Shown here piece after piece: positions 1 through 64,000 of a DNA stretch of 64,000 bases (within the stretch, counting starts at the first letter, position 1; every line of letters begins with the position of its first letter). Below the pieces are notes generated by a model, which saw only the letters and a program-made list of their open reading frames with translations, searched no databases and was not told the DNA's origin. Source of the stretch: Ehretia macrophylla (taxonomy: Eukaryota > Streptophyta > Magnoliopsida > Boraginales > Ehretiaceae); assembly GCA_037974665.1 (NCBI GenBank), contig CM075771.1, forward strand, positions 43,694,425-43,758,424. The letters run 5' to 3'. Made by a program: the position numbers and the translations under genes.

Positions 1-2123
1 GGATACCTAGTCAAAAGCCCCACGCCCTCTGTTTGCGGGCCCTGCCTCTACGTGAAGTGAAGTTGTCTTGACCAAGGTGCCATGTTATTCGGTAATAGAA
101 ATGTGATAGAATAGGTTGTCGTCGTTTTTGCCGCTTACGACGTACGATTCGGGAGGGAAAAACAGCGCAAAAGAAGAAAAGTGTCCCGAAACTGATGAAA
201 ACGTTAGATTTTGGACTCCGAAAATAGGCGCAAGCAAGCAAGCTTGGTGCCCCAGTCGTAGAGCTCTCGGAGAGATTTCCAACGGTATACTGTGCGCCGG
301 GTAACTCTTTACGGATCAAAAGTTATGAGCACCAGAGTGACGAATACCTGGTCATAAGCCCCACGCCCTCTGTTTGCGGGCCCTGCCTGTACGTGAAGTG
401 AAGTTGTCTTGCCCACGGTGCCGTGTGATCCGGTAATAGAAATATGATGGTTTAGGTTGTCGTCTTTTTCGCAGCTCACGACGTATGATCCAGGATGAAA
501 AAACGGCACAAAGGAAGAAAAATGTCCCAAAACTTTTGAAAACGTTCGATTTTGGGCTCCGAAAATAGGCTTAGCCGAGCAAGCTTGGTACCCTCGTCGT
601 AGAGTTCTCAGAGAGCTTTCCAACGGTATGCTGTGCGCCGCGTAACCCCTTACGGATCAAAAGTTATGAGCACCGGAGTGACGGATACCTGGTCATAATC
701 CCCACGCCCTCTGTTTGCAGGCCCTACCTCTACATGAAGTGAAGTTGTTTTGCCCAAGGTGTCGTGTGATTCGGTAATAAAAATGTGATGGATTAGGTTG
801 TCATCCTTTTCGTGGCTCACGACGTACGATCCATGACGAAAAAACAGCGCAAAATAAGAAAAATGTCCAAAAACTGATGAAAACATTCAATTTTGGGCTG
901 CAAAAACTGGCGCAGCCAAGCAAGCTGGGTGCCCCTATCGTAAAGCACTCGGAGAGCTTTCCAACGATATGTTGAGCGCCATGTAACTCCTTACGGATCA
1001 AAAGTTCTGAGCACCGGAGTGACGGATACTTGGTCACAAGCCCAACGCCCTCTGTTTTCGGGCCCTGCCTCTATGTGAAGTGAAGTTGTCTTGCCCAAGG
1101 TGCCATGTGATTCGGTAATAGAAATGTGATGGATTAGATTGTCGTCCTTTTCGCGGCTCATGACTTACGATCAGGGATGAAAAAATAGCGCAAAGGAAGA
1201 AAAGTGTCCCAAAATAGATGAAAACGTTCAATTTTTGGCTCCGAAAATAGGCGCAGCTGTGCAAGCTTGGCGCCCCCGACGTAGAGCTCTTGGAAAGCTT
1301 TCCAACGGAATGCTTTGCGCCCCGTAACTCCTTACGAATCAAAAGTTATGAGCACTAGAGCGACGAATAGCTTGTCACAAGCCCTACACCCTCGGTTTGC
1401 GGGCCCAGCCTCTACGTGAAGTGAAGTTGTCTTACCCAAGGTGCTATGGGATTCGGTAATAAAAATGTGATGGATTAGGTTGGCGTCCTTTTCGCAGCTC
1501 ACGACGTATGATCCGAGACGAAAAAACAACGCAAAAGAAAAAAGTATCTTAAAACTTATGAAAACATTCAATTTTGGGCTCAGAAAACTAGTGCAGCCGA
1601 GCAAGCTTAGTGCCCTCGTCATAGAGCTCTCGGAGAGCTTTCCAACGGTATTCTGTGCGGCGCGTAACTCCTTACGAATCAAAAGTTATGACCACCGGAG
1701 TGACGGATACTTGGTCACAAGCCCCACGCCCTCTGTTTGCGGGCCCTGCCTCTACGTGAAGTGAAGTTGTCTTGCCCAAGGTGCCGTGTGATTCGATAAT
1801 AGAAATGTGATGGATTAGGTTGTAATCCTTTTCGCGGCTCACGACGTACGATCTGGGACGGAAAAACAGCGCAAAAGAAGAGAAGTATCCCAAAACTGAT
1901 GAAAACATTTGATTTTGGGCTCCGAAAATAGGCACAGTCGAGAAAGCTTGGGGCCGCTATCGTAGAGCTCTCGGAGAACTTTCCAACGGTATGCTGTGTG
2001 CCACATAACTCCTTACGGATCAAAAGTTATGAGCACTGGAGCGACGGAGACCTGCTCACAAGCCCTACGCCCTCTGTTTGCGTGCCCAGCCTCTACGTGA
2101 AGTGAAATTGTCTTGCCCAAGGT
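1..2123 (+). repeat. Satellite block 1 (about 6.2 monomers of 341 bp)
   Basis: Tandem head-to-tail copies of a unit near 341 bp. The phrase GGATACCTGGTCACAAGCC or a close variant recurs at about 3, 342, 683, 1024, 1364, 1705 and 2045. Copies differ by scattered substitutions, many at CpG. The last monomer, from about 2045, is of a recognisable subtype (G: GGAGACC start, GCGTGCCCAGCC, GAAATTGTC) and is cut at its AAGGT by the solo LTR that follows. The rest of that monomer resumes at 5234. Open frames on both strands are only readings of the repeat, and I see no gene here. Confidence 0.96.
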
Positions 2124-5100
2124 TGTCATGCCCCAACCGACCTATAGAGGCTAGACTAGGGTGTGAGCTAAACTTTCAAGTCATTTCGCGTACTTAACCG
2201 TTTATGAAGATTTCACACTTAATGTTTTGGCCTAAACTCCAAAATTTCCGGAAAATCGGCAGCATAACGGCTGTAATTGAGCTCTTTGGTTTGGCTTAAT
2301 TCTCTGAACGCCTCAAAATTTTCCAATCTCAATTTCATTTCCAACTAGGATTACCATTTAACATCAATTGAATTGTCTATTGGTTATTTCAACGTCTCGT
2401 TTGATTTATACCCTAGCATGATGCTATGTCTCGTTGGTTTGTTTATCCTAGTTATAAAAGTACGTGTTGATCTTAGCTTAATAGCGAATACTTGTTTAAG
2501 GTTTGGATGGTTCATCTTACTTAGCCCTTACCTAATACTTCATAATCCTATTATAGCTACTAGCGATAATAAAAGCAAAACGACCGTAGCAGTATCTAGT
2601 GACTGTCAAGAAATATTAGTACAAACCAAAATTAGACCCCAAATTACAACGGGGGTCTTTTACATTACAACATTAAGCAACATGAAAGAAACAGTCTTCA
2701 AGTAGCACAGTTTTCACAAATGGCCATAAATCAAGCAAAGCACATAGGACAGGCAATCACTCCAAGGAATCATCGTTAGGCACATCGTCCTGAGGTACCT
2801 GTTCTTGATCTTCTTCACCTGAGATGATAAAAGAGAGTGAGTCCTTATGAACTCAGCGAGGGGGAAACGAGAAATAGGTTTTGAAACTCTTTTTCTGGTT
2901 CAATCTTATGAAAATCCTTTTGCAAGCATGAATATAACACAATTAAGTACAGAATAATAATACAAAAGTAAAGGAACACAATTACCCGTCTTTCCTCCCC
3001 GAGGTTCTCTAGGAACCAAGAGAGAATACTTATACACATAGTAAAAAGGATACGGTGAGCTTTTGCTCTCAGTTCATTTCTAGAATCAGTTGTTGCGGCC
3101 GACTTCAAATCATCCCCTTAACACGCAAGGTGGGTGTACTCCGGATGTACCCCGAAATCCTATGACCCAACTCTCCGAGGAAGTCTAGCCCCCAAGCGAG
3201 AGAGGGAATGGGACCATGGTAGTCACGGGTGCACCGGCAAGCCCGATGCCGCCCGGTGTGCGTGATCGCTACCATGCCAGAATGAAAGGTTGCAACCTTA
3301 TATGCAATGCACATTTATGACATTTAATATATCACATTAGGAGGACAACAAAGTAGGTAGCCTCCGAACAGTCATAAGATTGCACATTGACAAGTAAACA
3401 AGCGAGCACGGATAGACAAGTAATTTCACTTGAAAAGCTCATGGAGTTATATGAACATTAAACGGACAGCCATGTAACGCACATAAATCAAGTCATATAA
3501 CTCAATTCAAAGTCCACGTAATCAAATAATAAGATTATATAACATGCAACAACATCTACATGGGCTCGGATGCAAGAAAAGCCTATTTGTCAACATGCAA
3601 TGATCAAAATCACATTTAGGACTATAAGGGCATCTACGGGCAGCCTACTAAGCATATAATTCCACACAATATCCAAATGATCAACACTTAGCAAGACTAC
3701 CTAGTAATTAGGGTTTCCATTTCGTGCTTACCTGTGTGATTAAACCCTAAGTCAACTCAAAATCAATCTCAAGCCATGCATCAATTAATTCAAACATCCC
3801 CAATTACTCAAAACAGTCCACATAACATCCCAATGTCACAATCCCAAGCAATTAATACCACACGAGAAGTTACAACAATTTTTCTAAGCATATAACCAAG
3901 TGAACCCTCACTGCAATAGGCTGTTTTCCCACAATCATTAAGATAAGCAAAAAATTTCCAATTCCAGTGAATAAGATGTAAAATTAAAGCTTAAGAAGTG
4001 AACTAAAATCAGAAACAAACCTTGCATCATTTGGAGTTCAAGATCATTAGTTATAGCCAAAACAGTGAGATAGCACAAAACTGTCCAGATTTGCACACAT
4101 CATTTTCAACATCATTTGCCTAGCCAAACGCACCTCGCAACAACAAGACAGAGAGCCGTCACCGAACCCGATTTCATCTATCATCATCTTCAAGCCAAAA
4201 TCTTGCCATGCATGGTTGTAAAAGCTTATGAACACACATATAACTCAAGTACAGAAGCAAAGACATACATTTAAGAGCATGCATGTGGATTTTTGAAGGA
4301 TTTTCAAAAGGTTTTAGCCCTCACCTTAGCAAATCAACAAGAAGATGCACAAAAACTTGTTGAAGCACAATTTTCTTCTTCTTCTTTGCCTAGCCGAGAT
4401 TCCAACTTGGTTTTCTCTATTTTTCCTAGCTTAGTGACCAAGCTCTTAGTACATGCATGTGGTTAGAACAAGAAGAAAATAAATGGAAGCTTAGTAACTC
4501 ACCTAGGGCCGAAATGAAGACTCAAGAGGTTGCATGTGAGTTTTCTTGCAACCTAGCTAGCTTGGTTGAGTTCCTTTGCTTGTGGCTTGTCTTGATTAAC
4601 CATCTGATGATGAAGATGAGCTAAAAGGTGTATGAACTCAGCCAAAACCGAGATTGAGAGAGAAGAATGAGAGGGAGATAGAGAAATGTGAGGAGAGTGA
4701 GAAAAATGAGAGAAAATAGAAGCTTTTGCAATTGTTGATGCAAATGTTGGCCTTGGGCATGCAAAAATCAGATTTTGTGTCATCTTTTGAGCATCTTTTG
4801 AATTGTTTTAGCATGTGTGTAAGAGAATGTTGCGTATTTAGGGATTTTAGGTAAAATAAAATATAGGATAAATGCACGTACTTCAAGATAAATGCACGAA
4901 TTCCAATGCAAATGCACGCAACCCTAGATAAATGTACGTAAACTAATACAAGGCACGTAATTCAATGCAATGCACATAAATTGAGGTACGACTCTTAAAC
5001 CTAGATTAGGACACGTAATTCAAGGTCAGGGCACACAAAACGAGACAACACTCACAATTCGAAGTTGGGGCACGCAAGTCGAGGATTAAGATACATAATT

Positions 5101-5233
5101 CTAGGTTAAGGCACGAATGACGAGGCATGCACGAAAACCAAGACAGGGCACGTAATCCAAGGTCAGTCATATCATTCTTGGTCTATGGCACGCAAATCAA
5201 GGTAACATACATTATTCAGGGTCGGGCCTCACA
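2124..5233 (-). mobile_element. Solo LTR A, Tekay/Del-like Ty3/gypsy family (fossil)
   Basis: A single LTR of the family whose full copy lies at 45555-57508, here in reverse orientation. Read on the minus strand it begins TGTGAGGCCCGACCC and ends GGTTGGGGCATGACA. It is flanked by the 5-bp duplication AAGGT (2119-2123 and 5234-5238). No internal coding region remains, so it is the product of LTR-LTR recombination. It is about 3.1 kb, shorter than its 3.6-kb relatives. The purine strand of the family's CT tract lies at 4651-4720, the conserved AAGGTTGCAACCTT palindrome at 3286-3299 and the GACCCC/GGGGTC stem-loop at 2634-2658. It shares with solo LTR D an extended GTGC-rich 5' part (about 4870-5230), so the two belong to one subfamily. 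The small open frames inside it are not convincing genes. Confidence 0.93.
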
Positions 5234-5808
5234 AAGGTGCCATGTGATTCGGTAATAGAAATGTGATGGATTAGGTTGTCGTCCTTTTCGCGGCTCGCGA
5301 CCTACGATCCGGGATGAAAAAACAGCGCAAAAGAAGAAAAGTGTCCCAAAACTTTTGAAAATGTTCAATTTTGGGCTCCGAAAACAAGCGCAACAGAGCA
5401 CGCTAGGTGCCCCCATCGTAGAACTCTCAAAGTGTTTTCCAACGGTATGTTGTGCGCCACGTAACTCGTTACGGATCAAAAGTTATGGGCACCGGAGCGA
5501 CGGATACCTAGTCATAAGCCCCACACCCTCTGTTTACGGGCCCTACCTCTACGTGAAGTGAAATTGTCTAGCCCAAGGTGCCATGTGATTCGGTAATAAA
5601 AATGTGATGGTTTAGGTTGTCGTCCTTTTCGCGGCTCACGACGTACGATCCAGGACAAAAAAATAGCACAAATGAAGAAAAGTGACCCAAAACTGATGAA
5701 AACGTTCGATTTTGGGCTCCGAAAACAGGCGCAGTCGAGCAAGCTTGGTGCCCCCTGTCGTAGAGCTCTCAGAGAGCTTCCCAACGGTATGTTGTGCACC
5801 ACGTAACT
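5234..5808 (+). repeat. Satellite block 2 (about 1.7 monomers)
   Basis: Satellite between solo LTRs A and B. It completes the G-type monomer broken at 2123: the ACTCGTTAC ending near 5464 and the CTCAAAGTG variant near 5425 are the same marks that complete G-type monomers elsewhere. It then begins one more monomer, which is cut at TAACT (5804-5808) by solo LTR B. Confidence 0.95.
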
Positions 5809-7034
5809 TATGAGGCCCGACCTTGATTTACGTGAGATATCTCGTTTCGTGTGCCCTAACACAGATTTGCGTGCTTTGACCTAGGTTTAAGAATTGTGTT
5901 TCGTTTTGTGTGCCTTGCATTGAATTGCGTGCATTTATTTAGGGTTGCGTGCATTTATTTAGAAAACATGCATCCGTCTCGTAGTTCGTGCCCTACCTCG
6001 TAGTGCGTGCCATAGACCTAAGAAAGTGTGCCCTTACGCTAATCAAGAAAGCATCTTACACGAAGTACTAGGTCATTAATTAATCATACAAATCCCACTA
6101 ACTAATATTAAATTACTAATTCAACCCACTAGAAGACGAAATTGCACCAAAAGCTAGACATTCTTATTCTTTATTCCTTATTCTTTTGCACTTTCCAAAC
6201 ACACAATTAAATAATGCTCAAAAGATGACAAAAAATCATATTTTTACATGCCTTGGCCGACCACCTTGTGTACATTTGTGCTTGCTTGCATAATTCAAAT
6301 TGAACCCAAACATTCTATGACAATTCTATGACACAAATGCATAAAAAAAATAACCTAAAACCCTACCCAATGCACCCATATTCTCCACCTATTCTCTTGC
6401 CATGCTAGGTAATTCAAAAACCATGCTTCTTGAAGACACAAATCTGAATTTGCAAAGCTCAAGGCCGACATATGCTTCAAACTTTGCAAAGCTTTCATTT
6501 TCTTTCATTTCTCTTATTTCCCCTCATTCCTCTCTCTCTCCCTCTCATTCTTCTCTCTCTCTCTCGGCCTTGGTTGAGTTTCTACACTCCATAGCTTATC
6601 TTCATCACTTCATGGTTCATCAAAGCATGCAAGAAGCTAGGGAGCTCGACTAAGCAAGCTAGGTTGCAAGAAACACACATGCAAGCTCTTGAACCTCCAT
6701 TTAGGCTTAGGTGAGTTTGCTAGCTTCCATTTCTTTTCTTCTTGTTCTAACCACATGCACCTACTAATAACTTGGTTACTAAGCTAGGAAATTTGATAAA
6801 AATAGAGTGGTGTCTCGGCTAAGCAAGGAAAAGATCAACTTTGTGCTTCATCAAGAGTCTTGTGCATCTTCTTGTTGTTTTGCTAAGGTAAGGGCTAAAA
6901 CTTCTTGAAAATCTTTCAAAAAACCACATGGATGCCCTTAAATGTCTATATTTACTTCTGTATTTGAGATATATGTGTGTTCATGAGCTTTTATAAACAT
7001 GCATGACAAGATTCTTGGCTAGAATGTGATGATA

Positions 7035-7455
7035 GATGAAATCGGGTTTGTGACAGCTTTCTATCTTGTTGGTACGAGGTTGTTTTGGCTAGGTAAATGA
7101 TGTTGAAAATGTGTGAAAAATTGGTAGGTAACTATTTGTGCCAGTTCTGAACATTTTTTGAAGAAATAGGCCGAAGCTAATTTTGACTCTAAGGTCCTCA
7201 AATTAGCAAATCATTAAAATGTGTCCAAATCTGGAAAGTCAGGAAAAATGAAGCAGGTTTTGGCAGATTCACTGACCTTGTAGAACGAACCAGTTTTGAC
7301 TTATTAAATGATATCAAAAATGCATGAAATTTTGTGTGCAGCTATATTTTTCGGTTCTGGACATTTTTGTCAGAAATGGACTAAGGCTAAATCTGAACCT
7401 AAGGCCCTTGAAAATGACAAGTATTGAAATGTGTACAAATCTGGACAGTTTTGTG
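7035..7455 (+). repeat. Diverged tandem duplication (about 210 bp x 2) inside the LTR
   Basis: Two adjacent units align at an offset of about 210 bp. TTTTGGCTAGGTAAATGATG at 7083 matches TTTTGACTTATTAAATGATA at 7294. Both continue with CAGTTCTGGA/CAGTTCTGAA-type and AAATGTGTNCAAATCTGGA phrases. The same pair is visible in the other long LTRs (for example 46800-47190 and 55180-55570), so it predates the spread of the family. Confidence 0.8.
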
Positions 7456-8230
7456 CAGTCTCATTGTTTTGGCTATAACTATTGAACCCGAACTCCAAAT
7501 GATGCAAGGTTTGTTTCTGAATTTAGTTCACTTTATAAGATTTAATTGGACATCTTATTCATTGGAATTTGAGATTGTTTGCTTGTCTTAATGATTGTGA
7601 GAAAATAGTCCATTGCAGTGAGGGTTTCACTTAGTGATATGCTAAGAAAAATTATTGTAGCTTCTCTTGTTGTATTAAATGCTTGGGATTATGGCATTGG
7701 GATGTTGTGTGGACTGTTTTGAATACTTGAGGGTGTTTGAATTAATCGACGCATGGCTTGAGTTTGATTTTGAGATAACTTGGGGCTTAATCGCACGGGT
7801 AAGCACGAATTGAAACCCTAATGACTAGGTAAATTCACTAAGTGTTGATCCTATGAATATTGTGTTTAATTATATGTTTAGTAGGCTGCCCGTAGTTTCC
7901 CTTGTAGCCCTAAATGTGATTTTGATGATTACATGTTGACAAGTAGGCCTTTCTTGCACCCGGACCCATGTAGATGTCGTTGCATGTTGAATAATCTTAT
8001 TATTTGATTATGTGAACTTCGAAATGAGTTATATGACTTGATTTACATGCGTTACATGGCCTCCCGTTTAATGTTCATATAACTCCATGTGCCTTTCAAG
8101 TGAAATTACTTGTTATATCGTGCCTCGCTTGTTTACTTGTCAATGTGCAATCTTATGACTGCTCGGAGGCAACCTACTTTATTGTCCTCCTAATGTGATA
8201 TATTACATGTCATAAATGTGCATTGCATAC

Positions 8231-8244
8231 AAGGTTGCAACCTT
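8231..8244. promoter_or_regulatory. Perfect 14-bp palindrome in the LTR
   Basis: AAGGTTGCAACCTT is self-complementary. It recurs in the same LTR position at 3286-3299, 19271-19284 and 62481-62494, and as a 12-bp core in both LTRs of the full element. About 45 bp further on an inverted pair CACCGG...CCGGTG follows. Conservation suggests a bound site or RNA structure. Its function is not known to me. Confidence 0.5.
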
Positions 8245-9938
8245 TCATTCTGGCGTGGTAGCGTTCACGCACACCGGGCAGCATCGGGCTTACCGGTGCA
8301 ACTGTGACTGCCATTGTCCAATTCCCTCTCTCGCTTGGGGGCTAGACTTCCTCGGAAAGTTGGGTCGTAGGATTTCGGGGTACATCCGGAGTACACCCAT
8401 TTGGCGTGATAAGGGGATGATTTGAAGTCGGCCGCAACAACTGATACTGACATGAACTGAGAGCAAAAGCTCACCGTATCCTTTTCACTATGTTTATAAG
8501 TACTCTCGCTTGGTTCCTAGAGGACCTCGAGGAGGAAAGACGGGTAATTGTGTTCCTTTACTTCTATGTTACGTTATGCACTTACTTGTGATATATTCAT
8601 GCTTGCAAAAAGAATTTTTCATAAGTTGAACCAGAAAATGAGTTTCAAAACTTATTTCTCGTTCCCCCTCATTGAGTTCATAAGGACTCACCCTCTTTTA
8701 TCATCTCAGGTGAAGAAGACCAAGAACAGGTACCCGAGGATGACGTGCCTAATGATGATTCCTTGGAATGATTGCTTGTCCTACGTGCCGTGCTTGATTA
8801 TGGCCATTTGTGAACACTATGTTGCTTGAAGACTATTTCATTTCTTATGATGTTTGTTGTTGTATTGTAAAAGACCCTCGTTGTAATTTGGGGTCTAATT
8901 TTAGCTTGTACTGATAATAACTAGATAGACACTACTATGGACGTTTTTGCTATCATTATTGGCTAGTATCTATCATAGGATTATGAAATATCAGGTAAGG
9001 ACTAAGTAAAATGAACCTATCCAATCTTAAGTAGGTACACACTATTAAGTTAAGATCAACAGGTACTTGTGTAACGAGGACAAACAAAAAAACGAGACAT
9101 AGTATCATGCTAGGTTATTAATCAAACGAGACTTCGAGATAACCAGTAGGCATTTCAATTGATGGTAAATAGTAATCTTAGTTGGAAATGAAATTGAGAT
9201 TGGAAAATTTGAGGCGTTTAGAGAATTAGGTCAAACCAAAGAGCCCAATTACAACCGTTATGCTGCTGGTTTTCCAGAAATTATGGAGTTTAGGCTAAAA
9301 CGTAAGTGTTAAACATTCATGAACGATTAAGTATGAGATATGACTTGAATGTTTAGATCACACCCTAGTCTAACCTTTATAGGCCGGGTTGGGGCGTGAC
9401 ATAACTCCTTACGGATCAAAAGTTATGGGCACCGGAGCGAAGGATACCTGGTCACAAGCCCCACGCCCTCTGTTTGCGGGCCTTGCCTCTACGTGAAGTG
9501 AAGTTGTCTTGCCCAAGGTACCATGTGATTCGGTAATAGAAATGTGATGGATTAGGTTGTCGTCCTTTTCGCGGCTCACGACGTACGATCAGTGATGAAA
9601 AAACAACACAAAAGAAGAAAAGTGTCCCAAAACTAATGAAAACGTTCGATTTTGGGCTCCGAGAACAGGCGTAGCCCAGCAAACTTGGTGCCCCAGTCGT
9701 AGAGTTCTCGAAGAGCTTTCCAACAGTATGCTATGCGCCACGTAACTCTTTACGGATCAAAAGTTATGAGCACCGGAGCGACGGATACCTGGTCATAAGC
9801 CCCACACCCTCTGTTTGCGGGCCCTGCTTCTATGTGAAGTGAAGTTGTCTTGCCCAAGGTGCCGTGTGATTCGGTAATAGAAATGTGATGGATTAGGTTA
9901 TTGTCCTTTTCGTGGCTCACGACGTACGATCCGGGATG

Positions 9939-10005
9939 AAAAACAGCGCAAAAGAAGAAAAGTGTCCCGAAATTGATGAAAACATTCGATTTTGGGCTCC
10001 GAAAA
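9939..10005 (+). other. Phased A/T tracts (predicted curved DNA) in the monomer
   Basis: Seven A or T runs of 3-5 bases have centres near 9941, 9951, 9959, 9971, 9980, 9991 and 10003. The mean spacing is about 10.4 bp, close to one helical turn. The same arrangement is kept in nearly every monomer even though other bases vary. A-tracts in helical phase are known to curve DNA; the curvature here is inferred. Confidence 0.7.
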
Positions 10006-10041
10006 TAGGCGCAGTAAGCAAGTTTGGTGCCCCCGTCATAG

Positions 10042-10056
10042 AGCTCTCGGAGAGCT
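10042..10056. other. 15-bp dyad AGCTCTCGGAGAGCT in the monomer
   Basis: AGCTCTC and GAGAGCT are exact reverse complements around a central G. Most monomers keep it, with G or A in the centre. In some subtypes one arm is altered (CTCAAAGTGCT). It could be a protein-binding dyad or form a small cruciform. Confidence 0.7.
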
Positions 10057-13000
10057 TTCCAACGGTATATTGTGCGCCGCGTAACTCCTTACAGATCAAA
10101 AGTTATGAGCACCGGAGCGACGGAGACCTGGTTACAAGCCCTACGCCCTCTGTTTGGGTGCCCACCCTCTACATGAAGTGAAATTGTCTTGTTGAAGGTA
10201 TCATGTGATTTGGTAATAGAAATGTGATGAATTAGGTTGTCTTCCTTTTCGCTGCTCACGACGTACGATCTGAGATGAAAAAACAGCGCAAAAGAAGAAA
10301 AGTGTCCCAAAACATATGAAAATATTCAATTTTGGGCGCCGAAAATAGGTACAACCGAGCAGGCTAGGTGCCCCCATCGTAGAGCTCTCAAAGTGCTTTC
10401 CAACGGTATACTATGCGCCGTGTAACTCGTTATGGATCAAAAGTTATGGGCACCGGAGCGACGGATACTTGGTCACAAGCCCCACACCCTGTGTTTGCGG
10501 GACCCGCCTCTACGTGAAGTGAAATTGTCTTGCCCAACGTGTCATGTGATTCGGTAATAGAAATGTGATGGTTTAGCTTGTCGTCCTTTTCGAGGCTCAC
10601 GACGTACGATCCGAGACGAAAAAACAGCGCAAAAGAAGAAAAGTGTCCCAAAATTGAAGAAAATGTTCGATTTTGGGCTCTGAAAATAGGCACAACAGAG
10701 CAAGCTTGGTGCCCTCGTCGTAGAGCACTCGGAGAGCTTTCCAACGGTATGCTATGCGCCGCGTAACTCCTTACGGATCAAAAGTTACGAGAAGCGGAGC
10801 GACGGATCCCTGGTCATAAGCCCCACGCCCTCTGTTTGTAGGCCCTGCCTCTACGTGAAGTGAAGTTGTCTTGCCCAAGGTGCCGTGTGATTCGGTAATA
10901 GAAATGTGATGGATTAGGTTGTCGTCCTTTTCGCGGCTCACGACGTACGATCCGAGATGAAAAAACAACGCAAAAGAAGAAACGTTTCTCGAAATGGATG
11001 AAAATGTTCAATTTTTGGCTCCGAAAACAGGCACAGCCGAGCAAACTGGGTACCCCCGTCGTAAAGCTCTCAGAGAGCTTTCCAACGGTATGTTGTGCGC
11101 CACGTAACTCTTTACGGATCAAAAGTTATGAGCACCAGAGTGACGGATACTTGGTCACAAGCCCCACACCCGCTGTTTGCGGGCCCAGCCTCCATGTGAA
11201 GTAAAGTTGTCTTGCCAAAGGTGCCTTCGGATTTGGTAATAGAAATGTGATGGATTAGGTTGTCGTCCTTTTCGCGGCTCACGACGTACGATCTGGGACG
11301 GAAAAACTGCGCAAAAGAAGAAAAATATCCTAAAACTGATGAAAATGTTCAATTTTGGGCTTTGAAAATAGGCGCAGCCGAGCAAGCATGTTGCACCTGT
11401 CGTAGAACTCTCGGAGAGCTTTCCAACGGTATGCTGTGCGCCGCGTAACTCCTTACGCATCAAAAGTTATGGGCACCGGAGCGACGGATACCTGGTCATA
11501 AGCCCCACGCCCTCTGTTTGCAGGCCCTGCCTCTACGTGAAGTGAAATTGTCTTGCCCAGGGTGCCGTCTGATTCGGTAATAGAAATATGATAGATTAGG
11601 TTGTCGTCCTTTTCACGGCTCACGACGTACGATTCGTGACGAAAAAACAATGCAAAAGAAGAAAAGTGTCCAGAAACTGATGAAAACGTTCAATTTTTGG
11701 CTCCGAAAACATACGCAGCCGAGCAAGATGCGTGCCCCCATCATAAAGCTCTCAGAGAGCTTTCCAACGGTATGTTGTACGCTGCGTAACTCCTTACGGA
11801 TCAAAAGTTATGGGCACCGGAGTGACGAATACCTGGTCATAAGCCTAACGCCCTTTGATTGCGAGCCCAGCCTCTACGTGAAGTAAAGTTGTCTTGACCA
11901 ATGTGCCGTGGGATTCGGTAATAAAAATGTGATGGATTAGGTTGTCGTCCTTTTTGCGAATCACGACGTATGATCCGGGAAGAAAAAACAGCGCAAAAGA
12001 AAAAAAAATATCCCAAAACTGATGAAAACGTTCGATTTCGGGTTCCAAAAATAGGCGCAGCCGAGCAAGCTGAGTGCCTCCGTCGTAGAGCTCTCGGAGA
12101 GCTTTCCAACGGTATGCTGTGCGCCGCATAACGCCTTACGCATCAAAAGTTATAAGCACCAAAGCAATGGATACCAGGTCATAAGCCCTAGACCCTTTGT
12201 TTGCGGGCCCTGCCTCTACGTGAAGTGAAGATGTCTAGCCCAAGGTGTCGTGTGATTCGGTAATAGAAATGTGATGGATTAGGTTGTCGTCCTTTTTGCG
12301 GCTCACAACGTTCAATCCGGCATGAAAAACAGCGCAAAAGAAGAAAAATGTCCCGAAACTGATGAAAACGTTCAATTTTGGGCTCCGAAAATAGGCGCAG
12401 CCGAGCAAGCTGGATTCCCCCGTCGTAAAGATCTTGGAGAGCTTTCCAACAGTATGTTGTGTGCCACGTAACTCCTTACGGATAAAAAGTTATGAGCATC
12501 GGATTGACAGATACCTGGTCACAAGCCCCACGCCCTCTGTTTGCGGGCCCAGCCTCTTCGTGAAGTGAAGTTGTCTTGCCCAAGGTGCCATGGAATTCGA
12601 TAATAGAAATGTGGTGGATTAGGTTGTCGTCCATTTCGCGGCTCACGACGTACGATCCGAGATGGAAAAACTTCGCAAAAGAAGAAAAGTGACCCGAAAC
12701 TGATGAAAATGTTAGATTTTGGGCTCCGAAATCAGGTGCAGCAGAACAAGCTTGATGCCCTTGTAGTAGAGCTCTCGGAGAGCTTTCCAACAGTATGCTG
12801 TGCGCCGCGTAACTCCTTACGCATCAAAAGTTATGAGCACCAGAGTATCGGATACATGGTTATAAGCCCCAGACCCTCTGTTTGCGGGCCCTGCCTCTAC
12901 ATGGAGTGAAGTTTTCTTGCGCAAGGTGCCGTGTGATTCGGTAATAGAAATGTGATGGATTAGGTTGTCATCCTTTTCGCGGCTCACGACGTTCAATCCA

Positions 13001-16000
13001 GGATGAAAAACAGCGTAAAAGAAGAAAAGTGTCCCGAAACTGATGAAAACGCTCAATTTTGGGCTCCGAAAATAGTCGCAGCTGAGCAAGCTGGGTGTCC
13101 CTGTCGTAAAGCTCTCAGAGAGCTTTCCAACGGTATGTTGTGCGCCACGTAACTCTTTACGGATCCAAAGTTATGGGCACCGGAGCGACGGATACCTGGT
13201 CACAAGCCCTACGCCCTCTGTTTGCGGGCCCTGCCTCTACGTGAAGTGAAGTTGTCTTGTCCAAGGTGACGTGTGATTCGTTAATAGATACGTGATGGAT
13301 TAGGTTGTCGTCCTTTTCACAGCTCACGACGTACGATCCGGGATGAAAAACAGCGCAAAAGAAGAAAAGTGTCCCAAAACTGATGAAATTGTTCGATTTT
13401 GGACTCCGAAAATAGGCGCAGCTGAGCAAGCTTGGTGCCCCAGTCGTAGAGCTCTCGGGGAGCTTTCCAACGGTATGCTGTGCGCCGCGTAACTCCTTAC
13501 GGATAGAAAGTTATTGGCACCGGAGCGACGAATACCTGGTCACAAGCCCTATGCCCTCGGTTTGCAGGCCCAGCCTCTACGTGAGGTGAAGTTGTCTTAC
13601 CCAAGGTGCCATGGGATTCGGTAATAAAAATGTGATGGATTAGGTTGTTGTACTTTTCGCAGCTCACAACGTACGATCCGGGACGAAAAAACATCGCAAA
13701 AGAATAAAAGTGTCCCAAACTGATGAAATGTACTATTTCGGGTTCTGAAAATAGGCACAGTCGAGCAAGCTTGGTTCCCCCATCGTAGAGCTCTCGAAGG
13801 GCTTTCCAATGGTATGTTGTGCGTCGCGTAACTCCTTATGGATGAAAAGTTACGAGCACTGGAGCGACGGATACCTGGGCATAATCCCCAGACCCTCTAT
13901 TTGCGGACCCTGCCTCTATGTGAAGTGAAGCTGTTTTGCCTAAGGTCCCGTGTGATTCGGTTATAGAAATGTGATGGATTAGGTTGTCGTCCTTTTCACA
14001 GCTCACGACGTACGATCCGGGACGAAAAAACACTTCAAAAGAAGAAAAATATTCCAAAATTGATGAAAACGTTCGATTTTGGTCTCCAAAAGTAGGCGCA
14101 GTCGAGCAAGCTTGGTGCTCCCATCGTAGAGCTCTCGGAGAGCTTTCCAACGGTATGCTATGCGCCACGTAACTCCTTACGGATGGAAAGTTATGGGCAC
14201 CAGAGCGACGGATACCTGGTCATAAGCCCGACGCCCTCTGTTTTCGGGCCCTGCCTCTACGTGAAGTGAAGTTGTCTTGCCCAGGGTGCCGTGTGATTCG
14301 ATAATAGAAATGTTATTGATTAGGTTGTCGTCCTTTTCGTGGCTCACGACGTACTATCCGGAACGAAAAAACAGCGCAAAAGAATAAAAGTGTCCCAAAA
14401 CTGATAAAAAAGTTCAATTTTGGGCTCCGAAAATAGGCGCAGTCGAGCAAGCAAGGTGCCCTAGTCGTAGAGCTCTCGGAGAGCTTTCCAACGGTATGCT
14501 GTGCGCTGCGAAACTCCTTATGGATCAAATGTTATGAGCACCGGAGCGACGGATAGCCAGACATAAGCCCCACACCCTCTGTTTGCGGGCTGTGCTTGTA
14601 TGTGAAGTGAAGTTGTCTTGCCCAAGGTGCCGTGTGATTCGGTAATAGAAATGTGATGGATTAGGTTGTTGTCCTTTTCGCGGCTCATGACGTACGATCC
14701 GGGACAGAAAAACAGCGCAAAAGAAGAAAAGTGTCCCGAATTAAAGAAAACGTTCGATTTTGGGCTCCGAAAATAGGTGCAGTCAAGGAACCCTAGTGTC
14801 CTCGCCGTAGAGCTCTAAGAGAGCTTTCCAACGGTATACTGTGCGCCGCGTAACTCCTTACGGATCAAAAGTTATGATCCCCGGAGCGACAGAGACCTGG
14901 TCACAAGCCCTACGCCCTCTGTTTGCGTTCTCAGCCTCTACGTGAAGTGAAATTGTCTTACCCAAGGTGCCGTGTGATTCTGTAATAGAAATGTGATGGA
15001 TTAGGTTGTCGTCTTTTTGCGGCTCACGATGTACGATCCGAGATGAAAAAACTTTGCAAAAGAAGAAAAGTGTCCCCAAACTTATTAAAATGTTCGATTT
15101 TCGGCTCTGAAAAGAGGCGCAATAGAGGAGGCTAGGTGCCCCCATCGTAGAGCTTTCAAAGTGCTTTCCAACGGTATGCTGTGCATCGCGTAACTCTTTA
15201 CAGATCAAAAGTTATGGGCACCGGAGCGACAGATACCTGGTCACAAGCCCCACGCCCTCTGTTTGCGGGCCCTACCTCAACGTGAAGTGAAGTTGTCTTG
15301 CCCAAGGTGCCGTGTGATTCGGTAATAGAAATGTGATGGTTTAGGTTGTCGTCCTTTTCACGGCTCACGACCTACGATCCCGGACAAAAAAATAATGCAA
15401 AAGAAGAAAAATTTCCAAAAACTTATGAAAACGTTTGATTTTCGCCTCTGAAAACAAGCGCAGCAGAACAAGCTTGGTGCCCTCGTCGTAGAGCTCTCAG
15501 AGAGCTTTCCAACGGTATGCTATGCGCCACGTAACTCCTTACGGATCAAAAGTTATGAGCACCGGAGTGACGGATACCTGGTCACAAGCCCCACGCCCTT
15601 TGTTTGCGGGCCCTGCCTCTACGTGAAGTGAAGTTGTCTTGCCCAAGGTACCATGTGATTCGGTAATAGAAATGTGATGGATTAGGTTGTCGTCCTTTTC
15701 GCGGCTCACGACGTACGATCCGGGATGGAAAAATAGCGCAAAAGAAGAAAAGTGTCCCGAAACTGATGAAAACGTTCAATTTTGGGCTCCGAAAATAGGC
15801 GCAGTCGAGCAAGCTTGGTGCCCCCATCGTAGAGCTCTCGGAGTGTTTTCCAATGGTATGCTGTGCGCCGCGTAACTCCTTACGGATCAAAAGTTATGAG
15901 CACCGTAGCGACGGAGACCTAGTCACAAGCCCCCATACCCTCTGTTTGCGTGCCCAGCCTCTACGTGAAGAGAAATTGTCATGCCTAAGGTGCCGTGTGA

Positions 16001-16845
16001 TTCTGTAATAGAAATGTGATGGATTAGGTTGTCGTCCTTTTCACGGCTCATGACGTACGATCCAGGATGAAAAAACAACGGAAAAGAAAAAAACTGTCCC
16101 AAAACTTTTGAAAATGTTCGATTTTGGGTTCCGAAAACAGGCGCAACCGAGCAGGCTTGGTGCCCCCATCGTAGAGCTCGCAAAGTGCTTTCCAACGGTA
16201 TGCTGTGCGCCACGTAACTCGTTATGGATCAAAAGTTTTGGGCACCGGAGCGACGGATACCTAGTCACAAGCCCTATGCCCTCTGTATGCGAGCCCTGCC
16301 TTTACGTGAAGAGAAATTGTCTTTCCCAAGGTGCCGTGTGATTCAGTAATAGTAATGTGATGGATTAGGTTGTCATCTGATTCGTGGCTCACGACGTACG
16401 ATCTGGGATGAAAAAACAGCGGAAAAGAAGAAAGTGTCCCAAAACTTTTGAAAATGTTCAATTTTTGGTTCCGAAAATAGGTGCAACCAAGCAGGCTTAG
16501 TTACCCCATCGTAGAGCTCTCAAAGTGCTTTCCAACGGTATTCTATGCGCCGCGTAACTCGTTATGGATCAAAAGTTTTGCGCACCGGAGCGACGGATAC
16601 CTAGTCACAAGCCCCATGCCCTCTGTATGCGAGCCCTGCCTCTACGTGAAGTGAAATTGTCTTGCCCAAGGTGCCCCGTGATTCAATAATAGAAATGTGA
16701 TGGTTTAGGTTGTCGCCCTTTTCGCAGCTCACGACGTACGATCCGGGACCCAAAAACAGCGCAAAAGAAGAAAAGTGTCCCGAAACTGATGAAAACGTTT
16801 GATTTTGGGCTCCGAAAACAGGCGCAGTCAAGCAAGCTTGGTGCC

Positions 16846-19800
16846 TGTGAGGCCCGACCCCGATTTGCATGCAAAACCTAGCTTCGTGAGCCCTAACCTA
16901 GATTTGCGTGCCGTGACCTAGGTTTAATAATTGTGTTCATTTTATATGCCATGCATTAAATTACGTGCATTCATTTAGGATTGCATGCATTTACTTGAAA
17001 AATGTTCGTTCATCTCGTAGTTCGTGTCCTACCTCATAGTGCGTGCCTTAGACCTAGGAAAGCGTGCCTTCACGCTAATCAAGAAAGCTTCTTTCACGGA
17101 GCACTAGACTATTAAACAATCCTACAAAATCCATTATCAATATAATAATCTCAATTCAACTCACTAGAAGACAAAAAATGCACCAAACACTAAACATTCT
17201 TCATTCTTTATTCCTTATTCTTTTTGCATTTTCAAGACACAATTAAATAATGATCAAAAGTTGACAAAATTCAGCAATTCTAGTAGCCTTGGCCGACCAC
17301 TAGGTAGAGTTTTGCATGCATGTTTAATTTAAATTCATTCCTAGACACATTATGACATTCTATGACACAAAGGCATTAAAAATTGCTCAAAAATCCTACC
17401 ATTTGCACATTATTTTCGGCCACATCATCCTTGCCCATCCTAGGAAATTCAAAATACCACATTGAAGACACAAAATGCTGAATTTGGCTGCCCAAGGCCG
17501 ACATGCTCCTCAAAAAAATTGCAAGGCCTTCATTTGTTGTCATTTCTTCATTCTCTTTCATTCTTCTTTCACTTCCCTCTCATTTCTCTCTCTCTCTCGG
17601 CCCTAGCTGCACATTACTACCTCCATAGCTTCTCTTCCTCACAACATAGTTAATCAAGTCAAGCAACCATCAAGAAAGTCGAAGCAAGCTAGCTAGAGTT
17701 CAAAAATTCTCATGCATGTGCTTCGAAGACTTCTAATCGGCCTAGGTGAGCTTCTTGACATCCATTTGTTTTCTTCATGCTTTAACCTCATGCATGTGCT
17801 AAGAGATTGATCACTAAGCTAGGAAAAATAGAGAAAAGCTAGTTGGGTTGTCGCCTAAGCAAGGAGAGGGAGAAGGTTGTGCTTCAACAAAGGTTTTTGA
17901 GCAACTTGTGGTTGATTGCTAAGGTGAGGGTTAAAACCTTTTGAAAACTCTTCAAAAATTCACATGCATGCTCATAAATGTATGTATTTTCTTCTGTACT
18001 TGAGCTATATGGCCGTTCATAAGCTTAAACAACCATGCATGGCAAGATCTTGGCTTGAAAATGATGCTAGGTGAAGTCGAAATTGTTGACAGCTCTCTGA
18101 CCAGTCTGTTCGAGGTAAGTTTAGCTATGAATATGATGTTAAAAATTCTTAAAAATTGGTAGGTGACTATTTTGGACAGTTTTGAACATTTTTCCCAGAA
18201 ATAGGCCGAGGCTAATTTTGAATCTAAAGTCCTCAAAATGGCAAATCTTTAAAATGTGACCAAATCTGAAAATCTGGAAAAATGAAGCAGGTTTTGGCAG
18301 ATGCACTGATCTTGTGGAACGAACCATATTTGACTCAGTAAATGATGTCCAAAATGCATGAAATTTGGTGTGTTTCTATATTTTTCAGTTCTGGACAATT
18401 TTGTCAGAAATGGACCAAAGCTACAACTGACCCTAAAGACCTCAAAAACGTCAATCTATGAAAAGTGTGCAAATCTGGACAGTTTTGTGCTATCTCACTG
18501 TTTCGGCTATAACTAATGATTCCGAACTCCAATTGATGCAAGGTTTCTTTCTGATTTTAGTTAACTTCTTAAGCTTTAATTTGAAATCTTATTCACTGAA
18601 TTTGGAGATTTTTTGATTATCCTACTGATTGTGAGAAAACAGCCTATTGCAGTAAGGGTTTCACTTAGTATTATGCTTAGAAAAATGGTTGTGGCTTCTC
18701 TTGTTGAATTAAATGCTTGGGATTGTAGCTTCAGGATGTTGTGTGGACTGTTTTGAATGTTTGAAGATGTTGAATTAAATGATGCATGGTTTGAGGTTGA
18801 CTTTGAGTTGGGTTGAGGCTCAAATTGCATGAATATATATACTTGAAATGGAAACCCTAATGACTAGGTAGCTTTGCTAAGTATTGATCGTTTGGATATT
18901 GTATGGGAATTATATGCTTAGTGGGCTGCCCGTAAATGTTTTATAACTTCAAATGTGAATTTGACCATTGCATGTTGTCAAATAAGTTTTTCTTGCACCC
19001 GAACCCATGATTGATGTCATTGCATGTTGAATAATCATATCACTTGATCACGTGGGCTTCTTAATGAGTTATATGGCCTGTTTTACATGTGTTACATGGC
19101 TGCCAGTTTAATTTTAATATAACTCTATATGCCTTTCAAGTGAAGTTTCCTGTCTTATCGTGCCCTGCTTGTTTACCTGTCAATGTGCAATCTTATGACT
19201 GTCCGGAGGCAACCTACTTTGTTGTCCTCCTACTGTGATATATTACCTATCATGAATGTGCATTGCATACAAGGTTGCAACCTTTCCTGTTGGCATGGTA
19301 GCGATCACGCACACCAGGCGCCATCGGGCTGCCGGTGCACCCATGACTACCATGGTCCCATTCCCTCTCTCGCTTGGGGGACTAGACTTCCTCGGAGAGT
19401 TGGGTCGTAGGATTTCAGGGTACATCCGGAGTACACCCACGTGGCGTGTTTGGGGGATGATTTGTAGTCGGCCGCAACAACTGATCCTGGAACTGATCTG
19501 AGAGCAAAAGCTCACTGTATCCTTTTTTTACTACGTGTATAAGTACTCTCGCTTGGTTCCTAGAGAACCTCGGGGAGGAAAAACCGGTATTCCTGTTTCT
19601 GTACCTATATTTCTGTTGTGTTCATGCTTGCAAAAAGGATTTTCATAAGTTGAACTGGAAAATGAGTTTCAAAACTTATTTCTCGTTCCCCCTCACTGAG
19701 TTCATAAGGACTTACCCTCTTTTATCATCTCAAGTGAAGAAGATCCAGAACAGGTACTCGAGGACGGTGTGCCTAATGATGAACCTCTGGAGTGACTGCC

Positions 19801-20431
19801 TGTCATTGTTTGTTTTGCTTGAATGTGACTACTTGTGAACTTTATGTTACTTGAAGACAATTTCCTTTTATGTTGCTCGATGTCATGATGTAAAAGATCT
19901 CCGTTGTAATTTGGGGTCTAATTTTGGTTTGTACTTATATTAAGTAGACTGATGCTAGACATGACACTACTATGATCGTTTTGCTTTATTACCGCTAGTA
20001 TCTATCTTAGGTTATGACGTTTTAGTTAAGAACTAAGTCAATGAACATATTCAATCTTAATAGGTACTTGCTATTGAGCTAAGATCAACAGGTATATTTG
20101 TAACGAGGACAAATAAACAAACGAGACATAGTATCATGCTAGGTTATAAATCAAACGGGATGTCGAAATAACCAATAGGCAATTCAATTGATGGTAAACT
20201 AGTAATCTTAGTTGGAAATGAATTTGAGATGGTAAGTTTTGAGGCGTTTAGAGAATTAGGTTAAACCAAAGGGCCAATTACAGCCGTTATGCTGCCGATT
20301 TTCTGAAAAAAACTTTGGAGTTTAGGCTAAATCATTAGGTGTTAATCTTCATAAATAGCTAAGTACGTGATATTACTTGAATGTTAGTTCGCACCTTAAT
20401 CTAACCTTATAGACCAGGTTGGGGCGTGACA
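16846..20431 (+). mobile_element. Solo LTR C, same chromovirus family (fossil)
   Basis: 3586 bp, starting TGTGAGGCCCGACCC and ending GGTTGGGGCGTGACA, flanked by GTGCC on both sides (16841-16845 and 20432-20436). It has the family CT tract (17540-17598), the palindrome at 19271-19284, a TATA-like TATAAGTA near 19538 and the stem-loop near 19894-19919. It is the most diverged of the plus-oriented copies by eye. No coding interior remains, and open frames inside it are not supported as genes. Confidence 0.94.
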
Positions 20432-21429
20432 GTGCCCCCGTCGTAGAGCTCTCGGAGAGCTTTCCAACAGTACGTTGTGCGCCGCGTAACTCCTTACGAA
20501 TCAAAAGCTATGGGCACCGGAGCGACGGATACCTGGTCATAAGCCCCACACCCTCTGTTTGTGGGCCCTACTTCTACGTGAAGTGAAGTTTTCTTGCCCA
20601 AGGTGCCGTGTGGTTCAGAAATAGAAATGTGATGGATTAGGTTGTTGTCCTTTTCGTGGCTCACGATGTATGATCCGGGAAAACAGTGCAAAAAAAGAAA
20701 AGTGTCCTAAATTTGATGAAAACATTCGATTTTGGGCTTCGAAAATAGGCGCAGCCGAGCAAGCTTGGCGCCCCAGTCCTAGAGCTCTCGGAGAGCTTTC
20801 CAACGATATGCTGTGTGCACGTAACTCTTTACGGATCAAAAGTTATGAGCACCGGAGTGACAGATACCTGGTCATAAGCCCCACACCCTCAGTTTGCGGG
20901 CCCTGCTTCTATGTGAAGAGAAGTTGTCTTGCTCAAGGTGCTGTGTGATTCATAAATTGAAATGTGATGGATTAGGTTGTCGTCCTTTTCGCGGCTCACG
21001 ACGTACGATCCAGGACGAAAAAAGTGTGCAAAACAAGAAAAGTATCCTAAAATTGATGAAAATGTTCAATTTTGGGCTCTGAAAATAGGCGCAGCCTAAC
21101 AAGCTTGGTGCCCCCATCGTACAGCTCTCGGAGAGCTTTCCAATGGTATGATATGCGCTGCGTAACTCCTTACGGATCAATGGTTATGAGCACCGAAGCG
21201 ACGGATACCTGGTCATAAGCCCCAAACCCTCAGTTTGCGGGTCTTGCCTCTATGTCAAGTGAAGTTGTCTGGCCCAAGGTGCCGTGTGATTCGGTAATAG
21301 AAATGTGATGGTTTAGGTTGTCGTCCTTTTCACGGCTCACGACGTACGATTCGGGACGAAAAAATAGCGCAAATGAAGAAAAGTGTCCCGAAATTGATGA
21401 AAACTTTCAATTTTCGACTCTGAAATAGG

Positions 21430-22650
21430 CGCAGTCGAGCAAGGTTAGTGCCCCCGTCGTAGAGCTCTCGGCGAGCTTTCCAACGGTATGCTGTGCACTG
21501 CGTAACTCCTTACGGATCAAAAGTTATGAGCACCAGAGCGACGGAGACCTGGTCAAAAGCCCCACGCCCTCTGTTTGTGTGTCCAGCCTCTACGTGAAGT
21601 GAAATTGTCTTGCCCAAGGTGCTGTGTGATTTGGTAATAGAAATGTGATGGATTAGGTTGTCGTCCTTTTCGCGGCTCACGACGTACGATCCGGGAAGAA
21701 AAAACAGCGCAAAAGAAGAAAAGTGTCCCAAAACTTATGAAAATGTTCGATTTTGGGCTCAGAAAATAGGTGCAACCAAGCAGGCTAGGTGCCCCCATCG
21801 TAGGGCTCTCCAAGTGCTCTCTAACTCGTTACGGATCAAAAGTTATGGGCACCGGAGCGACGAATACGTGGTTACAAGCCCAACGCCCTCTGTTTGCGGG
21901 CCCTACCTCTACGTGAAGTGAAGTTGTCTTGCCCAAGGTGTCGTGTGATTTGATAATAGAAATGTGATAGATTATGTTGTTGTCCTTTTTGCGGCTCACG
22001 ACGTACAATACGGGACAAAAAAATAGCAAAAAATAAGAAAAGTATCCCAAAACTGATGAAAACATTCGATTTTGGTCTTCAAAAATAGGCGCAACCGAAC
22101 AATCTGGGTACCCCCGTCGTAGAGCTCTCGGAGAGCTTTCCAACAGTATGTTGTGCGCCTCTTAACTCCTTACGGATCAAAAGTTATGAGCACCGGAGCG
22201 ACGGATACCTGGTCATAAGCCCCATGCCCTCTGTTCGCGGGCCTTGCCTCTACGTGAAGTAAAGTTGTCATGCCCAAGGTGTCGTGTGATTCGGTAATAG
22301 AAATGTGATGGATTAAATTGTCATCCTTTTCGCAGCTCACGACGTACGATTCGGGACGGAAAAAAAGCGTAAAAAAAGAAAAGTGTCCCAAAACTTATGA
22401 AATTATTCGATTATGGGCTCCGAAAATAGGCGCAATCGAGTAGGTTAGTGCCCCCGTCGTAGAGCTCTCGGCGAGCTTTCCAACGGTATGCTGTGCACTG
22501 CATAACTCCATACGGATAAAAAGTTATGAGCACCGGAGCGACAGAGACCTAGTCAAAAGCCCCACGCCCTCTGTTTGCGTGTCCAGCCTCTAAGTGAAGT
22601 GAAATTGTCTTGCCCAAGGTGCTGTGTGATTTGGTAATAGAAATGTGATA
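21430..22650 (+). repeat. Recent local duplication of about three monomers
   Basis: Stretches near 21430-21650 and 22430-22650 share private variants: CTCGGCGAGC in the dyad, GTGCACTGC, GTCAAAAGCC and GTGTCCAGCC, and GCTGTGTGATTTGG. The offset is about 1.0 kb, slightly under three monomers because one intervening monomer is short. This fits an unequal exchange too recent to have been blurred. Confidence 0.75.
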
Positions 22651-24835
22651 GATTAGGTTGTCGTCCTTTTCACGGCTCATGACGTATGATCCAGGACGGA
22701 AAAACAACGCAAAAGAAGAAACTAGTCCCGAAACATGATGAAAATGTTGGATTTTGGGCTCCGAAAATAGGCGCAGTTGAGCAAGCTTGTTGCCCCCGTA
22801 GTAGAGCTCTAGGAGAGCTTTCCAACGGTATGCTGTGTGCCTCGTAACTCCTTACGGATCAAAAGTTATGACCACCGGAGCGACGGAGACTTGGTCACAA
22901 CCCCCACGCCATCTGTTTGCGTGCGCAGCCTCTACGTGAAGTGAAATCGTCTTGCCCAAGGTGCCGTGTGATTCTGTAACAGAAATGTGATGGATTAGGT
23001 TGTCGTCCGTTTTGCAGCTCACGACGTACGATCCGGGACGAAAAAACAGCGTAAAAGAAGAAAAGTATCCCAAAACATATGGAAATGTTCGATTTTGGCT
23101 CTGAAAATAGGCGCAACCGAGCAGGCTAGGTGATCCCATCGTAGAACTCTCAAAGTGCTTTCCAACGGTATGCTGTGCGCCGCGTAACTCGTTACGGATC
23201 AAAAGTTATGGGCACCGGAGCGACGGATACTTGGTCACAAGCCCCACGCCCTCTGTTTACGGGCCCTGCCTCTGCGTGAAGTAAAGTTGTCATGGCCAAG
23301 GTGCCATGTGATTCGGTAATAGAAATGTGATGGATTAGGTTGTCGTTCTTTTTGCGGCTCACGACGTACGATAAGGGATGAAAAAACAGCGCAAAAAAAG
23401 AAAAGTGTCCCAAAACTGATGAAAATGTTTGATTTTTGGCGCTGAAAACAGGCACAGCCGAGCAAGCTTGGTGCCCCCGTTGTAGAGCTCTCAGAGAGCT
23501 TTCCAACGGAATTCTGTGCGCTGCGTAATTCCTTACGGATCAAAAGTTATGAGCACTGGAGCGACGGATACCTGGTCATAAGCCCCAAACCCTCTGTTTG
23601 CGGGCCTGCCTCTACGTGAAGTGAAGTTGTCTTGCCCAAGGTGCCGTGTGATTCTGTAATAGAAATGTGATGGATTAGGTTGTCGTCCTTTTTGCGGCTC
23701 ATAACGTACGATCCGGGACGAAAAAACAGCGCAAAAGAATTAAAGTGTCCTAAAACGGATGAAAACGTTCGATTTTGGGCTCCAAAAACAGGCGTAGCCG
23801 AGCAAGCTTGGTGCCCCCGTCGTAGAGCTCTCGGAGAGCTTTCCAACAGTATTCTGTGCACCGCGTAACTCCTTACGGATCAAAAGTTAAGGGCATTGGA
23901 GCGACGGATACCTGGTCATAAGCCCCACGCCCTCTATTTGCGGGCATGCCTCTATGTGAAGTGAAGTTGTCTTGCCCAAGGTGTCGTGTGATTCTGTAAT
24001 AGAAATGTGATGGATTAGGTTGTTGTTCTTTTTGCGGCTCACGACGTACGATCCAGGACGAAAAATAGCGCAAAAGAAATAAAGTATACAAAAACTGATG
24101 AAAACGTTGAATTTGGGCTGCGAAAATAGGTGCAGCCGAGCAAGCTTGGTGCCCCCATTGTAGAGCTCTCGGAGAGCTTTCCAACGATATTCTGTGCGCT
24201 ACGTAACTGCTTACGGATCAAAAGTTATGAGCACTGGAGCGACGGAGACTTGGTCATAAGCCCCACGCCCTCTGTTTGCAGGCCCTGCCTCTACGTGAAG
24301 TGAAGTTGTCTTGCCTAAGGTGCCGTGCGATTTGGTAATAAAAATGTGATGGATTAGGTTGTCGCCCTTTTCGGGGCTCATGACGTACGATCCGGGACGG
24401 AAAAAAGGCGTAAAATAAGAAAAGTGTCCCAAAACTTATGAAAATATTCAATTTTGGGCTACGAAAATAGGCGCAGCCGAGCAGGTTAGGTGCCCCCATC
24501 GTAGAGCTCTCAGAGAGCTTTCGAACGGTATGTTGTGCGCCGCGTAACTCTTTACGGATCAAAAGTTATGGGTATCGGAGCGACAGATACCTGGTCACAA
24601 GCCCCACGCCCTCTATTTGTAGGCCCTGTCTCTACGTGAAGTGAAATTGTCTTGCCCAAGGTGCTATGTGATTCGGTAATAGAATGTGATGGATTAGGTT
24701 GTCAACACTTTCGCGATTCACGACGTACGATCCGGGACGGAAAAATAGCACAAAAGCAGAAAAGTGTCCCAAAACTTATGAAAATGTTCAATTTTGGGCT
24801 CCGAAAACAGGCGCAGCTGAGCAGGCTTGGTGCCC

Positions 24836-24860
24836 CCAACGTAGAGCTTTCCAACTGTAT
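24836..24860 (+). repeat. Monomer with slippage loss of the dyad
   Basis: The usual TAGAGCTCTCGGAGAGCTTT reads TAGAGCTTT here. AGAGCT occurs twice in the intact sequence, 11 bp apart, and the loss spans exactly from one to the other, as replication slippage at the dyad would give. Confidence 0.7.
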
Positions 24861-26515
24861 GCTGTGCGCTGCGTAATTCCTTACGGATCAAAAGGTAAGT
24901 GCTGCGGAGTGACGGATACCTGGTCACAAATCCCACGCCCTCTGTTTGCGGGCCTTGCCTCTATGTGAAGTGAAGTTGTCTTGCCCAAGGTGCTATGTGA
25001 TTCGGTAATAGAAATATAATGGATTAGGTTGTCATCCCTTTCGCGGCTCCCGACGTACGATCCGGGATGGAAAAATAGCGCAAATTAAGAAAAGTGTCCC
25101 GAAAATGATGAAAATGTTCGATTTTGGGCTTCTTAAATAGGCGCAGCCGAGCAAGCTTGGTGCCCTTGTCGTAGAGCTCTCAGAGAGCTTTCCAACGGAA
25201 TGCTGTGCACCGCGTAACTCCTTACGGATCAAAAGTTATGAGCATCGGAGCGACGGATAACTGGTCCCAAGCCCCACGACCTCTGTTTGCCAGCCCAACC
25301 TCTACGTGAAGTGAAGTTGTCTTGCCCAAGGTGCCATGTGATTCGGTAATAGAAATGTGATGGATTAGGTGTTATTCTTTTCGTGGCTCACGACGTACGA
25401 TCCGGGATGAAAAAACAGCGCAAACGATGAAAACTGTCCCAAATCTTATGAAAATGTTCGATTTTGGGCTCTGAAAACAGGCGCAACTAAGCAGGCTAGG
25501 TGCCCCCATCGTAGAGCTCTCAGAGTGCTTTCCAACGGTATGCTGTGCGCCGCGTAACTACTTACAAATCAAAAGTTATGGGCATTGGAGCGACGAATAC
25601 CTGGACACAAGCCCCACGCCCTCTGTTTGCGGGCCCTGCCTCTACGTGAAGTGAAGTGAAGTTGTCTTGCCTAAGGTACTGTGTGATTCGGTAATAGAAA
25701 TGTGATGGATTAGGTTGTCGTGCTTTTTGCGGCTCACGATGTACGATCTGGGACGAAAAAACAGCGCAAAAAAAGAAAAGTGTCCCAAAACTTATGAAAA
25801 TGTTTGATTTTGGGCTCCTAAAACAGGTGCAACTGAGCTGACTAGGTGCCCCCATCGTAGAGCACTCAAAGTGGTTTCCAACGGTATGCTGTGCGCCGCG
25901 TAACTCGTTACGGATCAAAAGTTATAGGCACCGGAGCGACGGATACCTGGTCACAAGCCCCACGCCCTCTATTTGCGGGCACAGCCAATATGTGAAGTGA
26001 AGTTGTCTTGCCCAAGGTGCTGTGTGATTCGGTAATAGAAATGTGATGGATTAGGTTGTCATCCTTTTTGCGGCTCACGACGTACGATCCGGGACAGAAA
26101 AACAGCGCAAAAGAAGAAAAGTGTCCCAAAACTAATGTAAATGTTTGATTTTGGGCTCCAAAAACAGGCGCAGCCGAGCACGCTTGGTGCCCCCGTCGTA
26201 GAGCTCTCGAAGAGCTTTCCAACGGTATGCTGTGCGCCGTGTAACTCCTTACGAATCAAAAGTTATGAGCACTGGAGCGACGGATACCTGGTCACAAGCC
26301 CCACGCCTTCTGTTTGCGGGCCCAATCTCTACATGAAGTGAAGTTGTCTTGGCCAAGGTGCCATGTGATTTGGTAATAGAAATGTGTTGGATTAGGTTGT
26401 CGTCCTTTTCGCGGCTCAAGACGTACGATCTGGGGCGGAAAAACAGCGTAAAAGAAGAAAAGTGTCCCAAAACTTATAAAAATGTTCGATTTTGGGCTCC
26501 AAAAACAGGCGCAGC

Positions 26516-29500
26516 TGTCACACTCCAACCCGACCTATAGAGGCTAGACTAGGCTATGACCTTAATCATTTATGCTATTTCATGTACTTAGTCATTTGTT
26601 ATGATTTAATACTTAACGTTGGTCTAGAACTCCAAAAGATTTTTCAAAAAAAAATCGGCTGCATAACGGTTGTAGTTAGGACCTTTTAGTTTGACCTAAT
26701 TTCTAAACGCCTCAATTATTCCAATCATTAATCCAATTCCATTAAGGACTCCTATTTTGTCATCAACCGATATGCCTACTAGTTTATCTTGAAAGTCTCG
26801 TTTGGTTAATAAGCATAACACGATAACTATGTCCTGTTTATTTGTCAATTTCCTATCATGCAAGTACCTATTATCCTTTAGCTTGCGCATGATCACTAGG
26901 TGAGATTAAGTAGAGTTACATTATTTAGTTCTTCACCTAGCTGTTCAAATGCCTACGATAACTACTAATTAAACGACGAAAGTAAACAACCAAATAAAGA
27001 GTTCGTCCGGTTATAATCAGTACAAGCCAAAATTAGACCCAAATTACAACGGGGTCATTTACATCAATAAAATGAATAGTTTGCAATCAAACACAACATC
27101 CATATAGCAACCACTTTCAAGCAAAGCACAAAAGCACGTAGTCACTGCAAGGAATCGTCAACAAGTACATTTACTTTGGGTAATTGTTCCAAATCTGCTG
27201 CACCTGTGACAAAAAAAGAGGGTGAGTCCTTATGAACTCAGTGAGGGAGAATGAGAGATAACGTTTTGAAATCCTTTTCCGGTTAAACTTATAAAAAACC
27301 CTTTTTGAAAGCATGACATATAATACAAGTAAGTTTATAACATAATATAAATGTAAATGAACACATTTACCCGTCTTTCCTCCCCGAGGTCCTCTAGGAA
27401 CCAAGCGAGAGTACTTAAATACATAGTGAAAATGATACGGTGAGCTTTCGCTCTCAAGATCATTTCTGATAACAGTTGTTGCGGCCAGCTTCAATCATCC
27501 ACTTATCACGCCAAATGGGTGTACTCCGGATGTACCCCGAAATCCTACGACCCAACTCTCCGAGGAAGTATAGCCCCCAAGCGAGAGAGGGAATTGGACA
27601 ATGGTAGTCACAGTTGCTCCAGCAAGCCCGATGCCGCCCGGTGTGCGTGAAATGCTACCACGCCAGAATGAAAGGTTGGAACCTTGTATGCAATGCACAT
27701 GTATGCCATTTAACATTTCACATTGGGAGGTCAACAAAGTAGGTTGCCTCTGAGCAAGTATATGATCACATTTTGACATATTGGCATATAAGGCATTGTA
27801 AGAACATGTAATCATTTCATATATCAATTCAAAAACAATTAAACTCTCATGGGCAGCCAAGTAACCATGTTCAAATAAGCCATAGCATGTCTTTTAACAA
27901 TTCACATTAGGAGGTCAACAAAGTAGGTTGCCTCCGAGCAATTATAAGATCGCATATCGATAAGTAAACTTACAAGACATGCTTTGACATGTACATTCAC
28001 TTTGTAAAACACTTAGGAGCATGTGAACATTTAACGGACAGCCAAGTATTACCATATAAAACAAGTCATATAGCTCATTTTAGTTCACATATTAAGTGTT
28101 GAGATCATACGAGGATGCAATGACACTTGTACAAGACCGGGTGCAAGAATAGTTCACGTATCAATATGCAATCATCGGGAGTCGTGTTTAGAGCTATATG
28201 GACAATTACGGGCAGCCTATTAATCTTCCTCAACGTCATTTATAATTCACAAAATTATGGTTTATGACTCGGGAACCTACGGGGCCATTCGGGTTTACTA
28301 GGCCGTGCTCAGGGTCAGTTCCGTTTGCTAAGCACCACAAGCAACTCTTAAACCATTTCAAGCATACTTAACATTTATTAGGCAGCCCACGAATCACACA
28401 ATTAAACACAATAACCATAGGATCAACACTTAGCGAGTTTTCATAGTCAATAGGGTTTCAATTCATGCTTACACGTGCGATTTAAGCCACAAGTTGTCAC
28501 GTAATTAAACTCAAGCCTTGCATCGATTAATTAAAACACCCTCAAGCATTCAAAACAGTCCACACAACATCCAAGTGCCACAATCCCAAGCATTTAATAC
28601 AACAAGAGAAGTTACAATAATTTTCAAAGCATATCACTAGATGAAAACCTCACTGCAATGGTCTGTTTTCTCACAATCATTGAGACAAGCAAACAATCTC
28701 CAATTCCGGTGAAAAAAATTTCAAATTAAATCTTAAGGAGTGAACTAAATCCATAAACAAACCTCGCATCATTTGGAGTTGGGATTCAAGAGTTATAGCC
28801 AAAACCGTGAGACTATGCAAAACTGTCCAGATTTGTATACATTTCAATACTTGTCGTTTTTGAGGACCTTAGGTTCAGATTTAGCCTTAGTATATTTGTG
28901 ACAAAAATTTCCATAACTGAAAAATATAGCAGCATACCAAATTTCATGAATTTTGGATATCATTTACAAAGTCAAAACAGGTTCGTTCTACAAGGACAGT
29001 GAACTGCCAAAACCTGCTTCATTTTCCAGATTTTCCAGATTTAGACACCTTTCGATGTTTTGCCATTTTGGAGACATTAGAGTCAAAATTGACTTTGGCC
29101 TATTTCTACGACAAATTCTCAGAACTGGCAAAAATAGTCACCTACCAATTTTCACACATTTTCAACACTATTTACCTGGTCAAATTCACTTCGCTCCAAC
29201 AAGTCAGAAAACTGCCAATTATACGATTTCAACTATCTTCACATTCTAGCCAAATATCTTGCCATGCATGTTTACAAAAGCTCATGTACACACATATATC
29301 ACAAGTACAGAGGTAAAAATAGATATTTAAAGTCATGCATGTGGTTTTTGAAAGCTTTTCAAAAGAGTTTAACCCTCACCTTAGCCTATTGATGGTTAAT
29401 GATGCACAAACACTCTTCAAAATGCACAAAGGGAGCTTCTTCCTTGCTTTGGCCGAGAGATATCTTGATTTCCTTTAAATCCCAGCTTAGTTAGCTTATG

Positions 29501-30649
29501 ATTAGTGTGTGCATGTGACTAGAACAAAAAGAAATGGAAGAAAACTATCAAGACTTACCTTAGGCCGAAAATGATGAGTTTTGTGAGCTTGTGTGCATTT
29601 TTGAGCTAGTTGCCTTGCTTGTGCTTGCTATGGCCGAGCTTGGGAGAGCCTTAGAGAGTTTTTAGGAGTCTTGAATGCTCAAGGGGCTTCCATGGTCAAA
29701 AATGAGAGAGAAGGAGAGAGAATGAGAGAGTTTGTGAGGAAAAGTGAAGTTTTAGTGTGTGTGTGTGTGTGTGTGCTCGGTTTTGGTGAATTGAGAGAGC
29801 ATGTGTGAGATGTTTTTGATGTAAAGATCTGAATTTTAATTGTATTTGGGTGCCTTGGTCGAAAATGAGGGCTAGGGTAGTGTGTGGTGTGTATTTTTTA
29901 TGCATTCTTGTGCTTTGTGAGGAATATTGAGTGTTTAAAATATGATTGTTTTTGTTTGTCTATCCTAGGTAGCATAGTGTCTTGTGTTATCATAGGAATG
30001 TTGGGAAATTAGGGAATCTAGGTAGAATAAAATATAGGAATGTTTGTTGATGAGTTTGAATTATGAATAGAATAATAGATAGTGGAAAATGTAGGAATAG
30101 TTTAGTGTTATTTTATTGTTAGTGGAGTTTGTAGAGAATTTGAATTAGGAATATAATATTGGTTAGTGGATTGTGTAGGATTATTTTAGTGTCTAGTGCT
30201 TTGTGTAGGATTCTTTCTTGATTAACGTGGTGGCACGGATTCCTAGGTCTAGGGCACGAATTACGAGGTAGACACGAACTTCAAGACTAATACACGTACT
30301 TCAAAACTAATGCACGCAATCCTAGGTGAATGCACGTAAACCAATGCAAGGCATGTAATTCAATGCAATGCACGTAAATCAAGGCACAACTCTATATCTA
30401 GTTTAAGGTACGCAGTTCAAGATTAGGGCGCACGAAATGAGGTAACGCATGTACATCGAGGTCAGGGCATATATATTTAGGTATCACACGTTAGTCGGGG
30501 ATTAGGGCACAATATTCTAGGTCAAAGCACATATGACGAGGCATGCACAAAAACCAAGACAGGGCATGAAATCCAAGGTCGGTCATATAATTTTGGGTCT
30601 ATGGCATGCAAATTGAGGTATGACACATTATTCAGGGTCGGGCCTCACA
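26516..30649 (-). mobile_element. Solo LTR D, same chromovirus family (fossil)
   Basis: 4134 bp and reverse-oriented. On the minus strand it starts TGTGAGGCCCGACCC and ends GGTTGGAGTGTGACA. Flanks are GCAGC (26511-26515) and GCAGT (30650-30654), a target-site duplication with one difference. It is the longest LTR here because of extra internal tandem duplications. A segment of about 184 bp is repeated (near 27726 and 27910), and a second repeat of about 170 bp is near 28211 and 28381. It shares the extended GTGC-rich 5' part (about 30230-30649) with solo LTR A. A (GT)n run lies at 29755-29775, and the family stem-loop at 27034-27056 is imperfect. No coding interior remains. Confidence 0.92.
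29755..29775. repeat. (GT)n microsatellite in solo LTR D
   Basis: An uninterrupted GT dinucleotide run of about 10 repeats, next to the purine-rich strand of the LTR's CT tract (about 29700-29750). It is not seen in the other five copies. Confidence 0.9.
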
Positions 30650-31443
30650 GCAGTTGAGTAGGCTAGGTGCCCCCATTGTAGAGCTCTCAAACAGCTTTCC
30701 AACGGTATGCTGTGCGCCGCGTAACTCCTTACGGATCAAAAGTTATGGGCACCGGAGCGACGGATACCTGGTCACAAGCCCCACGCCCTCTATTTGCGGG
30801 CGCTTCCTTTACGTGAAGTGAAGTTGTCTTACCCAAGGTGCCGTGTGATTCGGTAATAGAAATGTGATGGATTAGGTTGTCGTCCCTTTCGCGGCTCATG
30901 ACGTACGATCCGGGACAGAAAAACAGCGCAAAAGAAGAAAAGTGTCCCAAAAATGGTGAAAACATTCAATTTTGGGCTCTGAAAATAGGCGCAACCAAGC
31001 AAGCTAGGTGCCCCCTTCGTAGAGCTCTCGGAGAGCTTTCCAACGGTATGCTGTACGCCGCGTAACTCCTTACGGATCAAAAGTTATGAGCACCGGAACG
31101 ACGGATACTTGGTCACAAGCCCCACGCCCTCTGTTTTCGGGCCCAGCTTCTACGTTAAGTGAAGTTGTCTTTCCCAAGGTGCCATGTGATTCAGTAATAG
31201 AAATGTGATGGATTAGGTTGTCGTCCCTTTCGCAGCTCACGACGTACGATCTGGGATGGAAAAACTGCGCAAAAGAAGAAAAGTGTCTCAAAAATGGTAA
31301 AAACATTCGATTTTGGGCTCTGAAAATAGGCCCAGCTGAGCAAGGTAGGTGCCCCCTTCGTAGATCTCTCGGAGAGTTTTCCAACGGTATGCTGTACGCC
31401 GCATAACTTCTTACAGATCAAAATTTATGAGCACCGGAGCGAC

Positions 31444-32110
31444 GAATAACTGGTCATAAGCCCCACGCCCTCAGTTTGAGGGCTCGGCCTCTACTCGAAG
31501 TGAAGTTGTCTTACCTAAGAAGCCGTGGGATTCGGTAATAAAAATGTGATGGATTGGGTTGTCGTCCTTTTCGCGGCTCGCGATGTACAATCCGGGACGG
31601 AAAAACAGCCCAAAAGAAGAAAAGTTTCCCAAACTAATGAAAACGTTTGATTTTGGGCTCTGAAAATAGACACAGCCTAGTAGGCTTGCTTCTCCCGTCG
31701 TAGAGCTCTTGGAGAGCTTTCCAACGGTATGCTGTGCGCTGCGTAACGCATTACGAATCAAAAGTTCTGGGCACCGGAGCGACGGATACCTGGTCACAAG
31801 CCCCACGCCCTCGGTTTGAGGGCCCAACCTCTACGTGAAGTGAAGATGTCTTACCCAAGGTGCCATGGGATTCGGTAATAAAAATATGTTGGATTAGCTT
31901 GTCGTCCTTTCGCGGCTCATGACGTACGATATGGGATGGAAAATTGCGCCAAAGTAGAAAAGTGTCCCAAAACTGATGAAACATTCAATTTTGGGCTCCA
32001 AAAACAGGCATAGTCGAGCAGGCTTGCTGCCCATGTCGTAGAGCTCTCAGAGAGCTTTCTAACGGCATGCTGTGCACCATGTAACTCTTCACGGATCAAA
32101 AGTTATGGGC
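31444..32110 (+). repeat. X-Y monomer pair, first copy
   Basis: The X monomer (from 31444) has GTTTGAGGG, ACTCGAAG, GTCTTACCTAAG, GGGTTGTCG and TACAATCCGG. The Y monomer (from about 31785) has AAAATATGTTGGATTAGC and GCGCCAAAG. The pair recurs from 32463, 37237, 39621 and 59822, and the last of these is split by solo LTR F. Confidence 0.8.
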
Positions 32111-35100
32111 ATCGGAGTGACGGATACCTGGTCACAAGCCCCACACCCTCTGTTTGCAGGAACAACCTCTACGTGAAGTGAAGTTGTCTTACCCAAGGTG
32201 CCATGTGATTTGGTTATAGAAATGTGATGGATTAGGTTGTCGTCCTTTTCGCGGCTCACGACGTACGATCTGGGACGAAAAAATAGCGCAAAAGAAGAAA
32301 AGTGTCCCAAAAATGTTGAAAATGTTTGATTTTGGGCTCTGAAAATAGGCGCAGCTGAGCAAGGTAGGTGCCCCCTTCGTAGAGCTCTCGGAGAGCTTTC
32401 CAACGGTATGTTGTACGCCGCATAACTCCTTACGGATCAAAAGTTATGAGCACTAGTGCGACGGATACCTGGTTACAAGCCCCACGCCCTCGGTTTGAGG
32501 GCCCAGCCTCCACTTGAAGTGAAGTTGTCTTACCTAAAGAGCCATGGGATTCGATAATAAAAATGTGATGGATTGGGTTGTCGTCCTTTTCGCGGTTTGC
32601 GACGTACAATCCGGGACGAAAAAACAGCGCAAAAGAAGAAAGTGTCCTAAAGTAATGAAAACATTCGATTTTAGGCTCTGAAAATAGGTGTAGTCTAGTA
32701 GGCTTGTTACTCCCGTCGTAGAGCTCTTGGAGAGCTTTCCAACGGTATGCTTTGCGCCACGTAACGTATTACGAGTCAAAAGTTATGGGCACCGGAGCGA
32801 TGGATACCTGGTCCCAAGCCCCACGCCCTCGGTTTGAGGGCCCAGCCTCTACGTGAAGTGAAGTTGTCTTGCCTAAGGTGCCGTGGGATTCGGTAATAAA
32901 AATATGTTGGATTAGCTTGTCGTTCTTTCGCGGCTCACGACATACGATCCGGGATAAAAAAAACATCGCCAAAGTAGAAAAGTGTCCTAAAACTGATGAA
33001 AACGTTCAATTTTGGGCTCCAAAAAGAGGTACAAGCGAGCAGGCTTGCTGCCTATGTCGTAGAGCTCTCGGAGAGCTTTCCAACGGTATGCTGTGCGCCG
33101 CGTAACTCTTTACGGATCAAAAGTTATAGCCACTGGAGCGACGGATACCTAGTCACAAGCCCCAAGCCCTATGTTTGCGGCCCCAGCCTCTACGTAAAGT
33201 GAAGTTGTCTTGCCCAAGGTACCGTGGGATTCGGTAATATAAATGTGATGGATTAGATTGTCGTCCTTTCGCGGCTCACGACGTACGATCCGGGATGGAA
33301 AAACAGCGCCAAAGAAGAAAAATGTCCCAAAATTGATGAAAATGTTCGATTAGGGGCTCAAAAAATAGGCGCAGCCTGAGCAGGCTTGCTGCCCACGTCG
33401 TAGAGCTCTCGGAGAGCTTACCAACGGTATGCTGTGCGCCGCGTAACTCTTTACGGATCAAAAGTTATGGGCACCGGAGCGACAGATACCTGGTCACAAG
33501 CCCCACGCCCTCTGTTTGCGGGCACAGCCTCATCGTGAAATGAAGTTGTCTTGCCCAAGGTGCAGTGTGATTTTGTAATAAAAATGTAATGGATTAGGTT
33601 GTCGTCCTTTTTGTGGCTCACGACGTACGATCCGAGACGAAAAAATAGCACAAAAGAAGAAAAGTGTCCCGAAACTAATGAAAATGTTTAATTTTGGGCC
33701 CCAAAAAGAGGCGCAACCGAGCAAGCTAGGTGCCCCTGTCGTAGAGCTCTCGGAGAGCTTTCCAACGGTATACTGTGCGCCGCGTAACTCCTTACGGATC
33801 AAAAGTTATGGTCACCGGAGCGACAGATACCTGGTCACAAGCCACACACCCTCTGTTTGCGGGCGCTGCCTCTACGTGAAGTGAAGTTGTCTTGCCCAAG
33901 GTGCCATGTGATTCCCTAATAGAAATGTGATGGATTAGGCTGTCGTCTCTTTCGCGGCTCACGACGTACGATCTCGGACGGCAAAACAGCGTGAAGGAAG
34001 AAAAGTGTCCCAAAAATGGTGTAAACGTTCAATTTTGGGCTCCAAAAACAAGTGCAGTCGAGCAAGCTAGGTGCCACCTTCGTAGAGCTCTCGGAAATCT
34101 TTCCAACGGTATACTGTACACCGCGTAACTCCTTACGGATCAAAAGTTATGAGCACCGGAACGACAGATACTTGGTCACAAGACCTACGCCCTCTGTTTG
34201 CGGGCCCAACCTCTACGTGAAGTGAAGTTGTCTTGCCCAAGGTGCCATGTGATTCGCTAATAGAAATGTGATGGATTAGGTTGTCGTCCTTTTCGCGGCT
34301 CACGACGTACGATCCGGGATGGAAAAACAGCGTCAAAAAAGAAAAGTGTCCCAAAACTAATGAAAACATTCGATTTGGGGTACCAAAAAACAAGAACAGC
34401 CGAGCAAGCTTGGCTCCCCGTCGCAGAGCTCTCGGAGAGCTTTCCAACGGTATGCTATGAGCCGTGTAACTCCTTACGGATCAAAAGTTACGAGGACCAG
34501 AGCGACGAATACCTGGTCACAATCCCCACGCCCTCTGTTTGCGGGCTCTGCCTCTACGTGAAGTAAAGTTGTCTTGCCCAAGGTATCGTGTGATTCGCTA
34601 ATAGAGATCTATTGGATTAGGTTGTCGTCATTTTTGCGGCTCACGACGTACGATCCGGGACGAAAAAACAACACAAAAGAAGAAAAGTGTCCCGAAACTA
34701 AGGAAATCGTTCGATTTTGGGCTACAAAAATAGACGCAGCCGAGCAACCTTGGTGCCCCAATCGTACAGCACTCGGAGAGCTTTCTAACGGTATACTGTG
34801 CGTCACATAACTCCTTACGGATCAAAAGTTAAGAGCACCGGAGCGACGGATACCTGGTCACAAGCCCCATGCCCTTTGCTTGCGGGCCCAGACTCTACGT
34901 GAAGTGAAGTTGTCTTGCCCAAGGTGCCATGTGATTCGGTAATAGAAATGTGATAGATTAGGTTGTCGTCCTTTTCGCGGCTCACGGCGTATGATCTGGG
35001 ACGAAAAAACAGCGCAAAGCAAGAAAAGTATCCCAAATCTTATGAAAATGTTCAATTTTGGGCTCTGAAAATAGGCGCAACCTAGCAGGCTAGGTGCCCC

Positions 35101-38100
35101 CATCGTAGAGCTATCATAGTGCTTTCCAACGGTATGCTGTGCGCCGCGTAACTACTTACAAATCAAAAGTTATGGGCACCGAAGCGTCGAATACCTAGTC
35201 ATAAGCCCCACGCCCTCTGTTTGCGGGCCCTACCTCTACGTGAAGTGAAGTTGTCTTGCCCGAGGTTCCGTGTGATTCGGTAATAGAAATGTGATGGATT
35301 AGGTTGTCATGCTTTTCGCGACTCACGACGTACGATCCGGGATGAAAAAATAGCGCAAAAGAAAAAAAAAGTATCCCAAAACATATGAAAATGTTCGATT
35401 TTGGGCTCCAAAAACAGGCACAACCGAGCTGGCTAGGTGCCCCCATCGTAGAGCTCTCAAAGTGCTTTCCAACGGTATGCTGTGCGCCGCGTAACTCGTT
35501 ACAGATCAAAAGTTATGTGCACCGGAGCGACGGATACCTGGTCACAAGTCCCACGCCCTCTGTTTGCGGGCACAACCTCTACTTGAAGTGAAGTTGTCTT
35601 GCCTAAGGTTCCGTGTGATTCGGTAATAGAAATGTGATGGATTTGGTTGTCGTCTTTTTCGTGGCTCACGACATACGACCCAGGACGGAAAAACAGCACG
35701 AAAGAAGAAAAGTGTCCCGAAACTAATGAAAATGTTTGATTTTGGGCTCCAAAAGCAGGCGCAGCTGAGCAAGCTTGGTGCCCCCGTCGTAGAGTTCTCG
35801 GAGAGGTTTCCAACGGTATGTTGTGTGCCGCGTAACTTTTTATGGATCAAAAGTTATGAGCACAGGAGCGACGGATACCTGGTCACAAGCCCCACGCCCT
35901 CTGTTTGCGGGCCCAACCTCTATGTGAAGTGAAGTTGTCTTGCCCAAGGTGCCTTGTAATTCTGTAATAGAAATGTGTTGGATTAGGTTGTCGTCCTTTT
36001 CGTGGCTCCCGACGTACGATCCGGGACCGAAAAATAGCGTAAAAGAAGAAAAGTGTACCAAAACTTATGAAAATGTTCGATTTTGGGCTCCGAAAACAGG
36101 TGCAGTCAAGCAGGCTAGGTGCCCCCATTGTATAGCTCTTAGAGAGCTTTTCAACGGTATATTGTGCGCCGCGTAACTCCTTGCGGATCAAAAGTTATGG
36201 GCACCGGAGCGACGGATACTTGGTCACAAGCCCCACGCCCTCTATTTGTAGGCCCTGCCTTTACGTGAAGTGAAGTTGTCTTGCCCAAGGTGCCGTGTGA
36301 TTCGGTAATAGAAATGTGATGTATTAGGTTGTCGTCCCTTTCACGGCTCACGACGTACGATCCGGGACGGAAAAATAGCGCAAAAGAAGTAAAATGTCCC
36401 AAAAATGGTGAAAACGTTCAATGTGGGGCTCCGAAAATAGGCGCTACTGAGCAAACTAGGTGCCTTCTTCGTAGAGCTCTCGGAGAGCTTTCCAACGGTA
36501 TGCTGTACGCCGCGTAACGCTTTACGGATTAAAAGTTATGAGCACCGGAACGACGGATACTTGGTCATAAGCCCCACGCCCTATGTTTGCGGGCCCAACC
36601 TCTACGTGAAGTGAAGTTGTCTTGCCCAAGGTGCCGTGTGATTCGGTAATAGAAATGTTATTGATTAGGTTGTCGTCCCTTTCGCGGCCCACAACGTACG
36701 ATCCCGGACGAAAAAACAGCACAAAAGAAGAAAAGTATCCCGAAAATGGTGAAAAAGTTCGATTTTGGGCTCCGAAAATAGATGCAGCCGAGCAAGCTAG
36801 GTGACCCCTTCGTAGAGCTCTCGGAGAGCTTTCCAATGGTATGTTGTACGGCGCGTAAATCCTTACGGATCAAAAGGTATGAGCGCTGGAACGACGGATA
36901 CTTGGTCACAAGCCCCACGCCCTATGTTTGCGGGCCCAGCCTCTACGTGAAGTGTAGTTGTCTTGCCCAAGGTGTCGTGTGATTCGGTAATAGAAATGTG
37001 ATGGATAAGGTTGTCGTCCCTTTCGCGGCTCACGACGTACGATCCCGGATGAAAAAACAGCGCAAAAGAAGAAAAGTGTCCCGAAAATGGTGAAAACAAA
37101 CAATTTTCGGATCCGAAAATAGGCACAGCTGAGAAAGCTAGGTTCCCCCATCGTAGAGCTCTTATTGAGCTTTCTAACGGTATGCTGTACGCCGCGTAAC
37201 TCCTTACGGATCAAAAGTAATGACCACCGGAGCGACAGATACCTGGTCACAAGCCCCACGCCCTCAAATGGAGGGCCCAGCCTCTACTTGAAGTGAAGTT
37301 CTCTTGCCCAAGGAGACGCGGGATTCGATAATAAAAATGTGATGGATTAGGTTGTCGTCCTTTTCGTGGTTCGCGATGTACAATTCGGGACGAAAAAACA
37401 GCGCAAAAGAAGAAGTGTGTCACAAACTGAAGAAAACGTTCGATTTTGGGCTCTGAAAATAGGCGCAACATAGTAGGCTTGTTGCTCCCATCGTAGAGCT
37501 CTTGGAGAGGTTTCCAATGGTATGCTGTCCGCCACGTAACTCATTACGAATCATAAGTTATGGGCACCGAAGTGATGGATACCTGGTCACAAGTCCCATG
37601 CCCTCGGTTTGAGGGCCCAGCCTCTACGTGACGTGATGTTGTCTTGCCCAAGATGCCGTGGGATTCGGTAATAAAAATATGTTGGATTACCTTGTCGTCC
37701 TTTTCGCTGCTCACGACGTACGATCTGGGATGGAAAAACAGCGCGAAAGAAGAAAAGTGTCCCAAAACTGTTGAAAATGTTTGATTTTTGGCTCAAAAAT
37801 AGGCAGAACCAAGCAGGCTTGATGCCCACGTCGTAAAGCTCTCGGAGAGCTTTCCAACGGTATGCTGTGCGCCGCGTAACTCTTTACGGATCAAAAGTTA
37901 TGGGCACCGGAATGACAGATACCTGGTCACAAGCCCTACGCCCTGTGTTTGCCGGCCCAGCCTCTATGTGAAGTGAAGTTGTCTTGCCCAAGGTGCCATG
38001 GGATTCGGTAATAGAAATGTGATGGGTTAGGTTGTCGTCGTTTTCACTGCTAACGACGTACGATCTGGGACGGAAAAAAAGCGCAAAAGAAAAAAAGTGT

Positions 38101-41100
38101 CCCGAAACTAATGGAAACGTTTGATTTTAGGCTCCGAAAATGGGCGTAGACGAGCAAGCTTGGTACCATCATCGTAGAGCTCTCGGAGAGCTTTTCAACG
38201 GTATGTTGTGCGTAGCGTAACTCCTAACGGATCAAAAGTTACGAGCATCAGAGAGGCGGATACCTAGTCATAAGCCCCACGCCCTCTGTTTGTAGGCCCA
38301 GCCTCTACGTGAAGTGAAGTTGTTTTGCCCAAGATACCGTGTGATTCGGTAATAGAAATGTGATGGATTAGGTTGTCATCCTTTTCGCGGCTCACGACGT
38401 GCGATCCGGGGCAGAAAAACTGCACAAAAGAAGAAAAGTGTACCAAAACTAATGAAAATATTCGATTTTGGGTACCAAAAATAGGAGCAGCTGAGCAAGC
38501 TTGGTGCCCCCGTTGTAGAGCTCTCGAAGAGCTTTCAAACGGTATGCTGTGCGCCACGTAACTCCTTACGGATCAAAAGTTATGAGCACCGGAGTGACGG
38601 AAACCTGGTCACAAAGCCCACGCCCTCTGTTTGCGGGCTGTGCCTCTACGTGAAGTGAAGTTGTCTTGGCCAAGGTGCGGTATGATTCGGTAATAGAAAT
38701 GTGTTGGATTAGGTTGTCGTCCTTTTCGCGGCTCACGACGTACGATCCGGGATGGAAAAACACCGCAAAAGAAGAAAAGTGTCCCGAAACTAATGAAAAC
38801 ATTCGATTTTGGGCTCAAAAAATAGGAGCAGCAGAGCAACCTTTGTGCCCCCGTCGTAGAGCTCTTGCAGAGCTTTCCAACGGTACGTTGTGCGCCATGT
38901 AACTCCTTACGGATCAAAAGTTATGAGCACGGGAGAGACAGATACCTGGTCACAGGCCCCACGCCCTCTGTTTGCTAGCCCAGCCTCTACGTGAAGTGGA
39001 GTTGTCTTGGCCAAGGTGCCGTGTGATACGGTAATAGAAATGTGTTTGATTAGGTTGTCGTCCTTTTCGCGGCTCATGACGTACGATCCGGGATAGAAAA
39101 ACAGCGTAAAAGAAGAAAAGTGTCCCAAAATTTATGAAAATGTTCGATTTTGGACTCTGAAAACAGGCGCAGCTGAGCAGGCTAGGTGGCCCCATCATAG
39201 AGCTCTCAGAGTGCTTTCCAACGGTATGTTGTGCACCGCGTAACTCCTTACGGATCAAAAGTTATAGGGACCAGAGCGACGGATACCTGGTCACAAGCCC
39301 CATGCCCTCTGTTTGCGGGCCCTGCCTCTACGTAAAGTGAAGTTGTCTTGCCCAAGGTGCCATGTGATTCGATAATAGAAATGTGATGGATTAGGTTTTC
39401 GTCTCTTTCGTGCCTCACGACGTACCATTTGGGACGGAAAAATAGAGCAAAAGAAGAAAAGTGTCCCGAAAATGGTGAAAATGTTCAATTTTGGGCTCCG
39501 ATAACAGGCGCAGCCGAGCAAGCTAGGTGCCCTCTTCGTAGAGCTCTCGGAGAGCTTTCCAACGGTATGTTGTACACCATGTAACTCCTTACGGATCAAA
39601 AGTTTTGAGCACCGGAACGACGGATACTTGGTCACAAGCCCCACGCCCTCGGTGTGAGGGCCCGGCCTCTACTCGAATTGAAGTTGTTTTACCTAAGGAG
39701 CCGTGGGATTCAGTAATAAAAATTTGATGGATTGGGTTGTCATCCTTTTCGCGGCTCGCGACGTACAATCCGGGACGGAAAAACATCGCAAAAGAAGAAA
39801 AGTGTCCCAAACTGATGAAAATGTTTGATTTTGGGCTCTGAAAATAGGCGCAGCCTAGCAGGCTTGTTGCTCCTGTCGTAGAGCTCTTGGAGAGCTTTCC
39901 AACGGTATGCTGTGCGCAGCATAACGCATTACGAATCAAAAGTTATGGGCACTAGAGCGACGGATACCTCGTCACAAGCCCCACGTCCTCGGTTTGAGGG
40001 CCTAGCCTCTAGGTGAAGTGAAGTTGTCTTGCCCAAGGTACTGTGGGATTCGGTAATAAAAATATGTTGGATTAGCTTGTCGTCCTTTCGCGGCTCATGA
40101 CGTACGATCCGAGATGGAAAAACAGCGCCAAAGGAGAAAAGTGTCCCGAAACTGATGAAAACGTTCGGTTTTGGGCTCCAAAAACTGGAACAGCCTAGCA
40201 GGCTTGCTACCCACATCGTAGAGCTCTCGGAGAGCTTTCCAACTGTATGCTGGGCGCCGCGTAACTCGTTACTGATCAAAAGTTATAGGCACCGGAGCGA
40301 CGGATACCTGGTCACAAGCCCCACGCCCTATGTTTGCTGGCCTAGCCTCTACGTGAAGTGAAGTTGTCTTGCCTAAGGTGCCATGGGATTCAGTAATGGA
40401 AATGTGATGGAATAGGTTGCCGTCCTTTTTGCGATTCACGACGTACCATCCGGGATGGAAAAACAGCGCCAAAGAAGAAAAGTTTCCCACAACTGATGAA
40501 AACGTTAGATTTAGGGCTTAAAAAATAGCCGCAGCCTAGCAAGCTTGTTACTCACATTTTAATGCTCTCGGAGAGCTTTCCAACGATATGCTGTGCGCCG
40601 TGTAACTCTTCACGGATCAAAAGTTATGGGCACCGGAGCAACGGATACCTGGTCACGAGCCCCACGCCCTCTTTTTGCGGGCCCAGGCTCTATGTGAAGT
40701 GAAGCTGTCTTGCCTAAGGTGCCGTGGGCTTCGGTAATAGAAATGGGATGGATTAGGTTGTCGTCCTTTTCGCGGCACACGACTTACGATCCGGGACAGA
40801 AAAACTGCGCAAAAGAAGAAAAGTGTCCCAAAACTGATGAAAACATTCGATTTTGGTCTCCAAAAATAGGAGCAGCAGAGCAAGCTTCATGCCCCCATCG
40901 TAGACCTCTCGGAGAGCTTTCCAATGGTATGCTGTGCGTCGCGTAACTCCTTACAGATCAAAAAATATAAGCAGCGGAGCGACGGATACCTGGTCATAAG
41001 CCCCACGCCCTCTGTTTGCGGGCTCTGCCTCTACGTGAAGTGAAGTTGTCTGGGCCAAGGGGCCCTGTGATTTGGTAATAGAAATGTGTTGGATTAGGTT

Positions 41101-42921
41101 GTCGCCCTTTTCGCGGCTCAGGACGTACGATTCGGGACGAAAAAATAGCGCAAAAGAAGAAAAGTGTCCCGAAACTAATGAAAACGTTCGATTTTGATCA
41201 CCAAAAACAGGCGCAGCCGAGCAACCTTGGTGCCCCCGTCGTAGAGCTTTAGGAGAGCTTTCCAACGGTATGTTGTGCGTCGCGTAACTCCTTACGGATC
41301 AAAAGTTATGAGCACCGGTGCGACGGATACCTGGTCATAAGCCCTATGCCCTCTGTTTGCGGGCCCAGCCCCTACATGAAGGAAAGTTGTCTTGCCCAAG
41401 GTGCCATGTGATTCGATAATAGAAATGTGATGGATTAGGTTGTTGTCCTTTTCGCGGCTCACGACGTACGATCTGGGATGAAAAAATAGCGCAAAAGAAG
41501 AAAAGTGTCCCAAAGCTTATGAAAATGTTCGATTTTTGGCCTTGAAAACAGGCGCAACTGACCAGGCTAGGTACCCCCATCGTAGACCTCTCAGAGTGCT
41601 TTCCAACGGCATGCTGTGTGCCTCGTAACTACTTACAAATCAAAGGTTATGGGCACCGGGGTGACGAATACCTGGTCATAAGCCCCACGCCCTCTGTTTG
41701 CAGGCCCTACCTCTACGTGAAGTGAAGTTGTCTTGCCCAATATGCCGGGTGATTCGGTAGTAGAAATGTGATGGATTAGGTTGTTGTGCTTTTTGCGACT
41801 CACGATGTACGATCCGGAACAAAAAAACAGCGCAAAAGAAGAAAAGCGTCCTAAAACTTATGAAAATGTTCAATTTTGGGCTCAAAAAATAGGTGCAACC
41901 GAGCTGGCTAGGTGCTCCAATCGTAGAGCTCTCAAAGTGCTTTCTAACGGTATGCTATGCGCTGCGTAACTCGTTACGGATCAAAAGTTATGGCCGCCGG
42001 AGCGACGGATACCTGGTCACAAGCCCCACACCCTCTGTTTACGGGCACAGCCTCTACTTGAAGTAAAGTTGTCTTGCCCAAGTTGCCATGTGATTCGGTA
42101 ATAGAAATGTGATGGATTAGGTTGTCGTCCTTTTCGCAGCTCACGACGTACGAGCCGGGACAGAAAAATAGCGCGAAAGAAGAAAAGTGTTGCGAAACTA
42201 ATGAAAACGTTCGATTTTGGGCTCCAAAAACAAGCGCAACTGAGAAAGCTTGGTGCCCCCATCGTAGAGCTCCCGGAGAGCTTTTCAACGGTAAGTTGTG
42301 CTCCGCGTAACTCCTTACGGATCAAAAGTTATGAGCACCGGAGCGACGGATACCTGGTCACAAGCCCCACGCCCTCTGTTTGAGGGTCCAGCCTCTACTT
42401 GAAGTGAAGTTGTCTTGCCCAAGGTGCCATGTGATTCGGTAATAAAAATGTGTTAGATTAGGTTGTCATCCTTTTCGCGGCTCACAACGTACGATCCGGG
42501 ACAGAAAAACAGCGTAAAAGAAGAAAAGTGTCCAAAAACTTATGAAAATGTTCGATTTTGGGCTCCCAAAACAGGTGCAGCCGAGCAGGCTAGGTGCCCC
42601 CATCGTAGAGCTCTCAGAGAGCTTTCCAACGGTATGCTATGCACCGCGTAACTCCTTACGGATCAAAAGGTATGGGCACCGGAGAGACGGATACCTGGTC
42701 ACAAGTCCCATGCCCTCTGTTTGCGGGCCCTGCCTTTACGAGAAGTGAAGTTGTCTTGCCCAAGGTGCCGTGTGATTCGGTAATAGAAATGTGATGGATT
42801 AGGTTGTTGTCCCTTTCGCGGTTCACGACGTACGATCCGGGACGAAAAATCAGCGCAAAAGAAGAAAACTATCCCAAAAATTGTGAAAATGTTCGATTTT
42901 GGGCTCTGAAAATAGGCGCAG

Positions 42922-43043
42922 CCGAGCAAGCTAGGTGCCCCCTTCGTAGAGCTCTCGGATAGCTTTCCAACGGTAAGTTGTACCGAGCAGGCTAGGTGCC
43001 CCCATCGTAGAGCTCTCAGAGAGCTTTCCAACGGTATCCTTTG
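42922..43043 (+). repeat. Partial monomer duplication (61-bp offset)
   Basis: CCGAGCAAGCTAGGTGCCCC at 42922 is followed by CCGAGCAGGCTAGGTGCCCC at 42983. Each continues through the dyad to CCAACGGTA. The first unit has Z-type marks (CTTCGTAG) and the second has M5-type marks (CATCGTAG, CTCAGAGAGC). This looks like a join between two subtypes and not simple slippage. Confidence 0.85.
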
Positions 43044-46000
43044 CGCTGCGTAACTCTTTACGGATCAAAAGTTACGGGCACCGGAGCGACGGATACCTGG
43101 TCACAAGACCCACGCCCTGTGTTTGCGGGCCTAGCCTCCATGTGAAATGAAGTTGTCTTGCCCAAGGTGCCATGGGAATCGGTAATAGAAATGGGATGGA
43201 TTAGGTAGTCGTCCTTTTTGCGGCTCACGATGTACGATCCGGGACAGAAAAATAGCGCAAAAGAAGAAAAGTGTCCTGAAACTGATGAAAACATTCGATT
43301 TTGGGCTCTGAAAACTAGAGCAGCCGAGCAAGCTTGGTACCCCTGACGTAGAGCTCTCAATGTGCTTTCCAATGGTATGCTGTGAGTTGTGGAACTCCTT
43401 AGCGATCAAAAGTTATAGGCACCGGAGCGACGGATACTTGGTAAAAAGCCCCACGCCCTCTGTTTGCGGGCCGAGCCTCTATGTGAAGTGAAGTTGTCTT
43501 GCCCAAGGTGCCATGTGGTTCGGTAATAGAAATGTGATGGATTAGGTTGTCGTCCCTTTCACTGCTCACGACGTACGATCTGGGACGGAAAAACAACATA
43601 AAAGAAGGAAAGTGTCCCAAAACTTATGAAAATATTCGATTTTGGGCTCCGAAAAGAGGTGCAGCCGAGCAGGCTAGGTGCCCCCATCGTAGAGCTCTCA
43701 GAGAGCTTTCCAACGGTATGTTGTGCACCGCATAACGTCTTGCGGATCAAAAGTTATGGGCACCGGAGCGACTGATACTTGGTCATAAACCCCACGCCCT
43801 CTGTTTGCGGGCCTTGCCTCTACATGAAGTGAAGTTGTCTTGCCTAAGGTACCGTGAGATTCAGTAATAGAAATGTGATGGATTAGGTTGTCGTCCTTTT
43901 CGCGGCTCATGACGTACGATCCGAGAAGGAAAAATAGCGCAAAAGAAGAAAAGTATCCCGAAACTGATGAAAAAGTTTGATTTTGGGCTCTAAAAATAGG
44001 CGCAACCGAGCAAGTTGGGTTCCCCCGTCGTAGAGCTCTCGGAGAGCTTTCCAACGGTATGTTGTGCAGCGTGTAACTCCTTACGGATCAAAAGTTATGA
44101 GCACTGGAGCGACGGATACCTGGTCACAAGCCCTACGCCCTCTGTTTGCGGGCTCTGCCTCTACGTGAAATGAAGTTGTTTTGCCCAAGGTACCGTGTGA
44201 TTCGGTAATAGAAATGTGTTGGATTAGGTTGTCGTCCTTTTCGCGGCTCACGACGTACGATCCGGGATGGAAAAACAGCTCAAAAGAAGAAAAGTATCCC
44301 GAAACTAATGAAAACGTTCGATCTTGTGCTCCGAAAACAGGTGCAGCCGAGGAAGCTTGGTGCCCCCGTCGTAGAGCTCTTGGAGAGCTTTCTAATGGTA
44401 TACTGCGCTCTGCATAACTCCTTACGGATCAAAAGTTATGAGCACCGGAGCGACGGATACCTGGTCACAAGCCCCACGCCCTCTGTTTGCGGGCCCAGCC
44501 TCTACGTGAAATGAAGTTGTCTTGGCCAAGGTGCCATGTGATTCGGTAATAAAAATGTGTTAGATTAGGTTGTCGTCCTTTTCGCGGCTCACGACGTACG
44601 ACCCGTGACGAAAAAACAGCGTAAAAGAAGAAAAGTGTACCAAAACTTATGAAAATGTTCGATTTTGGGATCCGAAAATAGGCGCAGCCGAGCAGGCTAG
44701 GTGCCTTCATCGTAGAGCTCTCAGAGAGCTTTCCAACGGTATGCTGTGCGCCGCGTAACTCCTTACGGATCAAAAGTTATGGGCACCAGAGCGACGGATA
44801 CCTAGTCACAAGCCCCATGCCCTCTGTTTGCGGGCCCTGCCTTTACATGAAGTGAAGTTGTCTTGCCCAAGGTGCCGTGTGATTCCGTAATAGAAATGTG
44901 ATGGATTAGGTTGTCGTCCCTTTCGCGGCTCACGACGTACGATCCGGGATGAAAAAACAGCACAAAAGAAGAAAAGTGTCCCGAAAATGGTGAAAACATT
45001 CGATTTTTTGCTCCGAAAACAGGCGCAACCGAGCAAGCTAGGTGCCCCCTTCGAAGAGCTCTCGGGGAGCTTTCCAACGGTATGCTATACGTCGTATAAC
45101 TCCTTACGGATCAAAAGTTATGAGCACCGAAGCGACGGATACTTGGTCACAAGCCCCACGCCCTCTGTTTGCGGGCCAGCCTCTACGTGAAGTGAAGTTG
45201 TCTTGCCCAAGGTGCCGTGTAATTCGGTAATAGAAATGTGATGGATTAGGTTGTCGTCCCTTTCGCAGCTCAGGACGTATGATCCGGGACGGAAAAACAG
45301 CGTAAAAGAAGAAAAGTGTCCCGAAAATGGTGAAAACGCTCGATTTTGGGCTCCAAAAATAGGCGCAACCGAGCAAGCTAGGTGCCCCTTTCATAGAGCT
45401 CTCGGAGGGTTTTCCAACGGTATGCTGTACGCCGTGTAACTCTTTTCGGATAAAAAGTTATGGGCACCGAAGCGATGGATACTTGGTCATAAGGCCCACG
45501 CCCTTTGTTTGCGGGCCCAGCTTCTATGTGAAGTGAAGTTGTCTTGCCCAAGGTTGTGAGGCCCAACCTCGATTTTGCGTGCGATACCTCGTTTTGTGTG
45601 CCCTAACCTAGATTTGCGTGCCTTGACCTTGGTTTAAGAATTGTGTTTGTTTTGTGTGCCATGCATTGAATTACGGGCATTGATTTAAGGTTGCGTGCAT
45701 TTGCTTGAAAAATGTGCGTTCGTCTCGTAGTTCGTGCCTACCTAGTAGTGCATGCCCTAGACCTAGGAAAGCGTGCCCTCACGCTAATCAAGAAAGCATC
45801 TTACACGAAGCACTAGGTCATTAATTAATCCTATAAATTCCACTAACTATTATTGAATTACTAATTCAACCCACTAGAAGACAAATTCTCACAAAAAGCT
45901 AGACATTCCTTATTCTTTATTCCTTATTCTTTTTGCACTTTCAACACACAATTAAATAATGCTCAAAAGATGACAAAAAATCAGATTTTTAGATGCCTTG

Positions 46001-48220
46001 GCTGGCCACCATGTGGGCTTTTGCTCTTGCTTGCTTAATTCAATTTAATTCCTAGACAAACTATGACAATTATATGACACAAATGCATAAAAACTAGCTC
46101 AAACACCTCCTCAAAACTCCCAATCTCGACAAGATGCTCCATGCCCATGCTAGGAATTTCAAAATGCTTCTTGAAGACAAAAATCAGAATTGCTAAGCTC
46201 AAGGCCGAACACTTGCATCAACAATTGCAAAAGCTATCAATTTTTTTTTTCATTTTCTCTCATTCTCCTCACATTTCTCTCTCTCCCTCTCATTCTTCTC
46301 TCTCTCACTCGGCCTTGGCTGAGTTTCATCTTACCATTGCTCATCTTCATCATTCCATGGTGCATCAAGACAAGCAACAAGCAAAGAGACTCGACCAAGC
46401 TAGCTAAGTTGCAAAAATCACACATACAAGCTCTTTGAGTCACCATTTCGGCCTTGGTGAGTTTGCTAGCTTCCATTTCTTTTCTTCTTGTTCTAACCAC
46501 ATGCATCTACTAAGAACTTGGCCACTAAGCTAGGAAAAATAGAGAAAATTGAGTTGGAGTCTCGGCTAAGCAAGGAAGAAGAAGAAATTTGTGCTTCATC
46601 AAAGTTTTGTGCATCTTCTTGTTGATTTGCTAAGGTGAGGGCTAAAACTTCTTGAAAATCTTTCAAAAATCCACATGCATGCTCTTAAATGTTTGTCTTT
46701 GCTTCTGTACTTGAGTTATATGTGTGTTCATAAGCTTTTACAACCATTCATGGCAAGATTTTGGCTTGAAGATGATCATAGATGAAATTGGGTTTGGTGA
46801 TAGCTCTTTGTCTTGTTGTTACGAGGTGAGTTTGGCTAGGCAAATGATGTTGAAAATTCATGAAAATTGGTAGGTAACTACTTTTGCCAGTTTTGAACAT
46901 TTTTTGAAGAAATAGGCCAAAGCTAATTTTGAATTTAAGGTCCTCAAAATGGCAAATCATTAAAATGTGTCCAAATTTGGAAGTCTGGAAAAAATGAAGC
47001 AGGTTTTGGCAGATGCACTGACCTTGTAGAACAAACCAGTTTTGGCTTAGTAAATGATGTCCAAAATGCATGACATTTTGTGTGCTGCTAGATTTTACAG
47101 TTCTGGACATTTTTGTCAGAAATTGACTAAGGTAAATCTGACCCTAAGGACCTCAAAAACGACAAGTATTGAAATGTGTGCAAATCTGGACAGTTTTGTG
47201 CAATCCCACTGTTTTGGCTATAACTATTGGACCTGAACTCCAAATGATGCAAGGTTTGTTTCTGATTTTAGTTCATTTATTAAGATTTAATTTACATCTT
47301 ATTCATTGGAATTGGAGATTTTTTACTTGTCTTAATGATTGTGAGAAACAGCCTATTGCAGTGAGGGTTTCACTTAGTTATATGCTTAGAAAGTTTGTTG
47401 TTACTTCTCTTGTGGTATTAAATGCTTGGGATTGTGGCATTGGGATGTTGTGTGGACTGTTTTGAGTACTTGGGGATGTTTGAATTAATTGATGCATGAC
47501 TTGAGATTGATTTTGAGTTGACTTGGGGCTTAATCGCACGGGTAAGCACGAAATGGAAACCCTAGTGACTAGGTAAACTTGCTAAGTGTTGATCCTTTGG
47601 ATATTTTGTGTAATTATATGTTGAGTAGGCTGCCTGTAGTTGCCCTTATAGCCCTAAATGTGATTTTGATCATTGCATGTTGACAAATATGCCTTTCTTG
47701 CATCCAAACCCACGTAAATGTTGTTGCATGTTGAATAGTCTTATTATTTGATTACGTGGACTTTGAATTGAGTTATATGACTTAATTTACGTGCGTACAT
47801 GGCTGCCCGTTTAATGTTCATATGACTCCATGTGCCTTTCAAGTGAAATTACTTGTTTATTCGTGGCTCGCTTGTTTACTTGTCAATGTGCAATCTTATG
47901 ACTGTCCGGAGGCAACCTACTTTGTTGTCCTCCTAATGTGATATATTAAATGTCATAAATGTGCATTGCATATGAGGTTGCAACCTTTCATTCTGGCGTG
48001 GTAGCGTTCATGCACACCGGGCGGTATCGGGCTTGCCGGTGCAACCATGACTACCATTGTCCAATTCCCTCTCTCGCTTGGGGCCTAGACTTCCTCGGAG
48101 AGTTGGGTCGTAGGATTTCGGGGTACATCCAGAGTACACCCACTTGGCGTGATAAGGGGATGATTTGAAGTCGGCCGCAACAACTGAGAGCAAAAGCTCA
48201 CCGTATCCTTTTACTATATG

Positions 48221-48228
48221 TATAAGTA
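48221..48228 (+). promoter_or_regulatory. Candidate TATA box of the LTR
   Basis: TATAAGTA is preceded by an ACTATATG run and followed about 20 bp later by a well-conserved CTTGGTTCCTAGAGGACCTC segment. The same word is at 8495-8502, near 19538 and at 56601-56608 in other LTRs, with one change in solo LTR F. Its position ahead of the conserved stem-loop would suit a U3/R boundary. This is inferred from sequence alone. Confidence 0.35.
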
Positions 48229-48591
48229 CTCTCGCTTGGTTCCTAGAGGACCTCGGGGAGGAAAAACTGGTAATTGTGTTCCTTTACTTTATATTATTGT
48301 TATGTACTTAATTGTGTACACTCATGCTTACAAAAGGATTTTCATAAGTTGAACCGAAAAATGAGTTTCAAAACCTATTTCTCGTTCCCCCTCGCTGAGT
48401 TCATAAGGACTTACCCTCTTTTATCATCTCAGGTGAAGAAGATCAAGAACAAGTACCTGAGGACGATATGCCTAACGATGATTCCTTGGAGTGATTACCT
48501 GTCCTATGTGCTTTGCGTGATTATGGCTATTTGTGAACTATGCTACTTGAAGACTATTTCTTTTTATGTTGCTCAATGTTTGTAATATAAA

Positions 48592-48616
48592 AGACCCCCG
48601 TTGTAATTTGGGGTCT
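48592..48616 (+). terminator. Conserved stem-loop, possible polyadenylation region of the LTR
   Basis: AGACCCC pairs with GGGGTCT across a loop of about 11 bases, flanked by A-rich and T-rich sequence. Close forms are in all six insertions (2634-2658, 8872-8896, about 19894-19919, 27034-27056, 56972-56996 and about 63114-63136), although an arm base differs in several. It lies about 0.5 kb from the LTR end. A role in 3'-end formation is an inference from position. Confidence 0.4.
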
Positions 48617-49145
48617 AATTTTGGTTTGTACTAATATTTACTAGACAGACACTAGACACTACTATGGTCATTTTGCTATTATTGCTGCTAGTATCTATAA
48701 TAGGATTATGAAATATTAGGTAAGGGCTAAGTAAAATGAACCAACCAAATCTTAAGCAGGTACTCGTTGTTAAGCTAAGATCAACAGGTACTTTTGTAAT
48801 GAGGGTAAACAAACAAACGAGATATAGTATCATGCTAGGTTATTAATCAAACAAGACATCGAGATAACCAGTAGGCATTTCAATTGATGGTAAATAGTAA
48901 TCTTAGTTAAAAATGAGATTGAGAATTGGAAAATTTGAGGCGTTTAGAGAATTAGGTCAAACCAAAAAGCCCAGTTACAGCCGTTATGCTGCCGGTTTTC
49001 TGGGAAATTTTGGAGTTTAGGCTAAAACATTAAGTGTTAAATCTTCATAAACAGTTAAGTATGTGATATGACTTGAATATTTAGATCACACCCTAGTCTA
49101 ACCTTATAGGCCGGGTTGGGGCGTGACACCTTGTAAGTAAAAGAA

Positions 49146-49157
49146 TGGTATCAGAGC
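49146..49157 (+). promoter_or_regulatory. Primer binding site for initiator tRNA-Met
   Basis: TGGTATCAGAGC is complementary to the 3' end of plant initiator tRNA-Met. It lies 17 bp inside the end of the 5' LTR, where reverse transcription is primed. This is the usual primer of many plant Ty3/gypsy lineages. Confidence 0.93.
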
Positions 49158-49378
49158 TTCGATTGCTTAAGCCGGGTTTAACTCTCTGACCATGGGTAGA
49201 GCCCTAAGATAATTATGATGACTTGTCTATATGTTATTGTGTGATAATATTAAATGTGCCTTCTATGTTCTATGTGCTTAAGTGATTAACATGTCTTAAT
49301 TGTTTCTAGAATTATGTTGCATTAAAATTCCTGTTTATCGTATTTCAATAAATTGTGCATCGTAATCTGTGCCTATAG

Positions 49379-50420
49379 ATGGCTGGCCATAGTACCTGCA
49401 CTACTAATAGGAGCGGTGAACCCCAAGAGACCGGAGATGCCTATCAAACTAATCCTGGCATGGCTATGTTTAACATGATGGCAAATGCCATGGATCGCGT
49501 ATCACGAGTGATGAAGCGCCAAGATGCACGTGAGGCCAACAATAACAATAACAACAGGAATGATGGCAACCATGGGAGACATAGCAGAATGAGGGAGTTT
49601 CTTGACTTTCGCCCGTCCAAATTCCACGGCGAAGCTGATGATGAGAAAGCAGAGGCTTGGCTATACGAGATCGAGAAAATTTTCAGGCCACTTGATTATA
49701 CGGATGAAGAGAATGTGGAGTTTGCCATGTTTCTGTTGCATGGGGATGCTGAACATTGGTGGCATACTGTGGAGGCACTGTGGAAAACTGATCAGACACC
49801 TCGCTTGTGGGGTAATTTCGTTAAGGCATTCAAGGAGAAATATGTACCTGTAGTTTCCAGGTAGAGGCGGATCGAGGAGTTCATGCACTTGACCCAGGGT
49901 AACATGACGGTGGCCCAGTACGAGGCTCGTTTTGACCGACTGTCCCGTTATGCTCAATATATGATCAGTACTCCGGAGACGAAGATGTGGAAATTTACTA
50001 CTGGATTGAGGCCAGAGATTCAGGACCAGTTGGCTTCGCATGATTTCGATACCTATTCTGCTCTCTTTGCTGCTGCTTCCCGAGTTGAGAAGAGAAAACT
50101 TGATAGAGCCGGTTCGAGTCAGCCGAACAAGAAACCATACCAGCCTCCAGGTCAGTAGAGGAAATTCCAGAGCCAGAGTCGTAGTTAGGGCCAGGGCCAG
50201 AACAGACCAGTGAATAACCGTGGCCCGACTAAAGCGCCATCAGCCTCTTCCACCCGCGGATCCACAGGTAGTTCACCTGCTACTCAGTCTATCAACTGTT
50301 CTTACTGTGACAAGAAGGGTCATACCGAGGCCCAGTGCTGGAAGAATTTAGGACGATATGTGAGATGTGGTAGTGATCAACATCAGATCAAGGATTGCCC
50401 TAAATGGCAGGCATGACAAA
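49379..50420 (+). pseudogene. gag: gag region (capsid and zinc knuckle), decayed
   Basis: Begins at an ATG about 220 bp after the primer site; the intervening leader holds nothing I recognise. The capsid-like part contains FRPSKFHGEADDEKAEAWLYE and LLHGDAEHWW, typical of plant gypsy gag. A zinc knuckle CX2CX4HX4C is encoded at about 50297-50338, followed by a second, imperfect cysteine/histidine cluster. Gag would form the particle shell and bind element RNA. The region is broken and cannot be taken as a working gene. Confidence 0.88.
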
Positions 50421-50549
50421 ATCAGGGTAAACCAGCTTGTAGAGGCAAGACTCCAGTTCCTAGAGTTCAGGCTCGAGCTTATGCTATTGAGTGCGAGGAG
50501 CTTCCAGATGAGACCGCTGTTGTTGAAGGTACATTCTTCATACTGAATC

Positions 50550-50880
50550 AACCTGTTAGGGTATTAATTGACCCGGGTACTACTCATTCATTTATTACTC
50601 CCTTATGTGTGGAACGTGTGAAACTGAAAGTTGTATGTTTGCCATATGAAAAAGAAGTTGGTACTCCAATGGGTTCTAAACTTGTTACTAGCTCAGCTTG
50701 TAAAGCATGTAAAATCCAAATTAAGGATAGGGAATTCTCAGCCAATATTATTGTATTACCTTTTCAAGACTATGAGGTCATGTTAGGGATGGACTGGTTG
50801 GCAAAACATCATGTCCAACTAGATTGCCGGATGAAGATTATAACGTTCCGGGTACCTAGTCAACCAATACTGGAGGTAAT
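50550..50880 (+). pseudogene. Aspartic protease domain, decayed element
   Basis: Encodes [12 protein letters not shown] around 50561-50596 and later MLGMDWL near 50780-50800. These are the flap-and-core signatures of the pepsin-like retrotransposon protease that would cut Gag-Pol. It lies directly between gag and reverse transcriptase, as expected for Ty3/gypsy elements. Confidence 0.85.
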
Positions 50881-51049
50881 GGGTCGAAGAGATTTCACCG
50901 GGAGTTTCATCATTTCATCTACAAAAGCAGTGAAGTCCTTGAGAAAAGGGTGTAGCGGATACTTAGCTTACCTCATCAACAAGCCGTCGGATAAAGCTAA
51001 GTTGAAGGAAATGCCTGTGATCAAAGACTATGCGGATGTGTTTCCAAAA

Positions 51050-51790
51050 GAATTGCCCGGTTTACCCCCAAATTGGGAGATCGAGTTCATTATAGAGTTA
51101 CTGCCTGACACCCAGCCGATATCTAAAGCCCCCTATCGGATGGCACCGGCCAAGCTACAAGAATTGAAGGACCAATTGCAAGGATTGTTGAAGAAGGGGT
51201 TTGTTCAACCGAGTTCTTCACCGTGGGGTGCACCATTTCTATTTGTAAAGAAGAAAGACGGAACGTTGAGGCTATGCATCGATTACCGATGATTGAACCA
51301 AGTGACTGTCAAGAATAAATACCCACTTCCACTGATCGATGAGCTATTTGATCAACTTCAAGGAGCCAAAGTGTATTCGAAACTCGACTTGAGGCAAGGG
51401 TATTATCAATTGCGGATCAAAAAGGAAGATGTGCCTAAAACGGCTTTCAGGACAAGATATGGGCATTATGAATATGTGGTGATGCCATTTGGACTAACTA
51501 ATGCCTCTGCAGCTTTTATGGATTTGATGCACAGGGTGTTTCAACCCTACTTGGACCAATTTGTGGTGATCTTCATTGATGATATTTTGGTATACTCGAA
51601 ATCTGAGGCTGAGCATGAACAACATCTGCGGTTGGTACTGCAGAAACTTCGAGAGCATCAATTGTATGCAAAGTTTAGCAAGTGTGAATTTTGGTTGCAA
51701 CAGATTGCATTTTTGGGGCATATCATATCCCAAGAGGGAATAGCGGTGGATCCAGGAAAGATAGAAGCAGTGATGTCTGGGAAGAAGTCG
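51050..51790 (+). pseudogene. Reverse transcriptase domain, decayed element
   Basis: Contains the conserved string ELPGLPP ahead of the domain, then [43 protein letters not shown] and the catalytic FIDDILVYS (near 51572-51600), ending around FLGHIIS. This is the plant Ty3/gypsy form of the polymerase that copies element RNA into DNA. The domain as a whole is well recognised, but the coding region it belongs to is broken. Confidence 0.92.
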
Positions 51791-51989
51791 GAGAATGTTA
51801 CGGAGATTCGGAGTTTTCTTGGTCTAGTCGGCTATTATCGCAGATTCGTGAAAGATTTCTCTAAGATTGCAGGACCACTTACAAAGCTCACTCAAAAGAA
51901 AACAAAGTTCGTGTGGGATGATAAGTGTGAGAACAGCTTCCAAGAGTTGAAAAGGAGATTGACTACCGCACCTGTTCTTGCATTGCCTG

Positions 51990-52360
51990 AAGGGAGTCAA
52001 GGTTTTGTAATCTATAGCGATGCTTCGAAGGAAGGATTGGGTTGTGTGTTGATGCAAAATGGTAGGGTGATTGCGTATGCCTCTAGGAAATCGAAGCCAT
52101 ATGAATTGAACTACCCGACGCATGATTTGGAATTAGCGGCTATTGTGTTTACACTCAAGAAATGGAGGCATTATCTGTGGGGTAACAAGTTTGAGGTATT
52201 TACTGATCACAAGAGCTTGAAATACTTGTTCTCTCAAAAAGAGTTGAATATGAGGCAAAGGCGGTGGATGGAACTTTTGGATGATTATAACTGCACAATC
52301 AATTATGTGCCCGGTAAAGCAAATGTAGTTGTAGATGCCTTGAGTAGGAAAGCGAGCATG
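51990..52360 (+). pseudogene. RNase H domain, decayed element
   Basis: Carries [14 protein letters not shown], the acidic ELAAIVF and [10 protein letters not shown] motifs, and closes with a DALSRK phrase typical of plant gypsy RNase H. It would degrade the RNA strand during reverse transcription. It follows the reverse transcriptase through a short connection segment. Confidence 0.9.
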
Positions 52361-52619
52361 GCAAAACTGGAAGTCAAGGTGCAGGAGTTGTTAGAGGAAG
52401 CATTTTTGTGGAAACCACAATTGACTCGAAAATGGTTACTTTTTGCCACTACACAAGTTCAATTGACCTTGTTGTCCGAGTTGCGAGAGGCTCAACAGAA
52501 GGACCAACAATTTCAGAAGAGTAAAGAAAGCAACGCAAATTTCAAGTTTCATGATGATGGTATTTGGAGGTTTAGGAATCGGATTTGTGTTCCCAATGAA
52601 CCAAAGCTGAAAAAGAAGA

Positions 52620-53620
52620 TTCTTAAAGAAGCCCATAATTCAAGATACACTATTCACCCCGGTGGAACAAAGATGTACCGGGATTTGAAGTAACACTATT
52701 GGTGGAATAATATGAAGAGAGAGATCGCGGAGTTCGTGGCACGATGTTTAACTTGCCAGAGAGTCAAAGCAGAACATCAATGACCCGCAGGTTTACTTAC
52801 ACCGTTAGAGATTCCTCAATGGAAATGGGAACATATAACTATGGACTTTGTTATGGACCTGCCCAGGTCACAAAAGGGTCGCGACGCCGTTTGGGTCATA
52901 GTGGATAGATTGACTAAGTCAGCGCACTTCTTACTGATGAATAAGGAGGATAGTCCTAAGAAATTGGGAGATATGTATGTGGCAGAGATTGTAAGATTGC
53001 ACGGGATGCCTGTGAGTATTGTATCGGATAGGCATCCTCGTTTTACTTCCCGATTTTGGAAGAGATTGCAAGAAGCTTTGGGACGAAGTTGAGTTTCAGC
53101 ACAGCTTATCACCCTCAGACTGATGGACAATCGGAAAGAACTATTCAGATTCTGGAGGATATGCTAAGGGCGTGTGTTTTAGACTTCGGGAAAGGTTGGG
53201 AGAAATATCTGTGTCTAGCGGAGTTCGCTTATAATAATAGTTATCAGGCCACTATCAGGATGACCCCTTTTGAGGCATTGTATGGACGTAAGTGTCGATC
53301 CCCAATTTACTGGGATGAAGTAGGAGAAACGAAGACTTTTGACCCGACCCTTCTACCTGAACTTATGAAGACTGTTGATAATATCCACCTCATCCGAAAA
53401 TGGACGCTTACCGCCCAAAGCAAACAGAAGAGCTATGCAGACCGACGGAGACGGAGTCTAGAGTTTGAGGTCGGCGACAAGGTGTTCTTGAAGATATCAC
53501 CTCGGAGGGGACTAATTAAACACGACAAGGGTGGAAAGTCGAGGCCGAGATTTGTAGGACCATTTGAGATAATTGAGAAGATTGGCAAATTGGTGTATCA
53601 CTTGGCACTACCCCAAAACC
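52620..53620 (+). pseudogene. Integrase domain (HHCC, D-D-E core, GPY-like), decayed element
   Basis: An HHCC zinc-binding start ([11 protein letters not shown] near 52634, CLTCQRVK near 52748) is followed by the catalytic core with [29 protein letters not shown] and [20 protein letters not shown] segment near 53548 is the GPY/F-type module that precedes chromodomains. Integrase inserts the DNA copy and, in chromoviruses, is steered by the tail domain. The coding region is broken. Confidence 0.9.
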
Positions 53621-53734
53621 TCTCCAATATTCACGACGTCTTTCATGTTTCAATGCTGCGGAAGTATCACCCTGATCCATCGCATATCTTGGAGCCAGAA
53701 CCGTTGCAGCTTCGGGAGAACTTGTCTTATGAGG

Positions 53735-53890
53735 AGAAGCCCATTCGGATCCTAGACCAGCAAGATTGCGAGTTGCGCAACAAAACTATACCGAAGATAA
53801 AAGTGCAGTGGGATCATCATGGAGTTGAAGAAGCAACATGAGAATGGCGAGACCAGATAGAGCAGCAATATCCAGTTTTATTTCAAAGGT
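53735..53890 (+). pseudogene. Integrase C-terminal chromodomain (Tekay-like)
   Basis: The end of the integrase region encodes [26 protein letters not shown] and EEATW, closing with a YPVLF-like end. This matches the remembered pattern of the Del/Tekay chromodomain tail. Such tails are known to direct chromoviral integration toward heterochromatin, which fits an element found six times inside one satellite. Assignment to Tekay and not another chromovirus clade is by pattern only. Confidence 0.75.
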
Positions 53891-53919
53891 AATATTGAAT
53901 TTCAGGATGAAATTCTTTT

Positions 53920-53932
53920 AAGGAGGGGAGTA
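53920..53932 (+). promoter_or_regulatory. Polypurine tract
   Basis: AAGGAGGGGAGTA sits immediately before the TGTGAGG start of the 3' LTR, where plus-strand DNA synthesis is primed. Confidence 0.9.
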
Positions 53933-56900
53933 TGTGAGGCCCGACCTCGATTTGCGTGCGATACCTCATTTTGTGTGCCCAAACCTAGATTTGCGTGCCT
54001 TAACCTAGGTTTAAGAATTGTATTCGTTTTGTGTGCTATGCATTGAATTACGTGCATTCATTTAGGGTTGCGTGCATTTACTTGGAAAATGTGCATTCGT
54101 CTCGTAGTTCGTGCCCTACCTTGTAGTGCATGCCCTAGACCTAGGAAAGCGTGCCCTCATGCAAATCAAGAAAGCATCTTACATGAAGCACTAGGTCATT
54201 AATTAATCCTACGAATTCCACTAACTATTATTAAATTACTAATTCAACCCACTAGAAGACAAAATCTCACAAAAAGCTAGACATTCCTTATTCTTTATTC
54301 CTTATTCTTTTTGCACTTTCAACACACAATTAAATAATGCTCAAAAGATGACAAAAAAATCAGATTTTTAGATGCCTTGGCCGACCACCATGTGGGCTTT
54401 TGTACTTGCTTGCTTAATTCAATTTAATTCCTAGACAAACTATGACAATTCTATGACACAAATGCATAAAAACTAGCTCAAACACCTCCTCAAAACTCCC
54501 AATATCGACAAGATGCTCCATGCCCATGCTAGGAATTTCAAAATGCTTCTTGAAGACATAAAAATCAGAATTGCTAAGCTTAAGGCCGAACACTTGCATC
54601 AACAATTGCAAAAGCTATCATTTTTTTTTTCATTTTCTCTCATTCTCCTTACATTTCTCTCTCTCCCTCTCATTCTTCTCTCTCTCACTCGGCCTTGGCT
54701 GAGTTTCATCTTACCATTGCTCATCTTCATCATTCCATGGTGCATCAAGACAAGCAACAAGCAAAGAGACTCGACCAAGCTAGCTAAGTTGCAAGAATCA
54801 CACATACAAGCTCTTTGAGTCACCATTTCGGCCTTGGTGAGTTTGATAGCTTCCATTTCTTTTCTTCTTGTTCTAACCACATGCATCTACTAAGAACTTG
54901 GCCACTAAGCTAGGAAAAATAGAGAAAATTGAGTTGGAGTCTCGGCTAAGCAAGAAAAAAGAAATTTGTGCTTCATCAAAGTTTTGTGCATCTTCTTGTT
55001 GATTTGCTAAGGTGAGGGCTAAAACTTCTTGAAAATCTTTCAAAAATCCACATGCATGCTCTTAAATGTATGTCTTTGCTTCTATACTTGAGTTATATGT
55101 GTGTTCATAAGCTTTTACAACCATGCATGGCAAGATTTTGGCTTGAAGATGATGATAGATGAAATCGGGTTTGGTGACAGCTCTCTGTCTTGTTGTTGCG
55201 AGGTAAGTTTGGCTAGGAAAATGATGTTGAAAATGCATGAAAATTGGTAGGTAACTACTTTTTCCAGTTTTGAACATTTTTCGCAGACATAGGCCAAAGC
55301 TAATTTTGACTCTAAGGTCCTCAAAATGATAAATCATTAAAATGTGTCCAAATCTGGAAGTCTAGAAAAAATGAAGCAGGTTTTGACAGATGCACTGACC
55401 TTGTAGAACAAACCAGTTTTGGCTTAGTAAATGATGTCCAAAATGCATGAAAGTTGTTGTGCTGCTATATTTTTCAGTTCTGGAAATTTTTGTCAGAAAT
55501 AGACTAAGGCTAAATCTGACCCTAAGGACCTCAAAAATGACAAGTATTGAAATGTGTGCAAATCTGGACAGTTTTGTGCAATCCCACTGTTTTGGCTATA
55601 ACTATTGGAACCGAACTCCAAATGACGCAAGGTTTGTTTCTGATTTTAGTTAATTTCTTAAGATTTAATTTGACATCTTATTCACTAGAATTGGAGATTG
55701 TTTACTTGTCTTAATGATTGTGAGAAAACAGCCTATTGCAGTGAGGGTTTCACTTAGTTATATGCTTAGAAAATTTGTTGTAACTTCTCTTGTGGTATTA
55801 AATGCTTGGGATTGTGCATTGGGATGTTGTGTGGACTGTTTTGAGTACTTGGGGATGTTTGAACTAATTGATGCATGGCTTGAGATTGATTTTTGAGTTG
55901 ACTTGGGGCTTAATCGCACGGGTAAGCACGAAATGGAAACCCTAGTGACTAGGTAAACTTGCTAAGTGTTGATCCTTTGGATATTGTGTGTAATTATATG
56001 TTGAGTAGGCTGCCCGTAGTTACCCTTATAGCCCTAAATGTGATTTTGATCATTGCATGTTGACAAATAGGCCTTTCTTGCATCCAAACCCACGTAAATG
56101 TTGTTGTATGTTGAATAGTCTTATTATTTGATTAGGTGGACTTTGAATTGAGTTATATGACTTAATTTACGTGCGTACATGGCTGCCCGTTTAATGTTCA
56201 TATAACTCCATGTGACTTTCAAGTGAAATTACTTGTTTATTCGTGTCTCGCTTGTTTACTTGTCAATGTGCAATCTTATGACTGTCCAGAGGCAACCTAC
56301 TTTGTTGTCCTCATAATGTGATATATTAAATGTCATAAATATGCATTGAATATGAGGTTGCAACCTTTCATTCTGGCGTGGTAGCGTTCATGCACACCGG
56401 GCGGCATCGGGCTTGCCGGTGCAACCGTGACTACCATTGTCCAATTACCTCTCTCGCTTGGGGGCTAGACTTCCTCAGAGAGTTGGGTTGTAGGATTTCG
56501 GGGTACATCTAGAGTACACCCACTTGGCGTGATAAGGGGATGATTTGAAGTCGGCCGTAACAACTGAGAGCAAAAGCTCACCGTATCCTTTTACTATATG
56601 TATAAGTACTCTCGCTTGGTTCCTAGAGGACCTCGGGGAGGAAAGACTGGTAATTGTGTTCCTTTACTTTATATTATTGTTATGTACTTAATTGTGTACA
56701 TTCATGCTTACAAAAGGATTTTCATAAGTTGAACCGGAAAATGAGTTTCAAAACATATTTCTCGTTCCCCCTCGCTGAGTTCATAAGGACTCACCCTCTT
56801 TTATCATCTCAGGTGAAGAAGATCAAGAACAAGTACCTGAGGACAATGTGTCTAACGATGATTCCTTGGAGTGATTACCTGTCCTATGTGCTTTGCGTGA

Positions 56901-57508
56901 TTATGGCTATTTGTGAACTATTTTACTTGAAGACTATTTCTTTTTATGTTGGTCAAAGTTTGTAATGTAAAAGGCCCCCATTGTAATTTGGGGTCTAATT
57001 TTCGTTTGTACTGATATTTACTAGACAAACACTAGACACTACTATAGTCATTTTGCTATTATTGCTGCTAGTATCTATAATAGGATTATGAAGTATTAGG
57101 TAAGGGCTAAGTAAAATGAACCAACCAAATCTTAAGTAGGTACTCGTTGTTAAGCTAAGATCAACAGGTGCTTTTGTAACGAGGATAAACAAACAAACGA
57201 GATATAGTATCATGCTAGGTTATTAATCAAACGAGACATCGAGATAACCAGTAGGCATTTCAATTGATGGTAAATAGTAATCTTAGTTAGAAATGAGATT
57301 GAGAATTGGAAAATTTGAGGCGTTTAGAGAATTAGGTCAAACCAAAGAGCCTAGTTACAGGCGTTATGCTGCCGGTTTTCTGGGAAATTTTGGAGTTTAG
57401 GCTAAAACATTAAGTGTTAAATCTTCATAAACGGTTAAGTATGTGATATGACTTGAATATTTAGATCACAACCTAGTCTAACCTTATAGGCCGGTTTGGG
57501 GTGTGACA
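53933..57508 (+). repeat. 3' LTR of the full element
   Basis: 3576 bp, TGTGAGGCCCGACC...GTGTGACA. It is colinear with the 5' LTR over its whole length, with the CT tract at about 54619-54690, the TATA-like word at 56601-56608 and the stem-loop at 56972-56996. Divergence from the 5' LTR is uneven by eye: higher in the first 250 bp (about 8%) and lower, about 4%, in the GC-rich segment near 56270-56530. Confidence 0.95.
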
Positions 57509-60053
57509 AAGGTGCCGTGGGATTCAGTAATAGAAATGGGATGGATTAGGTTGTCGTCCTTTTCACGACTCACGACGCACGATTCGGGATGAAAAAATAT
57601 CGCAAAAGAAGAAAAGTGTCCAAAAACTGATCAAAACGTTCAATTTTGGGCTCCGAAAATAGGCGCAGCCAAGCAAGCTTGCTGCCCCCATCGTAGTGCT
57701 CTCAATGTGCTTTCCAACGGTATGCTGCGCACCGCGTAACTCCTTAGGGATCAAAAGTTATGGGCACCGGAGAGACGGATACCTAGTTACAAGCCCCACG
57801 CCCTTTGTTTGCTGGCCCAGCCTCTACGTGAAGTGAAGTTGTCTAGCCCAAGGTTCCATGTGATTCGGTAATAGGAATGTGATGGATTAGGTTGTCGTCC
57901 TTTTCGCGGCTCACGACATACGATCCGGGACGAAAAAATAGCGTAAAAGAAGGAAAGTGTCCAAAAACTTACGAAAATATTCAATTTTGGGCTCCGAAAA
58001 TAGGCGCAACCGAGCAAGCTAGGTGCCCCCTTCGAAGAGCTCTCGGGGAGCTTTCCAACGGTATGTTGTACGTCGTATAACTCCTTACGGATCAAAAGTT
58101 ATGAGCACCGGAGCGACGGATACTTAGTCACAAGCCCCACGCCCTCTGTTTGCGGGCCCAGCCTCTACGTGAAGTGAAGTTGTCTTGCCCATGATGCCAT
58201 GTGATTCGGTAATAGAAATGTGATGGATTAGGTTGTCGTCCCTTCGCAGCTCACGAAGTACGATCCGGGACGGAAAAACAGCGCAAAAGAAGAAAAGTAT
58301 CCCAAAACTGATGAAAACGTTCGATTTTGGGCTCCGAAAACAGGCACAACTGAGTAGCATTGGTGCCCCCGTTGTAGAGCTCTCGGAGAGCTTTCCAACA
58401 GTATGTTGTGGGCTGCGTAACACCCTACGGATCAAAAGTTATGAGCACCGAAGCGACGGATACCTGGTCACAAGCCCCACGCCCTCTGTTTGCGGGCTCT
58501 GCCTGTACGTGAAGTGAAGTTGTCATGGCCAAGATGCCGTGTAATTCGGTAATAGAAATGTGTTGGATTAGGTTGTCGTCCTTTTCGTGGCTCACGACGT
58601 ACGATCCGGGACCGAAAAACAGCGCAAAAGAAGAAAAGTGTCCCGAAACTAACGAAAATGTTTAATTTTGGGCTCCGAAAACTAGCGCAGGCAAGCAAGC
58701 TTGGTGCCTCCATCGTAGAGCTCTCAGAGAGCTTTCCAACGGTATGCTGCGCGCTGCGTAACTCCTTATGGATCAAAAGTTATGAGCACCAGAGCGACGG
58801 ATACCTTGTCACAAGCCCCACGCCCTCTGTTTGCGGGCCCAGCCGCTACGTGAAGTGAAGTTGTCTTGGCCAAGGTGCCGTGTGATTCAGTAATAGAAAT
58901 TTGTTAAATTAGGTTGTCGTCTTCTTTGCGGCTCACGACGTACTATCCGGGATGGAAAAACATCGAAAAAGAAGAAAAGTGTCCCAAAACTTATGAAAAT
59001 GTTCAATTTTGGGCTCCGAAAGTAGGCGCAGCTAAGCAGGCTAGGTACCCCCATCGTAGAGCTCTCAGAGAGCTTTCCAATGGTATGTTGTGCGCCGCGT
59101 AACTCCTTACGGATCAAAAGTTATGGGCACCGGAGCGACGGATACCTGGTTACAAGCCCCACGCCCTCTGTTTGTGGGCCCTGCCTTTACGTGAAGTAAA
59201 GTTGTCTAGCCCAAGGTGCCATGTGATTCGGTAATAGAAATGTGATGGATTAGGTTGTCATTCCTTTCGCGGCTCACGACGTACGATCCGGGACGAAAAA
59301 ATATCGCAAAAGAAGAAAAGTGTCCCGAAAATGGTGAAAATGTTCGATTTTGGGCTCCGAAAACAGGCACAACTAAGCAAGCTAGGTGCCCCCTTTGTGG
59401 AGCTCTTGGAGAGCTTTCCAACGGTATGTTGTACGTCGCGTAACTCTTTGCGAATCAAAAGTTATGAGCAACGAAGCAACGGATACTTGGTCACAAGCCC
59501 CACGCCCTGTGTTTGCGGGCCCAGCCTCAACGTGAAGTGAAGTTGTCTTGCCCAAGGTGCCATGTGATTCGGTAATAGAAATATGATGGATTAGGTTGTC
59601 GTCCCTTTCCTGGCTCACGACGTACAATTCGGGACGGAAAAACAGCGCAAAAGAAGAAAAGTGTCCTGAAAATGGTGAAAACGTTCGATTTTGGGCTACG
59701 AAAACAGGCGCAACCGAGCAAGCTAGGTGCCCCTTTCGTAGAGCTCTCGGAGAGCTTTCCAACGGTATGTTGTACGCCGCGTAACTCTTTACTGATCAAA
59801 AGTTATGAGCACCGGAGCGACAGATACCTGGTCATAAGCCCCACGCCCTTGGTTTGAGGCCCCAGCCTCTACTCGAAGTGAAATTGTCTTACCTAACGAG
59901 CCGTGGGATTCGGTACTAAAAATGTGATGGATTAGGTTGTCGTCCTTTTCGCGGCTCGTGACGTACAATCCGGCACGAAAAAACAGCGCAAAAGAAGAAA
60001 AGTGTCCCAAACTGATGAAAACGTTCGATTTTGGGCTCTGAAAATAGGCGCAG
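57509..60053 (+). repeat. Satellite block 6 (about 7.5 monomers)
   Basis: Continues the array after the full element. The run repeats the subtype order seen at 43.1-45.5 kb: GGGATGGATTAGG with CTCAATGTGC (compare about 43190-43370), then AGAAGGAAAGTG with GAAAATATTC, then GTGTTGG (M4, about 58560), M5 (about 58900), Z, Z and X (from 59822). It ends inside X at CGCAG (60049-60053), the target of solo LTR F. No gene is seen. Confidence 0.95.
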
Positions 60054-63000
60054 TGTGAGGCCCGACCTCGATTTGCATGTGATACCTCGTTTCGTGTGCC
60101 TAACCTAGATTTGCGTACCTTGACCTAGGTTTAAGAGTCATGTTTCGTTTTGTGTGCCTTGCATTGAATTACGTGCATACATTTAGGGTTGCGTGCATTT
60201 ACTTGAAAAACGTGCATTCATCTTGTAGTGCGTGCCCTACCTCGTAGTGCGTGTCCTAGACCTAAGAAAGCGTGCCCTCACGCTAATCAAGAAAGTATCT
60301 TACACGAAGCACTAGGTCATTATTTAATCCTACAAATCCCACTAACTAATATTAAATTACTAATTCAACCCACTAGAAGACGAAATTGCACCAAAAGCTA
60401 TACATTCTTATTCTTTATTCCTTATTCTTTTGCACTTTCCAAACACACAATTAAATAATGATCAAAAGATGACAAAAAATCAGATTTTTACATGCCTTGG
60501 CCGACCACCTTGTGTGCTTTGTGCTTGCTTTGCATAATTCAAATTATTCCCCAAACATTCTATGACAATGTAATGACACAAAGCAATAAAAAATTAGCTC
60601 AAAAGCCTCCTCAAAGCTCCCAATCTCGACATAAGCTCCTTGCCCATGCTAGGTGATTCAAAAATCATGCTTCTTGAAGACACAAATCTGAAATTTGTAT
60701 GCCCAAGGCCGACACATGCTTCAACATTTTCAAAAGCATTCATTTTTCCTTCATTTCTCTCAATTCCTCTCATTCTTCTCTCTCCCTTTCATTCTTCTCT
60801 CTCTCTCTCTCGGCCCTAGCTGAATATTGTAGACTCCATAGCTCATCTTCATCACTCCATGGTTCATCAAGGCAAGCAAGAAGCTAGGGAGCTCGACTAA
60901 GCAAGCTATGTTGAAAGAAACACACATGCAAGCTCTTTGAATCTCCATTTCGGCTTAGGTGAGTTTGCTAGCTTCAATTTCTTTTCTTCTTGTTCTAACC
61001 ATATGCACCTACTAAGAACTTGGTTACTAAGCTAGGAAATTTGAGAAAAATCGAGTTGTGTCTCGGCTAAGCAAGGAAAAATATCAACTTTGTGCTTCAT
61101 CAAGAGTTTTGTGTATCTTCTTGTTGTTTTGCTAAGGTGAGGGCTAAAACTTCTTGAAAATCTTTTAAAAAAAACCACATGCATGCCCTTAAATGTCTAT
61201 ATTTACTTCTGTACTTGAGATATATGTGTGTCCATGAGCTTTTATAAACATGCATGGCAATATTCTTGGCTAGAATGTGATGATAGATGAAATCGGGTAT
61301 GTGACAGCTTTCTATCTTGTTGGTGCGAGGTGATTTTGGCTAGGTACATGATATTGAAAATGTGTGAAAATTGGTAGATAACTAGTTTTGCCAGTTCTGA
61401 ACATTTTTCACAGAAATAGGCCAAAGCTAATTTTGACTCTAATGTCCTCAAAATGGAAAATCACTAAAATGTGTCAAAATCTGGAAAGTCTGGAAAAATG
61501 AAGCAGGTTTTGGCAGATTCACTGACCTAGTAGGACGAACCAGTTTTGACTTAGTAAATGACATCAAAAATGTGTTAGATTTGGTGTGCTGCTATATTTT
61601 TCAGTTCTAGGAATTTTTGTCAGAAATGGACTAAGGCTAAATCTGACCCTAAGGCCCTCAAAAACGACAAGTATTGAAATGTGTGCAAATTTGGACAGTT
61701 TTGTGCAGTCTCACTATTTTGGCTATAACTATTGAACCCGAACTCCAAATGATGCAAGGTTTGTTTCTGAATTTAGTTCACTTAGTAAGCTTTAATTTGA
61801 CATCTTATTCACTAGAATTGGAGATGTTTTTCTTGTCTTAATGATTGTGAGAAGACAGTCCATTGCAGTGAGGGTTTCACCTATTGATATGCTTAGAATA
61901 ATTAATGTAGCTTCCGTTGTTGTATTAAATGCTTGGGATTGTGGCATTTGGATGTTGTGTGGACTGTTTTGAATGCTTGAGGGTGTTGGAATTAATCAAT
62001 GCATGGCTTGAGCTTAATTACGAGATGACTTGGGATTTAATCGCACGGGTAAACACGAATTGAAACCCTAGTAACTAGGTAAACTCGCTAAGTGTTGATC
62101 TTATGGATATTTTGTTTGATCATGTGTTTAGTAGGCTGCCCGTAGTTGCCCTTATAGCCCTAAATATGATTTCGATGATTACATGTTGATAAGTAGGCAT
62201 TTCTTGCACTCGATCCCACGTAGATGTCGTTGCATGATGAATAATCTTATTATTTGATTACGTGAACTTTGAAATGAGTTATATGACTTGATTTACGTGC
62301 ATTACATGGCTGCCCGTTTAATGTTCATATAACTCCATGTGCCTTTCAAGTGAAATTACTTGTCTTATCGTGCCTTGCGTGTTTAACTGTCAATGTGCAA
62401 TTTTATGACTGCTCAGAGGCAACCTACTTTGTTTTCCTCCAAATGTGATATATTAAATGTCATAAATGTGCATTGCATACAAGGTTGCAACCTTTCATTT
62501 TGGCGTGGTAGCGTTCACGCACACCGGGCGGCATCGAGCTTGCCGGTGCAACCGTGACTACTATTGTCCAATTCCCTCTCTTGCTTGAGGGCTAGATTTC
62601 CTCAGGGAGTTGGGTCGTAGGATTTCGGGGTACATCCGGAGTACACCCATTTGGCATGATAAAGGGATGAATTGAAGTCGGCTGCAACAACTGATACTGG
62701 AATTGAACTGAGAGCAAAAGCTCACCGTATCCTTTTCACTATGTGCATAAGTACTCTCGATTAGTTCCTAGAGGACCTCGGGGAGGAAATACGGGTAATT
62801 GCGTTCTTTTACTCTTATATTACATTATGTACTTGCTTGTGCTACATGTCATGCTTGCAAAAAGGGTTTTCATAAGTTGAACCGGAAAATGAGTTTCAAA
62901 ACTTATTTCTCGTTCCCCCTCGCTGAGTTCATAAGGACTCACCCTCTTTTATCATCTTAGGTGAAGAAGACTAGGAATAGGTACCCAAAGACGACGTGCC

Positions 63001-63643
63001 TAATGATGATTCCTTGGAATGATTGCTTGTCCTATGTGCCTTGCTTGACCATTTCGTGAACAATATGTTGCTTGAAGACTATTTCTTATTTTGCTTGTTG
63101 TCGTATTGTAAACGACCCCCGTTGTAATTTGGGGTCTAATTTTGGCTTGTACTGATAATAACTAGATAGACACTACTATGGTCGTTTTTGCTATCGTTAT
63201 TGGCTAGTACCTAACATAGGATTATGAAGTATCAGGTAAGGATTAAGTAAAATGAACCTATCCAATCTTAAACAGGCACTAATTGTTAAGCTAAGATCAA
63301 CATGTACTTTTGTAACGAGGATTAACAAACAAATGAGACATAGTATCATGCTAGGTTATTAATCAACGAGACTTTGAGATAACTAGTACGCGTTTCAATT
63401 GATGTTAAATAGTAATCTTAGTTGGAAATGAAGTTGAGATTGGAAATTTTGAGGCGTTTAGAAAATTAGGTCAAACTAAAGAGCCTAATTACAGCCGTTA
63501 TGCTGCCAGTTTTCCAGAAAATTGCGGAGTTTAGTCTAAAACGTCAAGTGTTAAACTTTCATGAACGGTTAAGTACGTGATATGACTTGAATGTTTAGAT
63601 CACACCCTAGTATAACCTTTATAGGCCGGGTTGGGGCATGACA
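60054..63643 (+). mobile_element. Solo LTR F, same chromovirus family (fossil)
   Basis: 3590 bp, TGTGAGGCCCGACC...GGTTGGGGCATGACA, flanked by CGCAG (60049-60053) and CGCAA (63644-63648), a duplication with one difference. It has the CT tract (about 60740-60811), the palindrome (62481-62494) and the stem-loop (about 63114-63136). It shares the segment GAAGCTAGGGAGCTCGACTA and other private phrases with solo LTR B, its nearest relative here. No coding interior remains. Confidence 0.93.
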
Positions 63644-64000
63644 CGCAACCTAGTAGGCGTGCTGCTCCCGTCGTAGAGCTCTTGGAGAGTTTTCCAACGG
63701 TATGCTGTGCGCCGCATAACTCCTTACGAATTAAAAGTTATGGGCACCGGAGTGACAGATACTTAGTCACAAGCCCCACTCTCTCGGTTTGATGGCCCAG
63801 CCTCTACGTGAAGTGAAGTTGTGTTACCCAAGGAGTCGTGGTATTCGGTAATAAAAATATGTTGGATTAGCTTGTTGTCCTTTTCGTGGCTCACGACGTA
63901 CGATTCGGGATGGAAAAACAGCGCAAAAGAAGAAAAGTGTCCCAAAACTGATGAAAACGTTCGATTTTGGGCTCCAAAAATAGGCGCAACCGATCAGGCT
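63644..64000 (+). repeat. Satellite block 7 (window edge)
   Basis: Completes the X monomer broken at 60053 (CCTAGTAGGCGTGCTGCTCC, CTTGGAGAG, TTACGAATT). The Y monomer follows (AAAATATGTTGGATTAGC near 63855), in the same X-Y order as at 31.4, 32.5, 37.2 and 39.6 kb. The array runs on past the window. Confidence 0.95.

Follow-up and report, generated by a model that had tools for sequence, protein, structure and literature searches.

Why do six insertions of one retrotransposon family in a tandem satellite fall on so few positions of the repeat unit, and on some of them in both directions? This question is raised by the window, the whole 64,000-nucleotide stretch of Ehretia macrophylla DNA that was analysed. 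The explanation favoured here, with a probability of about 85%, is that one chromovirus-like Ty3/gypsy family integrated many times independently, and that its integrase picks targets to the exact base, using a weak motif together with a further feature of the monomer.

Six insertions in one satellite array

The satellite was mapped by BLAST with a consensus of 15 intact monomers as query, and within the 64-kb window it runs on the plus strand only. Monomer numbering starts with GGATACC as 1, and the position of an insertion is the first base of its 5-bp target duplication. An origin of the monomer as an old dimer finds no support, as shifting it against itself by 170 or 171 bases gives an identity of 0.258, compared with a mean of 0.25 over all offsets.

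Target duplications of 5 bp flank all six insertions, four being perfect and two carrying one mismatch (Table 1). Both junctions of each insertion were placed separately on the monomer, and the two placements agree. The positions used are 74 (A minus, E plus), 302 (B plus), 247 (C plus), 230 (D minus) and 229 (F plus). In the initial annotation, the coordinates of A and E were correct, while those of B, C, D and F were up to 2 bases too low. Its description of four sites, two of them used twice, holds for the reuse in opposite directions; the sites of D and F lie one base apart, so that strictly five positions in four clusters are occupied. The 0.13 pairs within one base that it expected by chance are arithmetically correct (15 x 3/341). 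Only E contains an internal region, the others being solo LTRs. Comparison of the letters at the LTR 5' ends separates A and D from B, C, E and F. At each reused site in the window, the plus and the minus insertion thus belong to different LTR subtypes.

Table 1. Satellite array, insertions and target duplications in the window
Feature	Position in window	Strand	Size or basis	Monomer position
341-bp satellite array interrupted by six insertions	1..64000	+	autocorrelation peak 341, TRF, BLAST map	
Insertion A, solo LTR	2124..5233	-	3110 bp	
A target duplication, AAGGT/AAGGT	left 2119..2123, right 5234..5238			74-78
Insertion B, solo LTR	5809..9401	+	3593 bp	
B target duplication, TAACT/TAACT	left 5804..5808, right 9402..9406			302-306
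Insertion C, solo LTR	16846..20431	+	3586 bp	
C target duplication, GTGCC/GTGCC	left 16841..16845, right 20432..20436			247-251
Insertion D, solo LTR	26516..30649	-	4134 bp	
D target duplication, GCAGC/GCAGT	left 26511..26515, right 30650..30654		one mismatch	230-234
Insertion E, gag and pol domains between two LTRs	45555..57508	+		
E LTRs	45555-49128, 53933-57508	+	3574 bp and 3576 bp, 96% identical	
E frame with C-terminal integrase part, SH3_Tf2-1 domain	53032..53841	+	Pfam	
E target duplication, AAGGT/AAGGT	left 45550..45554, right 57509..57513			74-78
Insertion F, solo LTR	60054..63643	+	3590 bp	
F target duplication, CGCAG/CGCAA	left 60049..60053, right 63644..63648		one mismatch	229-233

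Identity of the element

The LTRs begin with TG and end with CA, except that B starts with TA. Pfam profiles give the domain order Retrotrans_gag, RVP_2, RVT_1, RT_RNaseH and rve in E, the rve match of 30.4 bits lying slightly below the Pfam cut-off of 32.6; the reading frames contain interruptions. The LTR ends, the 5-bp duplication and the order gag, protease, reverse transcriptase, RNase H and integrase identify the family as a Ty3/gypsy LTR retrotransposon. A Pfam search of E for a chromodomain gave no match at E-values up to 10, whereas SH3_Tf2-1 was matched. The piece that follows SH3_Tf2-1 is cut by a stop, and by eye we take it to resemble a type II chromodomain. A possible placement in the Tekay clade would fit the long LTRs, which measure about 3.6 kb, and the primer site of tRNA-Met type. 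The element is likely to be a chromovirus, as had been proposed at the outset, although the chromodomain itself lacks profile support. According to the available text of PMC6317226, the aromatic cage is missing from the chromoviruses of seed plants.

Genome-wide junction sample

The full assembly contains 14,946 exact 15-base LTR 3' ends, internal ends included. The sample drawn from it is non-random, comprising the LTR copies closest to the six queries and satellite loci similar to one dimer. In each sampling search 40 candidates were scored, and among these 39/40, 39/40, 39/40, 21/40 and 37/40 loci were taken; one further search contributed 30 loci and 5/10 other places. The window's own copy was left out of five sampling searches. 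For loci L001-L060, LTR matches ending more than 3 bases short of the LTR end were not called. Removal of 3 repeated junctions from 241 left 238 unique LTR-end junctions, namely 95 internal ends, set aside via primer-site or polypurine-type motifs, 92 in the satellite (12 of them the window's own) and 51 elsewhere. The satellite junctions represent 70 independent insertions under strict deduplication (90% flank identity) or 81 at 96%.

Reuse of exact positions

These 70-81 insertions occupy just 31 monomer positions, with about 63-72 expected under uniformity; for n = 70, the uniform null gave a mean of 63.4 used positions and a range of 54-70. Outside the window, 19 of 64 insertions in the strict set are no more than 1 bp away from a window site, where 2.4 would be expected (P = 2e-12); in the 96% set the figure is 26 of 75, against 2.9 expected (P = 2e-18). 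Exact junction counts across the genome in plus orientation sharpen this picture, with 136 junctions at position 302 (100 of these 136 places being listed), none at 303 and none at the conserved position 316. The base-level site choice proposed from six insertions is thereby borne out, and the distribution over the monomer is clearly non-uniform now that many insertions have been counted. A site-specific retroelement with one obligatory target is ruled out by the 31 satellite positions and the 51 non-satellite junctions.

Coincidence, given the freedom of the statistic, has next to no standing: among six insertions alone, two pairs have P of about 0.008 by Poisson arithmetic with a one-base tolerance picked afterwards, but this weakness is removed by the recurrence of the pattern in a further 64-75 independent insertions from elsewhere in the genome and by the 136 : 0 : 0 ratio at 302, 303 and 316. 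Selection or loss after insertion, with entry anywhere and survival at some bases only, is almost certainly not the cause, since a fitness difference would be hard to invoke for 136 against 0 at adjacent bases of a tandem satellite.

Both orientations and the copying of old insertions

A few old insertions might instead have been multiplied together with their satellite surroundings through unequal crossing over, gene conversion or captured units. Copying does occur, as several sampled junctions are exact copies. At position 302 in minus orientation 150 junctions were counted, and 11 of the 12 sampled places (L249-L259, but not L260) are parts of a single dispersed unit; the count of 150 was consequently rejected as proof that both orientations are used equally. 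In plus orientation, all eight sampled junctions at 302 have distinct flanks, no pair exceeding 91% identity over 200 bp.

Orientation speaks against amplification as the general explanation. Plus insertions use 22 positions and minus insertions 18, and nine positions (21, 42, 59, 74, 229, 230, 290, 302 and 340) are common to both, where 1.16 are expected (P = 1.1e-7). Without the window insertions, eight positions are still used in both orientations (P = 9.5e-7). The opposite-direction use of sites noticed in the window is therefore a property of the wider sample. Copying preserves orientation relative to the monomer and so cannot produce these nine positions. Amplification is also contradicted by the different LTR subtypes at the reused window sites, by the presence of the main sites on at least three contigs each, and by the flanks, which, once near-identical copies are taken out, are mostly about 86-92% alike between insertions at one site among the pairs listed. 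Amplification as the source of the pattern is thus very improbable.

Target sequence motif

The motif was derived from 42 half-sites among the 51 non-satellite rows, each insertion being read from one end. Nine rows were left out: L163, L175, L090, L232 and L238 with near-duplicate flanks, L091 as a missed internal end, L169, where a piece of satellite lies between two LTR ends, and the two L056 rows, of which one is short-flanked satellite. Three bases out from the duplication, 37 of the 42 half-sites have C or T and one has A. This pyrimidine is found at 13/14 element 5' ends and 24/28 3' ends, which come from different insertions. At the second base beyond the duplication T is rare, again with one end read per non-satellite insertion. 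The like preference at both types of end, together with the use of both orientations, shows that integration is of the retroviral type with a weakly palindromic target.

A weak palindromic consensus that fully sets the sites is nevertheless improbable. The non-satellite motif matrix does predict satellite sites, with an AUC of 0.756 (0.733 once nine flanks judged 5S-related are removed), and none of the 341 rotations outperforms the true register. However, 5000 motif-only simulations yielded about 56 used positions with a minimum of 46, compared with 31 observed. The strongest sites, 230 and 229, rank only 100th and 161st of 341 by motif score, the unused position 301 scores above 302, and 316 scores positive despite its zero junctions. 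The weak motif accounts for part of the site choice but leaves the clustering at 230, 302 and 290 unexplained, so that much of the effect must come from a second factor.

Spacing and nucleosome setting

Nucleosome setting, which the initial annotation put forward beside curved DNA, could be this factor and even dominate site choice. Phased nucleosomes would then expose outward-facing grooves to the integrase, and the A-rich stretch 137-228 would be linker or stiff DNA. Such dominance is possible but unlikely. It is consistent with the concentration at hot spots that the motif does not explain, with more 10-12 bp intervals separating used positions than expected (15 versus 6.3, P = 0.0002, in a range chosen post hoc), and with the scarcity of insertions in 137-228, where 2 of 70 are found and uniformity predicts 18.9. 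Plant LTR retrotransposon insertion is moreover tied to predicted nucleosomes in the accessible part of PMC6911290. Against it, a single-period helical scan of the used positions was best at 10.75 bp with P = 0.108, WW dinucleotide periodicity around the sites was not significant (P = 0.22), and under a clustered null neither was the near-empty stretch (P = 0.06). The special role initially assigned to a spacing of 154 bp is not supported, as the distances between used positions are varied and pairing at the half-monomer of 170.5 bp, the distance tested, is at chance (P = 0.21).

In a more specific form, which we consider doubtful, the monomer would fix a rotational nucleosome setting that the integrase reads with single-base precision. 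Outward-facing grooves would be marked by the hot spots spaced at 11-12 bp in the monomer sequence (279, 290, 302; 8, 19, 31, 42, 53, 65), and linker or stiff DNA by the nearly empty 137-228. If so, the insertion junctions of an assembly would preserve a fossil trace of where nucleosomes sit, readable without a chromatin experiment.

Proposed explanation and significance

The integrase complex of this enzyme class is two-fold symmetric. In the favoured account of independent, base-precise integrations, such a complex would join the two ends of the element at a 5-bp stagger and tolerate either orientation. It would favour a weakly palindromic target which, read outward from either end, has a pyrimidine 3 bases past the duplication and seldom a T at the second. 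This preference would select candidate bases on the satellite, and the further monomer feature, which may be DNA shape or rotational nucleosome setting, would turn some of them into strong hot spots, foremost 229/230, 302 and 290, then 74 and 340. Because copies of the monomer are so numerous, any one base is on offer repeatedly. The principle of retroviral-type weakly palindromic targeting is already known; the present case is unusually sharp.

The satellite constitutes a deep natural record of integrations into one fixed 341-bp target, and from an assembly one can measure how a plant chromovirus-like integrase selects its targets at base level. The contributions of motif and chromatin become separable, and predictions of the nucleosome setting on the satellite can be made for later comparison with chromatin maps. 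There is also a warning: common insertion sites in satellites do not prove common descent, because independent insertions reach the same base.

Comparison with known systems

Literature searches for a 341-bp centromeric satellite with a retrotransposon, and for preferential insertion hotspots on a satellite monomer, returned no matching paper. Tos17 of rice is a Ty1/copia rather than a Ty3/gypsy element. Its palindromic target consensus ANGTT-TSD-AACNT, as quoted in the available text of PMC6911290, likewise forms a weak palindrome around a 5-bp duplication, and its C at the third outside base fits the pyrimidine found here, whereas the rest of the consensus is unlike that of the satellite family. 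The same text describes sequence and predicted chromatin bias at the duplication of nested and non-nested plant LTR retrotransposons, again with a weak palindrome, but the part consulted averages over families and does not mention satellites. Tal1 of Arabidopsis, which is directed by CENH3, also integrates in a centromeric satellite; the portion seen of PMC12859917, a meeting report, gives its account at the chromatin level. CRM elements in maize CentC are likewise chromoviruses within a satellite, but the accessible text of PMC2776974 discusses targeting in terms of CENH3 regions and does not mention the term "insertion site". Beon1, a chromovirus of the Galadriel group residing in the 18S rRNA genes of beet, is comparable in occupying one conserved position of its own tandem repeat, in occurring in both orientations in some species and in its 5-bp duplication. 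In the available part of PMC3605345, its authors suggest one integration event in a common ancestor, whereas the insertions described here are spread over many chromosomes and several hot spots.

Insertions in the satellite array

The window (G000:C8:43694425-43758424, from an assembly of 1.58 Gb in 20 contigs) consists of tandem copies of a 341-bp satellite, interrupted by six insertions from one LTR retrotransposon family. The internal region of element E encodes gag, protease, reverse transcriptase, RNase H and integrase domains in this order, in interrupted reading frames. Judging from the domain order, an SH3_Tf2-1 domain and a C-terminal integrase piece that by eye resembles a type II chromodomain, the family is likely a chromovirus; a profile search for a chromodomain in E gave no confirmation. 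The LTRs fall into two subtypes differing at the 5' end. Within the window, one comprises both minus insertions and the other all four plus insertions.

Features of the window. Orientation is relative to the monomer (GGATACC = 1); the site is the first duplicated base on the monomer. Solo LTRs measure 3.1-4.1 kb.
Feature	Coordinates	Orientation	Site	Structure
A	2124-5233	minus	74	solo LTR
B	5809-9401	plus	302	solo LTR
C	16846-20431	plus	247	solo LTR
D	26516-30649	minus	230	solo LTR
Local tandem duplication	42922-43036			61 bp within one monomer, giving a 402-bp unit
E	45555-57508	plus	74	two LTRs (3574 and 3576 bp, 96% identical), the first at 45555-49128
F	60054-63643	plus	229	solo LTR

The left and right junctions of each insertion were aligned separately to the monomer and gave concordant positions in 6/6 cases. 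The 5-bp target duplications are perfect in four insertions, with a single mismatch in D and F. The pattern described in the initial annotation, a few sites with two of them used twice in opposite directions, holds under these alignments, while its values for B, C, D and F were up to two bases too low.

Recurrence of the sites across the genome

Insertions at 229, 230 and 302 were already present on other chromosomes among 30 loci chosen by satellite similarity alone. Junctions were searched for with 100-base LTR ends from five of the six elements, flanking DNA being absent from every query, and the 180 retrieved flanks of 200 bases were pooled with the window and 60 larger loci. The 238 unique junctions comprise 95 internal, 92 satellite (including the window's own 12) and 51 located elsewhere. 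When both ends of one element were counted once and flanks with 96% (or 90%) or higher identity were merged, 81 (or 70) independent satellite insertions remained, and these occupy 31 positions. Under uniform placement, 70 insertions occupy a mean of 63.4 positions, with a minimum of 54 in 5000 draws. At the strict (90%) level, the main sites are 230 (nine insertions), 302 and 290 (seven each), and 229, 74 and 340 (four each); sites 109, 136, 59 and 42 follow with three apiece. Of the 64 insertions outside the window, 19 lie no more than one base from a site used inside it, compared with 2.4 expected. The initial annotation had set base-level site choice against a uniform distribution of many insertions over the monomer; once counted, the distribution is non-uniform, and the window observation is confirmed far more strongly than was stated.

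At the 210-bp locus L169, two LTR ends appear by eye to enclose a satellite fragment of about 23 bp (monomer about 229-251), which would fit insertion of two elements at the neighbouring hot spots 229 and 247 in one monomer.

Exact junctions in plus orientation, counted over the whole genome, number 136 at 302 and none at 303 or 316; the word beginning at 316 is the monomer's second best conserved in the copies examined. All eight sampled 302-plus flanks differ, and seven remain in satellite over 390 bases. The 150 exact junctions at 302-minus should not be taken as 150 separate events, as a single dispersed unit, composed of a satellite piece plus other DNA, accounts for 11 of the 12 places sampled. 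This unit (loci L249-L259, 410 bp each, sampled on contigs C1, C2, C4, C8 and C9) contains, besides an LTR end and other DNA, about 192 bp of satellite (306 back to 113); its copies match L253 at 86-100% across about 399 bases. By eye, its tail is similar to non-satellite flanks (L231 and L236, for example), and its end looks like the beginning of a 5S gene; a 5S-bearing repeat may be a relative of the satellite. An Rfam scan of L253 gave no match. Among 11 scanned loci, six have Rfam 5S rRNA matches (L200, L247, L236, L127, L155 and L194). All of these except L247 are flanks of non-satellite insertions, which means that the family also inserts into, or next to, repeat units that carry 5S.

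Copying and independent insertion

Turnover of the satellite array does multiply insertions in this genome, and repeated sites could arise in this way. As the main cause it is ruled out, because copying cannot reverse the orientation of an element relative to the monomer: the 22 plus and 18 minus positions have nine in common, against 1.16 expected (P = 1.1e-7), and eight are shared when the window is excluded (P = 9.5e-7). Sites 229, 230, 290, 302, 340, 74, 109 and 136 each occur on at least three contigs, and 59 on one only.

Target motif and a second influence

The integrase shows a weak palindromic target preference. In 42 non-satellite insertions, each read at one end only with bases numbered outward from the LTR end, base 8 (the third beyond the duplication) is C/T in 37 and A in one, and base 7 is T in four. 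The base 8 pyrimidine is found at 13/14 5' ends and 24/28 3' ends, and the preference is thus symmetric. The 92 satellite junctions, whose rows are not independent, lean the same way (base 8: C/T 69, A 16, G 7; base 7: T 4). A symmetric matrix built from the 42 insertions separates used from unused satellite positions with an AUC of 0.756, the used ones scoring higher, and does better in the true register on the monomer than in any of the 340 other rotations.

The motif does not suffice to set the satellite sites alone. Motif-only probabilities place 70 insertions at 56 positions, and at no fewer than 46 in 5000 simulations, compared with the 31 observed. Scores are low for positions 229 and 230, higher for 301 than for 302, and positive for 316, where no junction was counted. 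Since the motif is too weak to explain the concentration, we infer that a second influence acts on site choice. This could well be helical nucleosome setting, the natural candidate because spacings of 10-12 bp between used positions are in excess (15 against 6.3 expected, P = 0.0002, the range having been picked after looking). Other spacing and periodicity tests on the used positions gave nothing significant, and the 154-bp spacing mentioned in the initial annotation has no visible special standing among them. The A-rich stretch 137-228, 27% of the monomer, is nearly insertion-free (2/70 insertions; P = 0.06 with clustering allowed for).

Most likely, the sites reflect ordinary targeting by a retroviral-type integrase, whose weak palindromic preference would be usual for its class. 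The repeated target would display this preference with unusual sharpness, and an additional factor, which could well be nucleosome setting, would add to site choice.

Comparison with known systems

A partial literature search found no account of base-level hot spots within a satellite monomer, which is not a claim of absence, and passages of PMC11302176 say nothing on site choice inside a satellite. Passages on centrophilic integration describe it at the level of chromatin (PMC12859917; PMC2776974), and a beet chromovirus is reported to occupy a conserved position within 18S, where some species show both orientations (PMC3605345). According to the portion of PMC6911290 consulted, Tos17 has a palindromic consensus flanking its 5-bp duplication, and plant LTR retrotransposons generally show a weak palindrome together with a predicted nucleosome preference; the Ehretia family resembles them in its palindromic targeting.
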